From contig JAJPIA010000058.1 in the NCBI GenBank assembly GCA_021324975.1, positions 51,939 to 115,938 on the forward strand: 64,000 bases of DNA, written 5' to 3'. This document shows positions 1 through 64,000 of this stretch, one piece after another. Below the pieces are notes generated by a model. The model was not told the origin of the DNA. It worked only from the letters and a program-made list of their open reading frames with translations, and ran no database searches. Position 1 is the stretch's first letter. Every line of letters starts with the position of its first letter. This DNA is from Bacillota bacterium (GTDB lineage Bacteria > Sysuimicrobiota > Sysuimicrobiia > Sysuimicrobiales > Segetimicrobiaceae). Made by a program: the position numbers and the translations under genes.

Positions 1-1
1 C

Positions 2-316
2 GGCGACGGTTCCCTCATGTACGCCGGCCAGGCCCTCTGGACCGCGGCGCGATATCACATTCCGGTGACCGTGCTTGTGCTCAACAATCGTGCATACCAG
101 ATCCTGAAGGATGGAATGCGCGCGTACAAGAGGGGGGCGGTCGCTCCTGAGCGCATGGTGGGAATGGACCTCAACGACCCGGCCATCGATATTTGCGGCA
201 TGGCGCGAGCCCTCGGAGTACCGGGACAAGTCGTCGAGGATCCGACTCAACTGCGGGAAGCGCTGTCGGACGCGACCGGGGCGCCGCGGCTGTTCGATGT
301 CCTGGTGCAGCCATAG
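2..316 (+). CDS. Thiamine-pyrophosphate-dependent enzyme (acetolactate synthase/benzoylformate decarboxylase-like), C-terminal part, truncated by window start
   Basis: Open frame from base 2 reads GDGSLMYAGQALWTAARYHIPVTVLVLNNRAYQILK, a typical TPP-binding GDG...N motif. Confidence 0.85.
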   Translation, partial: GDGSLMYAGQALWTAARYHIPVTVLVLNNRAYQILKDGMRAYKRGAVAPERMVGMDLNDPAIDICGMARALGVPGQVVEDPTQLREALSDATGAPRLFDVLVQP

Positions 317-665
317 CGTCGTTCCGGATTCCCCTAGATTTGGACCCGGCGAGTGCGTGAGGTGGCGACCTGGTCGACCGGCTAGGTCCCGTTCCCGCCA
401 CGTGCCTGATGCCGACGCGCGCCGTAAGCGGTACAGTGACCAGTACGGTGTTGGGGTGTGCTCGGGTCGGACGCGGGCATGATGCCGGGGACATAGGTGG
501 CTGGAAGTGCGACCAAACGAAGCCGGCCGTGGCAATGGAACCGGTCCGCACGGGGCCCGGTCGCAGGGTGCTGAACGAGAACGGTCGAAGGAACGCAACC
601 CCGTGGGCGGCCCGGTGCCGGACAAGCGCGTGGTAGATGGGTGGCGGGCCGGGGAGCGACGCCGC

Positions 666-2702
666 ATGACCGAGGGCAACCCGTTCATCGAGCTCGATCC
701 GCGACCGGACCTTACCGCGGATCCATTTTTGCGCCACGTCATCGCCGAGGCTGTGGACACGTCGCCCATCGGCGTGGCGATCCTCGACGCGTCGCGAGCC
801 GTCTTGTGGGTGAACCGGACGCTCGAAGAGTTTTTCGGTCTGCCGCTACGGACGATGGCCCGGGGCGGGCCGAGCGCGGATGTGTTCGCGCGGGTCAAGG
901 CCGTCCTCGAGGATCCCGAAGCGCTCAGCACGCCCGTGCGGATGTGCGGGAACGGCAAATCGGCGCCTGACGCGTTTGAGTGCCATGTGTTGCCCGGGGC
1001 CGGCCGGCAGGAACGCTGGCTCGAGGGCTGGGTGCGACCGATTCTGCACGGCCCGTACGCGGGCGGACAGATTCACCGGTTCGTGGACATCACCGGCCGG
1101 AAGCGCGCCGAGGAGGCGCTGCGCGCGAGCGAACAGCGATTTCGTCAGCTCGCGGAAAATGCCTCCGACGTGATCTACCGGTATCGGCTGGTTCCGGTGC
1201 GGCGGTTCGAGTATGTGAGCCCGTCTGTGACCACGCTAACCGGGTACCCGCCGGAGGCGTTTTACGCGAACCCGGAACTGACGCGCGCGTTCGTGCATGC
1301 CGATGACTGGCCCATTATCGAGGCCGAGCAGCGCGACTGCACCGTCTCGGCGGCCCCGCTCACCTTCCGCTGCGTGCACCGCGACGGGAAGATGATCTGG
1401 GTCGAGCGCCGGTGCATGCCGGTGACGGATGAGACCGGCGCGGTGGTCGCGGTGGATGCCATCGTCCGCGACGTCACGGAACGGGTGCTGGCGCAGCGGG
1501 CCCTGGAGCAGCGGGTCGAAGAGCGCACGCGCGAGATCGAGCGGCGCCGGCGCGTCGCGGAAGGGCTGCGGGAGATGCTGGCCGTGCTCAACTCCCCGCG
1601 AGCGTGGAATGAGATCCTCGACCACATCGTAGGCCAGGCGATCCGCCTGCTGGACTGCGCCGCCGTCGCCGTGTACCGTTTGGTGACCCCGGACGGCCCG
1701 TTACGCATTCTGGCCGCTCGCGGGCTGGACCCCGAATACGTGGCGAACGTGGAGTTTCCGCTGGGGTTACCGGCGGTCGGTCAGGCCGTCTCCGAGCAGC
1801 GGCCCGTGACCATGCCCGACGCCCCGGCGTTCCTGGCGAGCGTCATCGAGCAGCTGGACCCACAGCAGCAGGCGCTTCTGACGCGGCTCACCCGCCGGCT
1901 CGGTGCCGTGCTGGCCGTGCCCCTCGGCGTCAAGGGACAGCGCTACGGCGCCATTGTCGTCTACTATCCGGCGCCTCGCGAAATTGGCGAGGAGGACATC
2001 CAGCTCGCGGTGACCTTCGCCGAGCACGCGGCGCTGGCGATCGAGAACGCCAAGCTGCGGGCTGGCGCGGAGCGCGCCGCCGCGGCGAGCGAGCGCGAGC
2101 GGTTGGCCCGCGACCTGCACGACTCGGTAACGCAGACGCTGTTCTCCGCCAGCCTGATCGCCGACGTGCTGCCGAGGTTATGGGAGCGAGACCCGGAGCA
2201 TGGGCAGCGGCGCCTGCATGAGTTGCGGCGTCTCGCCCGGGGCGCGCTTGCGGAGATGCGCGCGCTCTTGTTGGAACTGCGGCCGGCGGCGCTGACCGAG
2301 GTCGGGCTTGGGGAGCTGCTCAAGCAGCTGGGCGAAGCGGTCGCCGGCCGGACGGAGGTCGCCGTGTCGGTGGACGTCGAGGACACCGGGCCGCTGCCGG
2401 CGGATGCTCAGATTGCCCTTTACCGCATCGCGCAGGAAGCGTTGAACAACAGCGTCAAACACGGGGGCGGCCGCAGCGCCAGGGTCACCCTGAGCCGGAC
2501 CTCGACGGGCGTTCACGTCAGCATCGCGGACGACGGCACCGGGTTCGACGGAGAGCGCGTCTCGCCCGAGCACCTCGGGCTCAAGATCATGCGGGAGCGC
2601 GCGCGGAGCGTGGGCGCGGAGTTCGCAATCGCCAGCGCGCCCGGACGCGGTACCCGCATCGACGTACACTGGCCCGCCGAGGCGGCGGAGGCCAAGCCGT
2701 GA
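666..2702 (+). CDS. PAS/GAF sensor histidine kinase, NarL-type (HisKA_3 + HATPase_c)
   Basis: PAS repeats, GAF-like region, ERLARDLHDSVTQTLFSASL phosphoacceptor box, C-terminal ATPase ALNNSVKHGGG...DDGTGF; start taken at ATG 666 inside the longer ORF. Confidence 0.9.
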   Translation: MTEGNPFIELDPRPDLTADPFLRHVIAEAVDTSPIGVAILDASRAVLWVNRTLEEFFGLPLRTMARGGPSADVFARVKAVLEDPEALSTPVRMCGNGKSAPDAFECHVLPGAGRQERWLEGWVRPILHGPYAGGQIHRFVDITGRKRAEEALRASEQRFRQLAENASDVIYRYRLVPVRRFEYVSPSVTTLTGYPPEAFYANPELTRAFVHADDWPIIEAEQRDCTVSAAPLTFRCVHRDGKMIWVERRCMPVTDETGAVVAVDAIVRDVTERVLAQRALEQRVEERTREIERRRRVAEGLREMLAVLNSPRAWNEILDHIVGQAIRLLDCAAVAVYRLVTPDGPLRILAARGLDPEYVANVEFPLGLPAVGQAVSEQRPVTMPDAPAFLASVIEQLDPQQQALLTRLTRRLGAVLAVPLGVKGQRYGAIVVYYPAPREIGEEDIQLAVTFAEHAALAIENAKLRAGAERAAAASERERLARDLHDSVTQTLFSASLIADVLPRLWERDPEHGQRRLHELRRLARGALAEMRALLLELRPAALTEVGLGELLKQLGEAVAGRTEVAVSVDVEDTGPLPADAQIALYRIAQEALNNSVKHGGGRSARVTLSRTSTGVHVSIADDGTGFDGERVSPEHLGLKIMRERARSVGAEFAIASAPGRGTRIDVHWPAEAAEAKP

Positions 2703-3355
2703 CCCCGGCGCCGAAGATCCGGGTCCTCCTTGTGGACGATCACGCGGTGGTCCGAAGCGGGCTCCGGGCCTTCCTCGAGGCTTACGACGACTTGGAACTC
2801 GCCGGGGAGGCATCGAGCGGAGACGAGGCGGTGCGATTGTGCGACCGCGTCTCACCCGACGTCGTCCTGATGGACCTCGTCATGCCGGGGACGGACGGCA
2901 TCGCCGCGACTCGGGCCATCCGCGAGCGGCACCCGGGGCTGCAGGTGATCGCGCTCACCAGTTTCCAGGAACAAGACCGGATTCAGGCTGCGCTCGACGC
3001 CGGCGCGCTCGGCTACCTGCTCAAGAACGTCGGCGCCGACGAGCTGGCGCGGGCGATCCGGTCCGCCCGCGCGGGCCAGCCCACGCTCGCCCCAGAGGCC
3101 ACGCGGGCGCTGATCCACGCGGCCACGCGTCCTCCAGAGCCCGGACACGACCTCACGCCGCGTGAGCGCGAGGTCTTGGTCCTGATGGTGCAGGGGCTGA
3201 ACAACACCGAGATCGCGGCACGTTTGGTGGTGAACCGTTCGACCGTGAAGTTCCATGTGAGTAACGTCCTCGCCAAACTGGGCGCCGCGAGCCGCACGGA
3301 AGCCGTTGCGCTCGCGCTCACGCGCCGCATCGTTCTCGAGCCCAAACCTCGGTAG
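2699..3355 (+). CDS. NarL/LuxR-family response regulator
   Basis: Receiver VLLVDDHAVVRSGLRAFL...VLMDLVMPGTDG and LuxR HTH LTPREREVLVLMVQGLNNTEIAARL; overlaps kinase stop. Confidence 0.93.
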   Translation: MTPAPKIRVLLVDDHAVVRSGLRAFLEAYDDLELAGEASSGDEAVRLCDRVSPDVVLMDLVMPGTDGIAATRAIRERHPGLQVIALTSFQEQDRIQAALDAGALGYLLKNVGADELARAIRSARAGQPTLAPEATRALIHAATRPPEPGHDLTPREREVLVLMVQGLNNTEIAARLVVNRSTVKFHVSNVLAKLGAASRTEAVALALTRRIVLEPKPR

Positions 3356-3775
3356 CCGCCGGCACAGCGGCGCCCGCGCACGATCCAGGCGCCCAGCGGG
3401 GGAGGATCGCTCCCCGCGCGTAGCCACGATTTCTGAGATGAGCTGCGCTCCGTCTTCGCCATACCGGCCTGTCGAATCCCGTGGCGCCCGATCGACACGG
3501 TGACAGGCGCACGGTCTTAGGGCGATTGGGAGCAGGGCGGGTCCGGTGTCCACGTGTTGGGAAGAATGTCCGTTTCCGCGTCCCTCAAACGTTCATGGGC
3601 CGGCGACAACCGGATGTCCTCGGTGGGCGCACGAGCCAGCCGGCCGGACTAAAAACTCTCCAGGAGGCCAGGGCCGATTCTGGCCGCACGCGGGGTGCCG
3701 CACACCGTCGCGGGCCTCATACTGCTGGCAGCGCGTGGAATGCGCCGCACACGGTAACGGACGGAGGATCATGTC

Positions 3776-5263
3776 ATGGATCAGAACCAGGGACTCACGC
3801 AGGAGAAAGCGGAGCGGAATGGCGATGGCCCGGCGGCACACACGACGATCAGCACGCCGCAGCCGGCGTCTTTTGAGGTGGCGCAATCCTCGGTGGTTCC
3901 CGACAGCACGGCCAAGGTCTCGAGGCGTCCCGCGCGTCGTGCGCGGATCTCGCGTCGCACGTGGATCTTTGGATCCGCGCTGCTTGTGATCGTTGTCGCG
4001 ATCGCGGGAGCGGTGCGGTACTTCCACACCGCCGCCGCACACCCCACGACCGACGACGCGTATGTCCAGGGCGACGTGGTATCCATCGGCGCCAAGGTCT
4101 CCGGGCGCGTGAGCCGGGTGCTCGTGCACGGGGACGAGCGGGTCACGCGGGGGCAGCCCCTCGTCCAGCTGGATCCCACGGATGCCCGGATCGCGGTCGC
4201 GCAGGCCCAGGCGGCGCTCGAGGCGGCCCGCGCCCAGGCGGCGTCCGCCCGCGCGGCTCTCGTGACCCAGGAACACCAGACGCCGGCCGCGATCGCCCAG
4301 GCGCGCGCGGCGGCCGCGGCCGCGGACGCCCAAGTGCCGCAGGCGGAGACCACGGTCACACTGCAAGACCGCACCGTGCAACAGGCCATCTCGACGGCGC
4401 GGGCGCAACTCGAGGCTGCCACGGCCAACACGCTGTCCGCGCATTCGGCGTTCACCAAGGCGGAACACGACTTGACCCGGGCCAAGCAGTTGTTCGCCCA
4501 GGGCGCGGTCTCCGCCCAGGATGTCGATCAAGCGCAGGCGGCGTACGACGCGGCGCTGGCCCAGCAGAAGAGCGCGGAGGACGCGGTTACGCAGGCCCGT
4601 GCGGCGGTGGCGAGCGCCGAAGCGTCGCAGCTGCAGGTGCCGATTCACGAGCAGGCCGTCCTGACGGCACGGGCCCAGGCCGCGGCGGCGGTCGCTGGGA
4701 TCGCCACGGCGAGCACCGGCTACGACGTCATCAAGCAGAAGGCCGCCGCGGTCGCGAACGCGGCGGCCGCTGCGGCCCAGGCACTGGCACAACTTGCCGC
4801 GGCGCAGCAGCAACTGGCCGACACCGTCGTCGTTGCGCCGGCCGACGCCCAGGTGGGCAGCCAGGTGGCGGTGCAGCCGGGACAGGTGGTGGTCCCGGGG
4901 CAGGCGCTGATGACGCTGATCTTCTCCAACACGCGGTGGGTTGAAGCCAACTTCAAAGAAACACAACTCGGCCGCGTGCGTGTCGGCCAGCCGGTCACGG
5001 TGCGCGTGGACCTGCTCGGTCTGACGTTCCACGGTCACGTGCGCGAGCTGGGGGCGGCGACCGGTTCCGTCCTGTCCCTGCTGCCGGCCGAGAACGCCAC
5101 GGGCAATTTCACCAAGGTCGTGCAGCGCGTGCCGGTGCGGATCGCCCTCGACGACGCTCCGGCCAAGCCGTTGGCGGTCGGGCTGTCCGCCGAGGTCACG
5201 ATCGACACCACACGAAATCCGGCCGCGTTCGTCGCCGCCGAGCCGGGGCGGCGGGCGCGCTGA
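3776..5263 (+). CDS. HlyD/EmrA-family membrane fusion protein
   Basis: Single N-terminal TM, TTDDAYVQGDVVSIGAKVSGRVSRVLV lipoyl-like motif, long Ala/Gln coiled coil. Confidence 0.9.
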   Translation: MDQNQGLTQEKAERNGDGPAAHTTISTPQPASFEVAQSSVVPDSTAKVSRRPARRARISRRTWIFGSALLVIVVAIAGAVRYFHTAAAHPTTDDAYVQGDVVSIGAKVSGRVSRVLVHGDERVTRGQPLVQLDPTDARIAVAQAQAALEAARAQAASARAALVTQEHQTPAAIAQARAAAAAADAQVPQAETTVTLQDRTVQQAISTARAQLEAATANTLSAHSAFTKAEHDLTRAKQLFAQGAVSAQDVDQAQAAYDAALAQQKSAEDAVTQARAAVASAEASQLQVPIHEQAVLTARAQAAAAVAGIATASTGYDVIKQKAAAVANAAAAAAQALAQLAAAQQQLADTVVVAPADAQVGSQVAVQPGQVVVPGQALMTLIFSNTRWVEANFKETQLGRVRVGQPVTVRVDLLGLTFHGHVRELGAATGSVLSLLPAENATGNFTKVVQRVPVRIALDDAPAKPLAVGLSAEVTIDTTRNPAAFVAAEPGRRAR

Positions 5264-6828
5264 TGGCAATCGCCCTGGACATCAAGCCGCCCGCCGCGGC
5301 GGCAAATAAGTGGCTGGTGGCCGCCGCGGTCACCGTCGGGACCTTGATGGGCGCCGTGGACGCCTCGGTCGTTAACGTGGCGCTGCCGAGTATGCAGGCG
5401 ACGTACGGGGTGTCACTCGTCGAGGTTACGTGGGTCTCCACGGGTTACTTGATCGCGCTCGTGTTGGTCCTGCCCCTGACGGGGTGGCTGTCCTCGCTGT
5501 TCGGGCGCAAGCCTCTGTACCAGGCGTGCCTGCTCCTCTTCGTAGCCGCGTCGATTCTGGCGGCGATGGCGCCGTCGCTTCCGCTGCTCATCGCGGCGCG
5601 GGTGCTCCAGGGGCTGGGGGCCGGCGTCCTGAGCCCGACGGAGCAGGCCATCCTGGGCGACACCTTTCCCCCGGAGGAGCGGGGGCTCGCCACGGGGCTC
5701 TATGGCCTCGTCGTCGTGCTCGGTCCGACCCTCGGGCCGCTCCTCGGCGGGTGGATCACGGACAACTACACGTGGCGCTGGATCTTCCTCATCAACGTCC
5801 CGGTGGGGCTGCTCGGCGCCCTCATGGTCGCGACGTTCGTCCCGGACGGCCCGCGCGCAGCGCCCCGCAAGACGGCGGTGGACGTCGTCGGGATTTCGCT
5901 GCTCGCTGCCGGCCTCTCCAGCCTGCTCGTGATGCTGGAGCAGGGGAACCGGTGGGACTGGTGGTCGTCGCCGCTCGTGTGGGGGTTCGCCATCGCGGCG
6001 GCAGCCTGCCTGCTGTTGTTCGTCCTGTGGGAGCTGTTCGGTACGGACACGCCCGCGGTGGACCTCCGCATCCTCGGGAGCCGCGCGTTTGCGGCGGCGT
6101 GGCTGAGCGTGGGGTTGCTGGGGCTCGTGTTGATCGGGGCGCTGCTCATGCAATCGCTGTTCCTGCAGCAGGTCCTGGGCTACACTGCCGCGCAGACCGG
6201 GCTCGCGTTTGTGCCGCGCGGGCTCACGACGATGATCATGGCCCCGCTGGCCGGACTGCTCCTCGTTCGCGCGGGGCCGCGGGTGATGACGGCGGCCGGG
6301 GCGTCGTCGGTCGTGACGGGAGTGGTCCTGATGTCCCGCTGGACGATGGACGCGGGGCCGGCACAGATCCGGGATCCACTGGTGCTGGTCGGGTTCGGGC
6401 TGGCGCTGCTGTTCATCCCGCTGTTCAACGCCGGCATGGCCGCGGTGGATCGACGGAAGCTGGTAAGTGCCACGGGGCTGCTCAACCTACAGTTGCAGTT
6501 GGGCGGGGCGGTCGGCACTGCCATCCTGGCGACGATGATCGAGCGCGGGATCACGCGCTACCACGCCGTCCTGACGGGGTACGTGACCGCGACGAGCGCC
6601 GCGTCCACGAGCGTGACCGGGAGCCTCGCGGCGCGCATGGTGGGGCAGGGCGGCAGCGATCCGGTCACGGCTCAGCGGATGGCGCTCGGGGCGCTCGACA
6701 ACATCGTGACCGGGCAGGCGTCGGTGCTGGCCTTCCAACACGCGTTCCAGGCCATCGCCGTGATGGCCCTGGTCATGCTGCTGTGCGTGCCGTTCCTGCC
6801 GCGGCGGGCGGCGGGCGCCGCGCATTGA
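5263..6828 (+). CDS. DHA2-family (EmrB/QacA) MFS drug efflux transporter
   Basis: 14-TM-like protein, GTLMGAVDASVVNVALPSM motif; overlaps EmrA-like gene (ATGA). Confidence 0.92.
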   Translation: MAIALDIKPPAAAANKWLVAAAVTVGTLMGAVDASVVNVALPSMQATYGVSLVEVTWVSTGYLIALVLVLPLTGWLSSLFGRKPLYQACLLLFVAASILAAMAPSLPLLIAARVLQGLGAGVLSPTEQAILGDTFPPEERGLATGLYGLVVVLGPTLGPLLGGWITDNYTWRWIFLINVPVGLLGALMVATFVPDGPRAAPRKTAVDVVGISLLAAGLSSLLVMLEQGNRWDWWSSPLVWGFAIAAAACLLLFVLWELFGTDTPAVDLRILGSRAFAAAWLSVGLLGLVLIGALLMQSLFLQQVLGYTAAQTGLAFVPRGLTTMIMAPLAGLLLVRAGPRVMTAAGASSVVTGVVLMSRWTMDAGPAQIRDPLVLVGFGLALLFIPLFNAGMAAVDRRKLVSATGLLNLQLQLGGAVGTAILATMIERGITRYHAVLTGYVTATSAASTSVTGSLAARMVGQGGSDPVTAQRMALGALDNIVTGQASVLAFQHAFQAIAVMALVMLLCVPFLPRRAAGAAH

Positions 6829-6897
6829 AGCGAGGGTGGGCGACGTTGCGGCCCGCACGCACATTTGATCGGGCAAGGATCGGAGGATGAGGAATCG

Positions 6898-7128
6898 ATG
6901 AATACGTTCGGGGCAAACCTGGCTCGGGTATCGGCTACAGTTCCTGCGTCGTTCCCGGCGTTTGGCGTATACGTCCAGGTGACCGCACCGCCGACGTGGG
7001 ACGAAGATCAGGTGCGGCGGGTGTTTACGCGGCTTCTGCGGGTGGACGGCTGGCCGCTCGAACTGGTGGCGGTTACTGCCAACCGGGACTCTGAAGGGGC
7101 AGACCTCGTTCCCAAGGAACGCGGTTGA
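6898..7128 (+). CDS. Small hypothetical protein
   Basis: ORF MNTFGANLARVSATV...; no recognised domain. Confidence 0.4.
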   Translation: MNTFGANLARVSATVPASFPAFGVYVQVTAPPTWDEDQVRRVFTRLLRVDGWPLELVAVTANRDSEGADLVPKERG

Positions 7129-7259
7129 CGTAGGGGGCGGTCCACAGGATGCCGGGCTGACGTCCGATGCAACACGCGAAACCGTCCGCATGCGTCGAGC
7201 ACGTGCGCGGCGGTAAGGTCGATTCATGCCGGCGACCGACGGGCGAGGGGAGGACGGGG

Positions 7260-8627
7260 ATGGTCGATTCGAGGGACCTGCTGCGGAGCGCCGCGGACCG
7301 ATCGCTGCGCTATCTCGACGGCATCGTGGACCGGCGGGTCGGGCCGCTGCCCGAGCAGGTTGACGCGCTCGCGCGGCTCGGAGGGCCGCTACCTGAGGGC
7401 CCGGCGGGTCCGGCGGAGGTGCTTGCGCTGCTCGACGACGCCGGCTCGCCGGCCACCGTCGCCTCCGCGGGGCCGCGCTACTTCGGCTTCGTGACCGGCG
7501 GCTCGCTGCCGGTCACGCTGGCCGCCAACTGGCTCGCGGGGGCGTGGGACCAAAATGCCGGCCTCGTTGTCTCCTCTCCGGTCGGAGCTGCACTGGAGCA
7601 GATCGCCATCGGATGGCTCGTCGACGTCCTCGGCTTGCCCGCGGGCACGGGCGGTGCTCTCGTGACAGGCGCCACGATGGCGAACTTCACCGCGCTTGCC
7701 GCGGCGCGGCACGCGGTGCTTGGCGCCGCGGGGTGGGACGTGGAGGCGTCGGGCTTGTTCGGCGCTCCGCCGACCACCGTGGTCGTGGGCGACGAGGTGC
7801 ACATCAGTCTGCTCCGGGCGCTGACGCTCCTCGGCCTCGGCCGCGATCGCGTGGTCCGCGTTCCGGCCGACGGACAGGGCCGCATGCGCGCCGAGGCGCT
7901 GCCGCGGTTGAACGGCCCGGCGATCGTGTGTGCACAGGCTGGCAATGTAAACAGCGGTGCCTTCGATCCCATAGACCGGATCTGTACGCACGCTCACGCC
8001 GCGGGGGCGTGGGTCCATGTAGACGGGGCCTTCGGCCTGTGGGCCGCCGCGGCGCCGGAACGGTCGTATCTGACCCGCGGCGTGGCCCAAGCCGATTCCT
8101 GGGGGCTCGACGCGCACAAGTGGCTCAACGTTCCCTACGACAGCGGCCTCGCGTTCGTCCGCCGTCCGGAACACCTGCGGTCGGCGATGGCGACGTCCGC
8201 GGCGTATTTTCCGCAGACCGATCGGCGGGAGCCGTTTCTCTACTCGCCGGAGATGTCACGGCGGGCCCGCGGCGTCGAGATCTGGGCCGCCCTGCGAACG
8301 CTCGGCCGGGCGGGGGTCGCCGATCTCGTGGAGCGCAACTGCCGGCAGGCCGCGCGGTTTGCGGAGGGCCTTCGGGGGGCGGGCTACGATGTGCTGAACG
8401 ACGTCGTCCTGAATCAGGTTATGGTGTCGTTCGGCGACGACGAGACGACCCGTCGGGTCGTCGCCGGCGTGCAGACAGACGGCACGTGCTGGTGCGGTGG
8501 TACGGTGTGGCACGGCCGCGCGGCGATGCGGATCAGCGTGTCGTCCTGGGCGACGACTGACGAGGACGTCGACCGCAGTCTCGCGGCGATCCTACGTGTG
8601 GCCCGAGATTCTACCGACCCCGAATAA
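7260..8627 (+). CDS. Pyridoxal-dependent decarboxylase (group II amino-acid decarboxylase family)
   Basis: HVDGAFGLWAAA... and SWGLDAHKWLNVPYDSGLAFV PLP-lysine motif. Confidence 0.92.
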   Translation: MVDSRDLLRSAADRSLRYLDGIVDRRVGPLPEQVDALARLGGPLPEGPAGPAEVLALLDDAGSPATVASAGPRYFGFVTGGSLPVTLAANWLAGAWDQNAGLVVSSPVGAALEQIAIGWLVDVLGLPAGTGGALVTGATMANFTALAAARHAVLGAAGWDVEASGLFGAPPTTVVVGDEVHISLLRALTLLGLGRDRVVRVPADGQGRMRAEALPRLNGPAIVCAQAGNVNSGAFDPIDRICTHAHAAGAWVHVDGAFGLWAAAAPERSYLTRGVAQADSWGLDAHKWLNVPYDSGLAFVRRPEHLRSAMATSAAYFPQTDRREPFLYSPEMSRRARGVEIWAALRTLGRAGVADLVERNCRQAARFAEGLRGAGYDVLNDVVLNQVMVSFGDDETTRRVVAGVQTDGTCWCGGTVWHGRAAMRISVSSWATTDEDVDRSLAAILRVARDSTDPE

Positions 8628-9240
8628 TGTCGGCAACAGCCACCTGATCGGGGCCGCCCTCGCCCACGAGTCGCTCGAGGACGGCGGCCTGGTCCCGGCC
8701 GGGGCGATTCTGGCTCATCTTCCATTTGCCTTCGAGGCGGGTGATGCGAATGACCACGCCTACGATGCCCCGGAGCATGCTGTCGATGAACTCGGAGGGC
8801 GCGTCGCTGACTGCCCACGGCGCCGGCCGGGTGCCTTCGTGCGCCTCGGTGAGTCGTGTCACGTGATTGCGCAACCGCTCGGGGTCGTCAAAGGTCTGGA
8901 TCTCGCCGTAGGCATGGATCGCGAGGTAATTCCAAGTCGGGACGACTTTGCCGGTTTCTTGCTTGGTCGGATACCACGACGGCGAGATATAGGTATTCGG
9001 CCCGAGGAAGATTGCCAGCGCCGGCGTGCCGGATCCGATGCCTTTCCACTGGGGGTTCGGCCGGGCCAGATGTCCGTGTAGCGTCCCAAACGGCGCCTGG
9101 CTATCCTCGAGCAGCAGGGGAATGTGGCTGGCTTCGAGACCGCTCGAGCCGTGCGTGACGAGCGTGCCGAAGCCAAACCGCCGGATCGCGTCGTGAAGCA
9201 CCGGCACGCGATCTTCCTTAAAGTGCGTGGGAAGGTACAC
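8611..9240 (-). CDS. FMN-binding negative transcriptional regulator (PaiB family)
   Basis: YLPTHFKEDRVPVLHDAIRRFGFGTLVTHG...HIPLLL...WNYLAIHAYG; GTG start at 9240. Confidence 0.88.
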   Translation of the reverse strand: MYLPTHFKEDRVPVLHDAIRRFGFGTLVTHGSSGLEASHIPLLLEDSQAPFGTLHGHLARPNPQWKGIGSGTPALAIFLGPNTYISPSWYPTKQETGKVVPTWNYLAIHAYGEIQTFDDPERLRNHVTRLTEAHEGTRPAPWAVSDAPSEFIDSMLRGIVGVVIRITRLEGKWKMSQNRPGRDQAAVLERLVGEGGPDQVAVADIIRGR

Positions 9241-9491
9241 CGTGTCCTCCCGCCAGCGTCGCTTTGCAGCCATTATAGCGCTCAGCTTAACTACGGCGTG
9301 CCAGGTACAACGGTGCAGGCGATCGCCGTCACACCGGATAGCCGCTGGCACTTCTATCCGATTTTGACGATCAAATCATTCCTATTGAAGCGCTAGCCCG
9401 GCCCCACGGGCGGCGTATCCGTCGCTCCAGAATCGACATGTGCCGATGCGAGTACACACGGAGGGCCGGTCCAGATTCCGTCGAGGCCGGA

Positions 9492-10490
9492 TCAGCGTTC
9501 GGTCGCCGTTGCGGTCGCGACGGAGCCTTCGGCGGCGGCCGCGGACGCATCCTTGCGCGTCCCGGCCGGACCGGACGGGGACGGCCGCCGGCTCACGTAG
9601 ACGTGTCCGCCGACCGCGGCCATGATGATCGCGCCGCCGATCCACGTCGTCAACGCCGGGACTTCCCGGAACGCGAGCCACACCCACAGCGGACCGAGCG
9701 GCACCTCCGATGCCTGGATGAGCGCCGTCTCCGTCGCGGAGATGAGCCGGGCTCCCAGGGTAAGAAGCAGCAGACCGAGGCCGAACTGCGTCACACCGAA
9801 GAGCCCGAGGTAGAGCATATTGGTCGCGCCGCTCACGACGGGATGCGCGAGCGGCCAGACGAAGAGCGGGCAGAGCAGGGCGGAGAGGCAGGCCGCCGGC
9901 GGCATCGGGACGTCGCGATGCCGCCGGATGAGCACCATCATGCCCGCCATGCACAGCGCCATGCCGGCCGCCAGCAGGTCGCCCATGAGATGTCCGTTCC
10001 GCGCGGCGCCGCCGACCATAACGGCGGTCCCGACCAGCGCCGCCGCGCTCGCCGCGAGCGTGCTCCAGCGCTCACGCTCGCGCAGCCACAGCCAGCCCAG
10101 CGCCGCGGCGATGAACGGCGTGGTGGCGTTCATGATCATCACGTCGGCGACGGACGTGCGCCGGAATGCGTTGATGTACATGATCGTGGCGAGCGTGGAC
10201 AAGCACGCCGCGGCGACGCCGGGGAGGCCGATGCCGCGGACGATGTGTACCGTGTCGCGGCCGTAGCGCCACACGATGAAGCCGGCGATGAAGAGGCCGG
10301 CGAAGATGCCGCGCCAGAAGAGAATCGTCCACGGGTCGAGCGGAATGAGGCGTGTGTAGAACCCGGACGTGCTGTAGGCGACGGCCGACGCAAGGTTCAG
10401 CGCGATACCCAGCGCGTGACGGCGGCCGGCCTCGTGCGGTACGTACAGCCCGCGGGCGCCGGCCGCCGCCACCGTGGGGGACACGGTCAC
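9492..10490 (-). CDS. EamA/DMT-superfamily permease
   Basis: Two EamA-like halves, ~10 TM; start overlaps stop of upstream ArsR gene. Confidence 0.88.
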   Translation of the reverse strand: MTVSPTVAAAGARGLYVPHEAGRRHALGIALNLASAVAYSTSGFYTRLIPLDPWTILFWRGIFAGLFIAGFIVWRYGRDTVHIVRGIGLPGVAAACLSTLATIMYINAFRRTSVADVMIMNATTPFIAAALGWLWLRERERWSTLAASAAALVGTAVMVGGAARNGHLMGDLLAAGMALCMAGMMVLIRRHRDVPMPPAACLSALLCPLFVWPLAHPVVSGATNMLYLGLFGVTQFGLGLLLLTLGARLISATETALIQASEVPLGPLWVWLAFREVPALTTWIGGAIIMAAVGGHVYVSRRPSPSGPAGTRKDASAAAAEGSVATATATER

Positions 10491-11182
10491 GCCGTCAACG
10501 CCTCGGGCCGGATGCCGAGCTCGCGCTCGAACCCGCGGCGTCCCTTGGGGGTCACGACGATGATCCGAGTGCCCGGCCTGCGGACGACCCACCCGTGCTC
10601 GACGGTCTGCGCCCAGAGGGCTGCCCCCAAGGCGCCGCCGAGATGGGCCCGGCGCTCGCTCCAGTCGCCGCACGCGACCGCAAACCGGCGACGTTCGCGC
10701 CGCACTTCGTCGAGGTTGATGCCAAGCTCGCTGAAGACCGTCTCGCCGGCCGGTCCGAGCGCCAGCGGCCCGCGATAGCGCGAAGCGGGGTGCACGATCG
10801 CCCGCCGGGCGACGAGGGTGTCGAAGATCGCGACGCCGAGCCGCCCGGCGAGGTGGTCGTAACACGTACGTGCGCGGGCCAGCGACGGCGACATCTCGAC
10901 TTTCACCCGATCGCGCCCGGCGAGCAGGCCGAGGGATTCCACGAGCTGCGCCACGGACGGGTCCGCGGCTTCATAGACCCGCTGCCGGCCGATCCGCGTG
11001 ACTGTGACCAATCCCTGCGCCCGCAGCACCGCGAGGTGGTTGGAGACGTTGGACTGGGCCTGCCCGGTGAGCAGGACGAGTTCAGAGACGGCGGCCGGCC
11101 CGTCGGTCAGGCGCTCCATGACGCGGAACCGCACCGGATCCGCGAGGGCTTGGGCGATGGTGGTTGGGCTCGGGCTCGACAT
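10487..11182 (-). CDS. ArsR-family winged-helix transcriptional regulator with extended C-terminus
   Basis: ALADPVRFRVMERLTDGPAAVSELVLLTGQAQSNVSNHLAVLRAQGLVTVTRIGRQRVY. Confidence 0.88.
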   Translation of the reverse strand: MSSPSPTTIAQALADPVRFRVMERLTDGPAAVSELVLLTGQAQSNVSNHLAVLRAQGLVTVTRIGRQRVYEAADPSVAQLVESLGLLAGRDRVKVEMSPSLARARTCYDHLAGRLGVAIFDTLVARRAIVHPASRYRGPLALGPAGETVFSELGINLDEVRRERRRFAVACGDWSERRAHLGGALGAALWAQTVEHGWVVRRPGTRIIVVTPKGRRGFERELGIRPEALTA

Positions 11183-11419
11183 CTACCACCAGAACCTGAT
11201 AGATACGCATCGTACAAATCACGATTCGATGATATGTTAGTGGACAATGCGGCGGATTGTCAATCACGGGCTGCTCGCGGCACGGACCTCGGCGCGGGCC
11301 CTCCCGTGGGGCTCAGTCGGTGCCCCTCGAGTGAGCGCCGTCACCTCGGCGGCCTGGAACCTGCTCGACCCCATCATCGACGGCCATGCGCCGCGCCCGG
11401 TGGACGCCGTGTCGATGCA

Positions 11420-11809
11420 TCACGGGCGAAGCAGCGTCGTGTCGAGTCCGAGCGCTTGCGTTTGACGATCCTCCGCGATGGGCCGCACCTCCACGCATCC
11501 AAACCGCGCGGCTGGAATTCGCGATGCGACCCGAATCGCTTCGTTGAGATCTGTCGCCTGGATGATGTAGTAGCCGCCGAGGTGCTCCTTGGTTTCCGCG
11601 AAAGGCCCGTCGGTAACCGAAACCCTGCCGTTGCGGATTCGAACCGTCACGGCCGTGTCCGGCGGCGTCAGCCGATTGGCGCCGGCGAAGTGGCCGCTCG
11701 CCTTAATGCTGTTCGTGAATTCCGCGTACTCTTGGAAGAGCTGCTCCCGATCCGGCTCCGGCATTCCCTCCATCATTGTCTCGGCGCAGATGAGGCACAG
11801 GTATTTCAT
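11420..11809 (-). CDS. YCII-related (DGPF) protein
   Basis: MKYLCLICAETM...DGPFAETKEHLGGYYIIQATDLNEAI...EVRPI. Confidence 0.88.
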   Translation of the reverse strand: MKYLCLICAETMMEGMPEPDREQLFQEYAEFTNSIKASGHFAGANRLTPPDTAVTVRIRNGRVSVTDGPFAETKEHLGGYYIIQATDLNEAIRVASRIPAARFGCVEVRPIAEDRQTQALGLDTTLLRP

Positions 11810-11821
11810 CGGCCGTGCGCC

Positions 11822-12340
11822 TCAAAACGCCCGGAGCGCCGGCGTGGGGACAAACACCGGTTGCTGCCCCGCCGCCCGCCTGGCGACAGCGGCTTCCCCT
11901 CCGTGAAACGCCTGGTGCATCGCGATCGTCAGCACGGCCTGGCCCACGGACGCGAATGCGGCTTCCAGGCCCGGCGGCGCCGTCTTCGTCGGTCGATCCA
12001 GGCCTTGATCGCCTAGTTCCTCGACAAATGCGACGGTCTTGGCGCGCAGCCGACGGTACGTCTCCAGAACCTCGTCGAAGCTCGGGTACGCGGCGGCCTC
12101 CGTCGTGGGCGTGGATCCCCAATCGAAGAGCGGCTTCCAATGCTCGACCGGATTCGGGGACCCGAACAGCATCTTGTGGAGTCGGCCCTCCGCCACGGTC
12201 AGATGCCCTAGGACCCACATCGCGTGATTGCCGCCGTATGGACCGGGCTGCACGAACGGCGCCTCCTTCATCGTCTCCAGGAGCCGGACGCTTTGATCAG
12301 AAAAGTTCAGCGCTCCGCGAACCGCGTCGATCCCCTTCAT
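11822..12340 (-). CDS. DinB-like superfamily protein
   Basis: HAMWVLGHLTVAEGRLHKMLFG...MHQAFHGGE. Confidence 0.8.
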   Translation of the reverse strand: MKGIDAVRGALNFSDQSVRLLETMKEAPFVQPGPYGGNHAMWVLGHLTVAEGRLHKMLFGSPNPVEHWKPLFDWGSTPTTEAAAYPSFDEVLETYRRLRAKTVAFVEELGDQGLDRPTKTAPPGLEAAFASVGQAVLTIAMHQAFHGGEAAVARRAAGQQPVFVPTPALRAF

Positions 12341-12712
12341 GGTCCCATCTCCCTTCCCTTGGATTGCCTCCGGTGGTTAGTCGCTCGGGACGCCCCCCAA
12401 TCGACACGCTGGCCGTCGTCCCGCACAGGCTCAGCCCACGCCGCTCGGGCTGCGCGCCGTGAGATGCAGGGATCGTTGTCCTGGCCGTTTGCAGGCTTCC
12501 CGCCGGTCGCTCTGGCGATGCAAGAATGCGGCAATCGCACGACAGATCTGCGGCTGAGTCGATGCGGGATGCCTCGAACGGACGAATCCGTCGTGATATC
12601 GGCAGGACTTCGCCCGCGCACGGGCGATTCTAAGGCGAGCGAACACCGTCCCGGCGCGTCGCGCTGGGCGCGAGGAGGCAAGCCGGCGGCGTTACACCCC
12701 ACGCGAACAGGC

Positions 12713-12784
12713 CGATAAGGGCAAACCTGGGGTAACCCAGGGACGCAAAGCCACCGGACCTCCCACGAGGTTAGCGGGGCCGCC
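12713..12784 (+). ncRNA. Cyclic di-GMP-I (GEMM) riboswitch
   Basis: GGGCAAACC-[CUGGG-GUAA-CCCAG]-GGACGCAAAGCCACCGGACCU...AGGUUAGCGGGGCCGCC matches GEMM-I conserved blocks; ahead of a GGDEF gene. Confidence 0.87.
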
Positions 12785-12785
12785 G

Positions 12786-12817
12786 AAGCCGGACAGCTAG
12801 ATACGTCCCGGCTTTTT
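12786..12817 (+). terminator. Intrinsic terminator / riboswitch expression platform
   Basis: AAGCCGGAC-loop-GTCCCGGCTT followed by TTTTT between aptamer and GGDEF start. Confidence 0.75.
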
Positions 12818-12838
12818 GTGTTGGTTGCGGGAGGTTAT

Positions 12839-13861
12839 GTGGTGACCGCGTCCCACGAGGTACGCGAGGCCTCTGTATTCAGGTTTCTGGCGGCGCTCGT
12901 CGGGGATCTGACCACGGTGCGGGACCTCTCTCAACTGGTCGAGCGGACCCTCGAGGGCCTGCGCCGCGAAGTCGGATTTCATTCCGCCACCATCGCGCTC
13001 ACCGACGATCACGATCCGAATGTGCTGAGGATCGTCGGCAGCGCGGGGTTGGGCCGGGCACTGCACGGGACAGAGACCTCGCGGCCCTCCGGCTACGCGT
13101 GGCGGGCGGTGACGGCCCGGCGCCCGCTGTATCTCCCCGATACGTGCGGGCGGCACGGTGGGAGCCCGTGCATCCGCTCATCCGTGTATGCGCCGCTCCT
13201 CGCGGATGGAGAGGCCATCGGCGCGCTGGCTGTGCACGCGCCGTTCGTCGGCGCGTTTTCGGCGGACGACGTCGCTCGCCTGAGCACGCTCGGCGAGTAC
13301 GCCGGGCGCATGTTTGCGATCGTGCGGCTGCAACACCGGCTTCGGAGCCTCGCGAACACCGACCCCCTCACCGACCTGCCCAACCGGCGGCATTTTCTCT
13401 CCGAGCTCGACCGGGAGCTGGCCAGGTGCCACCGCACCGCCGCGCCGCTCGCGGTGGCGCTCATCGACCTCGACGGCTTCAAGCAACTCAACGACGCCCA
13501 CGGCCACGCCGCGGGAGACATGGCGCTCGTCCAGGTGGCCCGAATCCTGGAAAGCCGCGTGCGCGCCTCCGATGTGCTGGCGCGCTTCGGCGGCGACGAG
13601 TTCGCCATGCTCCTGCGCGACACCGATCACCGCACGCCAGCGGTGCTCCGGGATCTCTCTGCGGCGCCGCTTCGGCTCGGCCTCCGCGTCGGGGAGTGCG
13701 CGCTCAGCGTCTCTTGGGGCGCCGCGTCGCGTCCGACCGACGGGGAGAGCCCCGAAGCGCTCCTCCGCACCGCCGACGTTCGATTGTACGCAATGAAGCG
13801 GCTCCGGAGCGCCGGTCGCCGCCCGCGTCACGAACCGGCGGCTTTTGGCACGACACGGTAG
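12839..13861 (+). CDS. GAF-GGDEF diguanylate cyclase
   Basis: GAF-like N-terminus; DPLTDLPNRRHFLSELD...FGGDEFAMLL. GTG start at 12839 or 12842 after GGGAGG. Confidence 0.92.
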   Translation: MVTASHEVREASVFRFLAALVGDLTTVRDLSQLVERTLEGLRREVGFHSATIALTDDHDPNVLRIVGSAGLGRALHGTETSRPSGYAWRAVTARRPLYLPDTCGRHGGSPCIRSSVYAPLLADGEAIGALAVHAPFVGAFSADDVARLSTLGEYAGRMFAIVRLQHRLRSLANTDPLTDLPNRRHFLSELDRELARCHRTAAPLAVALIDLDGFKQLNDAHGHAAGDMALVQVARILESRVRASDVLARFGGDEFAMLLRDTDHRTPAVLRDLSAAPLRLGLRVGECALSVSWGAASRPTDGESPEALLRTADVRLYAMKRLRSAGRRPRHEPAAFGTTR

Positions 13862-13909
13862 GCGCCATGTCGTTCCAGCCCGCGTGGTCGCCGAGACCGG
13901 TGACAAAGG

Positions 13910-14209
13910 ATGCGAGCAATGGCAAAGGACGGATGCCGGGAGCCCGCTCCGGTGACGCAGGGATGGTATCTGTACGCCATCAGCATCGTCGCGAGCCCGA
14001 CCGGCGGCTACGAGTGGCGCGTCCTCCGAGCGCCGGAGCACGCAGGGAAGGACCTGCCGGCGGCGGAGCCCGTGGTGGTGAGTCGCGGCACCGCGGGCAA
14101 CTGCGACGAGGCGAAGCGGCGGTCCGCCGCGGCACGGGCGACGATGATGGCGCAGTATCGGGGCCGCGACGCGCTCTGGCCGGGGGCAGATACCGCCCGA
14201 GGAGCGTGA
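13910..14209 (+). CDS. Hypothetical protein
   Basis: ORF in correct spacing between neighbours; no recognised domain. Confidence 0.4.
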   Translation: MRAMAKDGCREPAPVTQGWYLYAISIVASPTGGYEWRVLRAPEHAGKDLPAAEPVVVSRGTAGNCDEAKRRSAAARATMMAQYRGRDALWPGADTARGA

Positions 14210-14303
14210 TCCGCCCCCCCAGACGCGGACGCCGCAGGAGTTTGTCAACCGGCCGCCCGAATACTCCGACGACTTGACGTCGTGACGCCGCGGGGGGCCC
14301 AGC

Positions 14304-14750
14304 ATGCTGCGAGAGTTTCGCGACTTCGTGATGCGCGGCAATGTGTTGGACATGGCCGTGGGCATCGTCATCGGCCTGGCTTTCGGCCGGATCGTGACAT
14401 CCCTCGTCAACGACATCATCATGCCGCCGATCGGGCTGGCCTTGAAGGGCATCGATTTCGCAAATCTCTTCGTGGCGCTGCGCGGCGGGCCGTACGCATC
14501 GCTCGCCGCGGCGCGGGCCGCGGGCGCGCCGACGGTCAACTACGGCACGTTCTTCAACACCATCATCGAGTTCCTCATCATCGCATTCGTGATCTTCCTG
14601 ATGCTCCGGGGCCTCACGCGGCTGCAGCGCCCCGCGGCGCCGGCGGCCGCGACGACACGGGAGTGCCCGTACTGCCTGTCCACGATCCCGCTCAAGGCGA
14701 CGCGGTGCGCCTACTGCACCGCGGAGGTGCGGCCGGTCGGGGCGGCGTAG
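14304..14750 (+). CDS. mscL: Large-conductance mechanosensitive channel with C-terminal zinc ribbon
   Basis: MLREFRDFVMRGNVLDMAVGIVIGLAFGRIVTSLVNDIIMPPIG; tail CPYCLSTIPLKATRCAYC. Confidence 0.95.
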   Translation: MLREFRDFVMRGNVLDMAVGIVIGLAFGRIVTSLVNDIIMPPIGLALKGIDFANLFVALRGGPYASLAAARAAGAPTVNYGTFFNTIIEFLIIAFVIFLMLRGLTRLQRPAAPAAATTRECPYCLSTIPLKATRCAYCTAEVRPVGAA

Positions 14751-14751
14751 T

Positions 14752-15753
14752 GTGGCGCTCAGAGTCGGTATCCTGGGCGCCGGGTTCATCGGGCGCATCC
14801 ACGCGCTCAACCTCCGCCGTGACGAGCGGGTGGCAGTCGTCGGCGTCGCCGACGCGGTGCCCGAGGCGGCCGCGCGGCTCGCTGCGGAGGTGGAGGCGAC
14901 GCCGCTCGGCGGTCTCGACGCGCTCCTGGATCTGGGTGTCGACGCGGTCTACGTGACGACCCCGAATACGCACCACGTGGAGCCCGTGGTGCGCGCGCTG
15001 GAACACGGCGTCCATGTGTTTTCCGAAAAGCCGATGGCCACGTCGCTCGAAGGCGCACGGGCGATCCGAGCGGCCGCCGGCCGTGCCAGGGGCATCTATC
15101 AGATCGGGTTCAACCGCCGCTTTGCCGACGTCTACCGCTTCGCCAAGCGCTTCATCGACGAGGGCCGCCTCACGCCGTTGGCCGCACAACTCAAGCACAA
15201 CCGTGGCGAGCTCCAACACCCGGCATGGACCGCGGACGCCGGGGTGACGGGCGGCTATCTCTATGAGACCCCGGTCCACCTGTTCGATATGACCCGGTTT
15301 CTGTTCGGCGACGTCGCGGTGATCCAGGGGTTCGCCCGCCAAGCGGTCTACCGGGAACTCGACGACTTTGCCATGGTGCTCGCCTGCCGCGGCGGCGTGA
15401 TCGCCACCGTGACAAGCGTCGCGCACGCCACGTGGTTGTTCCCGTCCGAGCGGGTCGAGGTGTACGGGTCCCACGCCACCGTGGTGACCGAGGAGTTGGA
15501 GCGCGCCGCATTCAGCCCGGGACCGCGGGACCCCGCCGAAGGCATCGACTGCGCGGCCATGGCGTTCGAGCACAAGTGGGGATACGTGATGGAGGACCGT
15601 CTCTTCGTGGACGCGGCGCTCGGCGAGCGACCGCCGGCCGTGACCGCGGACGACGGGTATCGCGCGACCGAGCTCGTGGAGGCCAGCTATCGGGCCGCGC
15701 GGGAGCGCCGCGCGATCACGCTGCCGCTGCCGGCGCCGGCCGGGTCGGGATGA
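14752..15753 (+). CDS. Gfo/Idh/MocA-family oxidoreductase
   Basis: VGILGAGFIGRIHALNLRR Rossmann motif; VFSEKPMA EKP motif. Confidence 0.92.
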   Translation: MALRVGILGAGFIGRIHALNLRRDERVAVVGVADAVPEAAARLAAEVEATPLGGLDALLDLGVDAVYVTTPNTHHVEPVVRALEHGVHVFSEKPMATSLEGARAIRAAAGRARGIYQIGFNRRFADVYRFAKRFIDEGRLTPLAAQLKHNRGELQHPAWTADAGVTGGYLYETPVHLFDMTRFLFGDVAVIQGFARQAVYRELDDFAMVLACRGGVIATVTSVAHATWLFPSERVEVYGSHATVVTEELERAAFSPGPRDPAEGIDCAAMAFEHKWGYVMEDRLFVDAALGERPPAVTADDGYRATELVEASYRAARERRAITLPLPAPAGSG

Positions 15754-15775
15754 TCCTGCCGCCGGGACGCCGACC

Positions 15776-16447
15776 CTATGGCGCAGAGGCGCCCCGGCCT
15801 GTCGGTTCCACCTCGTAGACGACCACGGCGAGCGTCGTCGGGTTCCAGCCGTTACACGGGTTGCGTTCCTGCGGGCAGTTGGAGATCGCGACGACAAGAT
15901 CGAGGTTCGCCCGCAGGTCGAGGTAGTCCCCGGGCTTCGAGGCGGGCTCCTGGATCGCAGTCCTGCCGTCCGCCGAAACCGGCGTGTTCATGAAGATATT
16001 GAACGAATAGGGGATCTCGGCCATTGGGATGGCGTAGGGCCGAAGCGCCCGCTCAAAATTGCTGCGGCAGTTCGGTGTGCCGCGCACGCCATAACGAAAC
16101 GCATTTGTATATTCGCTGCACGAGCCGCTGATGAGATCGTGCACGCCGCACGTGTCCGTGCCGAGGGTCATGAGTTGCGTCGCCTTGGTGGAGAAGAGAT
16201 GGTGGCCGGTCCGCAGGAACAGCGTGCCGTTCAGCAGTTGGGTGTTCTCGGGTGACAGTTTGTCCGCGTGGTCGTGCAGGTTGAAGCAGATGAAGTCGGC
16301 CACCTGCTTCCCCTCGAGATCGATGACGCGGCACACCTGGCCGGTCCGCATCGTGAATGCCATGCCGCCACGCGGTGCGATGACCTCCTGCCAGGCGATC
16401 AGGGATGGCTCGATCCCGGGATGCTCGGTTCTGGCGGGACGTTCCAT
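15776..16447 (-). CDS. DUF1989 / urea carboxylase-associated family protein
   Basis: GQVCRVIDLEGKQVADFICFNLHDHADKLSPENTQLLNGT...DTCGVHDLISGSCS. Confidence 0.88.
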   Translation of the reverse strand: MERPARTEHPGIEPSLIAWQEVIAPRGGMAFTMRTGQVCRVIDLEGKQVADFICFNLHDHADKLSPENTQLLNGTLFLRTGHHLFSTKATQLMTLGTDTCGVHDLISGSCSEYTNAFRYGVRGTPNCRSNFERALRPYAIPMAEIPYSFNIFMNTPVSADGRTAIQEPASKPGDYLDLRANLDLVVAISNCPQERNPCNGWNPTTLAVVVYEVEPTGRGASAP

Positions 16448-16470
16448 GGGCGCACCACCCGCTCGTTAGG

Positions 16471-16507
16471 ATCACCGACCAGTCACGTTGGTATCACGGA
16501 CCGGTCA
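16471..16507. promoter_or_regulatory. Direct repeat, operator-like, upstream of DUF1989 gene
   Basis: ATCACCGACCAGTCA (16471-16485) and ATCACGGACCGGTCA (16493-16507), 22-bp period, 13/15 identical. Confidence 0.45.
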
Positions 16508-16563
16508 TAGCGTGCACGGCGCGCCTTCGGCGGTCCCGGCGGCGCTTCCTGCCCGCCCGGCGT

Positions 16564-16606
16564 GTTGCAAACCGTTGCAAACGCGCGGTTTGAAACTAAC
16601 CGCGCG
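16564..16606. promoter_or_regulatory. Tandem GTTGCAAAC repeats plus perfect inverted repeat
   Basis: GTTGCAAAC at 16564 and 16574 (10-bp period), then CGCGCGGTT-TGAAACT-AACCGCGCG (16582-16606). Confidence 0.5.
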
Positions 16607-16678
16607 TGGGCATAAACTGGACGAGTTGTGAGGGGGATTCTCGAGCTCAGAGGAACAATCGGAAGGGAGGAGAGCAGG

Positions 16679-16909
16679 ATGCGCAAGTTCGCAATTGTCG
16701 CGGTGGGCGCGCTGCTGGCGTCGGCGGTGTTGACCGGGGTCGCGTCCGCTCAGCAGTATCCGAGCGTGGCTAATCTCCAGGCATTCAGTGCTCAGACGAA
16801 TTACATGTCGTTGCCCGGGTACCTCCGCTATCTCGTGAACCAGCAGTCGGGCCAGTGGCTCACCTACCAGGAGGCCAGCCGGGTCGTTCAGCAGCAAAAG
16901 GGCCAGTAG
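16679..16909 (+). CDS. Small secreted protein
   Basis: MRKFAIVAVGALLASAVLTGVASAQQ signal peptide; RBS GGAGAGC upstream; strong terminator downstream. Confidence 0.75.
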   Translation: MRKFAIVAVGALLASAVLTGVASAQQYPSVANLQAFSAQTNYMSLPGYLRYLVNQQSGQWLTYQEASRVVQQQKGQ

Positions 16910-16933
16910 CGCGCGTCCGCAACCGGGAGCGGC

Positions 16934-16966
16934 ACAGGGAGGGCGAGAGCCCTCCCTGTTTTTTTT
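16934..16966 (+). terminator. Strong intrinsic terminator
   Basis: ACAGGGAGGGC-GAGA-GCCCTCCCTGT followed by eight T. Confidence 0.9.
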
Positions 16967-17084
16967 GGGTTTCGTTGATGGCGTTTAGTTGATGGCAGTC
17001 TGAAGGTGCGGGCGCATCCGCGGGCCGCCGGCAAGGCGCCGCCCGGACGAGGGACCCAGGCATCGTGGAAAGAATACTTTACAT

Positions 17085-18215
17085 ATGCCGCCCACAGGGC
17101 TCCACAACGACGTGCACCGCTGGCGGACAAGGGCCGGGCTGTCTCAGCGGGAACTGGCGGCGCACGTGGGCACGTCGCGCCAGACGCTCAATGCGATCGA
17201 GGCCGGGCGGACGGTGCCCGGGACGGCACTGGCGCTGCGCCTGGGCGCGGCGCTCGGCGCCCGCGTCGAAGATCTGTTCCAGATGCCGGGCCGGGTGGTC
17301 GAGGTCCCCGCGCGGTTGGCGGTTCCGCGTGTGCACGGGTCGGGACCGTTGCGGGTCACATTGGCGGCCCAGAAGAGAGGGCTCACGGCGATACCCCTGG
17401 CGGGAGAGTTGGCGCCGGGGGCGTGGTTGCAGGGTGCGGACGGCGTCCTGTGCTCGCGGCGCGGCCGGCGCGTCCGGGTGCGATTGTTCGAGCCGGCATC
17501 GCCGCTCGCCGAAACGGTAGTCGTCGCCGGGTGCGACCCAACCCTGCCGCTGGTCGCCGGCCACTTCGAGCGGGCACATCCACAGTACCGGGTGGCCTGG
17601 CTCCCGGCCGGCAGCCACCGTGCGCTGGAGTGGTTGCGCGACGGGACCGCGCAGATCGCCGGCGTGCACCTCCGTGATCCCAGGACCGGGCAGGACAACA
17701 TCCCGCTCGTGCGGCGGACGCTCAAGGACCGCCGCGTCGTGGTGATGGCGTTTGTGAGCTGGGAGCAGGGGTTGATCGTGGCGCCCGGCAACCCGCGCGG
17801 CGTGCATGACGTCGGCGATCTCGGGCGCGCGGGAGTAACCATCATCAACCGCGAACGCGGGAGCGGCGCCCGCGCCGTACTCGACGCCGCGCTGTCCGCG
17901 CACGGTATCGAGCCCAATACGATCCACGGATACGCGCGGCTCGCGCCGTCGCATCTGGCCGTCGCGCAGGCCGTGGCGCTCAGGTTGGTCGATGCCGGCA
18001 TCGGGGTGCGCGCGGCGGCCCTGGCCTTTGGGCTCGACTTCATCCCGCTGCAGCAGGAGCGGTATGACCTTGTGATGCCGGCCGCCGTGGCCTCGCGTCC
18101 CGCCGTGCACGCCTTGCTCGACACGGTCCGGCGCCGAGGCGTGCGCGCAGAGCTCGCCGCGGTTGGCGAGTACGATACGGCTCGGCTGGGGACGACGCTG
18201 GCTGTCCTGCCGTGA
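17085..18215 (+). CDS. Xre-type HTH fused to periplasmic-binding-protein-like domain (molybdate/tungstate-type sensor)
   Basis: RTRAGLSQRELAAHVGTSRQTLNAIEAGRTVPG then PBP-like VVVAGCDPTLPLVAGHFERAHP...GIRAAALAFGLDFIPL; no signal peptide. Confidence 0.85.
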   Translation: MPPTGLHNDVHRWRTRAGLSQRELAAHVGTSRQTLNAIEAGRTVPGTALALRLGAALGARVEDLFQMPGRVVEVPARLAVPRVHGSGPLRVTLAAQKRGLTAIPLAGELAPGAWLQGADGVLCSRRGRRVRVRLFEPASPLAETVVVAGCDPTLPLVAGHFERAHPQYRVAWLPAGSHRALEWLRDGTAQIAGVHLRDPRTGQDNIPLVRRTLKDRRVVVMAFVSWEQGLIVAPGNPRGVHDVGDLGRAGVTIINRERGSGARAVLDAALSAHGIEPNTIHGYARLAPSHLAVAQAVALRLVDAGIGVRAAALAFGLDFIPLQQERYDLVMPAAVASRPAVHALLDTVRRRGVRAELAAVGEYDTARLGTTLAVLP

Positions 18216-19039
18216 GCGAACGCGGGTGGCTGGTCGGCGCCTCGGGCGCGCGTCACCGCCCCGGCGTGCCCTGGCCGCTCAGCCTCGCCGGGGTGCTCCT
18301 CGTGGCCTATCTCGTCGTCCCGTTCGTATTCGGCCTGGCCTCGCTGGATACGACGGCGATCACGGGGGCCATCCGCGGCGCGGCGACGGCCGGCGCCGCC
18401 GAGGTCTCGGCGGTGACGGCGACCGTGGCAACCCTGGTCGTCGTGGTGCTGGGGGTGCCACTGGCGTACGTGCTGGCACGCGCCGAGTTCGTTGGGAAGC
18501 CCATCGTCACGGCGCTCGTCTATCTACCGCTGGTGATTCCGCCGCTCGTCGGCGGCGTATTGCTGCTCGACACCTTCGGGCCGTACACGCCGTTGGGGGC
18601 CTGGCTCGGCGCTCGAGGCGTGGCGATCACCGATGCGCCCGCGGGCATCGTGCTCGCGCAGGTCTTCGTCGCGGCGCCGTACCTCGTCGTCGCGTCCCGC
18701 GTCGCGTTCGAGGCGGTCGAGCCGTCCTTCGAGCAGGTGTCGTACGCGCTCGGGAGGCCGCCGCTCGTGACGTTTCTGCGTGTCTCCTTGCCGCTGGCCT
18801 GGCCGGGCATTCTGGCTGGCGTGCCGCTCGCGTGGCTGCGCGCGCTCGGCGAATTTGGGGCCACGATCATGGTGGCCTACCACCCCACAACCCTGCCCGT
18901 CTACCTCTTCGTGCAATTCGGCGCCCAGGGGCTCCACGAAGCCCTTCCGGTCGCCCTCGTGCTCGTCGTGCTCGGCGCGGTCGCGGTGGCCGTGGTACAG
19001 GCCGCGGGTGTGCGCGGCCGCAGCCAGGGAGTGTCCTGA
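18212..19039 (+). CDS. Molybdate/tungstate-type ABC transporter permease (ModB/TupB-like)
   Basis: LPLVIPPLVGGVLLLDTFGPYTPLGAWLG, EFGATIMVAY motif. Confidence 0.88.
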   Translation: MSERGWLVGASGARHRPGVPWPLSLAGVLLVAYLVVPFVFGLASLDTTAITGAIRGAATAGAAEVSAVTATVATLVVVVLGVPLAYVLARAEFVGKPIVTALVYLPLVIPPLVGGVLLLDTFGPYTPLGAWLGARGVAITDAPAGIVLAQVFVAAPYLVVASRVAFEAVEPSFEQVSYALGRPPLVTFLRVSLPLAWPGILAGVPLAWLRALGEFGATIMVAYHPTTLPVYLFVQFGAQGLHEALPVALVLVVLGAVAVAVVQAAGVRGRSQGVS

Positions 19040-20091
19040 TGCTGACTGTGGCCCTGCGCGCGCGCCGCGGCAGCTTTCGCCTCGAGGTGGCGTTTGCGAC
19101 GGACCGCCGGCGCCTCGTGCTCTTCGGGCCGTCAGGGGCGGGAAAGACGATGACGCTCATGTGCCTCGCCGGATTCCACACGCCGGATCGGGGGCGTGTC
19201 GCGGTCGGCGAGACCGTGCTCTACGACGATCGCCGTCGCATCAACCTGCCGCCGTGGCGGCGGCGCGTGGGACTCGTGCTGCAGTCGTACACCCTGCTGC
19301 CGCACCTGTCTGTCGGCGGCAACATTGCCTACGGCCTCGCGCCGGTGTGGCGCGGCCGCGAGCGCGTGCGCGTCGAAACGCTGCTGGCGGCGGTGGGGCT
19401 CAGCGGGTACGCGGAGCGCTCGCCGGCCGGGTTATCCGGCGGACAACGGCAGCGGGTGGCGCTGGCCCAGGCGTTGGCCAGCGATCCCAGGCTGCTGCTG
19501 CTGGATGAGCCGTTTTCAGCGGTGGACGCGCCCGTACGCGAGCGCCTGCGCCGGGACCTGCTGGCGCTGGTCGACGCGTTTCAGGTGCCCCTCGTGTTCG
19601 TGACCCACGACTTCGGCGAAGCGTACCTGCTCGCGGAGACGCTCGTGGTGATCGCCGGTGGCCGCGTCATCCAGGCGGGGACGCCCGCGGACGTGGCGGC
19701 GCGGCCGCGGACGGCGCTCGTCGCGCAGCTCGTCGGCGCCTCGAACATCATCGCCGGGACCGTGGCCGGGCTCGCCGGCACCGGCGCGGTCGTGGCGGCG
19801 GGGCCCCTACGCGTGCAGGCGCTCGGGGATCCGCCGCGGCGCGGCGCGTCCGCGATGTTTTGCGTGCGGCCGGCGGATGTGCGACTCACGGCACCGACGA
19901 ACGGCCGGCCGCTCGGCACGGTGACCCGCGTGCTGCCCCGTGACGACACCACGAGCGTCGTACTCTCCGTTGGCGACCTGACGCTGGAGGCGGCCGTGCG
20001 GGGCCAAGCCCCGGCCGTCGGCGACCTCGTCGGGGTCGACATCCCCCAAGGCACCGCGCGGCTCGTCGTCCAAGACGCCGCGATCGAGTGA
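19039..20091 (+). CDS. Molybdate-type ABC transporter ATPase with C-terminal TOBE
   Basis: LFGPSGAGKTMTLMCLAG Walker A, LSGGQRQRVALAQAL signature, LLLDEPFSAVD. Confidence 0.92.
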   Translation: MLTVALRARRGSFRLEVAFATDRRRLVLFGPSGAGKTMTLMCLAGFHTPDRGRVAVGETVLYDDRRRINLPPWRRRVGLVLQSYTLLPHLSVGGNIAYGLAPVWRGRERVRVETLLAAVGLSGYAERSPAGLSGGQRQRVALAQALASDPRLLLLDEPFSAVDAPVRERLRRDLLALVDAFQVPLVFVTHDFGEAYLLAETLVVIAGGRVIQAGTPADVAARPRTALVAQLVGASNIIAGTVAGLAGTGAVVAAGPLRVQALGDPPRRGASAMFCVRPADVRLTAPTNGRPLGTVTRVLPRDDTTSVVLSVGDLTLEAAVRGQAPAVGDLVGVDIPQGTARLVVQDAAIE

Positions 20092-20258
20092 ACGACACCG
20101 GCAGGTGATGCGGCGCGTTCTTCGGGCGGTCGCCGGGGCGCCGGCTGGGGCGGCTGCACCGGAGCCGGCGTCGGCCGGGATGCGGGCGCGCGACGACTGC
20201 GTGGGAAGCGCGACCGTCCCGACGCTACGCGCGGCGTGATGTTATCCGCGCCGTCGTG

Positions 20259-20711
20259 CTACCCGCGCGGAGAAGCCCGCTGCGGGTCGGTCAGCACTTG
20301 GATGGCGAACAAGGCGACGATCAATGCGTGCGCCGCCGTACACCACACGCAGACCGCGCCGATGACCGCGAGTTCCGTGTAGACGAGCCAGACGACGGCC
20401 GCCGCGCCCGCGGTGGTCCACACCACGGCCGCCGACCGAAGCCATGGGGGTTCGGGCGCGTCCCCGTACGCGAGCGACCGGACGGCGAGCGCAATCGCCG
20501 CCACAAACCACGCCACACCCCACAACGCCACGGGAATCCCGGCCCAGAGGGCCTCGGGGCGGGTAAGCACCCGCTCGCAGTCGACGAGCCCGGATCTCGA
20601 GCAGATCAATGGAACCCCGGCGTCGTAATGCTGCACGCTGAGGTACGCGGCGACACCCAGGCCGAGGATGCCGACCACCACCCGAATGCGGTCCCATGCT
20701 CGTATTGCCAC
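20259..20711 (-). CDS. Vitamin K epoxide reductase (VKOR) family protein
   Basis: ICSRSGLVDCERVLTRPEALWAGIPVALWG ... AVCVWCTAAH redox CxxC, 4 TM. Confidence 0.9.
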   Translation of the reverse strand: MAIRAWDRIRVVVGILGLGVAAYLSVQHYDAGVPLICSRSGLVDCERVLTRPEALWAGIPVALWGVAWFVAAIALAVRSLAYGDAPEPPWLRSAAVVWTTAGAAAVVWLVYTELAVIGAVCVWCTAAHALIVALFAIQVLTDPQRASPRG

Positions 20712-20713
20712 CG

Positions 20714-21601
20714 CTACTTTTGCGGTTGCGGGAGAGTACGCGCGGCGTCGCGCACGCCGGCGCTATCGCAGACGCGCGCCGGCTGGTGCCCGTCCACGGC
20801 GCAGATCGCGGCGCTAAACTGATTCGCCGCCGCCACGACGGCCTGCGCGGCGGCCGTCGTCCCGCCCGGAAGGCCCGCGGCGATGGTCTGCCAGTCCATG
20901 CCCTTAAGCGTCTCCGGAGAAAACGGGGCGCCTGTGGCCATGAAGGCGCCGCCGATGAGCAGGAACGGGATGTCGCCCGACGGATCCTGGGCGCGCATGA
21001 GCGCCTCCTGGGAGGCCGTGGGCTGCTGTAGCGGCGGATACCGGCCGGCGGCGTTCTGCGTGTTACCCTCGAGCTCCACGGTTTCGAGCCGCAGGTACGG
21101 GCTTTGGTACCGTGCGTGCACCAGCGTGAACGTTGGGGTGGCCGGAAACACGTCCGTGGTCGAGGACGTCGAGAGCTCCAAGCCCGTGAGCGTGCCGAAT
21201 CGCTCCAGTGCCGCGACGAGCGGCCACCGGAGCACGGCGCAGTACGGGCACCATTCGGCACCGATGTAGAGCACGACCGGCTTCGCGCCGCCGGCCCCCG
21301 GCGCGGCGACGGCCTTGAGCGCGCCGCCGCTGTCGGCGCCGATGCGGTTCCACGTGGCGTCGGGGATGGCACCGAGGTTTCGCGCAACGTCCTGCGGCAC
21401 CGGACGGCCGCTCAAGGCGGCGGCGGACTGCGACGCGCGCTGGCGTTGCCGCTGCTGCACGGTCGCGACGCCCACCACCGCGACCAGCGCCGCGGCGAGT
21501 GCCGCGAGCAGCCACCACAGGGCTGGCGCCCGCCTGGACGGGGCGCCACGTCCTCGCCGTCCCCGCCGCGGCGGCGTGCTCGAGCGCGTGACCTTCGGCA
21601 T
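20714..21601 (-). CDS. DUF929 thioredoxin-like protein
   Basis: N-terminal TM; VVLYIGAEWCPYCAVLRWPLVAALERFG CPYC motif. Confidence 0.85.
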   Translation of the reverse strand: MPKVTRSSTPPRRGRRGRGAPSRRAPALWWLLAALAAALVAVVGVATVQQRQRQRASQSAAALSGRPVPQDVARNLGAIPDATWNRIGADSGGALKAVAAPGAGGAKPVVLYIGAEWCPYCAVLRWPLVAALERFGTLTGLELSTSSTTDVFPATPTFTLVHARYQSPYLRLETVELEGNTQNAAGRYPPLQQPTASQEALMRAQDPSGDIPFLLIGGAFMATGAPFSPETLKGMDWQTIAAGLPGGTTAAAQAVVAAANQFSAAICAVDGHQPARVCDSAGVRDAARTLPQPQK

Positions 21602-21783
21602 CGCGGCTCCTTTCGCGGTTCCTTTCACGGCTCCCAACCTCTCTCTGCATCGTACCATGGTGGACCCCGGCGCCTCGCGACGCTCGGTCACACTGGTGAA
21701 ACAAAACCGTCGTCCTGTTCGTATGTGTTTCGTCGAAGATCACCGGACGTACGTGCGACGGATCGCCGGCGGGGGACCGGCGG

Positions 21784-23391
21784 GTGGTGGCGCGGGGGGA
21801 GGTCACAGGAGTGCCACGGGGGGAGAGCCGGGCGGCTCGCGCCTTCGGGGGGAAGGCGCGGGCCGCATCGCGTTTGGTTATGGCGGTGCTCGCCACCGCG
21901 ATGCTGAGTGCGGGCGCCGCCCGCGGGTCGGCCGCCGTCCCAGGCCAAGCCACATGGCAGGCGCCCGTGCTCGCGTACCGCCCCGGTCCCAGCGACTCCG
22001 TCCTCGTCCTGGGCGCCCACCCGGATGACGTGGCGCTCGGCGGGGGGGCGTTCGCCCATGAGGCGGTCGCCGCCGGCGCCCGGGTCACGCTGGTCACCTT
22101 TACCAACGGGGACGCGTTTATCACCGGCGTCGATCTGATGTTTCACACCCTCGCAGGGACGCCCGCGCTGTTTGTCAAGTACGGGGCGCTTCGTCAGCAG
22201 GAGGAGCTGGCCGCGGCCAGAGCGCTCGGGGTGCGACGATCCGGCCAGATATTCCTGGAGTACCCCGATCGCGGACTCGAAACGCTCTGGGACATGGACT
22301 GGACCTGCGATCACCTCTACACATCGCCCTACACCGGGCGCGATCACTCACCGTATCATCTGGGCCTCCACCCGCTTACGCCGTACTGCGGCGCCAATGT
22401 CCTCGCCGACGTGGAATCCATCCTGCGCGAGGTGCGTCCCACGGTCGTGGTGATGCATCATCCGGCGGATGCCCACCCCGACCATTGGGCCTCGGAGGCG
22501 TTCGTGACGACCGCGCTGGAGTCGCTCGCGCTCGCGGGCGACGATTGGGCGCGGCGGGTTCGCGTCTTTCATTACATGGTGCATCGGGGCACGTGGCCCG
22601 TGCCCCGGGCGTACGCGCCGGAACTGCCGCTCCGCCCGCCTGCCGATCTTCAGCTCGGGAACGTCGACTGGGTGGCCGTGCCGCTGTCGCCCGAGAGCGA
22701 GGACGCGCAACGCGACGCGATCCTGAACCACCACTCGCAGATCGAGTTGATGCGCGCGTATATGATGAGTTTCGTTCGCCGCCCGGGCTTGTTCGACGTG
22801 GCGGGGGACGTCCGCGCGGCCCAAGTCGACGATGGCCGGCTGGCCTGGGGGGCGGAGGGCCGATGGGACGCGCTGCCGCCCGCAGTCGTGATGATTCCGC
22901 CGAGTGTCGCGGCTCAAGGAGGCGGCGAGACCGCCTGCGCCGGGTGCACGATCACCACCTCCGCGCCGGTCGGGCTCACCGGGGGGCTCGATACCGTCCA
23001 CGTGCTCCAAGCCGTCGCGGTGGCCCGAAGCCGCTCGTCACTCTACCTCGACATCCGCCTCCGGCGGCCGCCGGCGCCCGCCGACGCGTTCCGCATCGAG
23101 TTGCGGCTGTTTCATCCCGGGGGAACGTGGAACCGGTTGGTGCTGGACGTGCGCTCGCCGGGCCGCCTCGACGCCGTCCGTCGATGGCCGCAGGACCTGG
23201 CGCTGCCCGCGGGCGCAGTCGCCCGTAGCGTGGGGTCGCGTCTCGAGGTCGCACTGCCGCTCGCCGAGCTGGGGGATCCGGCAAGCGTGTACGTGGAGGT
23301 GGCTCGCGGCGGTCCGTTGCCCGTGGTGATCGAGCACACGCCGTGGACGATGGTGCGCCTCACAGACATCGCCGCGCGTTACGGCTCCTAG
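21784..23391 (+). CDS. Secreted PIG-L/LmbE-family deacetylase with extra C-terminal domain
   Basis: VLGAHPDDVALGGGAFAHEAVAAGARVTLVTFTNGD; HHPADAHPDHWA motif. Confidence 0.87.
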   Translation: MVARGEVTGVPRGESRAARAFGGKARAASRLVMAVLATAMLSAGAARGSAAVPGQATWQAPVLAYRPGPSDSVLVLGAHPDDVALGGGAFAHEAVAAGARVTLVTFTNGDAFITGVDLMFHTLAGTPALFVKYGALRQQEELAAARALGVRRSGQIFLEYPDRGLETLWDMDWTCDHLYTSPYTGRDHSPYHLGLHPLTPYCGANVLADVESILREVRPTVVVMHHPADAHPDHWASEAFVTTALESLALAGDDWARRVRVFHYMVHRGTWPVPRAYAPELPLRPPADLQLGNVDWVAVPLSPESEDAQRDAILNHHSQIELMRAYMMSFVRRPGLFDVAGDVRAAQVDDGRLAWGAEGRWDALPPAVVMIPPSVAAQGGGETACAGCTITTSAPVGLTGGLDTVHVLQAVAVARSRSSLYLDIRLRRPPAPADAFRIELRLFHPGGTWNRLVLDVRSPGRLDAVRRWPQDLALPAGAVARSVGSRLEVALPLAELGDPASVYVEVARGGPLPVVIEHTPWTMVRLTDIAARYGS

Positions 23392-23655
23392 GGACAGGAC
23401 TCACCCCGCCGGAACGGCCCCCGCGCCGCCCGGCGCAAGGTCGCGTCCCGGAGGCCATTTCGTGACATTCGTTTGGACATTATTGTGTGGATCCCGGCGT
23501 TTTCCGGGGTAATCAACCGGGAGCGCGTGTTTAGCGCTCACATCCTCAGATTGGGGTAACTAGGCAGAAGAGGGTGTCTGAGCCGACGCCGGGGGCAGGG
23601 GTCCGGTAGCCCCGGCGATAACTACACGCCACGCCCACCCCATGAGGTGATTGCA

Positions 23656-24729
23656 GTGTCCACCGAGCAAGCCCCCCCGGCCCGCATGCGGGTTCTGCGC
23701 TATCCCCTCGAGACCTTTGGACAGGCCGCCAGCACCATGCGGAAGGTCCTCTACGAGGTCAAGAAGGTCATCGTGGGACAGGACCTGATGCTGGAGCGGA
23801 TTCTCGTCGCGCTGCTCTCGCGTGGCCATATCCTGATCGAGGGCGTCCCGGGCCTCGCCAAGACCCTCGCGATCAAGACCGCCGCGCAGGTGCTCGATTG
23901 CCAGTTCCGGCGGATCCAGTTCACGCCCGACCTCGTCCCGGCGGACCTCGTCGGCACACGGATCTATAATCAGCAGACCGGTGTGTTCGAGGTCGAATTG
24001 GGCCCCGTCTTTGCCAACCTGGTGCTGGCAGACGAGATCAACCGCGCACCCGCGAAGGTCCAGTCGGCCCTGCTCGAGTCGATGCAAGAACGCCAGGTGA
24101 CGATCGGCAAGCAGACGTTCGCGCTGCCCGACCCGTTTCTCGTCCTGGCCACGCAAAATCCCATCGAGAGTGAGGGCACCTATCCGCTTCCTGAGGCGCA
24201 GGTCGACCGGTTCATGTTCAAGGTGGTCATCTCGTATCCGTCGTTTCACGAGGAGATGACGGTGGTGGACCGGGTGACCGAGCGGACCCCGTCTGTCGAC
24301 CGCGTCATGACGGGAGTGCAGTTGCTCGAGCTGCAAAAGGTGGCGGAGGCCGTGTACGTCGACCCGAAGCTGCACGAGTACGCCGTGAGCCTGGTGACGG
24401 CGACCCGCCAGCCGCAGGAATACGGCCTCAACGATCTCGCGCGGTTCGTCCAGTACGGCGCCAGCCCGCGGGGCTCGCTGAACCTGGTCATCGGCGCCAA
24501 GGCCCTCGCGCTGCTCCGCGGCCGCGAGTACGCGATGCCGGACGACATCCGCGACCTGGCGCCGGAGGTGTTGCGACACCGGATCCTGCTGTCCTACGAG
24601 GCGCTCGCTCAGGACGTGACCGCGGACCATCTCCTGCAGCGTGTCCTGGAGGCCGTGCCTGCGCCTCGAGTTCACATCGGAGATCCCTATGGAGACACCC
24701 GAACGGGTGTTGAGGCGCCTCGAGTTTAA
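23656..24729 (+). CDS. MoxR-family AAA ATPase
   Basis: GHILIEGVPGLAKTLAIKTAAQVLDCQFRRIQFTPDLVPADLVG. Confidence 0.93.
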   Translation: MSTEQAPPARMRVLRYPLETFGQAASTMRKVLYEVKKVIVGQDLMLERILVALLSRGHILIEGVPGLAKTLAIKTAAQVLDCQFRRIQFTPDLVPADLVGTRIYNQQTGVFEVELGPVFANLVLADEINRAPAKVQSALLESMQERQVTIGKQTFALPDPFLVLATQNPIESEGTYPLPEAQVDRFMFKVVISYPSFHEEMTVVDRVTERTPSVDRVMTGVQLLELQKVAEAVYVDPKLHEYAVSLVTATRQPQEYGLNDLARFVQYGASPRGSLNLVIGAKALALLRGREYAMPDDIRDLAPEVLRHRILLSYEALAQDVTADHLLQRVLEAVPAPRVHIGDPYGDTRTGVEAPRV

Positions 24730-25588
24730 GGTCGTTCGCCGGCTCGACGGCTACCTGTTCGGCGACTATCGCGGGGTCTTTTACGGGCCCAGCCTGGACC
24801 TGGCGGAGGTGCGCGAGTACCAGCCGGGTGACGAGGTGCGCCGCATCGACTGGAACGTCACGGCGCGGATGAACCGGTTGTTCGTGCGCCAGTACCTCGA
24901 GGAGAAAGAGCTCACCGCGTGGCTGCTCGTCGACCTCTCGCCGTCGATGTCGTTCGGGACGATCCGGCAATTCAAGCGCCAGCTCGCCCTCGAGTTCGCC
25001 GGGGTCGCAGCCTACATTGTGACGCGGCATGGCGACAAGGTGGGCGCGATCGCGTTCCCCGCCGAGCGAGGGTACACGTTTATCCCGCCACGCGCGGGCC
25101 GCCAGCAGGCGCTTCGGATCGTTCACGATCTCAGCGCGCTGCCCGAGGCGTCCGGGGGCGGGCGGACGGACCTCGCGGCCCTGCTGCGCCAGTTGGGCCG
25201 TGTCGTCCGGCGCCGTTCGCTCGTGTTCCTCATCTCAGACTTCCACACGCCGGAAGGGTGGGAGACTGCGCTCACGGAGATGCAACGGCGGCACGAGGTG
25301 ATCGCGGTCCGCATCGAGGACCCGCGTGAGCGCGAGCTCCCGGACGTCGGGGGCGTGTACCTGCACGACCCCGAGACCAACCAGCAACTATGGGTCGACA
25401 CGTCGGACCGGCGCGTGCGGGAGACCTACCGCGAGCTCGTGCGCGCCCGGGAGGCGCGCCTGGAGGCGATCACGCGCCGCGCCGGCGTCGATATGCTGAC
25501 GCTCTCGACCGGCGCGTCGCTGGTCGAGCCGCTGCTGAAGTTCGTCCTGTTTCGGAGGCGCCGTCGGTGGAATTTACCTGGCCGCTGA
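24689..25588 (+). CDS. DUF58 domain protein
   Basis: GPSLDLAEVREYQPGDEVRRIDWNVTARMNRLFVRQYLEEKE. Confidence 0.92.
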   Translation: METPERVLRRLEFKVVRRLDGYLFGDYRGVFYGPSLDLAEVREYQPGDEVRRIDWNVTARMNRLFVRQYLEEKELTAWLLVDLSPSMSFGTIRQFKRQLALEFAGVAAYIVTRHGDKVGAIAFPAERGYTFIPPRAGRQQALRIVHDLSALPEASGGGRTDLAALLRQLGRVVRRRSLVFLISDFHTPEGWETALTEMQRRHEVIAVRIEDPRERELPDVGGVYLHDPETNQQLWVDTSDRRVRETYRELVRAREARLEAITRRAGVDMLTLSTGASLVEPLLKFVLFRRRRRWNLPGR

Positions 25589-26595
25589 TGCTCTGGGGGC
25601 TCCTGCTGCTGCCGGCGTTCATCGCCTGGTACGTGTTCGGCGTGCGCCGCATTCGCGGCCGTGCGGCGGGGCGGTTTGCGGAGGCGCCGCTGTTTGCCCA
25701 GCTGGCGGTCCGGTTGCCGATCCTCCGACGCCACGTCGCGATGGGCCTCTACTTCATGGCGCTCGGACTCCTGCTGCTTGCCGCGGCGAGACCGGTGATG
25801 GCGATCCCGATGCCCGTGGACAAGGCCGTCGTGGTGCTGCTGATCGACACGAGCGGGAGCATGGAGGCGCCGGACATTCAGCCGACGCGGTTGGACGCGG
25901 CCAAGGCGGCGGCGAAGACGTTCCTCGACAACTTCCCGCCCGGGCCGCGGGTGGGCCTCGTAACGTTCAGCACGTACGCCACGCTCAACGTGCCCCCGAC
26001 GACCGACCGGCAGGCGGTCAAGGACGCCATCGACGCGGTGAAGCCGCAGGAATCGACGGCGATCGGCGATGCGCTCGCGGCGGCGCTCAAGGCGATTCCC
26101 GGCCGGAACGCGCCGGCGACGAACCCGCAGCCGACGCCGTTTGGGCGGGCGCAGCCGCCGGCCGCCGCGCCGCCGGCACAACCGGCGCCGTCCGGCGACC
26201 TGCCGCCCGCCGCCATCATCCTGGCGAGCGACGGCGGCGACAACTCCAGCCGCAACGACCCCATCAAGATGGCGGTGCTGGCCAAGCAGGAAAAGGTCAA
26301 GATCTACACGATCGGCCTGGGCACGCCGGGGGGCGGGGTCTTCAACTACCAGGGCCAGATGGTGCTCGTGCCCTTCAATCCCTCGCTGCTCCAGCAGCTC
26401 GCCGCCATCACCGACGGGAAATTCTTCTACGGCCCGTCCGCGAACGACCTCAAGCAGGTGTACCGTGATCTGGGCCGAACGATTGGCTGGGAAAAGCGCA
26501 AAACGGAGGTGTCCGCGCTCGCGGTTGGCGGCGCCGGCGTGCTGATGCTCGGCGGAGGGCTCGTGTCGATGCTGTGGATGGGGCGCCTGCCGTGA
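25567..26595 (+). CDS. VWA-domain protein, BatA-like
   Basis: VVVLLIDTSGSMEAPDIQPTRLDAAKAAA (MIDAS DxSxS), TM helices both ends. Confidence 0.9.
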   Translation: MEFTWPLMLWGLLLLPAFIAWYVFGVRRIRGRAAGRFAEAPLFAQLAVRLPILRRHVAMGLYFMALGLLLLAAARPVMAIPMPVDKAVVVLLIDTSGSMEAPDIQPTRLDAAKAAAKTFLDNFPPGPRVGLVTFSTYATLNVPPTTDRQAVKDAIDAVKPQESTAIGDALAAALKAIPGRNAPATNPQPTPFGRAQPPAAAPPAQPAPSGDLPPAAIILASDGGDNSSRNDPIKMAVLAKQEKVKIYTIGLGTPGGGVFNYQGQMVLVPFNPSLLQQLAAITDGKFFYGPSANDLKQVYRDLGRTIGWEKRKTEVSALAVGGAGVLMLGGGLVSMLWMGRLP

Positions 26596-27614
26596 GCTTT
26601 CTCTGGCCGGCGGCGCTCTGGCTGTACCTCCTCGTGCCGTGCCTCGTCGGGGCCTATGTGTGGATGCTCCGGCGTCCCGCGCGCGAGCGCGTCGTCTACT
26701 CCAGCCTCGACCTCGTCGCCCGGGCGGCCGCCGCCGGCGGGCGGTGGCGCCGACATGTGCCCGCCATCTTCTACCTCGCGACCCTGTGCGGTGCCATCTT
26801 CACGGTGGCCCGGCCCATGGCCCCGGTTCCGGTGCCGGACAACCGGACCGTGGTGATGATGAGCATCGACGTGAGCCGCAGCATGATGGCCACCGACGTC
26901 AACCCGACGCGGTTGGACGCGGCAAAGGCGGCGGCCGTGGAGTTCGTGCGCGCGCTGCCGCAGGGCACCCGGGTCGGCGTGGTGTCGTTCAGCAGCTACG
27001 CGACGCTCGTGACGCCGCCCACCGCGGACCACGACCGCGTCATCCAGGCCATCAACAACCTGGATCTCGAGTTTGCGACTGCGATCGGCGACGGGCTGCT
27101 GGAGGCCGTCTACGCGCTCCCCGGCCGCGAGCGGCCCGCCGGCGCGCCAAACAACTCCAGCTTCTACAATCCCTACGACAGCATTCCGGCGCCAAATCTG
27201 ACCCCGGAGCAACTCGACCGGTTGCCGCCCGCGACCGTCGTCCTCATGAGCGATGGCCAGAGCAACCGGGGCGTGCCGCCGGAGCAGGCCGCGATCGTGG
27301 CCAAGCAGCTCAAGGTCAAGGTGTACACCATCGGCCTCGGGGCGCCGGAGGGGACGTTCCTGGAGCTCGGCGGCCACAGCATCTTCGTCCGGCTCGACGA
27401 GGAGACACTCAAAGCCATCGCCCAGGTGACGGGCGGGACCTACCAGCGCGTGACGACCGCGATGGACCTGCGGCGCGTGTACACGCATCTCGGCCGGATC
27501 ATCGGCTGGGAGCGCCGTCCGATCGAGGTCAGCGGGATCGCGGCGGTCGGTGTCGCGGGCCTGTTCGTGAGCACGTTTGCCGTGTCCCTCCTCTGGATGC
27601 ACCGCCTCGGCTGA
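26592..27614 (+). CDS. VWA-domain protein, second tandem copy
   Basis: VVMMSIDVSRSMMATDVNPTRLDAAKAAA; clear paralogue of preceding gene. Confidence 0.9.
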   Translation: MSFLWPAALWLYLLVPCLVGAYVWMLRRPARERVVYSSLDLVARAAAAGGRWRRHVPAIFYLATLCGAIFTVARPMAPVPVPDNRTVVMMSIDVSRSMMATDVNPTRLDAAKAAAVEFVRALPQGTRVGVVSFSSYATLVTPPTADHDRVIQAINNLDLEFATAIGDGLLEAVYALPGRERPAGAPNNSSFYNPYDSIPAPNLTPEQLDRLPPATVVLMSDGQSNRGVPPEQAAIVAKQLKVKVYTIGLGAPEGTFLELGGHSIFVRLDEETLKAIAQVTGGTYQRVTTAMDLRRVYTHLGRIIGWERRPIEVSGIAAVGVAGLFVSTFAVSLLWMHRLG

Positions 27615-27623
27615 CCGGTACCC

Positions 27624-28394
27624 TCAGGTAATCGTCGAGCCGCCGTCGATGGCGACGCTCGCGCCCGTCATCAGGCCGGCGTCGTGCGACGCCAAGAACA
27701 GCACGGCGCCCGCCACGTCCTCGGGTCTGCCCACGCGTCCCAGCGGGATGCCGCGCAGGCGTCCGGCCAGCCATTCCGGGTTTTGCACGTCCTTGCGGTT
27801 GATGTCGGTCTCGATCAAGCCGGGATTGACCTCGTTCACGCGGATGCCGTACCGCGCCAGCTCGAATGCCATCGCGCGGGTCAGCATCGTGATGCCGCCT
27901 TTGCTCGCCGCGTAGTGGGCGAGGTTCGGCGTGGCGAACCGCGCGCTCGAGGACGACACGTTCACGATGCAGCCCTTGAGGCCCGCCGCCACCATGCGGC
28001 GCGCGACGGCCTGGGCCACGAGGAAGTAGCCGCGCAGGTTGGTGTGCATGACCCATTCCCACTCCTCGAGCGGGATGTCGAGAAACGGCGTGCGGCGCAG
28101 CACGCCCGCGTTATTGACGAGGATGTCGATGGGGCCGAGCGCCGCCTGTACCTGCTCGAGCATGCGCTCGACCGCGCCAGGGTCCGACACGTCCGCCTGG
28201 ACGGCCAGGGCCTTCACCCCGGCGGCCTCGATCTCCTCGACGGCGCTCCGAGCCTGTCCCTCCGCGCGGCTATAATTGACCGCCACCGAGGCGCCGGCGC
28301 CGCCGAGCCGGACGGCGATCGCCCGTCCGATGCTGCGGCTGCCGCCGGTGACGAGCGCCACGCGGCCCGTGAGCGCATAGCGGTTTTCCCCCAT
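27624..28394 (-). CDS. SDR-family oxidoreductase
   Basis: GRVALVTGGSRSIGRAIAVRLGGAGA; YAASKGG. Confidence 0.93.
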   Translation of the reverse strand: MGENRYALTGRVALVTGGSRSIGRAIAVRLGGAGASVAVNYSRAEGQARSAVEEIEAAGVKALAVQADVSDPGAVERMLEQVQAALGPIDILVNNAGVLRRTPFLDIPLEEWEWVMHTNLRGYFLVAQAVARRMVAAGLKGCIVNVSSSSARFATPNLAHYAASKGGITMLTRAMAFELARYGIRVNEVNPGLIETDINRKDVQNPEWLAGRLRGIPLGRVGRPEDVAGAVLFLASHDAGLMTGASVAIDGGSTIT

Positions 28395-28763
28395 GGGCGA
28401 CCCCCTTCACGTGCGGGCGTGCGGCCAGGGCAATCGCCGGCGGCGGCTGCGCAGCCGGCTCCGCATGCCGTGACCGCGCCGAGCTTTCCTGGCCGGGCAC
28501 GGCGATCCCTCCAGCGGTGGGGCCCCGGCACGCGCGCAACGCCGGCGTAACTTCGCAGCAACTCCGCGAAAATTGTTAACGTCCGGTGGGGGCGGCCGTT
28601 AACGTCCACAGTAATCGGGCCTAATTCACAAGACCTACGCCGGGCAAGACCGGGGCCTACGCCGTCGAAGCCTCTCTTGGGAGCGGCTCGAGACGGGCCG
28701 CGCGCGAACGCCGGCGGAGCACGGAACGCGCACGGCTGTGGCGACGAGCAGAAAGGAGCGTGT

Positions 28764-29549
28764 ATGGCCGGAATACTCGAGGGCCGGGCGGCCGTAGTCA
28801 CCGGGGCCGCCTCCGGGCTGGGGCTTGCGATGGCGACGGCGTTCGCGGCCGAGGGCGCCGCCGTGTGCGTGGCCGACGTCAACGAAGCCGGGGGCCGGAG
28901 CGTCGCGGACGGGCTCCGGCGGGAGGGGAGGAAGGCGACGTTCACGCGGGTCGACGTCACGGACCCCGGCTCGGCCCGGGCGATGATCGAATCCGCGGTC
29001 ACGGCGTTCGGGCGGCTCGACGTGCTGGTGAACAACGCCGGGCTCCAGCACATCTCACCGATCGTGGACTTCCCCGAGGAGCGCTGGAACTATCTCCTCG
29101 CGGTGCTCTTGACGGGCACGTTTGTCTGCACCAAATACGCGCTGCCGCACATGATGCGCGGCGGATGGGGACGCGTGATCAACATCGCGTCGGCGCACGG
29201 GCTCATCGCATCGCCGTTCAAGGCGGCGTATGTCGCGGCCAAGCACGGGGTCGTCGGATTCACAAAGGTCGCGGCGTGGGAGGCGGCCGCCCACGGGATC
29301 ACCGTAAATGCGATCTGCCCCGGCTACGTGCGGACCCCGCTCGTGGAGCGCCAAATCGCCGACCAGGCGCGGGTCCACGGCATTCCAGAGTCCGAAGTCG
29401 TCGGCCGCATCATGCTCGAGCCACAGGCCGTGAAGCGCCTGCTGGAGCCGAGGGAGATCGCGGCGCTGGCGGTCTACCTGTGCTCGGAGCCGGCTTCGGC
29501 GGTCACGGGCGCGGCGATCCCGATCGATGGAGGTTGGACCGCCCGCTAG
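28764..29549 (+). CDS. SDR-family, 3-hydroxybutyrate dehydrogenase-like
   Basis: GRAAVVTGAASGLGLAMATAFAAEGA; NIASAHGLIASPFKAAYVAAKHGVVGFTK. Confidence 0.9.
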   Translation: MAGILEGRAAVVTGAASGLGLAMATAFAAEGAAVCVADVNEAGGRSVADGLRREGRKATFTRVDVTDPGSARAMIESAVTAFGRLDVLVNNAGLQHISPIVDFPEERWNYLLAVLLTGTFVCTKYALPHMMRGGWGRVINIASAHGLIASPFKAAYVAAKHGVVGFTKVAAWEAAAHGITVNAICPGYVRTPLVERQIADQARVHGIPESEVVGRIMLEPQAVKRLLEPREIAALAVYLCSEPASAVTGAAIPIDGGWTAR

Positions 29550-29855
29550 CGCACGATCGCATTACTTCGGCAAGGGTGGGAACTGGGCGGACCTGTCCTC
29601 CGCTCCACGCCCAACGCCTGATTATTGCCGCGCATTCGCTTCGTGCATAGCGCACGTAAAGTGAGCCCACAACTGCGCGCATCGCGGGCGTCGAACGCCC
29701 GCTCCGGCCATGTCCGCCCAAGATCGTCTACCCTCGTCGCACATACGACACGAGGCATTAGCGGGGGGTTTCCACACACGTCGTTGACACGCGCGGCGGC
29801 CGGGACCGGACCGTCCGGCGGCGGTATGCGGCGATGCCGCCAGGGTGCCCGCGCG

Positions 29856-30731
29856 CTAGAGTCGGGAGAGCCGGGGGTCCAGGGCGTCGCGCAACCCGTC
29901 GCCGAGGAAGTTGAAGCCCAGCACCGTCACAAAGATGGCGAGGATGGGGAAGAGCGCGATGTGCGGAGCGAAGCCCAGATAATTTTTCGCAACGAAAACC
30001 ATGGCGCCCCACTCCGGCGTCGGCGGCTGGACGCCCAGCCCGAGAAACGAGAGGACCGAGGCGGCCAGGATGGCGTTCGCCATGCTCAGTGTCGTGGTGA
30101 CGATGACGGCCGGCGAGATGTTCGGCAGTACGTGCCGCACGAGAATGTGCGCGTCCCGGACGCCAAGCGCGCGGCTCGCCTCCACGTACTCCTGCGAGCG
30201 CACGGCGAGGACGGCGCTGCGCGTGATGCGCACAAACGACGGAATCGAGGCGATCCCGACCGCGATCATCGCGTTCGTGAGGCTCGGGCCGAGGGCCCCC
30301 AGGATGGCGATGGCGAGGAGCAGACCGGGAAAGGCGAGCAGCACGTCCATGCTCCGCATGATGAGGTTGTCCAGCCGCGGATAGAAGCCGGCGAGCAGCC
30401 CCAACGCCACGCCACCGGTAAACGCGATCCCCACCGCGATCACGCCGATCGCGAGCGAAATCCGGCTGCCGTAGAGAATCCGGCTGAGCAGGTCGCGGCC
30501 CAGGTCGTCCGTGCCCAGCGGGTGTGCCCGCGACGGCCCCTGAAACCGATCCTGCACGTTGGGCTGCGCCGGATCGTACGGTGCCACGGCCGGCGTCACG
30601 AGCACGACGAGGCCCAGCACCGCCACGACGGCGGTGCCGATGCGCACTTGCCAGGAGCGCCCGAGCCGGCGCCACAACGTGGGCGCGCGGTACCTCGGCG
30701 CTGTGATGGGCTGTGCCGGCGCCTCGCTCAC
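29856..30731 (-). CDS. Dipeptide/oligopeptide ABC transporter permease (DppC-like)
   Basis: HPLGTDDLGRDLLSRILYGSRISLAIGV; EYVEASRALGVRDAHILVRHVLPN. Confidence 0.93.
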   Translation of the reverse strand: MSEAPAQPITAPRYRAPTLWRRLGRSWQVRIGTAVVAVLGLVVLVTPAVAPYDPAQPNVQDRFQGPSRAHPLGTDDLGRDLLSRILYGSRISLAIGVIAVGIAFTGGVALGLLAGFYPRLDNLIMRSMDVLLAFPGLLLAIAILGALGPSLTNAMIAVGIASIPSFVRITRSAVLAVRSQEYVEASRALGVRDAHILVRHVLPNISPAVIVTTTLSMANAILAASVLSFLGLGVQPPTPEWGAMVFVAKNYLGFAPHIALFPILAIFVTVLGFNFLGDGLRDALDPRLSRL

Positions 30732-30749
30732 GGCAAGGCGCCCGATCGA

Positions 30750-31688
30750 TCATGCATATCGTACCCTTGGATCCACCGCGGCGTAGGCGATGTCGACGAG
30801 CAGGTTGGTGAGGACGAAGGTGAGGGCCAGCAATAGAACGGCGCCCTGGACGACCGGGAAGTCGCGCCCGAGGATGGCGTCCACGAGCAAGCGGCCCATC
30901 CCCGGCAGGGAGAAGATGCTCTCGGTGACGACGGCGCCGCTGAGGAGAAATCCGAACTGGAGCCCCACGATCGTGATGACGGGCAGCAGGGCGTTCCGGA
31001 AGGCGTGCCGGATGACCACGCCCGGCTCCCAGAGGCCCTTGGCGCGGGCGGTGCGGACGTAGTCCTGGTGAAGGGTTTCGAGCATCGACGAGCGCGTCAG
31101 CCGTGCGAGGAGGGCGACCGCCCCGCTGCTGACCGTCACGGCCGGCAGCGCGATGTGCCGCCATCCGTCGACCGTCGTCAGGGGCGCGTAGCCGCTCAGC
31201 GGAAACCACCGCAGCGAGATGGCAAAGATCCACAGCAAGATGAGCCCGACCGCGAACACGGGCATGGCCGAGGCGGCGAGGACGGCGCAGATCGTTGCCA
31301 GGTCCAGCGGAGAATTCCGGTTGTAGGCGGCGACGATCCCCACCGGCACGCTCACCGCGACGGTAAGCGCGACCCCCACGAGCGCGAGGGCGATCGTGAC
31401 GGGAAGCGTCGTGAGCAGTTGGCCGAGGACGGGCTCGTGCGACCGCACCGACCGCCCCAAGTCTCCGTGGATCAGGCGGAGCACGTATTTGCCGTACTGG
31501 ACGTAGAGCGGCTGGTCCAACCCCAAGGTGTGCTCGACGTCGCGCACCACGTCGGGCGGCGCGTCGGGGCCGGCCACGACCAGCGCCGGGTTGCCGGGCG
31601 TGAGGTGCAGGATGAGAAACACGAGCACCGACACACCGAACACGACCGGCACCATGAGCAGCAGCCGTCCCGTGACATACGAGGCCAT
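30750..31688 (-). CDS. Dipeptide/oligopeptide ABC transporter permease (DppB-like)
   Basis: HLTPGNPA...LGLDQPLYVQYGKYV; DYVRTARAKGL. Confidence 0.93.
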   Translation of the reverse strand: MASYVTGRLLLMVPVVFGVSVLVFLILHLTPGNPALVVAGPDAPPDVVRDVEHTLGLDQPLYVQYGKYVLRLIHGDLGRSVRSHEPVLGQLLTTLPVTIALALVGVALTVAVSVPVGIVAAYNRNSPLDLATICAVLAASAMPVFAVGLILLWIFAISLRWFPLSGYAPLTTVDGWRHIALPAVTVSSGAVALLARLTRSSMLETLHQDYVRTARAKGLWEPGVVIRHAFRNALLPVITIVGLQFGFLLSGAVVTESIFSLPGMGRLLVDAILGRDFPVVQGAVLLLALTFVLTNLLVDIAYAAVDPRVRYA

Positions 31689-31700
31689 GCCTCGGCGGCG

Positions 31701-33287
31701 CTACTTCAATGTCAGATCGAGCATCTTGTACAGGACGTTCGCGTGCATCTGAGGCACGGTCAGGTTCGGCGACGCGATCACGACCCGCTTTTCGTGCACG
31801 AGGGGCACCCAGATCGCGTTCTGCACGATGATCTGCTGCAGCTTTTGATAGGCGTCCATCCGTTCCCGGTCATTCGTGCTTGACCGGCTGAGCTCGAGCA
31901 GGCGGTCCGTCTCCGGGTCCGCCCAATCGAACCGGTTGGGCGCCGGCCGCTGCTTGCTGTGGAAGTAGAAGTACAGGACGTCCGGCGTCACGTAACGGAC
32001 GTTGATGAAGAACATATCGTGCTGGCCCGCGCGGAGCGCGGCGAGAAACGCCGTCCACTCCATGCGCTGCGGCCGGACGGCCACACCGACACCCCGGAGC
32101 TCGGACTGCACGAGGTTCACGAGCTGTTCCACGCCCGGGCCGGGCGAATAGAGAAACAGCAGCGACAGCGGTTGCCCGTTCTTCTGCCGCGGTTGGCCCG
32201 GGGCGGGCTGGGTCCACCCGTCTTCGTCTAGGATGCGCTTCGCCTTGCTCGGGTCGTAGCGGTAGCCGATCTTCTCCGCGCCCGGCCACCACCCCGGGGT
32301 GCCCGGCGCGAGCGGGCCCAGCGCCTCGGTCGCGAGGCCGTAGTACGCGCCCTGGATGATCTCCTGACGGTTGATCCCGTCGTTGATCGCCTGACGGACC
32401 CTGAGGTCGTCGAGCGGCTTGTGCCCGAGCTTGAACCCGATGAACGCGGTGTTGAGATCCGCATACCGGATCACGTGCACGCGGCGGTCCTTGTCCAGCG
32501 CCGGCACCTGCTCGCCCGGAATCGACTCGGCGAACTGGGCGTCTCCGACCTGCACCGACGCGACGCGCGGCGTGTCCTCAACGATCGTGTGAAACACTAC
32601 GGTGCCAAACGGCGCCGGTCCATGGTTCTTGTACAGCGGTGGTCCCCATGTGTAAGCGGGGTTGCGGGTCACCACCAACCGGTCGTTCCGGACCCATTCT
32701 TTGAGGACGTAGGGGCCGGTCCCATCCACCTTGCCGGCGCCGGTGCCGTAGTCGTCCCCCGCGCGGTTCACGGCGTCGGCATTCAGGATGCTGGCCGAGT
32801 ACCCGGCGAGGTTGATGAGGAGGATCGACAGGGGTTCTTTCAGGTGCAAGACCACGGTCGCGGGGTTCGGCGCATCGACGCTCTCCACCGGGCTGATGTT
32901 GAACGCCGTCGGCGATCCTTTCAGGGTGCGCCAGCGATCCATCGTGGACTTGACGTCGGCCGACGCGAGGGGCTTGCCCGACGCGAACCGCACGCCTTGG
33001 CGTAGCGTGAACGTGTAGGTCTTGCCGTCCGGGGAGATGGTCCATTTCTCCGCGAGCCCCGGCTTGACGCCGTTCGCATAGTCGAGCGAGAGCAGCGTAT
33101 CGTAGAGCAGGTAGTCCACTTCCGCCGACGACACGGCCGTGGTCTTCTCGGGATCGAGCGTCTCAGTCTCTTCCGGCCGCGCAAACGTGAACGTCCCGTT
33201 CGCCGCGGGGGCGCCCGCCGCGAGCCGCGGGACGGCGACCGCGAAGGCCGCGAGCGCGAGCACACACCACCGCACGATCCGAGTCAT
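31701..33287 (-). CDS. Peptide/nickel ABC transporter substrate-binding protein (family 5)
   Basis: Signal peptide; TLDPEKTTAVSSAEVDYLLYDTLLS; KPGLAEKWTISPDGKTYTFTLRQGVRFASG. Confidence 0.93.
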   Translation of the reverse strand: MTRIVRWCVLALAAFAVAVPRLAAGAPAANGTFTFARPEETETLDPEKTTAVSSAEVDYLLYDTLLSLDYANGVKPGLAEKWTISPDGKTYTFTLRQGVRFASGKPLASADVKSTMDRWRTLKGSPTAFNISPVESVDAPNPATVVLHLKEPLSILLINLAGYSASILNADAVNRAGDDYGTGAGKVDGTGPYVLKEWVRNDRLVVTRNPAYTWGPPLYKNHGPAPFGTVVFHTIVEDTPRVASVQVGDAQFAESIPGEQVPALDKDRRVHVIRYADLNTAFIGFKLGHKPLDDLRVRQAINDGINRQEIIQGAYYGLATEALGPLAPGTPGWWPGAEKIGYRYDPSKAKRILDEDGWTQPAPGQPRQKNGQPLSLLFLYSPGPGVEQLVNLVQSELRGVGVAVRPQRMEWTAFLAALRAGQHDMFFINVRYVTPDVLYFYFHSKQRPAPNRFDWADPETDRLLELSRSSTNDRERMDAYQKLQQIIVQNAIWVPLVHEKRVVIASPNLTVPQMHANVLYKMLDLTLK

Positions 33288-33500
33288 CTAGCGTCTCCTG
33301 AGGAGCCCGAAGGCCGGGTGTGGATGCGTGGCCGCGTATTCGAGCGGCCGTTCGACGCCTCCTGCCGCAGCCGGATCTCGTGCGGATTTCGTTACGCATC
33401 GGCGCCGGGGTGCGCCGCCGTACCAGATCGGCGATCGGCGCCGTCGGTGCGGGTGGATCAGGGGCGAACGTGCGACGTGGCGGCGACCGCGGTGCCGGGC

Positions 33501-34079
33501 TCAGGCGCCCCGCAGCAGCCGGCTCTTGATCTGGGCGAACTCCGCCTCGGTCAGCGCGCCCGCGTCTCTGGCCCGCGCCAGCTCGACCAGCCGGGTTGCG
33601 AGATCCTCGGGAGCATCGGGGTCGCGGATCGCGCGCACCGCCTGCACCCGTCCCGCCACGATCGCCGCGACCCGCTTCATGTCGTCCTTGCGCCGTGCAC
33701 CGAAGGTCACGGCATTTTCATCGGTGTTCAACTTGAAGGAGGTCAGATCCGCGGGTTTCGGCGCCCCCACGGTGATGATCTTCAAGTGGCCGCCCACGGG
33801 CCCCAGCCGCAGGTCCACCGCGGCGATCCGGGAGTAGGAGATCGAGCGGGCCCGTGCGCCGAAGATGCCCGCGCCCGTGATGAAGCCGGCGCGGATGATG
33901 AGGACGCGCCGGTCCGTCACGACGATCGCCTCGCCGGCGGAGGTGCGGACCGCCGCGTCGACGATCTCATCCTCGTGAACGTTGTCTCGCAGCCCACGGC
34001 CCAGGTTCCCCGGCAGCCGCTGCACGAGGTCGGCCGTGGAGCCCGGTGTCGGTGCTTCGGGGTGGTTGTCGACGGACAT
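33501..34079 (-). CDS. bPH-domain/SHOCT-type protein
   Basis: AIVVTDRRVLIIRAGF...SYSRIAAVDLR; C-terminal LARARDAGALTEAEFAQIKSRLL SHOCT-like. Confidence 0.75.
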   Translation of the reverse strand: MSVDNHPEAPTPGSTADLVQRLPGNLGRGLRDNVHEDEIVDAAVRTSAGEAIVVTDRRVLIIRAGFITGAGIFGARARSISYSRIAAVDLRLGPVGGHLKIITVGAPKPADLTSFKLNTDENAVTFGARRKDDMKRVAAIVAGRVQAVRAIRDPDAPEDLATRLVELARARDAGALTEAEFAQIKSRLLRGA

Positions 34080-34098
34080 GGCGCTCAGCGCGGTGAGG

Positions 34099-34911
34099 TC
34101 ACGGTGCGCGGCGCTGGAGGAACGCCGTGACCGGCACAAAGACGATGCCGGCCTTGCGGAACTCCGGCAGCATGTGTTGGATCACGGCCGGCGCCCCCGT
34201 CGCGACGTGGGCCGCGGCCACCACGGATCCCCGCAGCTTGGCCTCGGCGATGAGCGCGCGGACCTGCTCGGCGATGTGGTCCGGCGGGATGTCCAGGTAC
34301 GTCCCGGTCACCACGATCGGCACGCCGAGCTGCCGCGCCACGTCCCGCACGATCGACCGCGGCGTCTCGGGGTTCTCGTTGAACCAGAGCCCGCGCGCCT
34401 TGATCGTGCGCAGCACCACCGTCATCACGCGGCGGTCCGCCGTGGCCCGGGATCCGGCGTGGTTGCTGACGGCGACCACCCCGGGCACGCTGTCCAGATC
34501 GCGCTCCACCACGCGTGCAATCTCCGGGTCCGTCATGCGCACCCAGACCGTGCCCGTCACCGGCCCGAGGTCCCCGGGGTGGTTCGGCTCCAGCGGGAGG
34601 TGGAGCATGGGCGTCAGGCCGCGTGCGGCGGCAGTACGTGCGATCTCCGCGGAGTACCGCATGTTGGGGAAGATCCCTAGGCCGAATGGCTCGTGCATGG
34701 CGTAGATGGGCGCGAGCTCCGCGAGGCTCGCACCCGCGTGGTCAAAGATGAGGGCCACCCGCGGGTGCGCCGTCCCTGACGCGGCTCGCGGGACGAGCAC
34801 GCCGAGGCAGAAGGCGGCGATCAGCGCGAGACGGTGGATCGCGAAGCCACGCCTCGGCCGCCGGCCCGGGAAGGCGGCGTCGCGGCGCGCAGGAACGCGG
34901 GGGGTGCCCAT
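34099..34911 (-). CDS. Divergent polysaccharide deacetylase (YibQ/DUF610-like)
   Basis: Signal peptide; ALIFDHAGASLAELAPIYAMHEPFGLGIFPNMRYSAEIA...MLHLPLEP. Confidence 0.82.
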   Translation of the reverse strand: MGTPRVPARRDAAFPGRRPRRGFAIHRLALIAAFCLGVLVPRAASGTAHPRVALIFDHAGASLAELAPIYAMHEPFGLGIFPNMRYSAEIARTAAARGLTPMLHLPLEPNHPGDLGPVTGTVWVRMTDPEIARVVERDLDSVPGVVAVSNHAGSRATADRRVMTVVLRTIKARGLWFNENPETPRSIVRDVARQLGVPIVVTGTYLDIPPDHIAEQVRALIAEAKLRGSVVAAAHVATGAPAVIQHMLPEFRKAGIVFVPVTAFLQRRAP

Positions 34912-35092
34912 ACGCTCTATACTTCCTCGCCCACGCCGAGTGTCCCTCGAAAAACGCACGTTCCGCGAGACTTTTCGCGTCGTGCGCGCAGGAGTTTGAT
35001 CGTTGCGGAAGTAGAGGGGGACGGACGCGTGTTGTGTGTCCGCCGAGGCGGCGCGCGCACAGCGTACACGACGTCCAGACAGGAGGTGGCAA

Positions 35093-36268
35093 GTGATCGA
35101 AGCTGTACCGCGCCGCGTCGCGGCGCTGGTGGCGGCCTTGATGTGCACGCTGGGCGCCGCGGGCCCCGCGGCGAGGGCCGCGGGCGCGCCGGTCCACACG
35201 GTGCCGGGGATGCCGCCCGTCGTCAACCCGCAGAACATCTACAGCGAGGCCGGACGGGATGATCTGTCGCCCAAGGTCATGCACGACCTGCCGCGTGTTT
35301 ACGTCCCGAACCTTCGCTCGGACGATGTCTACGTGATCGACCCGAACACGTTCAAAGTCGTGGATCGCTTCCCCGTGGGGCGGAGCCCGCAGCACGTGGT
35401 GCCGTCCTGGGACCTCCGTACCTTGTGGGTAACCAACAACGCCGAGGGCCGAACCGACGGCAGCTTGACCCCGATCGACCCGCGCACGGGAAAGCCGGGT
35501 CGCCCGATCGCCGTGGACGATCCCTACAACATGTACTTCACGCCCGACGGCAGGTCGGCGATCGTCGTGGCGGAAGCGCGGGGGCGGCTGGACTTCCGCG
35601 ACCCGCACTCCATGGCCCTCCAGACGTCGCTGCGCGTCCCCGGATGCGCCGGCATCAACCACGCGGACTATTCCATCGACGGACGCTACGCGATCTTCAC
35701 GTGCGAGTTCAACGGGCACATCGCGAAGATCGATGTCGTGCACCGCCGGATCCTCGGCTACATGCGGCTGCTGCCCTACAGCATGCCGCAGGACGTCCGC
35801 ACGGGGCCTGACGGCCGCACCTTCTTCGTCGCCGACATGCAGGCCGACGGCGTCTTTGTGATCGACGGGGACGCCTTCAAGCGCATCGGGTTCATCCCGA
35901 CCGGCGTGGGGGCTCACGGTCTCTATCCCAGTCGCGACGGCACCAAGCTCTACGTTGCGAACCGCGGCTCCCACGAGGTGCATGGCCCGCGTGGGAGCCC
36001 CGCCGGGAGCGTATCCGTGATCGACTTCGCGACCCGCCGGGTTCTCGCGCGCTGGCCGATCCCCGGCGGTGGGAGCCCGGACATGGGCAATGTCAGCGCC
36101 GACGGGCGCTACCTGTGGTTGTCGGGCCGGTTCGACGACGTGGTCTATGCCATCGATACCGAGACCGGGCGGGTGCGCAAGATCCCGGTGGGAGCGGAGC
36201 CGCACGGGCTGACGGTATGGCCGCAGCCGGGCCGCTACTCGCTCGGCCACACCGGCATTCTGCGGTGA
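35093..36268 (+). CDS. YVTN-family beta-propeller protein, secreted
   Basis: Repeats RVYVPNLRSDDVYVIDPNTFKVVDRFPVGRSPQHV...; RBS AGGAGG before GTG 35093. Confidence 0.88.
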   Translation: MIEAVPRRVAALVAALMCTLGAAGPAARAAGAPVHTVPGMPPVVNPQNIYSEAGRDDLSPKVMHDLPRVYVPNLRSDDVYVIDPNTFKVVDRFPVGRSPQHVVPSWDLRTLWVTNNAEGRTDGSLTPIDPRTGKPGRPIAVDDPYNMYFTPDGRSAIVVAEARGRLDFRDPHSMALQTSLRVPGCAGINHADYSIDGRYAIFTCEFNGHIAKIDVVHRRILGYMRLLPYSMPQDVRTGPDGRTFFVADMQADGVFVIDGDAFKRIGFIPTGVGAHGLYPSRDGTKLYVANRGSHEVHGPRGSPAGSVSVIDFATRRVLARWPIPGGGSPDMGNVSADGRYLWLSGRFDDVVYAIDTETGRVRKIPVGAEPHGLTVWPQPGRYSLGHTGILR

Positions 36269-36337
36269 CCCCGGCTCGGCGCGGTGGATGATGCCGCTTG
36301 GCCCACCCGTGGCGGGGCCGGGAGGTGCAGCGCGGCT

Positions 36338-36916
36338 ATGAGCAAGGGTCGCATGGAAGCGTTCAGCGACGGCGTGTTGGCCATCATTATCACGATCATG
36401 GTACTGAGCTTGACGCCACCCCGCGGGCCCGATCCGGCGGGCCTTCTCGACGTAGTGCCAACGCTGATCAGCTATGTGTTGAGTTTTGTCATCCTCGGCA
36501 TCTACTGGAACAACCACCACCATCTGCTCCAGGCGGTCAAGCAGGTGGACGGCCGCGTCCTCTGGTCCAACCTGCACCTGCTGTTTTGGCTGTCGCTCGT
36601 CCCGTTTACGACTGCCTGGGTGGGTCGCAACAACTTCGCCGCGTGGCCGGTGGCGATCTACGGTCTGGTGCTGACGCTGGCGGCGATCGCGTACTTCTTG
36701 CTGACCCGGGCACTCATCGCGCTGCACGGCGCCGGCTCCACACTGGCGACCGCGGTCGGCGCGGACATCAAGGGAAGGGCGTCGCTGGCGATTTACATGG
36801 CCGCGGTCTTCCTCGCGTTCGTCAACGCGCGGCTGGCGTACGCGCTGTACATTGTTGTGGCCATTGTGTGGTTCGTGCCCGATCGCCGCATCGAGAGGGC
36901 ACTGGGCAGGGAGTGA
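36338..36916 (+). CDS. TMEM175-like (DUF1211) potassium channel protein
   Basis: RMEAFSDGVLAIIITIMVLSL (RxxxFSDxxxA) signature, 6 TM. Confidence 0.88.
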   Translation: MSKGRMEAFSDGVLAIIITIMVLSLTPPRGPDPAGLLDVVPTLISYVLSFVILGIYWNNHHHLLQAVKQVDGRVLWSNLHLLFWLSLVPFTTAWVGRNNFAAWPVAIYGLVLTLAAIAYFLLTRALIALHGAGSTLATAVGADIKGRASLAIYMAAVFLAFVNARLAYALYIVVAIVWFVPDRRIERALGRE

Positions 36917-37048
36917 GTCGCGGTCACGGCGCGCGGACCGGAACACCGTCCCCCGCGCCCGGCGACGGGCCAGGTATCGCGCCGCCGGACGAGAACGAGA
37001 CTTCGGTCTGACAGATCCTGTGCAGGTTCACGGCCTTGGAGGGATGCG

Positions 37049-37597
37049 ATGGCGCCGCGTGTGCGACCGGTCGACGACGGGAGCGTCATGCCCGAGGTGC
37101 AGCAGGCGTTTGCCGACGCTGAGAGGCGGGGCGCGCCGAACCCGATGCTACTTCGAATCCTGGCGCGGCATCCCGCCGCGCTCTCGTCCTTTTACGACGG
37201 CTGGCGCGCGGTTTTCTATGGCGGTGTGGTGGACCATCGGCTGAAGGAATTGATGTGTGTGCGGATGGCGCGTCTTCGGAGTTGCGGCTATTGAAGCGGC
37301 GTTCGCTCTGCCGTGGCAGAGCAGATGGGGCTCGACAACGCCAAGATCGACGCGACGTGGGATCCCACAGATCCCATCTTCACTGCCCGAGAGCGTGCCG
37401 CCCTTGAGATGGCCACGCTGTTTACGGAGGATTACCGCGCCATCACAGATCAGCACGTGGCACGGTGGCGCGAGTGGTTCACCGAGGAAGAACTGCTCGA
37501 ATTGGGAGCCTTCATGGCGCTTGCGGACGGGTTTGGAAAGCTCGTGGAGATGCTGGGTTTGGGACAGATGGACCAGGAGTGCGTGCATGAAGTGTAG
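37049..37597 (+). CDS. AhpD-like/carboxymuconolactone decarboxylase-family protein, probable selenoprotein (in-frame UGA at 37292-37294)
   Basis: Track ORFs 37049-37294 and 37313-37597 are in the same frame separated only by one TGA; joint product ...KELMCVRMARLRSCGYUSGVRSAVAEQMGLDNAKIDA... fits AhpD CxxC with Sec in second Cys. Confidence 0.78.
37305..37322 (+). promoter_or_regulatory. Candidate bacterial SECIS hairpin
   Basis: GCTCTGC-CGTG-GCAGAGC perfect stem starting 11 nt after TGA, GU in apical loop. Confidence 0.65.
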
Positions 37598-37652
37598 GGG
37601 CGGAGAGCTCTATCCCATGCTGCGGTAATCGGAGACGGGCGGGCGCGCCGCG

Positions 37653-38642
37653 ATGATCGTCGACATACACAGCCACTTTTTCCCCGATCGGTTCCTCAAG
37701 GCGCTGGCGCGGGACGGCGCGGCCCACGGCGCGCACGTCGAGGAACGGCCGTCCGGACGGGTCGTGTGGAGCAGCCCGCGGCAGGCGGCGTCGATCGGGC
37801 CGGTGTTCTATGATGTGGGCGCACGCCTGGAGGCCCTTGAGCGCCTGGGGATCGGGCTTCAGGCGTTGTCGCTCTCGCCGCCGATGCTCTACTGGGCGCC
37901 GGCCGCGCTCGGCCGGGATCTCGCGTCCGTGTTCAACGATGAGATTGCGTCGATCGCCGCGGCGCACGCGGGCAGTTTCGTCGCGCTCGCCACCCTGCCG
38001 CTGCAGGACGTCGACGCGGCGGTCGTCGAGGCCGAGCGCGCGTCGCGGGCCGGCTGCCGGGGACTCTACGTCGGCACCAACGTGAACGGGCGTTACCTCG
38101 ACGATCCATCGTTCGCGCCGCTGTGGGAGGCCGCCGTCCGGCTGCGCCTCCCGGTGTTCACCCACCCGTTGAACAACGCCGGCGAGGAGCAGATGACGGG
38201 CTGGCATCTGCCGAACTCCGTCGGGAACCCGGGGGAAACGGCACTGTGCGGCGCGCGGCTGATCATGACCGGGGTGCTCGATCGGTTTCCCGCGCTCGAG
38301 TTGGTGCTCGCGCACGGCGGGGGCACGCTGTCGTTTCTCGCGGGTCGTCTGGACCACGCGTACGAAGTGCGCCCCGAGGCCAAGGCGGCCATCCCCGCGC
38401 TGCCGTCGACGTATTTGCGGCGGTTCCACTTCGACACGATCACGTTCAACGACGAGGCGCTGCGCTTTCTTGTCCGGACCGTCGGGGCCGATCGGGTGGC
38501 GCTCGGGACCGATTATGCGTACGACATGGCCGACGCGGACGCGATCGAACGGGTGCGGCGGCTCGGGGTGGACCCGAGCGACGTCGACGCGATCTGCTGC
38601 GGCAACGGCCTGCGCCTGCTCGGGACGGCGCCGCGAGGCTGA
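37653..38642 (+). CDS. Amidohydrolase (ACMSD-type metal-dependent hydrolase)
   Basis: MIVDIHSHFFPDRFLKAL...THPLNNAG...ALGTDYAYDM. Confidence 0.9.
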   Translation: MIVDIHSHFFPDRFLKALARDGAAHGAHVEERPSGRVVWSSPRQAASIGPVFYDVGARLEALERLGIGLQALSLSPPMLYWAPAALGRDLASVFNDEIASIAAAHAGSFVALATLPLQDVDAAVVEAERASRAGCRGLYVGTNVNGRYLDDPSFAPLWEAAVRLRLPVFTHPLNNAGEEQMTGWHLPNSVGNPGETALCGARLIMTGVLDRFPALELVLAHGGGTLSFLAGRLDHAYEVRPEAKAAIPALPSTYLRRFHFDTITFNDEALRFLVRTVGADRVALGTDYAYDMADADAIERVRRLGVDPSDVDAICCGNGLRLLGTAPRG

Positions 38643-39205
38643 CCATCAACGCACGATCGGCCCCGCGGCGCGCGTATTTTCTCCGCAGCGCTCGGCTCGG
38701 ATTCGGCCGCTGGGCGGCGGACGATCTACCGCTCGCGCTCGAGTTGTGGGGCGATCCCGAGGTCACGCGCCTGATCGGCGGGCCGTTTTCCGCGGAGCAG
38801 GTCCGAGAGCGGCTCGCGGGCGAGATCGACCTGATGGCCGCGCAAGGGATTCAGTACTGGCCGATCTTTCGGCTGAGCGACGGCGCGCACGTGGGCTGCG
38901 CCGGGTTGCGACCCTACCGGCCACAGGCGCGCGTGTACGAGATGGGGTTTCACCTCCGTCCCGCGTTTTGGGGCCGGGGGCTCGCGGTCGAGGCGGGCCG
39001 GGCCGTCATCGCGGTGGCCTTCGACACGCTCGGGGCCGAGGCGATTTTCGCCGGCCATCACCCGGACAACGCCGCATCGCGCGTGGTGCTGGAGAAGCTC
39101 GGCTTCCACTTCACCCACGAGGAGCGCTATGCGCCGACTGGGCTCCTGCACCCGTCGTATCTGCTGACGCGGTCCGGCCGACGTCCGGGCGTCCCCGGTG
39201 CGTAG
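38639..39205 (+). CDS. GNAT-family acetyltransferase
   Basis: LRPAFWGRGLAVEAGRAVIAVAFDTLGAEAIFAGHHPDNAASRVVLEKLGF; exact start uncertain. Confidence 0.85.
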   Translation: MTINARSAPRRAYFLRSARLGFGRWAADDLPLALELWGDPEVTRLIGGPFSAEQVRERLAGEIDLMAAQGIQYWPIFRLSDGAHVGCAGLRPYRPQARVYEMGFHLRPAFWGRGLAVEAGRAVIAVAFDTLGAEAIFAGHHPDNAASRVVLEKLGFHFTHEERYAPTGLLHPSYLLTRSGRRPGVPGA

Positions 39206-39355
39206 GCCACGCCGGCGTCCGGAAGCCATCCGTGCCATCCGTGGATCATCACTTCGTCTCATTTGGACCCTGTGGTACACTTGCTGGTGATCGCGGCGAC
39301 GACGAGGGAGACCGCGATGAAAGCCGGCGGCACTCCTGCGCAAGCGTTGTCCGAC

Positions 39356-39431
39356 GCGCCCGTAGCTCAGGGGATAGAGCGGCTGCCTTCTAAGCAGCGG
39401 GTCGGGGGTTCGAATCCCTCCGGGCGCGCCA
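39356..39431 (+). tRNA. tRNA-Arg (anticodon TCT), encoded CCA
   Basis: GCGCCCG acceptor pairs with CGGGCGC; GCTGC-CTTCTAA-GCAGC anticodon arm; GGTTCGAATCC T arm; CCA end. Confidence 0.95.
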
Positions 39432-40662
39432 ATATTTCCAAGCCCTCTAGCGATGCGGACGGTGCCCGGCCGACCTTCTTGCTAATGCCCTGCAAATGCC
39501 CGCCAAGGAGACGTGTCGCCAGCGTCTCGGACGCCTCTTGTAACATCGGCGCCAATACATGCGCGTACACGTTCATTGTCGTACTGATGTTAGCATGTCC
39601 AAGGTTCTCCGCAACCACTTTCACCGGCGTACCAAACCGCAGCGCCAACGTCGCGTAGACGTGCCGCAGGTCGTGGAAGCGGATGCGCGGGACGCCCGCC
39701 GTCTTCGCCAGTGTGGGCAATTCGCGCTGACTGAGATTGTTCGCGTGCAGCGGTAGCCCATTGCCCTGGGAGAGGACGAGGTCGTGGTCTGTGTAACGCG
39801 GCCCGATCAACTTCCGAAACTCGGCCTGCAGCCCGCGGAGGTGTTCGAGTTCGCGCACGAGGATGCGGGGCAGGGAGATGGTGCGCCGGCTCCGCGCCGT
39901 CTTCGTCTCCGCGAACCGCACCACACCACGGGACCGTCGCAGCGTGTGCTGGACCGACAGGCGGCCCGCGTCGAGGTCCACGTCCCGCCAGCGCAGCGCG
40001 AGGAGTTCGCCCTGCCGCATCCCCGTGAGGATCGCGGTAAGGTACACGGCATAGTTCCGCGACAATCGCCGCGCGGTCGCGAGGAACACGCGCACCTGTT
40101 CTTCGTCCCAGACCCGCATTGGACGGTACGAGAGGCGTGGCGCTTTAACGCCCGCCAGCGGGGATCTCGTCAGCATCCCCAGCGTCACCGCCTGTCGCAG
40201 CGCCGTCCGTAAAACCCTAAATGACTGGTGAACGGTCGCCGCGGACAGGGGGCGGGGGACAGGCTTCGCGTTCTTCCTGTGGGGCGGGATATAGGTCTTG
40301 TCGCACATGGCCCGCAACCACGCCTCGACCGTGCCGCTGGTCAGCTTCGCCAACGGAACCGATCCTAGATCGGGCCGGAGGTGGATGCGGACCACGGTAT
40401 CATAGACCCGCTTCGTGGTCGGCCGCACGCGCAGCGACGCGGTCTCCAGCCAGCGGGTCAGGTACTCGGAGAAGGTCTGCCGCGCCGGCGCCAGGGCACC
40501 GCCTTTCGCGAGGACCTGGATCACGTGGTCCTGCGCTTCCCGCCGCGTGTCGAACGTCGTCCACTTGTACCGATCGCGGCCCGCTTCGGTCTTCCCGAGA
40601 TAGACGACCGCGGCCCAGCGATGGCCGCGCTTTCGCACGTGCCCCCTTGGCATCAGCTGCAC
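39367..40662 (-). CDS. Tyrosine recombinase/integrase
   Basis: TGMRQGELLALRWRDVDL (R), HDLRHVYATLA (HxxR), LGHANISTTMNVYAH (GH..Y); frame continues through att core. Confidence 0.95.
   Translation of the reverse strand: MQLMPRGHVRKRGHRWAAVVYLGKTEAGRDRYKWTTFDTRREAQDHVIQVLAKGGALAPARQTFSEYLTRWLETASLRVRPTTKRVYDTVVRIHLRPDLGSVPLAKLTSGTVEAWLRAMCDKTYIPPHRKNAKPVPRPLSAATVHQSFRVLRTALRQAVTLGMLTRSPLAGVKAPRLSYRPMRVWDEEQVRVFLATARRLSRNYAVYLTAILTGMRQGELLALRWRDVDLDAGRLSVQHTLRRSRGVVRFAETKTARSRRTISLPRILVRELEHLRGLQAEFRKLIGPRYTDHDLVLSQGNGLPLHANNLSQRELPTLAKTAGVPRIRFHDLRHVYATLALRFGTPVKVVAENLGHANISTTMNVYAHVLAPMLQEASETLATRLLGGHLQGISKKVGRAPSASLEGLEILARPEGFEPPTRCLEGSRSIP
39381..39431 (+). repeat. attL core (51 bp)
   Basis: GGCTGCCTTCTAAGCAGCGGGTCGGGGGTTCGAATCCCTCCGGGCGCGCCA identical to 57686-57736. 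Confidence 0.93.
39479..39502. repeat. Candidate integrase arm-type site pair, left end
   Basis: TTGCTAATGCCCTGCAAATGCCCG, 21/24 identical to 57556-57579. Confidence 0.65.
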
Positions 40663-40749
40663 CCCCCGCGCGGAAATGCCAAGAGGGGGTTCCGCGGCCA
40701 GGGGGGCGGCGCCTTGTGGATAAGTGACGCGTCCGGACGCGCCACGCCC

Positions 40750-41502
40750 CTAGATCCCTACCCCCGTCATCGTCCGCTGCGGAACGGGCGCACTCCTGAC
40801 GATCGCCGTCGCGGTGGCCGCTTTGAACGCGGCGATGCACGAGATCATCTGGAAGCACTGGTTGGCCGTGTCGTCCCACGAGGTGGTGTACGTGCCGGTC
40901 GCGGTCACGATCCGGTATGCGGGCTCCAAGTTGTCGAAGTTGTAGCTTTGATTCACGCCCGTCATGGACACGAACTGATTATTCGGCCCCTTCGACGCGG
41001 CACTGGCCGAGCCCGAGAGGACCGCGACCACAAGATCATTCGCATTGCCCGTCGTGACATTCGGCGAATTGACCGTGAGCCCGCCGCCGCCCCCGCTTTG
41101 CGCGGTACTCTCGCTGCCGGTCCCATCGGTTGGCGTGGTCGTCAGGAGGCCCGCCCATTCCGCGACATTCGCGTATTCCATGTCGGAGTTCGCGGAATTG
41201 ATGGCGTTCGCCATCGTCAACGTCACGGTCTGGGTCCCCGTCCCGATATTGAGGGAGTACCAGACCTCCCCCGTAACGAACTGACCACTGTCCTCGCTGA
41301 TCACGGCCTTCTGCCAGGCCTGGCCACCCCCGCCCGCGATGGACGAGAGATTGTTGGCACCTCCGCTGCTTAAGAATCCCGCTGCACAGATCAGCGCGTT
41401 CCCGCTCGACGGGACGGACGACAGGGTGACCGTGAGGGTCGTCGCCCCGTTCGCGATAACGAAATTCGTGGCTTGTTGCACAAGCGCGATCGTCACAGCC
41501 AT
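40750..41502 (-). CDS. Phage-type Gly/Ser/Thr-rich beta-structured protein, putative virion appendage
   Basis: MAVTIALVQQATNFVIANGATTLTVTLSSVPSSGNALIC...VAEWAGL; composition and pattern of tail/appendage proteins. Confidence 0.55.
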   Translation of the reverse strand: MAVTIALVQQATNFVIANGATTLTVTLSSVPSSGNALICAAGFLSSGGANNLSSIAGGGGQAWQKAVISEDSGQFVTGEVWYSLNIGTGTQTVTLTMANAINSANSDMEYANVAEWAGLLTTTPTDGTGSESTAQSGGGGGLTVNSPNVTTGNANDLVVAVLSGSASAASKGPNNQFVSMTGVNQSYNFDNLEPAYRIVTATGTYTTSWDDTANQCFQMISCIAAFKAATATAIVRSAPVPQRTMTGVGI

Positions 41503-41539
41503 CCCCCCTCCAAACACGTGAACACGCGCACACTGGCAA

Positions 41540-42145
41540 TCATGCGCCGGCCACCTCCACGGCCGCTACGAGGGTACGCCAATCCGGCAATGCGTTCACC
41601 GCGTCCGATTCAATCAGCGCGAAGGGATCGTTGCTGCCCCGGACCCTTGGAATGTGCCGCAACGGCACCGCGGGGAACGTGGTTCGCAACAAGGCTTCTT
41701 GTTGGACGTCAAACGCCGCCGTGGCCGGAACGAGAATCGCTGCGATCGGCAGTGTTACGCCCGCCCAGAACCCGACCTCGCGCCCGCGGGCCTGGTCCTT
41801 GTACGCGTACAGACACGGGAGGATCGGCGATTCCCTGACGCGCAGCGCCAACGGAATCGCTTCAATCGCAAGACGGCCAGTCTCTTGTCCCAATGACGTC
41901 TTCGCTTCGAGGGCAAAGACGGTGGCGGGCGACGCCACACGCAAATCCGCCTGCGTTCGCACGAACAAGGCTGCCAGCGACGTCTGACGCTGTAGGTACG
42001 TGGCAAAGACGGTGGCGCCATCGTGGTAGCGGTGGGTCCGCTGCACCGCGTATCCCCGCGCCACAAGCTCGGCGACGACGCGCGCCTCGAACTCGTCATG
42101 GGCGCCACCTGGGGCGATCCGCAGGGCGGTGGGGGAGGTGATCAT
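41540..42145 (-). CDS. Putative PD-(D/E)XK-like nuclease-fold protein
   Basis: FEARVVAELVARGYAVQRT...TQADLRVASPATVFALEAKTSLGQ: D...ExK spacing. Confidence 0.45.
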   Translation of the reverse strand: MITSPTALRIAPGGAHDEFEARVVAELVARGYAVQRTHRYHDGATVFATYLQRQTSLAALFVRTQADLRVASPATVFALEAKTSLGQETGRLAIEAIPLALRVRESPILPCLYAYKDQARGREVGFWAGVTLPIAAILVPATAAFDVQQEALLRTTFPAVPLRHIPRVRGSNDPFALIESDAVNALPDWRTLVAAVEVAGA

Positions 42146-42184
42146 CGGGGACCGCCCCGACCGTAACTATCGAACACATGTCCC

Positions 42185-42361
42185 AGGATGACACGGTCCC
42201 GCCGCCACCCCTTCGGAAACCCAATAAAATCGCCAGGATGACAGGATGACACCCCTATATAGAGACAGGGACTGTCACCCTGGCAGAGATGACAGGTCCC
42301 CTCGTCTCTATGGGGCACCCAGGATGACATACAGGATGACACAGGATGACATGTCATCCTG
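42185..42361. repeat. Iteron-like array of AGGATGACA with terminal palindrome
   Basis: AGGATGACA at 42185, 42235, 42243, 42321, 42333, 42343; inverted TGTCATCCT at 42352; palindrome CAGGATGACATGTCATCCTG 42342-42361. Confidence 0.8.
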
Positions 42362-43670
42362 GTAGACCTTCCTTCGCATCCCTGGCTGATTTCAGTCCCC
42401 ACGTCGCTTTCTGGGGCTTCCCGTTGGAAAACCCGCCCTTGCCGACTTGGACGAACCTCTCGGGGTGCCGGCGCAGCGCGGTCGTGGTGGCATTCTCGCT
42501 TTTACCAATGGCGGCAGCGATCTCGTCAACGGGAACTGGCTTGTTCTCGGCAGCGAGGCATGCCTCAATCAGCGTGACCGTTCCCGCTTTTTCGGATAGG
42601 GAAATGGACTCGGTGATGTCGGTCCTGTCAAATGTGACGAGATCGGGAAGTCGGCCTGGACGTCCGGTGATGGTGACTTTGAACGCCAGCGGCGCGTGCG
42701 ACCCATAGTTACTCTTGTACTGGGTCACCCCCAGCATCTTCGTCTGTGTGCGGAGATCGCCGTCGAACTTTTCCTCCACGTCATCCTCAAGGGTGAATTG
42801 CCAGGCGGTTCTGGCCCGATTCGGCCCCATGACGGACCCAAACGGAGACGATCGCTTCGAAGAAAACTCAGCCTTCGGGATGTGGTTGATCAGGATACTG
42901 GACACGTCAGGACCAAGGCTTCGAAGAACCGCATGGACGCGTTCGACGGTGCCCGACGTCTCGGGATCGGCGCCGGCCGCGGCGATGTACGAGTCGATGA
43001 CCACGAGGTTAACCTTGCGGCGCGAAACTTCAGCCCGCAGCCAGCGCGCGCACGCTGGAAGCGGGGCGACGGGCGCCACGTGGTCAAGATGGGGGACTGG
43101 CATTTCGTGACCGCGGCAGATGGCACGGAGGCGCCCACTCCCCAATCCCGCATCGTCTTCATAATCGACGTAGAGTCCCCGTACCGGACGGAGTGGATGG
43201 ATACCGGCAAACGACACACCCTGAAACATGGCGCCGGTATACGCTAGGGCGAACAGACTCTTCATCGATCCGCCGGGGCCATAGAACATGGCAACCTTAC
43301 CCGCCGGAACCAGGTCTTCGGAATCGATGAACAAGTCTTGAGACGCGGGGACGACGGTCGAAAGATCAACGACGTCCGGGGTGCGTCGGACGTGGGTAAT
43401 TGTGATCTCGGCAATCTGTTCAATAACATCGCCCCACGGAACTGTGGGGCCGCGCTTCGTTAACTCCTTGATGACGTGGGCGCGGCTTTGAGTGGCGAGA
43501 AGGTTGAGGCGGGTCCGGTGCAGGTGTGTGTTCGTGGCACTACGGAAAAGGATTTCCACCCAGATCGCGTCGCGGTCATCATCTGTGACGTCGACAATCG
43601 CTGCCACCGCATGCTGTTCCCACAAAAACTCCAGTGTGTCTCCGTGAGGCGTGACCGTGGGCTTGGCCAT
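42354..43670 (-). CDS. RecA-fold/RepA-like AAA ATPase (replicative helicase-like)
   Basis: AMFYGPGGSMKSLFALAYTGAMFQG Walker A; GLYVDYEDD; LVVIDSYIAAAGADPE Walker B. Confidence 0.82.
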   Translation of the reverse strand: MAKPTVTPHGDTLEFLWEQHAVAAIVDVTDDDRDAIWVEILFRSATNTHLHRTRLNLLATQSRAHVIKELTKRGPTVPWGDVIEQIAEITITHVRRTPDVVDLSTVVPASQDLFIDSEDLVPAGKVAMFYGPGGSMKSLFALAYTGAMFQGVSFAGIHPLRPVRGLYVDYEDDAGLGSGRLRAICRGHEMPVPHLDHVAPVAPLPACARWLRAEVSRRKVNLVVIDSYIAAAGADPETSGTVERVHAVLRSLGPDVSSILINHIPKAEFSSKRSSPFGSVMGPNRARTAWQFTLEDDVEEKFDGDLRTQTKMLGVTQYKSNYGSHAPLAFKVTITGRPGRLPDLVTFDRTDITESISLSEKAGTVTLIEACLAAENKPVPVDEIAAAIGKSENATTTALRRHPERFVQVGKGGFSNGKPQKATWGLKSARDAKEGLPG

Positions 43671-43672
43671 GG

Positions 43673-44395
43673 TTAGACCTCGACTCCGCGGAGTGCCCGA
43701 GCCCGGTTGTGCAGGTTCGTGGACGTGACACTCTCGACGCACTGGCGGACTTCACTTGTGGGCATCGGTGGTCGATTTTTGAGATTCCAACCGACCAATA
43801 ATTCGTACACCTCTTCGGGGCCGAGTCCGTGGGCGATCAACCAGCCGACGAGACGTGTCGCGACAATGTTGCGTTCGCCCTCCTCGACGCCACGTAATAG
43901 GCGGACATACCCATCGGGTGGTGTGCGCTTCGCTGGTCCAACCTCGCGCTGTGCCGCCAGCTTCACGATCCACTCGGGCAGCGGGACGATCGGCTCATCG
44001 ACCGCGACCTCGTACGCGATCCCGTTGATGACGGACGGCGGGATCAGGGCGTAGGTCCGGTTGGATCGTAACTCCACGCCGGGCAGCATGGGCACGAGGG
44101 AATCACAGCCCCCGTGGCGGTAATAAAAGTGCCACCCGCCAGACGGCGTAAGGACGGTGCGCGTTCTGGGCAAGATCTGGCCGCGTAGCGAGTCCATGCC
44201 GCTGTCGTCCACGTCGATCACATCGATGCCCGACGCGTTGCCGCACAGCATCGCGCGGTTGTAGGGCGGGCAGGGGAACTCACGATCCCAGCGCGCCACC
44301 TCGTCGGGCGTGGGGTCGCGATGTTGGAACTGCGCCCACTCGATGGCCGCCTTCTTAGCGTTGGGCAAAACCGGGACTACCCGCATTACGGCCAC
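43673..44395 (-). CDS. Bifunctional DNA primase/polymerase (Prim-Pol) with PriCT-like tail
   Basis: IDVIDVDDSGMDSL; TPSGGWHFYYRHG; VEEGERNIVATRLVGWLIAHGL. Confidence 0.85.
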   Translation of the reverse strand: MAVMRVVPVLPNAKKAAIEWAQFQHRDPTPDEVARWDREFPCPPYNRAMLCGNASGIDVIDVDDSGMDSLRGQILPRTRTVLTPSGGWHFYYRHGGCDSLVPMLPGVELRSNRTYALIPPSVINGIAYEVAVDEPIVPLPEWIVKLAAQREVGPAKRTPPDGYVRLLRGVEEGERNIVATRLVGWLIAHGLGPEEVYELLVGWNLKNRPPMPTSEVRQCVESVTSTNLHNRARALRGVEV

Positions 44396-44646
44396 CGTCC
44401 TTCCGTCGACGCATCAACGGTCTCGACGAGGTCGAGGACGACGTCGAGGAGGCGGTGCAGGTACTCGCGACGCGACTCAGCAAACCCACGCAGCGAGGCA
44501 TCGTCGTAGCCGCCGCGCCCCAAAAAGTTCACTTCATGGGGCAGTGTCGCGTAAAACTGCGCGGCCTCACGGAACATCTCAGGGGCATCGGCCCGTGTAA
44601 GGCCCGCCAGCGAGTGCCAGGGCCGTATGCTGCGTGGGATGGTCAT
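44386..44646 (-). CDS. Hypothetical protein
   Basis: Overlaps upstream end of Prim-Pol gene, operon-like. Confidence 0.5.
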   Translation of the reverse strand: MTIPRSIRPWHSLAGLTRADAPEMFREAAQFYATLPHEVNFLGRGGYDDASLRGFAESRREYLHRLLDVVLDLVETVDASTEGRWP

Positions 44647-45011
44647 GACCGGACCGCCCTTTCGACAGCCTCTACCAAGGCAACGTGGGCGACAGCTTTG
44701 GCAAATCTCCGCTGGTCGCGCCTCGCTTGGGCGAGTTCACGCAGAAGTGCAAGGTGACGGGCCTGCGCCGGCGAGGTTTTCCGTCGAACGCTGAGCGCAA
44801 CCAACGCAGCCGGAACCCCGTTGTCCTCGGTGATCTCGGCAATGAGGCGGTGACGCAGCCGCGCTAACTGACGATGCCCGCGGGCCACGCCGAACTCAAC
44901 GGGGGAGGAGTCTGTCTGAGAACCCGCGAATGCGGTCCGAGATTGCGGGTTTTGGACCGAAAAGGGTATTCTTAAATTGCCGTTCGTCATCGGACCCATC
45001 CTTTCTCCCAC
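44643..45011 (-). CDS. Hypothetical protein
   Basis: Overlaps next gene by 4 nt. Confidence 0.5.
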   Translation of the reverse strand: MGERMGPMTNGNLRIPFSVQNPQSRTAFAGSQTDSSPVEFGVARGHRQLARLRHRLIAEITEDNGVPAALVALSVRRKTSPAQARHLALLRELAQARRDQRRFAKAVAHVALVEAVERAVRS

Positions 45012-45080
45012 GGGGGAGACGTGCCGGGCGGTGCTTCCCGGGGGCAGGCGCCTCTAACGCCGGCCCCCAATTTATGACGG

Positions 45081-45413
45081 CTACTTAGCGACGACCCCCC
45101 TTTCCGACAGGCGAATGTCCCGATCTCGCAGTTTCTCTCCGATCCACTCTTCGAATTGCCGGCGTGGGATAAGGTAGGCAGACCCAATTCGTCGACTTGG
45201 TATCTCGCCGAGTCTTAGATATCGGTACACTGCAGGTAGTGACAGGCCGAGGACAGCTGCCACTTGTGGGGGACGTAGGAATAGAGAAGGATCCGCCAGG
45301 CGTCCCAGCAGGACGTCGATTTGGTCGATTCGATTGAGGTCTTTTAACTGGTGATCTCTGAGGGCCGGGCCTCTAACAGAAAAGCGGCCCGCAACCCCCG
45401 TCGATGCCGGCAT
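45081..45413 (-). CDS. Excisionase/MerR-type HTH (HTH_17) DNA-binding protein
   Basis: LRPPQVAAVLGLSLPAVYRYLRLGEIPSRRIGSAYLIPRRQFEEWI. Confidence 0.8.
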   Translation of the reverse strand: MPASTGVAGRFSVRGPALRDHQLKDLNRIDQIDVLLGRLADPSLFLRPPQVAAVLGLSLPAVYRYLRLGEIPSRRIGSAYLIPRRQFEEWIGEKLRDRDIRLSERGVVAK

Positions 45414-45909
45414 ACAGCACCTCCAGGTGGCTTGCGGACCGCACCGTGACCAAGGGCGCTTCGGAGAGATCTCCGTCGACGGGACTAGAACCCGTCGCAC
45501 CCCGACCCGTTACGCTGTGGGTACCGTTACACGATTTTACGCGGACCGGTAGATGTAGTTTCCGAGGCGGATGCTACCACAAGCGGAAACAGATTGCAAA
45601 TCAGTTATACGTAGCGGTAGGCCGTCCGACGATCTAACCCGGCCGCATCGATTGCCTGTTCTTTGGTTAACTTCGTGTCAGCGCTGGCACGAAGTTGGTC
45701 GTTCCGGATTCCTTGGACCGGTTCCAGTTCCCGAACAAGTTCCCCGATCCGCCGCATCGCGCGGAGCTTGATCTCGGCCACCCAGCCACACGTCCGCGAG
45801 ATCCGACCTGGCCGCGCTACTGACTTGTTGACGCAGCGCGTTCAGCGGCGTCGATCGCTGGGTCGAGCCTTCAATTGCCGCCCTAAAACGCCATTACTGG
45901 GACAGGCTC

Positions 45910-46089
45910 CTAGCGATCCAAGATCACCGCCACCACCCCGCCCAGCAGCACCAGCCCGAACACCGTCCCATAGATCGTCTCCAATACCGGCAGCGACCTC
46001 GGCCAAATCAGCACCACCGCGATCCCGATCATGATCGCCCACAGCATCGCCCCCGCAATCGTGTTCCGCAGTTCAATCCACGGGTCCAT
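45910..46089 (-). CDS. Small two-TM membrane protein, holin-like
   Basis: Reverse-strand frame MDPWIELRNTIAGAMLWAIMIGIAVVLIWPRSLPVLETIYGTVFGLVLLGGVVAVILDR* (59 aa, below ORF-track cutoff). Confidence 0.6.
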   Translation of the reverse strand: MDPWIELRNTIAGAMLWAIMIGIAVVLIWPRSLPVLETIYGTVFGLVLLGGVVAVILDR

Positions 46090-46098
46090 GGTCGTGCC

Positions 46099-46518
46099 CT
46101 ACGGGAGGTTGGCGAACAACGCCTCGTTCGCCGGCCCCAGGTACGCCTGACACCACCACAGACCGTGTTCCGCCCGCACGGGGTAGCTGCCCGTCGTGTA
46201 ATACTCCGCCAGCGCCTCGCGGCACGCGACATACCCGCCCACCTGGGGATGCGGTCCCGCGGCCACCTGGCGCGTGTGGTCCTCGCAGTACCCCACTCCG
46301 TGTTCGGCCGCGGCGGGGTACGCCCCCTTCTGCTGCGCCCACGCCACCGCCTCGCTACACGACAGGAACCGCAGCCACGGGTACGCCGCGAAGTTGCGCA
46401 CGCTGTACGGGGCCTGCCCCTGCGGCGTGACGACCGACGCGGTGCCCGACACGCCCACCGCCACCACGACACCCACGGCCATCATCCCTGCCAGCACCAA
46501 CGCTGTGAGTCTCTTCAC
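46099..46518 (-). CDS. Secreted protein with two Cys-flanked AEHG repeats
   Basis: Signal peptide VKRLTALVLAGMMAVGVVVAVGVSGTASV; CSEAVAWAQQKGAYPAAAEHGVGYC and CREALAEYYTTGSYPVRAEHGLWWC. Confidence 0.65.
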   Translation of the reverse strand: MKRLTALVLAGMMAVGVVVAVGVSGTASVVTPQGQAPYSVRNFAAYPWLRFLSCSEAVAWAQQKGAYPAAAEHGVGYCEDHTRQVAAGPHPQVGGYVACREALAEYYTTGSYPVRAEHGLWWCQAYLGPANEALFANLP

Positions 46519-46688
46519 TGCACTCCCCCCTCTGTGTGGGTCCCCATCATACCAGGCCCGTAAGGTATCCCCGATCACCCGTTCGATCCGTTTGCTGAAT
46601 CAGATAGGCCGTCATGGAGGTACGAGGCTATGGCGCACCCCCCACCCCGGGGGTACGGTCGGGGGCGTCGCCTCGCAGGCGTCTCGCG

Positions 46689-46838
46689 CTACAGTCTCGG
46701 TGCTGATTCATACCACTGCAGGAACTTCGCCCATTGGCGTGCGTAGCGCCGCGATTGACGCACCACGCGCACCACGACACCGAGATTCAGCAGCACCACC
46801 ACCATCAGCACTGCGGTGCTAATGTGCGACCAGGTCAT
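46689..46838 (-). CDS. Small single-TM protein
   Basis: MTWSHISTAVLMVVVLLNLGVVVRVVRQSRRYARQWAKFLQWYESAPRL* (49 aa), below ORF-track cutoff. Confidence 0.5.
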   Translation of the reverse strand: MTWSHISTAVLMVVVLLNLGVVVRVVRQSRRYARQWAKFLQWYESAPRL

Positions 46839-46842
46839 GGCG

Positions 46843-47052
46843 TCATGCCTCCTTGGGCGCGCGTCGCTTGGCCCAGCGCGCGAGGGCGGCCTTGCGGGCG
46901 ATCGCCTGGCGCTGCGCCTTGGTCGTTTGCCGTTGCCGTGCTTGGATGCCCAGCGTGGAGATCTGCTTGCGGCGCTTCCTGGTCAGCTTGCGGGCGCGGG
47001 CTTTGCCGCCTTTGGCGGACTCTTCCCAGATCGGGTGTTTGGGCACCATCAT
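46843..47052 (-). CDS. Small basic KGGKARA-type protein, possible DNA-binding
   Basis: KGGKARARKLTRKRRKQISTLGIQARQRQTTKAQRQAIARKAALARWAKRR. Confidence 0.6.
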   Translation of the reverse strand: MMVPKHPIWEESAKGGKARARKLTRKRRKQISTLGIQARQRQTTKAQRQAIARKAALARWAKRRAPKEA

Positions 47053-47066
47053 GGTCTGATCGTAGC

Positions 47067-47110
47067 ACGGGCAAGGTAGCTTGACAATACGGGCAAGGAA
47101 GCACTATGCT
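47067..47110 (+). promoter_or_regulatory. Sigma70-type promoter with overlapping direct-repeat operator
   Basis: TTGACA 47081-47086, 18-nt spacer, TATGCT 47105-47110; ACGGGCAAGG(T/A)AGC at 47067 and 47089, 22-bp period. Confidence 0.65.
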
Positions 47111-47153
47111 GCAACAGGGACCATTCCGCAACACCGAACAGGGGGGACCGCGA

Positions 47154-47807
47154 ATGAAGGTCGCGATCTATGCCAGAGTCAGCACCGTAGACAAGGATCA
47201 GAACCCCGACACACAGCTGCTACCGCTGCGGGAGTACGCCGCGGCGCAGGGCTGGCAGGTTGTGGGCGAGTTCGTGGACCACGCCAGCGCGGCGAACCTC
47301 CGCAAGCGGCCCGCGTGGGCTGAGGTCATGCAGCTGGCGTCCCATCGTAAGGTCGCGGTGATCCTGGTGTGGAAGCTGGATCGCGCCTTCCGGTCGGTGA
47401 TGCACGCCACGGGCACGATCGCGAACCTGCGGCGCTGGGGCGTCGGCCTGCGATCGCTGACCGAATCGTGGCTGGACACCTCGAACACGTCGCCGGCCAG
47501 CGACCTCGTGTTCCATGTGCTGACCGCGGTGGCCGAGTTCGAACGGTCGCTGATCGGTGAGAGAGTCAGGGCGGGACTCGCCAGGGCGCGCAAGCAGGGG
47601 AAGACGCTGGGGCGGCGCGCGGCGCTGAATGGCGACCTCGACGCGTTGATCCCGGCGCTACAGGCGGGACAGCTGTCGATGCGGGACGTGGCGAAGCGGT
47701 TGGGCGTCCATGTGTCCACCGTGTCGCGGACGGTGGCGAAGCGGGACCTGTTGCGGAAACCCTATCGAATCGGGGCCTCGCCAGCCCGTATCCAGTACGG
47801 TGTTTGA
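47154..47807 (+). CDS. Serine recombinase (resolvase/invertase family)
   Basis: KVAIYARVSTVDKDQNPDTQLLPLREYAAAQGW; FEFERSLIGERVRAGLARARKQGKTLGRR-like block; C-terminal HTH MRDVAKRLGVHVSTVSRTV. Confidence 0.93.
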   Translation: MKVAIYARVSTVDKDQNPDTQLLPLREYAAAQGWQVVGEFVDHASAANLRKRPAWAEVMQLASHRKVAVILVWKLDRAFRSVMHATGTIANLRRWGVGLRSLTESWLDTSNTSPASDLVFHVLTAVAEFERSLIGERVRAGLARARKQGKTLGRRAALNGDLDALIPALQAGQLSMRDVAKRLGVHVSTVSRTVAKRDLLRKPYRIGASPARIQYGV

Positions 47808-48053
47808 TCTCAAACACGCGCCCGTTGCGCGAGAGGTCTTTTCGCAACACCGCGCGGCCCTTCGGGATCAGCACCGAGGGGCCGTTGCTTTGCCTGCCGC
47901 TAGGATCGCGCTACAGCGCGTCCAATGGCCCTCGATTGTATCGCAGACCGCCCATCCCGCTTCCATCACTCGGGGTCCAACAGAATCCGCAGCAGGACCA
48001 GCGCGAGGAACACAAACGGCAGCCAACTGACGAGATCCCACAGGCGCAGGAGG

Positions 48054-48533
48054 CTAGTCCCCCACCGCCACGAGGTCAGGTTCGAGGACCGCTTCCGCTT
48101 CGACCAGGGCGTCGAGACTCAGTAGGCGCGTCGGGGCGAACGCCTCGGTGTCGTCCTCGTCGGGGATTGGCGCCGGCGCAATCCTGTGCGTCACCGCATC
48201 CTGGGAGTCGAGTTCGGGCGCTGGGACCGACCCGCCGCTTGGCCGCTTGCCCCACAATTCCGTTTCCCACAGATCCTTCGGCAGGTCCAGGATCGCGCAG
48301 AACAGCGCCATCCAACCCACGTCGCCATAGGGCAACGGCCCTAGCGTACTGTCGTCGTCAGGGTAGTAGTTGATCCACCGCACTTGCCGCCGGCCAAGCG
48401 TGGTCCCGTCCCGCAGCACGATCACCCTGGAGACCGGATTGAACGTCCCGTACCGCCAGCGGGATTCGCCTATCGCCTGGACCCGCACCGCGAACGCCCA
48501 CGTCGCCTGTTCCCCCCGCATGGTCCTGGGCAC
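48054..48533 (-). CDS. Hypothetical protein
   Basis: MPRTMRGEQATWAFAVRVQAIGESRW..., no recognised domain. Confidence 0.5.
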   Translation of the reverse strand: MPRTMRGEQATWAFAVRVQAIGESRWRYGTFNPVSRVIVLRDGTTLGRRQVRWINYYPDDDSTLGPLPYGDVGWMALFCAILDLPKDLWETELWGKRPSGGSVPAPELDSQDAVTHRIAPAPIPDEDDTEAFAPTRLLSLDALVEAEAVLEPDLVAVGD

Positions 48534-48540
48534 CCCCGTG

Positions 48541-48673
48541 TCACGTTATCCCGGTCACCCTATGCCCGGTCACGTTATTTCGTCACGCTATTTCGTCACG
48601 CGGCCCGTGTTACGATACCGTAACGCGTTACGGTATCCGTGACGATTCGCGTTACGATTCGCGTTACGGTTGC
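48541..48673. repeat. Repeat tract: TCAC(G/C)(T/C)TAT array, 24-bp palindrome and 12-bp tandem repeat
   Basis: TCACGTTAT 48541, TCACCCTAT 48555, TCACGTTAT 48570, TCACGCTAT 48583; GATACCGTAACGCGTTACGGTATC 48614-48637; ACGATTCGCGTT x2 48642-48665. Confidence 0.78.
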
Positions 48674-49169
48674 CGGGCAAGGGCGGCAGCGCCGCCCGTT
48701 CCTCGTCGGTGAGATTCCGCAGCAAATCCTGCGCCAGGCGTCTGATCGCCCGTTCTACCGCGTCCCCGAGGCCCTTGCGGGGATCGTGCGGCTTGATCTT
48801 GGCGGCCAGGTAGCATGCCCACCAGCGCGCTTCTGGGCTGATCGTCACGCGCATGATGGTCTTTGTGGGATCGCCACCGCGCCCGACCGTCCTCGCAGAG
48901 GGGAACACGACCGAAATTGCCCGATCGTTTCTCCCACGGACAGCGTCGGAACAGCCTTGAGGTGCTTCGAAACGGCCCGGGGGACCAGCGCGGTTTGCGA
49001 CCCAGCGACTCAAGATCGGCCTAACAGCATCAAGCGTCTCGGGATCGACGTAGGGCAGGGGGTCCGCGTGCCTGTCGTTGTCCGAGGGGTTGACACGACC
49101 CGCGGGATCAGGGGGTTCGGGTGTAGATGTGTCCAGGGTTCTCACCGTTCTTGCCAAGGGTCTCGCCAT
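48588..49169 (-). CDS. Hypothetical protein with NRNA-repeat C-terminus
   Basis: ...TKTIMRVTISPEARWWACYLAAKI...GNRNANRNANRHGYRNALRYRNTGRVTK. Confidence 0.55.
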   Translation of the reverse strand: MARPLARTVRTLDTSTPEPPDPAGRVNPSDNDRHADPLPYVDPETLDAVRPILSRWVANRAGPPGRFEAPQGCSDAVRGRNDRAISVVFPSARTVGRGGDPTKTIMRVTISPEARWWACYLAAKIKPHDPRKGLGDAVERAIRRLAQDLLRNLTDEERAALPPLPGNRNANRNANRHGYRNALRYRNTGRVTK

Positions 49170-49940
49170 CTAGGGACTGTCGGGCGTCTGCGAGACGTGT
49201 AGCTGCCACACCCAAGCGCCATTCCACCGCTGCTGCTTTGTGGAGGCGATGCCCAGGCTGCGGCGGACCTGTTGGACGCTGTTCCAGTTGAACCCGTTGT
49301 CCGATGCCCACTGCATCATGTGGGTAGCGGGTTTCGGTCCCGCCAGGAGTTCGGCAAACAGGGCGCGCTGAATGGCGCGGTACTTCGTGGGCTTCGGGTG
49401 GGTACGGCGCCATTGGGCTTTGCGGCGAACCTGGGCCGCGTGGTTGCGGGCGATCAGCTGGTCGATTCTGGGATCGTGGCGGACCGAGACCGAGATCCGC
49501 GAGGGCAGGTCCTCGGGGATTGTGGCAACATCCGCCAGGGTGGTCACGATGCGCTGGAGGGCGACGTGTTGGGGCAGCGTCGCGTCCGCCCGCGCCGGCC
49601 ACGATTTCGGGACGCCTACCACGCCCGAGGGGGGAGATACCGGGGTCGAGGCCCGAAGCGGAGATTCCCGCGGCAGCGGCCGCGGATTTGCCCCAATGTG
49701 GGCATCGTGGAGGCGGTCCCTGGCGGCGCGTACGGCCTGTTCGTAACTGTAGTGATCCGCCGAGGGGACCCCGTGCCCCGCAGGCGCCGGTGGTCCGCCA
49801 TAGTACCGGGACCGCTGCCAGGCGCAGGTCGAACACTCGCCACCATACGATGGCCCGCCGCAGCGCGGGCAGCGCGCCGTCAGACCAGTCACCGAGATCC
49901 CCACTCGGCGCATCATCGGTTTGACGTCAAATGCCCTCAC
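49170..49940 (-). CDS. Zinc-ribbon / C-terminal winged-helix-like protein, putative replication-associated
   Basis: CPRCGGPSYGGECSTC ribbon; C-terminal FNWNSVQQVRRSLGIASTKQQRWNGAWVWQL. Confidence 0.5.
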   Translation of the reverse strand: MRAFDVKPMMRRVGISVTGLTARCPRCGGPSYGGECSTCAWQRSRYYGGPPAPAGHGVPSADHYSYEQAVRAARDRLHDAHIGANPRPLPRESPLRASTPVSPPSGVVGVPKSWPARADATLPQHVALQRIVTTLADVATIPEDLPSRISVSVRHDPRIDQLIARNHAAQVRRKAQWRRTHPKPTKYRAIQRALFAELLAGPKPATHMMQWASDNGFNWNSVQQVRRSLGIASTKQQRWNGAWVWQLHVSQTPDSP

Positions 49941-50749
49941 GTCTTGATGATGTAGTTCGTGACCACGTAGGGCTGCAGGTTGTTGTGGGCAGCCCCTCCG
50001 CCCGTGTTGTTGATCGTTAGCGTAAACTCGGTGTTGTTGCCGATGCTACCGCCAGGCAGGCTGGAACCCCCAGACACGTTCGGGCCGAATGGCAAGCCAT
50101 TACTCCACGAATGGCTGCTAGAGTGATTGTGGCTGGGCATCTCGTTCGTGGTCAGCGTGTGCTGCGCTTCGCCCCCGGTCGCCCCCATCGCGTACGTCCC
50201 CGATTGCACGCCGAGGGGCACGGTGCCCTGGAGGTTCGGGACGTTGAACGTCGTACTGCCGTCGCCCGCCCCATAGGTCGTGCCAATGGCCGAGAATAGC
50301 GCCGCATACGTCGTGCGCGACACCGCGGACCCGTCGCAATTCAGCCACCCACTCGGGGCGGTGGACGCCCCATAGGGGATGATCGCACCTACGGGAACCG
50401 TCCCGCTGACACCGCTTGTCTGAATCGCCAACAGCGGATTGCCCCAGGTGATCGCCTGTCCTACGGTCCCCGTCACGGGCGCCTGATACACGAACAGGGC
50501 CGTAGGACTCGTCGTGAGCCGAATCGCGGTCGCCCCGCCTGGCGCCACGTAGTTGAACACGCTGCCCGTCAATGTGGCATTGACCGTGAACCACGCTTCC
50601 TCCGTCGTGCTGACAGGGTGCAGGTGATACACGTGCCCTGCCGCGGCGTCCAGCAGGGTCGCGTTCACCTGGGATTCGGTGGGGATCGCGGTCCCCGCCT
50701 CGTCGCTGCCTGATAACTGGAGTAATCCGTAGGACGTCTTATTACTCAT
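49937..50749 (-). CDS. Phage tail collar domain protein
   Basis: VPVGAIIPYGASTAPSGWLNCDGSAVSRTTYAALFSAIGTTYGAGDGSTTFNVPNLQG...EMPSHNHSSSHSW. Confidence 0.88.
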   Translation of the reverse strand: MSNKTSYGLLQLSGSDEAGTAIPTESQVNATLLDAAAGHVYHLHPVSTTEEAWFTVNATLTGSVFNYVAPGGATAIRLTTSPTALFVYQAPVTGTVGQAITWGNPLLAIQTSGVSGTVPVGAIIPYGASTAPSGWLNCDGSAVSRTTYAALFSAIGTTYGAGDGSTTFNVPNLQGTVPLGVQSGTYAMGATGGEAQHTLTTNEMPSHNHSSSHSWSNGLPFGPNVSGGSSLPGGSIGNNTEFTLTINNTGGGAAHNNLQPYVVTNYIIKT

Positions 50750-50751
50750 CG

Positions 50752-53700
50752 CTAGGGCTTGAGGTAGTTCGTGAGGTCGAACGGCGACCCAGGGGCGGGA
50801 GTCGGTCGCAAGTGCCCGCGCCTCGTCGTCCCTTCGAGTTTGAGGCCGTACTGCTGGACAATCCGCTGGGCGAGGTTCGCGCGTTCGGCCGCGGTCGAGT
50901 GGCCCTCGTCCTGCAAGGCTTCCTCGGCCCAGCGGTACAGCTGATCGTTGAACTTGGTCGCCAGCACGGTCGCCTGCCGGATCGCCTGGGGCGTGCCCGC
51001 GTCCACGAGGGTCTTGATCTTGTTCTGGTACGGGGCCCGGCGCTGCACGTTGAACATGAGATCGCCCACGTTGTACTCGGCGGGCGTCTTCTTCGGCTGC
51101 GAGACCACGGGCGACATGAGGACCTGCGGCACCTGCCGCGCGACCCCGCCCACGGTGAGACCGCCGCTGAGGCCCTTGGACGGGTTGTAGCCCGACGCCA
51201 GTTGCCGCAGCGACAGCGGCGTCGTGCCCATGCCGAAGTATTGGGCGGCCCGGGCGACCTTGTCCCACCAGTCCACGCTGGGGTCCTCGATCTGCTGCTG
51301 GTTCTGCGCCACGTTCAACGCGCCGCGGATCGCGGGCGCGGGCGTGAACATCGCTTCCGCCCCGTACCGCAGCGGGAGTTCGCCAGTTGCGACGCGGCCA
51401 ATGTCGCCGGCGATCCGAAACGGGCCGGGCCCGCCGACCCTGGCGCGGGGATTGCCCAGCATGTGCTGGACGGCGTTCTGGAGGAATGAGTGCGCGGGAA
51501 CGGTGCCCGTCAGCACAATCCCCAACAGCGCGAGTTTGTCCGCGGCTTCGAGGCGCTGCGCGGCCGTCATGCCGGGGCCGAGAAGCCCCTTCACCGCCTG
51601 CCCGTACGACTTCAGGACGCCGTAGTGATAGGGCGCGAAGATCGTGAGGCCGCGGCCCCGCAGGATGTTGGCGATCTGCGCGTCCCCCAGCACGTGCGCG
51701 GGGATCTGATACTCGGGGAAGAACCGGCCCGTCTCCGCGATCGCGGCGTCAATCGAGGACGTGATCGTGGATTGTGCCGGCCGCTTCCCTGCCAGCACGC
51801 CCGCTTCGCCTTCGAGTTGCCTCTCGAACACCCGCTGCATGTAGGCCATGTCGTTACTCAGCCACGTCACCTGATGCGAGAACCACAGGGGGGACGACAG
51901 AATCCGCTTGACCGTCGTGCCGAGGTGCGCCGCCATGCCCGCGAGAGTTTGGGGTTCGGCCAGCAGCTGCTTCCTCGCGAGATCCAGTAGCGCCCCGTGG
52001 GTTTCGAGATCGCCCGCGCGCATGAGGGCCGCCCCGCGCCCCAGGAGGTCCTGATAGTCCTTGTTCATGTGGATCGCGGCGTTGAACGCGCGCTGGGACG
52101 AGATCGCGAGGCGCTTATAGGCCGCGGGATTGACCCAGCGGGTGAGACCGCGATCCCACAGCCAGAACCCCGCCACGTTCGGCGTATGCACGAGTGGGTT
52201 CACGAACCCCACTTGGATCGACGCGTTCATCGCGCCCGCCAGCGCGTTCACGATCGCGCTGCCGCTGCGCGTCTTCGGCATGAACGCATCGAACACGTCG
52301 GCCACCTTGGGATCCATCAGGTAGCCCTGGAACTGCGGCATCCGCGGCGCCCGCCACGTCTTCGGATCGAACCCCGGCACGAGGAACCGATTGGGGTCGG
52401 TCGGCTTGACCGCGTACGTAGCGAACTCGGGCGTGGACGTGACATGCCGCAGAAACTCGTCCGCGTTGACCGCCTTCTGGGTTTCCAGGTGGTCGTACAA
52501 GATCGACACCGCGGCGTTCTTGAGATAGCGCGTGCCGGTGTGGGCTTCGATCTGCGCGGTGGTCGGCTGCGTGAACCGATACATCCGGCCGTCCTTGGCC
52601 CGGAACACCGTGTGCGTGAGATCGTCAGGGTTGTAGCGCGCCCCGACCTCGTCCGCGCTACGCTGAAGGCGGACCAGGGTGTCCTGCAGCGTCGTGAGGC
52701 GATCCCGTAGCGCCCCCTCGTCCTTGGTCGCCGCCTCGTTCCACAGCTGGTGCAGCCGCCCCACCGCGTCCAGGTCCGTGCGGATCTCGGGCGTCACCTC
52801 GGGCGCGACCCGGCTCGTGTCGATCAGTTCCTGGGCGAGGTCTTTCACCTTGGCGAGATAGGCGTTCGCCCGCACCCGAGACGGCAGAACGCGCCCCGTG
52901 GCGGCCTGCTGCAGCGCCCGAATCCCGACCTGCAGGTTCGCGATCCGCCGCTTGATCGGCGCGAGGTCCTGCTGCTGAAACTCGGCCAGCGTCTTCCGCC
53001 GCGCCACGGTCCCCAGGAATTCGGGCTTGCCGTTCGTCCACCGCGTGACGCGCCCGTCCGCAACCGAGATCACGGACGATTTCCCGGTCTCCATGTCCAC
53101 CGCGGCCTGGTACGTCCTGCGGGACCGCAGCGACCCGGGGACGCGCCGCAGGAGACCGCCGACCCGAGGGGCGCGGTCGCTGCCCGCCATCGCCTCGTCC
53201 ACCCAGCCGCCCTTGCCGAGGGCGAACCGCCGCATGTACCCAATCGACGACACGGGGCGGAACTCGCGCGGGAGACTCGCCTTCATCGCTTCGGTGGCCT
53301 GGCGGATCGGGAACAGCGTATCGGCGATCGCCTGCTGGCGGGGCGTCAGCGCGATCCCCGAATCCTCGCCGGCGTGGTAGACGGCCTCGAAGTCCTTCGG
53401 GTCCATCCGCGTCAGTTGCCGCGCCGTCTGCCGTAGCGACACGTCGAGGGCGCGTTCCTTGCCGCGCAGCTGCCGCAGCTGCGTCGAGAGATCGCCCACG
53501 AACGTCTGCCGTTCCGACGCCTGCGCGAGATGCCGCGCGATCGGCTGGAGATTGATTGCGCCCGTCTCGTCGTCCGCGGCCCGCTGCGCCGCAGTGATCG
53601 CCTGCTGAATCGCCGGCCGCACGCCCGGGCGCGTTGTCGAATCGGCCACGAACGGCGGAGTGCCGGCGGCTTTCACGTTATGGGCGGCCTGGGCGCGCGC

Positions 53701-54639
53701 GTCGTCCGCCAGTTGCGCTGCCTGATCGGTCTGAACGGCCTGCGCCACTGCGGCCTGATCGGCCTTCTGCTGCTTGTCCGCGGCCATGCGCTTGACCGTG
53801 GGCAAGTACGCCGACCGTGCCACGGCCTCCGCCGCCTGGACGTCGTGGGTGCGCGCCACGTCTTCTGTGAGGTGGGCGGCGACCTGGGCGGGGTGGGGGA
53901 TTACCTGTTCCGCGGCCGTGCGCGCAACGTCACTCGCGGCCTGGGCGGCCGTCCTGCGGGTCGCCGCGGTGACACCCTCCGACAGGACGCGGGAGGCCAT
54001 AGCCTTCACGCCCGCAGCACCGAGGCCCAGCACGGGGAGAATCTGCGCCAGGTTCATGCCCGCGCTGATCAGCGTGGAAACGTCTTGGGCGGCCTGCGGG
54101 TTCCGCTGAATCCAGTCGCCCACCTGCTTGATCCCTGGCGCGTTCGCGGCCTCCCACTGCGCCCACCGCACAGGGGCGCTGCCCGACAACCGGCGCGCGA
54201 TGTTGCCGACGTCGCGGATCACGGGGGCGTTCGCGGCGGCGCGCTTCGCGCCCGCGTACACGTCTCCGAGTTGCTTCACGCCCGGGAGATTCGCAAGGGT
54301 GTTCTCGGTCGCTTGGACGTTCTGCGCGACACTGTGCAGCGAGACGGGCGATCCCGTCGCCCCGCTTTCATACGCCCGACTCGCCGCTTGTTCCGCGGCC
54401 ACCGCGGCGGCGGCCCGCTGCGGTCCGGTGGCGCCCGATCCTTTGGCCTGCTGTGCCGCTTGTTGGGCGGCACTAGCCGATCCTGCGGCGCGTGCGGGGG
54501 CTGTGACGTCATGTGGCGTAGGCTGTGCCGCCGGAATCAGCCACGAGGGCGAAGGTGCGGGCGCCGGCGGCCGCGGCCTCGTGCCGTTCGTCGGTATCGG
54601 GGTCGCGGGGATCAACCAGTCGGGTGTTTGATTACTCAC
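50752..54639 (-). CDS. Very large (1295 aa) uncharacterised protein, putative virion/ejection-associated
   Basis: Ala-rich N-terminus with WLIPA duplication, long helical regions; in block with tail-collar gene. Confidence 0.6.
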   Translation of the reverse strand: MSNQTPDWLIPATPIPTNGTRPRPPAPAPSPSWLIPAAQPTPHDVTAPARAAGSASAAQQAAQQAKGSGATGPQRAAAAVAAEQAASRAYESGATGSPVSLHSVAQNVQATENTLANLPGVKQLGDVYAGAKRAAANAPVIRDVGNIARRLSGSAPVRWAQWEAANAPGIKQVGDWIQRNPQAAQDVSTLISAGMNLAQILPVLGLGAAGVKAMASRVLSEGVTAATRRTAAQAASDVARTAAEQVIPHPAQVAAHLTEDVARTHDVQAAEAVARSAYLPTVKRMAADKQQKADQAAVAQAVQTDQAAQLADDARAQAAHNVKAAGTPPFVADSTTRPGVRPAIQQAITAAQRAADDETGAINLQPIARHLAQASERQTFVGDLSTQLRQLRGKERALDVSLRQTARQLTRMDPKDFEAVYHAGEDSGIALTPRQQAIADTLFPIRQATEAMKASLPREFRPVSSIGYMRRFALGKGGWVDEAMAGSDRAPRVGGLLRRVPGSLRSRRTYQAAVDMETGKSSVISVADGRVTRWTNGKPEFLGTVARRKTLAEFQQQDLAPIKRRIANLQVGIRALQQAATGRVLPSRVRANAYLAKVKDLAQELIDTSRVAPEVTPEIRTDLDAVGRLHQLWNEAATKDEGALRDRLTTLQDTLVRLQRSADEVGARYNPDDLTHTVFRAKDGRMYRFTQPTTAQIEAHTGTRYLKNAAVSILYDHLETQKAVNADEFLRHVTSTPEFATYAVKPTDPNRFLVPGFDPKTWRAPRMPQFQGYLMDPKVADVFDAFMPKTRSGSAIVNALAGAMNASIQVGFVNPLVHTPNVAGFWLWDRGLTRWVNPAAYKRLAISSQRAFNAAIHMNKDYQDLLGRGAALMRAGDLETHGALLDLARKQLLAEPQTLAGMAAHLGTTVKRILSSPLWFSHQVTWLSNDMAYMQRVFERQLEGEAGVLAGKRPAQSTITSSIDAAIAETGRFFPEYQIPAHVLGDAQIANILRGRGLTIFAPYHYGVLKSYGQAVKGLLGPGMTAAQRLEAADKLALLGIVLTGTVPAHSFLQNAVQHMLGNPRARVGGPGPFRIAGDIGRVATGELPLRYGAEAMFTPAPAIRGALNVAQNQQQIEDPSVDWWDKVARAAQYFGMGTTPLSLRQLASGYNPSKGLSGGLTVGGVARQVPQVLMSPVVSQPKKTPAEYNVGDLMFNVQRRAPYQNKIKTLVDAGTPQAIRQATVLATKFNDQLYRWAEEALQDEGHSTAAERANLAQRIVQQYGLKLEGTTRRGHLRPTPAPGSPFDLTNYLKP

Positions 54640-56453
54640 GGGTGCAGCACGGCGCCCGTAGCGCCATCGTACAGCGTGCCGTTAGGGGCCCGGTACACGT
54701 CGTGCCCCGTGCGCGAGTCGCGGCCTGCGAAGGTCGCGTTGGACGGGATCGTGGCGCTTCGCGCGCCGGCGGGCGTCACCGACCCGTGCGACGACGGGAC
54801 GGGGGCGGGCGTGTGCCCACCGCCACCGCCGTGTCCACCCGTCCTCGACCGCGTCTGCCCCGCCGTGGCCCCGATCCCGTACTTGTCATAGATCGCCTGC
54901 AGGCGCTTCAAGAGGTTGGGCAGCTTCGGGTCGGTCGGGTCCAGCGCGTCGATCTGCTTCTGCAGCGTTGAGATCGCGACGCGGGCGTTCTCGGGAACCC
55001 GTCCTGCCGCACCCGAGGCGCGAGGGGCGCCACCTGTCGTCCGCGTCGATCGCTGCGGCTGCGGCCTCACACCGGGAACGAAACTCTCGGGCATCGTCGC
55101 CAGGATCTCGTCACCCTGCTGCTGCGTGATCTCGCCCCGCTGGACCGCGTCATGGACGGCCTTCTGCGCCTTCGCAAAGAGGGCATGCGCCCGCTGCTGG
55201 GCCGCCTGGGCGTGCGCCGCATCGGGATAGTCGCGCTTCAGGAGATCGTTCGCCGTCGTGACGAGGCGGTTCACGCCAGTGTTGATCCGCGTATACGCCT
55301 GCGTCTGCGCGGCCCGCTGCGCTGTCTGCTGTTCCGCATCGAGGCGCGCCCGTTCATAGGGCGTGAGGGGCTGCGGTGCGACAATCCCGTTCGCCCGTAG
55401 CCACGGATCGATCTTGGCGGCATCGGGGAACCCGTTGGCATCAAGGAATTGCGGCGGCACGCGCTGGCCCGCCAGTTGGCGCACGTTGGGATTGTTGGAC
55501 GTTGCCATCCACGGGTAACTCGCCCCGAACGTCCCCGGTGGGTAATAGGCGGGCCCTGGGGGCGGCGCCTGGGTCGCGGTGCCCACGGCCGGTGGTGTCC
55601 CGCTGGGAGTCGGCGCACCCGTCGGCGCCGCAGACGGTGCCGTGCCGCCCGTGGGTGACGGTGTGCCCGCAAGCCACGGGTACGGTGTGCGGGTGTCCCC
55701 AGGCTGCCCACTCGGCCCAACCGGAGGCGAGGCGGGTGCGGGGGATGATGGTGCGCCGCCCACGTCACCGCCGGCGTAGTACACAGCTGCCCTCCATCCC
55801 GTGCCGAGGGTGGCGTTGACCTGATCGACAGGTGAGTCGAGAGGAAACCCCGCCGCTTGCAGGGCCGCGAGAACCTTGGGATTGTTCCCGTAGATTTGCC
55901 GAAACGTCTCCTGCCCAAGAGGCGTCTGCGGCAGAATGTACTGCGTCGTCGTTGTCTGCGGCCCCTCGAACGTCACGCCGGGCATGGTCGTGGCGAGTGC
56001 CTGCTGCGCGGACGGCGTGCCCTGGGGCGCTGCTGGGGCAGACGGCGTGGCCGGCGTCATCGGCTGCGGCTGCGCGGTCGCTTGAGGCGACTGCGGCGTG
56101 AAGGGTTGCGGCTGCACCTGACCGGGTGCTGGTGACGCCGTTGCGGTTGGCGACCCGAATGCGCCACCACTCGCGGGCGCCTGAATGTTCAATCCGGACA
56201 CGTTGGCACCCAACCCGCCCGCGGGCGCGTTCGGGTTCCCGGTCGTCACCTGCTGCGTGGGCAGCTTGAAGTGATAATACGGGCTGAAGAAGCCCGCCTT
56301 GTCGAACACGGACTGAATCTGTCCCGCAATCGCCTGCCGCTGCGTGTCCGTAAGGTTGGGGTTTTGCAGCATCCCCTCGAGAAGGTTGATCTGCGCCTGC
56401 GATCGACGATTCACGAGATCCATCCACGCGCCCAGCAAGCCGCCGAGTGGCAT
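54636..56453 (-). CDS. Pro/Ala/Gln-rich 605-aa uncharacterised protein, putative structural
   Basis: MPLGGLLGAWMDLVNRRSQAQINLLEGMLQNPNLTDTQRQAIAGQIQSVFDKAG...; overlaps 1295-aa gene by 4 nt. Confidence 0.55.
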   Translation of the reverse strand: MPLGGLLGAWMDLVNRRSQAQINLLEGMLQNPNLTDTQRQAIAGQIQSVFDKAGFFSPYYHFKLPTQQVTTGNPNAPAGGLGANVSGLNIQAPASGGAFGSPTATASPAPGQVQPQPFTPQSPQATAQPQPMTPATPSAPAAPQGTPSAQQALATTMPGVTFEGPQTTTTQYILPQTPLGQETFRQIYGNNPKVLAALQAAGFPLDSPVDQVNATLGTGWRAAVYYAGGDVGGAPSSPAPASPPVGPSGQPGDTRTPYPWLAGTPSPTGGTAPSAAPTGAPTPSGTPPAVGTATQAPPPGPAYYPPGTFGASYPWMATSNNPNVRQLAGQRVPPQFLDANGFPDAAKIDPWLRANGIVAPQPLTPYERARLDAEQQTAQRAAQTQAYTRINTGVNRLVTTANDLLKRDYPDAAHAQAAQQRAHALFAKAQKAVHDAVQRGEITQQQGDEILATMPESFVPGVRPQPQRSTRTTGGAPRASGAAGRVPENARVAISTLQKQIDALDPTDPKLPNLLKRLQAIYDKYGIGATAGQTRSRTGGHGGGGGHTPAPVPSSHGSVTPAGARSATIPSNATFAGRDSRTGHDVYRAPNGTLYDGATGAVLHP

Positions 56454-56465
56454 CGCCCTCTCCCC

Positions 56466-56909
56466 CTAGTGCGTCCCTTGGTGCTTGCCGACACTCGGGG
56501 CGGGACCCGCCGCGGCCGGTTCGTCCACGCAGGACCCCTCGGCCGGCGGTGCCGTCTCGGGATCTGGCGCCGCAGGGGGGTCGGGTTCAATCGGCGCGTT
56601 CGCCATCGCGACAATGCCGAGAGGATCGTACATCGCGAAGCGGACGCGATTGTTGCGGGCTTGCCGCACCGATTCGTCTACCACCGCCCGGTTCTCGGCC
56701 GCGTATTCGGCCCACTCCGCCGGCGTCCACGCCACGGTGACCATCTCGAAGCCGTGGCGCACATCGGCCGGGATCGCACAGCCGTAGCAAACCCAAAACA
56801 CGAACCCGGGGCGCCACCAGTAGGTGCGGCTGCCGCACAGGGGACAGGGGCCCAGCGACTCGTGGGGCGGGCGCATCGTCGCGTTCGGATCGGCCAGGAA
56901 GTCCGTCAT
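56466..56909 (-). CDS. Zinc-ribbon hypothetical protein
   Basis: LGPCPLCGSRTYWWRPGFVFWVCYGCAIP. Confidence 0.55.
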   Translation of the reverse strand: MTDFLADPNATMRPPHESLGPCPLCGSRTYWWRPGFVFWVCYGCAIPADVRHGFEMVTVAWTPAEWAEYAAENRAVVDESVRQARNNRVRFAMYDPLGIVAMANAPIEPDPPAAPDPETAPPAEGSCVDEPAAAGPAPSVGKHQGTH

Positions 56910-56911
56910 GT

Positions 56912-57514
56912 TCACGTCGGCAGCGCCCCTGGTCCACCGACCTGCGGGCTGCTGACATCGGGCGCGCCGACCTGCCCCTGATTCACGCCGCCACCAGCCT
57001 GCGGTGCGCCACCGCCGCCCATCCCCCCACCGGCCGCACCAGCCGCGGCACCACCGTACGGTCCAAACCCGATCCCCGGTCCACCGACGCCGAAGAGGTA
57101 CGTCGATCCCGTACCCAGCTGTCCAAACGTGTTCCAACCTGACGGCAACGGACGGCCATAGGGATCGTTCTGCGGGAGGCCCTGGCCCGTCCATGCGAAC
57201 CCGCCGCCGTAGGGCGTCCACCCCGTCCCCGGGGCAGGACTCAGCGGCGCCTGCGTGGCTTGGACGGGCGGTGCCGTGGGCGCGGGCACGCCGCTACTGA
57301 CGGGCATGGGCGGAACGGCCGTGGCAAGCTGCGTCGGTGGGCCGACCATGGCCGATGAGGGCGGCGGCGCCGGCGGTGGTGTCATGGGCGCGGTGATCGT
57401 GGACCCCTGAAGACTCCCGAACGCCCCAGGGTTCGCCCCCGCGAACGGGCTGCCTTGCGCCCCGGCACCGCCTCCCAACAGACTGTACAACACCCAGGGG
57501 GAGAGTAGAGACAC
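56912..57514 (-). CDS. Pro/Gly-rich low-complexity hypothetical protein
   Basis: MSLLSPWVLYSLLGGGAGAQGSPFAG...; directly precedes zinc-ribbon gene. Confidence 0.45.
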   Translation of the reverse strand: MSLLSPWVLYSLLGGGAGAQGSPFAGANPGAFGSLQGSTITAPMTPPPAPPPSSAMVGPPTQLATAVPPMPVSSGVPAPTAPPVQATQAPLSPAPGTGWTPYGGGFAWTGQGLPQNDPYGRPLPSGWNTFGQLGTGSTYLFGVGGPGIGFGPYGGAAAGAAGGGMGGGGAPQAGGGVNQGQVGAPDVSSPQVGGPGALPT

Positions 57515-57555
57515 GTCAGTCCACCTGCCTTTTCACGGTGTCGCGGGTGTGGGGC

Positions 57556-57579
57556 TTGCAAATGCGCTGCAAATGCGCG
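57556..57579. repeat. Candidate integrase arm-type site pair, right end
   Basis: TTGCAAATGCGCTGCAAATGCGCG; TGCAAATGC twice at 11-bp period. Confidence 0.65.
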
Positions 57580-57685
57580 GGTGTCGGATGGGCCGTATTT
57601 CGACCCTCAGTCCCACCTAGCGGCTTCGCCGAAGCCTTATTTTTCTGGGGTTTCCGGGGCTTGCGATTTTGCGTGATCTTTGAGG

Positions 57686-57736
57686 GGCTGCCTTCTAAGC
57701 AGCGGGTCGGGGGTTCGAATCCCTCCGGGCGCGCCA
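57686..57736 (+). repeat. attR core (51 bp), displaced tRNA-Arg 3' end
   Basis: Same 51-bp sequence without the 5' half of the tRNA. Confidence 0.93.
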
Positions 57737-57757
57737 CCTCAACCATTCGTGTAAGGC

Positions 57758-58327
57758 TTGTGCTGCAAGGCCTGCAGCTTGATCTGGCTTAGAGAGGGCG
57801 CCGTGGATCGGCCGCGACCCGTCTTTACCGCTCAGCTCTTCCCGAGCCTCCTCGCGGGTCTTCTCGACCTTCTGGCAGAGTTGTCACCAGGCGAATGGGA
57901 GAGGGCGATACCGCGAAAATCCTGGTCGGTGCGGGAGGTAGCCATTCATCTCCTCGGCGGCGACATTGGCGTGCTTTCCCGAGAGCGGGATCGTTTTCCC
58001 GCGGCGACCGCCATCGCGCGGTCCAAAGAGGAACTCGTGAAGGCGCTCGAAGTATTCAATGACACCTGGGTCAGTGCCGGTCGCCGGATCAGTCCGGTGC
58101 TCCTCTGCAACCTGCTGCAGTTCACCGGCGAGCAGGTGACCAGCTACGTCACATCGCTCGATCCGTACGCCCTTGGTGAGGTTGAGGGAAAAACATTTTC
58201 AAATCGCGGTGCTGACAATTTGGTCCTCGATGTTCGCGACCTACTGGGAGGCCTACGAGGAACGGTGGCCGTCGCCGATGTCGGCCAACAGCGGGGGTGC
58301 GTAAATGGATGGCCTTGCGCCATTTAA
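57758..58327 (+). CDS. DinB/mycothiol maleylpyruvate isomerase-like protein, 3' end possibly frameshifted
   Basis: WSVREVAIHLLGGDIGVLSRERDRF...LLQFTGEQVTSYVTSLDPYALG. Confidence 0.6.
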   Translation: MCCKACSLIWLREGAVDRPRPVFTAQLFPSLLAGLLDLLAELSPGEWERAIPRKSWSVREVAIHLLGGDIGVLSRERDRFPAATAIARSKEELVKALEVFNDTWVSAGRRISPVLLCNLLQFTGEQVTSYVTSLDPYALGEVEGKTFSNRGADNLVLDVRDLLGGLRGTVAVADVGQQRGCVNGWPCAI

Positions 58328-59102
58328 GGAGGCTCAGAAGAAGGGGTGGGCACATTTCGCGCCGTTGGAGGACAACACGACACCGGAGGCCGCCCGGCTC
58401 GTGAAGTATGCGGGAGTGCGCCCGGGGCATCGGGTGCTCGACGTCGCGTGCGGTACAGGGGTCGTGGCCATCACCGCGGCCCGTTTGGGGGGCCGCGTGG
58501 CGGGGCTCGACCTCACGCCGGAGCTGCTGGAACGGGCCCGCGAGAACGCCGGAGTTGCAGGCGTCGAGGTGGAGTGGCATGAAGGAGACGTCGAGCAGTT
58601 GCCCTTCGGCGACGCGGCATTCGATATCGTCCTCAGCCAGTTCGGCCACATGTTTGCGCCGCGGCCTGAGGTCGCGACCGCTGAGATGCTTCGTGTCCTG
58701 AAACCGGGTGGGACGATCGCATTCTCCACTTGGCCGCCCGAGTTGATCCTCGGCCGCTTGTTCGCACTCGGCGGGCGCTACATGCCTCCGCCGCCGCCCG
58801 GCGTCACGCCGCCGACAGTGTGGGGAGATCCCAACTTCGTCCGCGAGCGTCTCGGCCCTGCCGTCAAGGACCTCGTGTTTGATCGCGCAAGGATGTTGGT
58901 CCCCGCTCTGAGCCCACAACACAGTCGCCGGATGGCAGAGCGTACGGCCGGTCCGCTGGTCAAACTGGTCGAGTTTCTGACTTCGACAGATCCGGCTCGT
59001 CTGCTCACCTTCCGGCGCGAGTACGAGGCGATCATCGCCGACTACTTTGAAGACAATACCGTGCGGCAGGACTATCTGCTCACGCGCGCGACCAAGGTCT
59101 GA
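58305..59102 (+). CDS. Class I SAM-dependent methyltransferase
   Basis: VLDVACGTGVVAITAARLGGRVAGLDLTPELLERARENA. Confidence 0.92.
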   Translation: MDGLAPFKEAQKKGWAHFAPLEDNTTPEAARLVKYAGVRPGHRVLDVACGTGVVAITAARLGGRVAGLDLTPELLERARENAGVAGVEVEWHEGDVEQLPFGDAAFDIVLSQFGHMFAPRPEVATAEMLRVLKPGGTIAFSTWPPELILGRLFALGGRYMPPPPPGVTPPTVWGDPNFVRERLGPAVKDLVFDRARMLVPALSPQHSRRMAERTAGPLVKLVEFLTSTDPARLLTFRREYEAIIADYFEDNTVRQDYLLTRATKV

Positions 59103-59382
59103 ATGGTCCTCCGAGAACACGCCGACGGCCATCGAGTCTATCAAGTAGCTCGCAGGGGGCGGGAGGACGAGCGGCAGGTCGTGCAGCCATGACTGCTCAC
59201 TTCGTTGCTGCGACGATGAGTGCGACTGGTAGTCTGATTCTGGGGATACCCAAGGGCTATTCGACGCCCGGATTAGGTTATCTTGATTTCAAGTTCGCCA
59301 GCGCTCGCCCGGACCGGTCAAAAGGTCTACTATCTCCGCCTGACGAACAGCTATCGCTCAAGTCCGGAAGCGGAGTGCCCGC

Positions 59383-61731
<2,349 letters not shown>

Positions 61732-61888
61732 AGCGCGCCGTTGGGCAAGGAATGTAACTGGACCGCCTGGCTACGTAGTCCACGCACCACCCAAGATACG
61801 TACTCTCTACGTGTTTCCCTCGATGATGCCGGAACCGGCACCTCCTATAGTGGTCCCGCAAACTGCAGGTGCGGGAGGGATGCCGAGC

Positions 61889-62164
61889 ATGCCCAAGTAC
61901 GTCATCGAGCGTGATCTTCCCGGCGCGGGAGGGCTCACGCCCGACGAACTCCGTGTCATTTCCCAGAGGTCCTGCAGCGTCCTGAACCAGATGGGGCCCG
62001 AGATCCAGTGGGTCCATAGTTATGTCACCGATGACAAGATCTACTGCGTGTACGTCGCGCCCAGCGAGGGGACGGTGCGCGAACATGCCGCAAAGGGCGG
62101 CTTTCCCGCAAGCCGCGTCTCGGCGGTCCGGACCACCATCGATCCGACAACTGCGGAGTCCTAG
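61889..62164 (+). CDS. DUF4242 (SCO4226-like) protein
   Basis: MPKYVIERDLPGAGGLTPDELRVISQRSCSVLNQMGPEIQWVHSYVTDDKIYCVYVAPSEGTVREHA. Confidence 0.88.
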   Translation: MPKYVIERDLPGAGGLTPDELRVISQRSCSVLNQMGPEIQWVHSYVTDDKIYCVYVAPSEGTVREHAAKGGFPASRVSAVRTTIDPTTAES

Positions 62165-62175
62165 GAGGGTGCGAT

Positions 62176-62760
62176 ATGTGGAGATACGTGCAGAAAACGC
62201 TCGTTCTGGTACTGATCGCGGCGACAGCCGGAAGCGCGGGAATAGCTACCTCGAATGCACAGCCCGCGGCGGACAAGACGACAATCGCCCAACTCGCCGC
62301 CGCCCGGGTTGCAACCGCGAAGTACGCCACGAATCTCGCCCGGGCCAAGGCGGACGGCTTCACGATCATCACGCCGATGATCCCGAATATGGGCTACCAT
62401 TTCCTGAACCCGAAGATCACAGGGTTCGACGTTACGAAGCCACCGATTCTGGTTTATGTGCGTCATGGGGACGCCTGGCAACTGGTGGCGCTCGAATGGG
62501 TCTGGCCCACGAAGCCCGCGACCCCACCGCTGGCCGGCACCCGGTATGGCTCGTTCGGGGCAGCCTGCCATTACAAGGACGGGTCGTTCATTCCGTCTGA
62601 ATCCGAGGCGACGTGCGGCAAGACCAACCCTACCACAGGGGCAGACTTCGCCTTCTGGCACCCTCCGCTTGTCACCTTCCACGTCTGGATCTGGTACCCG
62701 AATCCGAACGGCATCTTCGCAGAATTCAATCCTCTCGTGACCCCATTTAATGAGGAATAA
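62176..62760 (+). CDS. Secreted hypothetical protein
   Basis: Signal peptide; ...NMGYHFLNPKITGFDVTKPPILVYVRHGDAWQLVALEWVWP. Confidence 0.75.
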   Translation: MWRYVQKTLVLVLIAATAGSAGIATSNAQPAADKTTIAQLAAARVATAKYATNLARAKADGFTIITPMIPNMGYHFLNPKITGFDVTKPPILVYVRHGDAWQLVALEWVWPTKPATPPLAGTRYGSFGAACHYKDGSFIPSESEATCGKTNPTTGADFAFWHPPLVTFHVWIWYPNPNGIFAEFNPLVTPFNEE

Positions 62761-63199
62761 GCTCGGCAGAAACGGGGGGAGAGTCTCCGTGCTCTCCCCC
62801 TCGTTCGCCTGGGTGCGGCTCCTGCTCCTCGCGCCGCTCGCCTTCGGGCCGCTCCGCGCCGACGCCGAATCCCCCCTCACCGCGCAAGTCGTGATGACGG
62901 AATTCGCCTTTCATCCCTCTACCGTTCGCCTCCCCGCGGACCGTCCGGTGACGCTCGTCCTCGTGAATCACGGTCAACTGGCCCACCAGTTCGAGACCGC
63001 CTATCTGCGCTCGACGCCTGCATCGGTCGTCGGCGACACCCTTCGGTTCGAGGCCCCCGGCATCAAGCTCGTACGCCTCCAACCTGGGACGGTGGCGGAG
63101 ATCACGTTTTTGCCGAGAACGCGCGGTCGTTTCTCCTTCGCCTGCACGATCGAGGGCCACCGGGAAGCGGGAATGCGGGGCATCTTGGAAGTGAGATAG
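62750..63199 (+). CDS. Cupredoxin-like secreted protein
   Basis: MTEFAFHPSTVRLPADRPVTLVLVNHGQLAHQFE...FSFACTIEGHREAGMRGILEV (His/Cys/His/Met pattern). Confidence 0.82.
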   Translation: MRNKLGRNGGRVSVLSPSFAWVRLLLLAPLAFGPLRADAESPLTAQVVMTEFAFHPSTVRLPADRPVTLVLVNHGQLAHQFETAYLRSTPASVVGDTLRFEAPGIKLVRLQPGTVAEITFLPRTRGRFSFACTIEGHREAGMRGILEVR

Positions 63200-63686
63200 C
63201 CGCTCGAGGCGGATGCGCCGTTCACGGCTGTACCTGCCGCCGCGCGGGCCGCACCTGCGCCCCGGCTGATGGGCCGCGAGTTTATCAAATTGCCGCGGAG
63301 GCCGGCTCTTAGGCATGCCATCAGACTCCGCGATCTTGGGTATCCGCGGCGTGCCGCACCGTGGACGGTACCACGCCGCTCGTTACACGTAAACGACGGG
63401 AAAATTCCGCGTAAATCATGTAGCGCCGGGCGCCCGACCGCCGTGTTTCCCGCTCGCCGACGCGCAGAAATTGACGATCCGCGATGCCAGCGGGCGGATA
63501 ACCAGTGGGGCGTCGCGGGCGTCACGTTCACCGCTCCTCCGCGCGTGTAGCAGGGAAGGGCTGCGGCTCTCTGACGCGGTCAGCAAGACGTTATGCTGCA
63601 TGTGCATGCGGGGATGTTCAACCGGTCTCGACGAGTTCAGTAATAGTGGCCGCAGTCCCATGAGCGCTGTTGCGAACAGGTGCTGC

Positions 63687-64000
63687 TTACGCGTCGCCAG
63701 CGTCTGCTACGACCGGTGTCGCCTGGACCGTCTGAGGGAGATAATCGTTTTGGATCCCAGGGACGCTGTAGTCGTACGGCCAGCGGTACACGGTCGGCAA
63801 GGTGCCCTCCCAATTACCGTGCGGCGGCGGAGTCGGCGCGGCCCACTCGAGCGAGTTGGCGTGCCACGGGTTGGTCCCCGCCGCCGGCCCGTACCTAAGA
63901 CTCCACAGGAAGTTGAACACGAACACGAGTTGCGCCGCCCCGAGGACGAACGCCGACAGCGACATGAAGACATCGATCGGGCCCGTGTGCGCGAGGAACG
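63687..64000 (-). CDS. ctaD: Cytochrome c oxidase subunit I, C-terminal part (truncated by window end)
   Basis: NFLWSLRYGPAAGTNPWHANSLEWAAPTPPPHGNW. Confidence 0.88.
   Translation of the reverse strand, partial: FLAHTGPIDVFMSLSAFVLGAAQLVFVFNFLWSLRYGPAAGTNPWHANSLEWAAPTPPPHGNWEGTLPTVYRWPYDYSVPGIQNDYLPQTVQATPVVADAGDA

Follow-up and report, generated by a model that had tools for sequence, protein, structure and literature searches.

The 64,000-nucleotide stretch of DNA analysed here (the window) comes from a soil-type bacterium and carries an integrated element of ~18.3 kb that we read, with moderate confidence, as a phage satellite, one that would use the head and terminase of a C22-like helper but bring ejection proteins and a fibre of its own. 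The candidate helper is a podovirus prophage found in the same genome on contig C22, and the element itself has integration and replication genes of its own and no recognised head or packaging genes. Both the C22 prophage and its homologies to the element's 605-aa, collar and 255-aa proteins are new here.

The ends of the element are set by a repeat of the 3′ end of tRNA-Arg(TCT). The intact tRNA gene that served as integration target (39356..39431, + strand; ARAGORN) lies on the integrase side, and the opposite end has a partial copy; the left (39377..39431) and right (57682..57736) att copies form a direct repeat of 55 bp, 98% identical with one mismatch, and are 18,305 bp apart. The preliminary description therefore had the size, the tRNA-Arg site and the precise boundaries right, but gave the duplication as 51 bp, the length of the exact run inside it. 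The element proper (39432-57736) is 92% covered by 22 likely genes, all with uninterrupted frames and strong third-position GC bias. As described earlier, nearly all of them run leftward (21 of 22), the lone exception being a serine recombinase. The contig that carries the element (C76) is continuous across both att sites, so that an excised or empty form is not visible in the assembly; we count this against the satellite reading. An empty site was not seen in relatives either: in G002 the genes flanking the element's site fall on separate contigs.

Pfam and PHROGs searches bore out these earlier assignments: integrase, Prim-Pol, RepA-like ATPase, HTH_17 regulator and collar protein. The tyrosine integrase (423-431 aa; 39367..40662, − strand; PF00589, E 5e-22; phrog_1, E 4e-71) has a C-terminus that extends into the att site, and a 51% identical homologue is found in genome G011, also at a tRNA-Arg, in a copy ended by the contig end. 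Replication would be served by a self-contained module made up of a primase/polymerase with Prim-Pol and PriCT_1 domains (43673..44395, − strand; PF09250, 6e-21; PF08708, 2e-10) and a RepA-like ATPase of the AAA_25 type, likely the replicative helicase (42354..43742, − strand; PF13481, 7e-18). In genome G005, from the same bacterial family, a tRNA-Pro element of 9.8 kb encodes an ATPase of this RepA family (31% identity, E 2e-37), an integrase and TerL, with no capsid match among the genes tested. The excisionase/AlpA-type HTH_17 regulator (139 aa; 45081..45500, − strand) matches PF12728 (5e-12) and the excisionase family phrog_66 (2e-7). The serine recombinase/resolvase (47106..47807, + strand; PF00239, 3e-38) has a 61% identical homologue in G007, a genome of another genus, ~4 kb from that genome's relative of the 1295-aa protein described below.

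Many of the remaining genes, all on the − strand, encode small or family-less proteins. Next to the replication genes are a 201-aa protein that looks nuclease-like by eye only (41540..42145; no Pfam or PHROGs match) and two frames without family match, of 86 aa (44386..44646, within the operon) and 122 aa (44643..45011). Beyond the regulator come open frames for a 58-aa protein (45605..45781), a 59-aa membrane protein with a non-significant holin-like score (45910..46089; phrog_1528, E 0.16), a 128-159-aa protein with a hydrophobic N-terminus (46099..46578), a 49-aa membrane protein (46689..46838) and a 69-aa basic protein (46843..47052). Three further proteins without family match, of 155-159 aa (48054..48533), 88-193 aa (48588..49169) and 256 aa (49170..49940), follow the recombinase; the last carries an N-terminal four-cysteine zinc-ribbon-like motif. 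The late block, also uninterrupted, consists of a 200-aa Gly/Pro-rich protein that opens it (56912..57514), a 147-aa zinc-ribbon protein (56466..56909; weak Zn_Ribbon_Prim score, E 0.23) and the 605-, 1295- and 270-aa proteins. The position of the 200-aa protein matches that of small Gly-rich proteins in C22, with no sequence match by BLAST.

In Pfam and PHROGs, none of the element's proteins matched a profile for terminase, portal, protease or capsid, in agreement with what had been noted from the sequence, and the 605- and 1295-aa proteins matched nothing in either collection. The terminase, portal and major capsid protein expected of a complete temperate phage were not found here, in contrast to C22. 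Likewise, those element proteins that were run against Pfam included no relaxase, coupling or type IV secretion family, as would be expected of an integrative conjugative or mobilizable element.

Contig C22 is a complete 38.7-kb podovirus prophage in a tRNA-Ile gene, with separate genes for the large terminase (TerL, profile E 5e-10), portal (1e-18) and major capsid protein (MCP, 2e-28). Exact 107-bp overlaps connect C101-C22-C55 at tRNA-Ile(GAT) and so join it physically to the host chromosome, and its contig breaks suggest that it also has a circular form. A literature search of limited extent on phages of this uncultivated phylum, probably CSP1-3/Sysuimicrobiota, returned no match.

One link between the two is the 605-aa protein (54636..56453, − strand), a probable ejection protein homologous to a 672-aa protein of C22 (L067:11569-13587): BLAST aligns them at 36% identity over ~130 aa (E 4e-12), with an alignment score of 258 and a shuffle maximum of 126. 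Among 43 genomes of the phylum this domain is present in this genome alone, in the element and in C22, and a pattern scan of IMG/VR returned solely C22's own record. The 270-aa tail-collar fibre (49937..50749, − strand; PF07484, 3e-25; phrog_9116, 7e-41) is 58% identical by BLAST to a 275-aa C22 protein, and proteins of similar length in IMG/VR match it at up to 51%. A 250-255-aa adhesin-like protein (40750..41517, − strand), encoded apart from the late block, is homologous to a 441-aa C22 protein (L067:5029-6354; BLAST 31%, E 3e-6; alignment score 186, shuffle maximum 69). Only three or four element proteins are shared with C22, which we count against the satellite reading; the collar gene follows that of the giant protein in the element and precedes it in C22; and no packaging-site DNA common to the two was found, blastn matches being at shuffle level outside three homologous coding stretches.

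The 1295-aa giant (50752..54639, − strand) is probably a podovirus-type internal or ejection protein, judging from its position after the 605-aa homologue and its architecture. In podoviruses related to C22 by portal, the last genes of the late operon encode mid-size proteins of ~350-650 aa and then a giant of 1358-1849 aa, and in C22 and these relatives proteins of such size and order are internal "ejection" proteins; for this reason the element's unexplained proteins are best read as an injection and fibre module rather than a hidden head. The giant shares an NPxxHxxN motif with a 1030-aa C22 protein. Its N-terminal region has a WLIPA motif in tandem (a result equalled in 8 of 300 shuffles), and a tandem motif is also present in the C22, Desulfofustis and Mel-JY34 giants, though not in all giants. 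Pairwise similarity to the 1030-aa protein is weak (its score was reached by 5 of 200 shuffles), and a profile comparison with the 1295-aa family was not significant. The G007 relative is 34% identical; none was found in IMG/VR, GenBank phages or GTDB contigs, and no complete late block was found in any relative, the G007 and G011 copies stopping at contig ends. Run without an alignment, AlphaFold2 gave helix-rich models of low confidence, with a mean pLDDT of 44 for one giant and 39 for the other. The notion that head genes were hidden in the 605- and 1295-aa proteins was dropped for the ejection-type reading once C22 was found. Of the earlier label "tail-like", the collar protein keeps its place, and the two large proteins are closest to podovirus internal or ejection proteins instead.

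Because a complete phage with matching parts resides in the same genome, the element probably borrows its shell from a C22-like phage in order to move. We envisage that an active helper of this kind would lead to excision of the element through its integrase and HTH_17 protein, after which its Prim-Pol and RepA ATPase would carry out replication. The helper terminase would pack the DNA into helper procapsids, into which the 605- and 1295-aa ejection proteins and the collar fibre would be incorporated. This would yield chimeric particles whose adsorption and injection depend in part on satellite-coded components. By arithmetic only, two element copies (36.6 kb) would about fill a helper-size head (38.7 kb).

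Of the three possibilities raised at the outset, a satellite borrowing a capsid is the best supported, because C22 carries homologous parts and because the G005 element, small, from the same family and without a capsid match, has the replication module as well. The podovirus homologies speak against a non-viral element. The main rival, which we consider rather unlikely, is a relic: a C22-related temperate podovirus, now without head, packaging and lysis genes, that has decayed no further as yet and whose remaining ejection and fibre genes are functionless. The retained genes are indeed contiguous and of the kind seen at the ends of podovirus late operons, no sign of excision appears in the assembly, and the full arrangement occurs in one genome only. 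Against a relic, all frames are open, with strong codon bias and dense coding; the collar lies on the other side of the giant protein from its place in C22; the Prim-Pol/RepA module has no counterpart among C22 proteins by BLAST; and in another genus a relative of the giant has been kept near the 61% identical serine recombinase. Gene order, replication genes and intact frames argue against C22 as the source of a decayed prophage fragment, an outcome that the preliminary description had allowed for; another head-less podovirus may, with lower probability than the satellite reading, be the ancestor.

A complete but very divergent phage, with capsid, portal and terminase hidden among the family-less genes, seems highly improbable. 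Several proteins do lack a family match, and the structure models are too poor to exclude folds, but the large proteins align with or occupy the place of non-head proteins in C22, where MCP, portal and TerL are encoded separately; the other family-less proteins are at most 256 aa, two of them with zinc-ribbon-like motifs; and the sole P-loop ATPase found by Pfam is the RepA-like one. Somewhat less improbable, though still unlikely, is a genomic island whose captured fibre and ejection module serves another end, for instance exclusion, or interference with C22-like phages by poisoning their virion assembly in a dominant manner. Proteins homologous to structural ones might compete with those of the helper, and interference with helpers is common among satellites (PMC6092414). 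Against this, no known defence family has credible support in the element, interference alone would not call for a full-length 1295-aa protein together with a fibre, and interference might arise as a side effect if the satellite model holds. Against the satellite reading itself, the element could have acquired the homologous parts from phages of the C22 type for some reason unconnected with mobilisation.

Tentatively, the satellite reading may extend to a class of satellites that borrow a podovirus head and terminase but encode the receptor-binding fibre and the apparatus for genome ejection themselves. If so, helper capsids would be re-armed for the injection of satellite DNA, perhaps into hosts closed to the helper, and satellite reprogramming of a helper's injection step and host range would become testable, with the element and C22 as a candidate satellite-helper pair from an uncultivated phylum. 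The satellites compared here hijack whole particles, resize heads or, as cfPICIs do, make heads and borrow the rest.

A close parallel in circumstance is AH14b of Pseudomonas sp. ANT_H14, a 16.8-kb satellite that shares its genome with a 55-kb helper, AH14a, lacks head genes and has a single tail-related gene (TAPI), with 71-74% identity to its counterpart in AH14a; its packaging was shown, and multimer packaging was proposed (PMC4936722). Like the element, it has an integrase, an AlpA-like regulator, a primase, a similar size and a co-resident helper; its helper is a siphovirus, however, and VIRFAM recognised no structural proteins in it, whereas the element, known here from its genes alone, has a fibre and large ejection-type proteins. 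PICIs and SaPIs resemble the element in integrase, excisionase-type HTH, primase/replication ATPase, missing capsid and size (PICIs are ~12-15 kb). By definition they have divergent regulators and no structural genes of a phage (PMC6092414); the element, by contrast, has structural-type genes (the collar fibre and the 605-aa podovirus homologue) and, with its leftward layout, no divergent regulator pair with oppositely transcribed halves, and no stl/rpr-type repressor was recognised in it. PICMIs combine int, AlpA/HTH_17 and primase, lack capsid remodelling genes and use multimer packaging (PMC10803314). The element shares that gene set and that lack; PICMIs are nevertheless ~6 kb, occupy a fis site in Vibrionaceae, encode a DUF3987/DUF5906 primase rather than Prim-Pol/AAA_25 at tRNA-Arg, and have no structural genes. 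MiniFlayer and MulchRoom come with encapsidation machinery but without key replication genes, and a possible adsorption module in MiniFlayer includes a tail-fibre protein (PMC10690885); they too are satellites with particle genes, of which the element is the reverse, having replication genes and no encapsidation machinery. cfPICIs make their own capsids (PMC11389934). Like them the element has part of a phage's particle genes on board, but the complementary set, fibre and ejection parts without capsid, portal and terminase, so that it would be the mirror image of a cfPICI if the satellite reading holds. Caulobacter phage Kuura, Vibrio phage VS-ABTNL-3 and the Fredfastierviridae (PaMx41), relatives of C22 by portal, are complete phages with heads and terminases, unlike the element, and share with it a mid-size and then a giant protein at the end of the late operon.

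The element has sharp boundaries: tRNA-Arg(TCT) (39356-39431) anchors it, and the 3′ part of this tRNA recurs as a 55-bp repeat with one mismatch, the second copy lying at 57682-57736. Twenty-two uninterrupted frames with a clear third-position GC bias make up 92% of 39432-57736, and all but one of them (21/22) read leftward, which bears out the precise att boundaries and almost entirely leftward gene set of the preliminary description. GC over the replication genes is 61-62%, against ~67-70% in the left 8-kb flank and 64-66% in the right 6-kb flank. Pfam and PHROGs matched every domain named earlier (a tyrosine integrase, a Prim-Pol with PriCT_1, an AAA_25 RepA-like ATPase, an HTH_17 excisionase-type regulator and a tail-collar fibre) plus a serine recombinase. 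As had also been claimed, head and packaging genes are not recognisable: no terminase, portal, protease or capsid profile from these databases matched any element protein, nor did any relaxase or conjugation profile, and the 605-aa protein (54636-56453), the 1295-aa protein (50752-54639) and most small proteins had zero family matches.

With the collar fibre as query, a second copy was found in the host genome (4.43 Mb in 144 contigs, 96% complete, 4.75% contamination), on contig C22, which is 38,715 bp long and has PHROGs matches to TerL, portal, major head protein, a virion structural protein and an integrase. Its two ends repeat 53 bp of tRNA-Ile(GAT); it also shares exactly 107 bp with each of two contigs, its start with the end of C101 and its end with the start of C55, which holds the remainder of the tRNA-Ile. 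Because these overlaps join C101-C22-C55 at tRNA-Ile, C22 is integrated in the chromosome: it is a complete podovirus prophage of 38.7 kb that occupies tRNA-Ile(GAT) in the genome that also carries the element. The contig breaks around it fall after the att core, not before, and the assembly overlaps suggest that a circular (attP) form coexisted in the sample. The same phage is IMG/VR record IMGVR_UViG_3300027826_000152, and among its closest relatives by portal are Vibrio VS-ABTNL-3, Caulobacter Kuura, Desulfofustis LS06 and PaMx41 (Fredfastierviridae), whose gene order leads us to treat them as podoviruses.

The collar fibres of the element (49937-50749) and C22 are 58% identical over 160 aa (score 479; shuffle maximum 94), in a family common in IMG/VR, where similar-length matches reach 51% identity. 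The 605-aa protein matches a 672-aa C22 protein (L067:11569-13587, L067 being the first 20,000 bp of C22) at 36% identity over ~130 aa (E 4e-12; score 258, shuffle maximum 126), and the 255-aa protein (40750-41517) matches a 441-aa one (L067:5029-6354) at 31% (E 3e-6; score 186, shuffle maximum 69). Among 43 species of the phylum, all from one order, the 605-aa domain occurs in this genome only, with one copy in the element and one in C22, and an IMG/VR pattern scan for it returned solely C22's own record. The phylum is probably CSP1-3/Sysuimicrobiota, which as published comprises one class and one order (PMC11604079).

A 1030-aa protein comes after the 672-aa one in C22, as the 1295-aa protein does after the 605-aa one in the element. 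The late operon of related podoviruses ends with a mid-size protein (annotated as transglycosylase, structural, amino-acid-binding or hypothetical) and a protein of 1358-1849 aa; this is the place of the internal ejection proteins, as in T7 gp14-16. The 1295-aa and 1030-aa proteins have an FxxPxxHxxN motif in common, and each carries an N-terminal tandem motif, WLIPA twice in the former (54520-54639) and DPYAHLF twice in the latter (L067:11460-11576). Such tandem motifs are present in two phage giants too (on phage DNAs L080 and L082) and absent from others; they differ by phage (WLIPA, DPYAHLF, ENFVPAQxFLS, LDDIDxML) and are possibly docking or sorting tags. Direct similarity between the 1295-aa and 1030-aa proteins is weak (its score was reached in 5 of 200 shuffles), hhalign gave no match between them, and AlphaFold2 without alignments returned helix-rich models of the giant proteins too poor for use, so we infer, from its position and architecture, that the 1295-aa protein is a probable podovirus-type ejection protein.

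The best reading is that the element is a satellite of a C22-like phage with its own ejection proteins and fibre. The capsid-borrowing option of the preliminary description thus gains C22 homologues in the same genome, and the steps from excision onward are ones we infer: the element would excise and replicate by itself, the phage's terminase would pack it into that phage's heads, and the element would supply its own ejection proteins and fibre to the particles. It would work like P4/PICI-type satellites, although it falls outside two definitions: PICIs must lack structural genes (PMC6092414), whereas the element has structural-type ones, and cfPICIs must have a capsid (PMC11389934). The nearest precedent is AH14b of Pseudomonas, a satellite that has a tail gene resembling its helper's and shares a genome with that helper (PMC4936722); our literature search found no paper uniting phage satellites, ejection protein and tail.

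Against the satellite reading, the element's contig runs without a break across both att sites, and comparison with C22 revealed no similarity that would mark a common packaging site. The main rival is that the element is a head-less podovirus relic. Function is favoured instead by the open frames throughout, by a gene order and a replication module that differ from those of C22, and by conservation of the giant protein with a recombinase in another genus, but the full arrangement comes from one genome only. In that other genus, of the same family (genome G007), a relative of the 1295-aa C-terminus (34% identical) lies at a contig end, and ~4 kb from it is a serine recombinase that shares 61% identity with that of the element.

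Directly downstream of the G007 giant-protein relative are small cysteine-rich (zinc-finger-like) proteins (L012:16980-18560, from G007:C68); in parallel, the window has a 256-aa zinc-ribbon protein (49170-49940) downstream of the fibre. In genome G011 an integrase 51% identical to the element's sits at tRNA-Arg, in a locus cut by the contig end. Genome G005 carries a 9.8-kb element between tRNA-Pro repeats (L069:6277-16133, from G005:C83) that encodes an integrase, an HTH regulator, a RepA-like ATPase (31% identical) and a terminase large subunit (phrog_979, 2e-40); none of its scanned proteins matched a capsid or portal. We regard this element as a second satellite-like one of the bacterial family, in which small elements that have this type of replication gene and lack a capsid therefore recur. 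Directly after its RepA gene is a 56-bp direct repeat (98%), partly palindromic (L069:9378-9433 and 9505-9560), whose copies are possible replication origin iterons. Chromosomal proteins of genomes G008 and G010 (L071:7194-8591; L072:2-1009) contain two or three phage tail-collar domain repeats; with no evident prophage around them, they have an apparent signal peptide and lie beside xanthine-dehydrogenase-type genes.

Follow-up and report, generated by a model that had tools for sequence, protein, structure and literature searches.

A prophage integrase whose reading frame crosses its own attachment core raises the question of whether the enzyme ends differently in the integrated and the excised state and, if it does, whether the difference works as a switch. 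We addressed this for an 18.3-kb prophage in a tRNA-Arg(TCT) gene, found in a 64,000-nucleotide stretch of bacterial DNA (the window).

The prophage, its attachment sites, and the integrase

The prophage is bounded by two identical 51-bp cores, attL at 39381–39431 and attR at 57686–57736, which form a direct repeat (51 of 51 positions) starting in the anticodon stem/arm and reaching CCA. An extent from the anticodon arm to CCA is usual for a core in the 3' part of a tRNA. ARAGORN places the tRNA-Arg(TCT) on the plus strand at 39356–39431, restored at attL with a 5' part from the host and a 3' part that is phage-borne. In a congeneric genome (G002), a contig (C70) syntenic with the host segment at about 31014–36297 of the window, at 89%, carries the identical 76-nt tRNA with no prophage copy beside it.

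The integrase gene (int) faces the tRNA from the minus strand (39367–40662) and encodes 431 aa in the integrated state. Its product (Int) matches the Pfam families Phage_integrase (5e-22) and Phage_int_SAM_3 above the cut-offs and Arm-DNA-bind_4 just below (20.7 bits against 22.3), and it retains R216, H330-x-x-R333, H356, and Y366 in the R..H-x-x-R..H..Y pattern; the catalytic, arm-binding, and SAM-like N-terminal domains of a lambda-like tyrosine integrase are thus found together. A domain search also identified an excisionase-like HTH_17 protein on the minus strand (45081–45500).

Tandem pairs of 11-bp repeats lie 48 and 107 bp from the core in equal orientation, one at 39480–39501 (TGCTAATGCCC TGCAAATGCCC) and one in the other arm at 57557–57578 (two copies of TGCAAATGCGC); the exact sequence TGCAAATGC occurs three times in the window, against 0.27 expected. 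By their pairing, spacing, orientation, and position, the pairs would fit arm-type integrase sites on the lambda model, and the layout in phage Giles is the same. The predicted sites are those of a lambda-like module with a tRNA attB: the core is identical in both copies and restores the tRNA, and arm-type repeats flank it left and right.

Elsewhere in the prophage, structural-looking genes occupy 49937–57514, among which only a collar-domain protein is recognizable, and a serine resolvase/invertase (47106–47807) lies on the strand opposite to the rest of the prophage, beside a Prim-Pol primase and AAA helicase-like module. The products of these genes include a 1295-aa and a 605-aa protein, neither of which had a family or phage-record match. 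Searching phage records and viral contigs with these two and the AAA protein gave no useful relatives of the prophage, and we found no close relative with an intact attP. Within the same genome, a second element (L074; contig 64, 20000–38000) carries a related integrase at a tRNA-Arg(CCG), and the two copies of a 48-bp direct repeat are separated by about 10.4 kb; a 22-bp repeat overlaps its int stop and recurs beside the tRNA, and these copies are probably arm sites. On contig 104, at about 116400–135800, another related integrase lies by a fragment resembling tRNA-Arg, and 19 kb off there is a tRNA-Arg-like gene; this may be a third tRNA-Arg island.

Two predicted C-termini and the 56-codon tail

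Between the catalytic domain, which up to Y366 lies wholly on one side of the core, and the core itself, the Int frame has no in-frame stop. It reads the core as ARPEGFEPPTRCLEGS and, in the integrated state, ends four codons later, after RSIP, at the TGA at 39367–39369. This stop arises because the complement of the conserved tRNA D-arm GCTCA lies in the Int frame, and as GCTCA is conserved, any integrase whose gene runs into an intact tRNA in the same frame would stop there. The D-arm is absent from the circle, so the frame runs on to the next chance stop. Joining the left side of attR to the right side of attL through one core, we obtained a reconstructed circle with a continuous Int of 483 aa, of which 56 codons follow the core in the DNA of the left arm of attP (57516–57685 with the stop, minus strand); this tail includes the peptide ASAKPLGGTEGR and ends in KRQVD at a TGA at 57516–57518. 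Since both cores are identical, the frame is the same whatever the point of strand exchange within them. The original prediction had the integrated frame ending after RSIP at 39367, the attR frame open to 57516, and an in-frame junction giving 56 residues in place of four, and it was accurate in each of these; a crossover that breaks the frame, which would have spoken against it, cannot occur inside the 51 identical base pairs. A change of C-terminus on excision is accordingly what the sequence predicts; that this amounts to a switch, as also proposed, is not supported by what follows.

The continuity of the frame across the core is not a coincidence, since any frame entering the core must carry on at its other side. 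Only the length of the tail is informative, and this length is ordinary: a frame stays open for 56 codons or more with a probability of 0.37 given the prophage's own frequency of stop triplets and 0.45 in dinucleotide shuffles. The tail had also been described as Lys/Arg-rich, and its 14 K/R among 56 residues, against 3 D/E, bear this out as a slight excess: open frames in shuffled sequence contain 9.1 on average and 5.6% of them attain 14. The preference for GC at third positions is weaker in the tail than in int (0.68 versus 0.83), and a search for homologues in 43 genomes from the phylum found nothing except the tail itself (best other E 0.016). Of the two repeat pairs, one lies in the 3' end of the extended int frame and the other in the tail, where it reads HLQRICK; because each pair sits in the extended frame, both translate to the peptide HLQ. 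The constraint seen in the attP DNA is accounted for by its att function, without any function of the protein. A terminator-like hairpin with a T-run lies on the plus strand within the same arm (57622–57645; 1 found, 0.7 expected).

The protein is predicted to be folded to about residue 390 and disordered over 400–431, AlphaFold confidence dropping from about 90 to below 60 past residue 400. The core and tail predicted alone gave a pTM of 0.20, and the read-through segment is thus predicted to be disordered. With the fold predicted to finish near residue 390, the C-terminal difference is probably a by-product without a role. A working switch of the Mx8 kind would require more: the 483-residue episomal form would be integration-proficient and touch attP with its basic tail; the 431-residue form would be weaker or altered in specificity, stabilizing the prophage. 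The change in frame and length is real, the tail is basic and its stop abuts the next start, and a passage in PMC6070905 gives the precedent of Mx8, in which a new int 3' end on integration modifies specificity. Yet the tail is arm-site DNA, open to a length expected by chance, predicted disordered and lacking homologues, the arrangement is not conserved among relatives (below), and neither form, with termini SIP and QVD, shows a degron or ssrA-like end; we regard such a switch as unlikely.

A single base separates the tail's TGA from the GTG start, preceded by AGGTGG, of the open reading frame that follows (200 aa; 56912–57514, minus strand), a placement like that in translationally coupled genes. 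One could picture the tRNA as a sensor acting through a stop codon, the D-arm GCTCA ending int early only in the integrated state and the basic 56-residue tail of the circular form aiding integration and coupling int to the next gene, but we consider this very improbable. The extension may instead never be made in quantity, int being silent in the lysogen and only briefly expressed otherwise, so that the frame is open on paper only. Relatives manage without the extension, and simple scans found no promoter-like site at either junction. Against this, any complete translation of int must enter the core, as no in-frame stop precedes it, and we think it quite unlikely that the extension is never made in quantity.

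Related integrases and the probable loss of a stop codon

From 271 loci we read 224 distinct integrase ends, 58 of which had an antisense tRNA just downstream; removing duplicates and distant tRNAs left 56 integrases. A stop codon ahead of the core in relatives was a result that the original prediction had named as refuting it, and 52 of the 56, including the nearest relative at a tRNA-Arg, do stop before the tRNA. An Mx8-type open frame is therefore not a conserved trait of this integrase group. The four that read in are the window's own, L149 (Zixibacteria), L161 (Dormibacterota), and L086. For L149 and L086 the stop is a TGA of the T-loop; since a 3'-tRNA core would also contain it, no change of end, and no switch, is expected in them on excision. 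L161 alone resembles the window, passing the T-arm and ending at the same D-arm TGA. The real frame runs into the tRNA about a third as often as the two other frames do, at 4/56 against 24/112 (Fisher P 0.027, a guide only, since the sequences are related), and nothing in these 56 sequences suggests selection to keep the frame open.

The nearest tRNA-Arg relative (L085/L057), from the host's family and 54% identical over the last 98 residues (the C-terminal domain), ends GGGCGT-TAG-CGCATGTTAGC, with its stop inside the first arm-type repeat. At this site the window has GGGCAT-TTG-CAGGGCATTAGC, the relative's GGGCGT[TAG] aligning on GGGCATTTG. A TAG within the repeat is also present in L104, L091, L067, L129, L138, L236, L175, L178, L127, and L167. 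Tandem repeats with a period of 9–13 bp occupy the linker in 41 of the 56, and in 12 of these they contain the stop, a slight excess over the 8.7 expected with the stop anywhere in the linker; the overlap of stop and repeat is a description, not a rule. When the relatives' stops were ignored, 23 of 54 frames reached the tRNA and 7 of these passed beyond it, so the outcome in the window needs no selection.

These comparisons point, with fairly high probability, to a sporadic loss of the stop where the 3' end of int and a lambda-like attP overlap; the resulting polymorphism of the C-terminus is Mx8-like and probably neutral. In outline, attP, built of arm-type sites, the 51-bp tRNA core, and further arm-type sites, would start inside the 3' end of int, and related integrases end ahead of the core, at times through the TAG of an arm-type repeat (TTAGCA). 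As the window has TTG where the nearest relative has its stop, translation would carry on across the second repeat and the linker and through the antisense tRNA core. Beyond the core it would meet the TGA opposite the conserved D-arm in the lysogen, giving 431 aa, and in the circle, where that half of the tRNA is missing, the frame would happen to stay open for the 56 codons that give 483 aa. The att sites, the frames, the arm repeats, and the stops of the relatives are read from the DNA itself; we infer that the change went in the direction of stop loss, that the tail is translated, and that it is neutral. Some observations sit less easily with stop loss: the tail's TGA is placed as if coupled to the next gene, the tail is somewhat rich in Lys/Arg for its composition, L161 likewise reads to the D-arm TGA, which makes such reading not unique, and the stops within repeats barely exceed expectation.

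Where attP starts in the 3' end of an integrase gene, stop loss adds antisense-tRNA peptides (GFEPP...) to the protein, which calls for caution, and database entries of such integrases will show state-dependent C-termini. Arm-type repeats that at times hold the int stop (TTAGCA) tie a DNA-binding site to protein length.

Comparison with known integration systems

The locus had been likened to the SSV-type integrases and to integration-dependent immunity in mycobacteriophages, and neither likeness carries far. As in the archaeal SSV-type integrases, the att site lies within int (PMC8371274), but SSV integration divides its gene into Int(N) and Int(C), and the catalytic part falls in Int(C) (PMC8371274), whereas the catalytic domain here stays whole and is not separated from the N-terminal part, as it is in a suicidal integrase. 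The repressor of phage BPs shares an attP inside the reading frame and a C-terminus that differs between virus and prophage: integration shortens it, with a 33-residue C-terminal difference, and in its viral form it bears a degradation tag (PMC4557955). That gene, however, is a repressor with a tag, and the gene here is an integrase with none, which sets it apart from integration-dependent immunity. The integrase of mycobacteriophage Giles (gp29), a related tyrosine integrase of 33% identity, similarly faces a tRNA-derived core with tandem repeat pairs on both sides, but its gene stops ahead of the core and is unchanged by integration.

The better comparison is the Myxococcus phage Mx8. There attP lies inside int and, according to the passage in PMC6070905 (citing Tojo 1996 and Magrini 1999), integration supplies a new int 3' end with modified specificity; the authors of Islander, citing Mx8 and SSV, likewise allow for integrases that extend across attP (PMC4383910). 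In the reconstructed circle, the int frame of the window also spans the attP core and integration would alter its C-terminus. The change was tested in Mx8; here it is read from sequence, the overlap involves only a C-terminal extension that is predicted to be disordered, and relatives lack it. A functional switch is possible, and would be a tRNA-based counterpart to that of Mx8, but the comparative evidence speaks against a conserved one and a regulatory role is unsupported. Judged by its sequence, the module is an ordinary tRNA-targeted integration module that is Mx8-like by anatomy.
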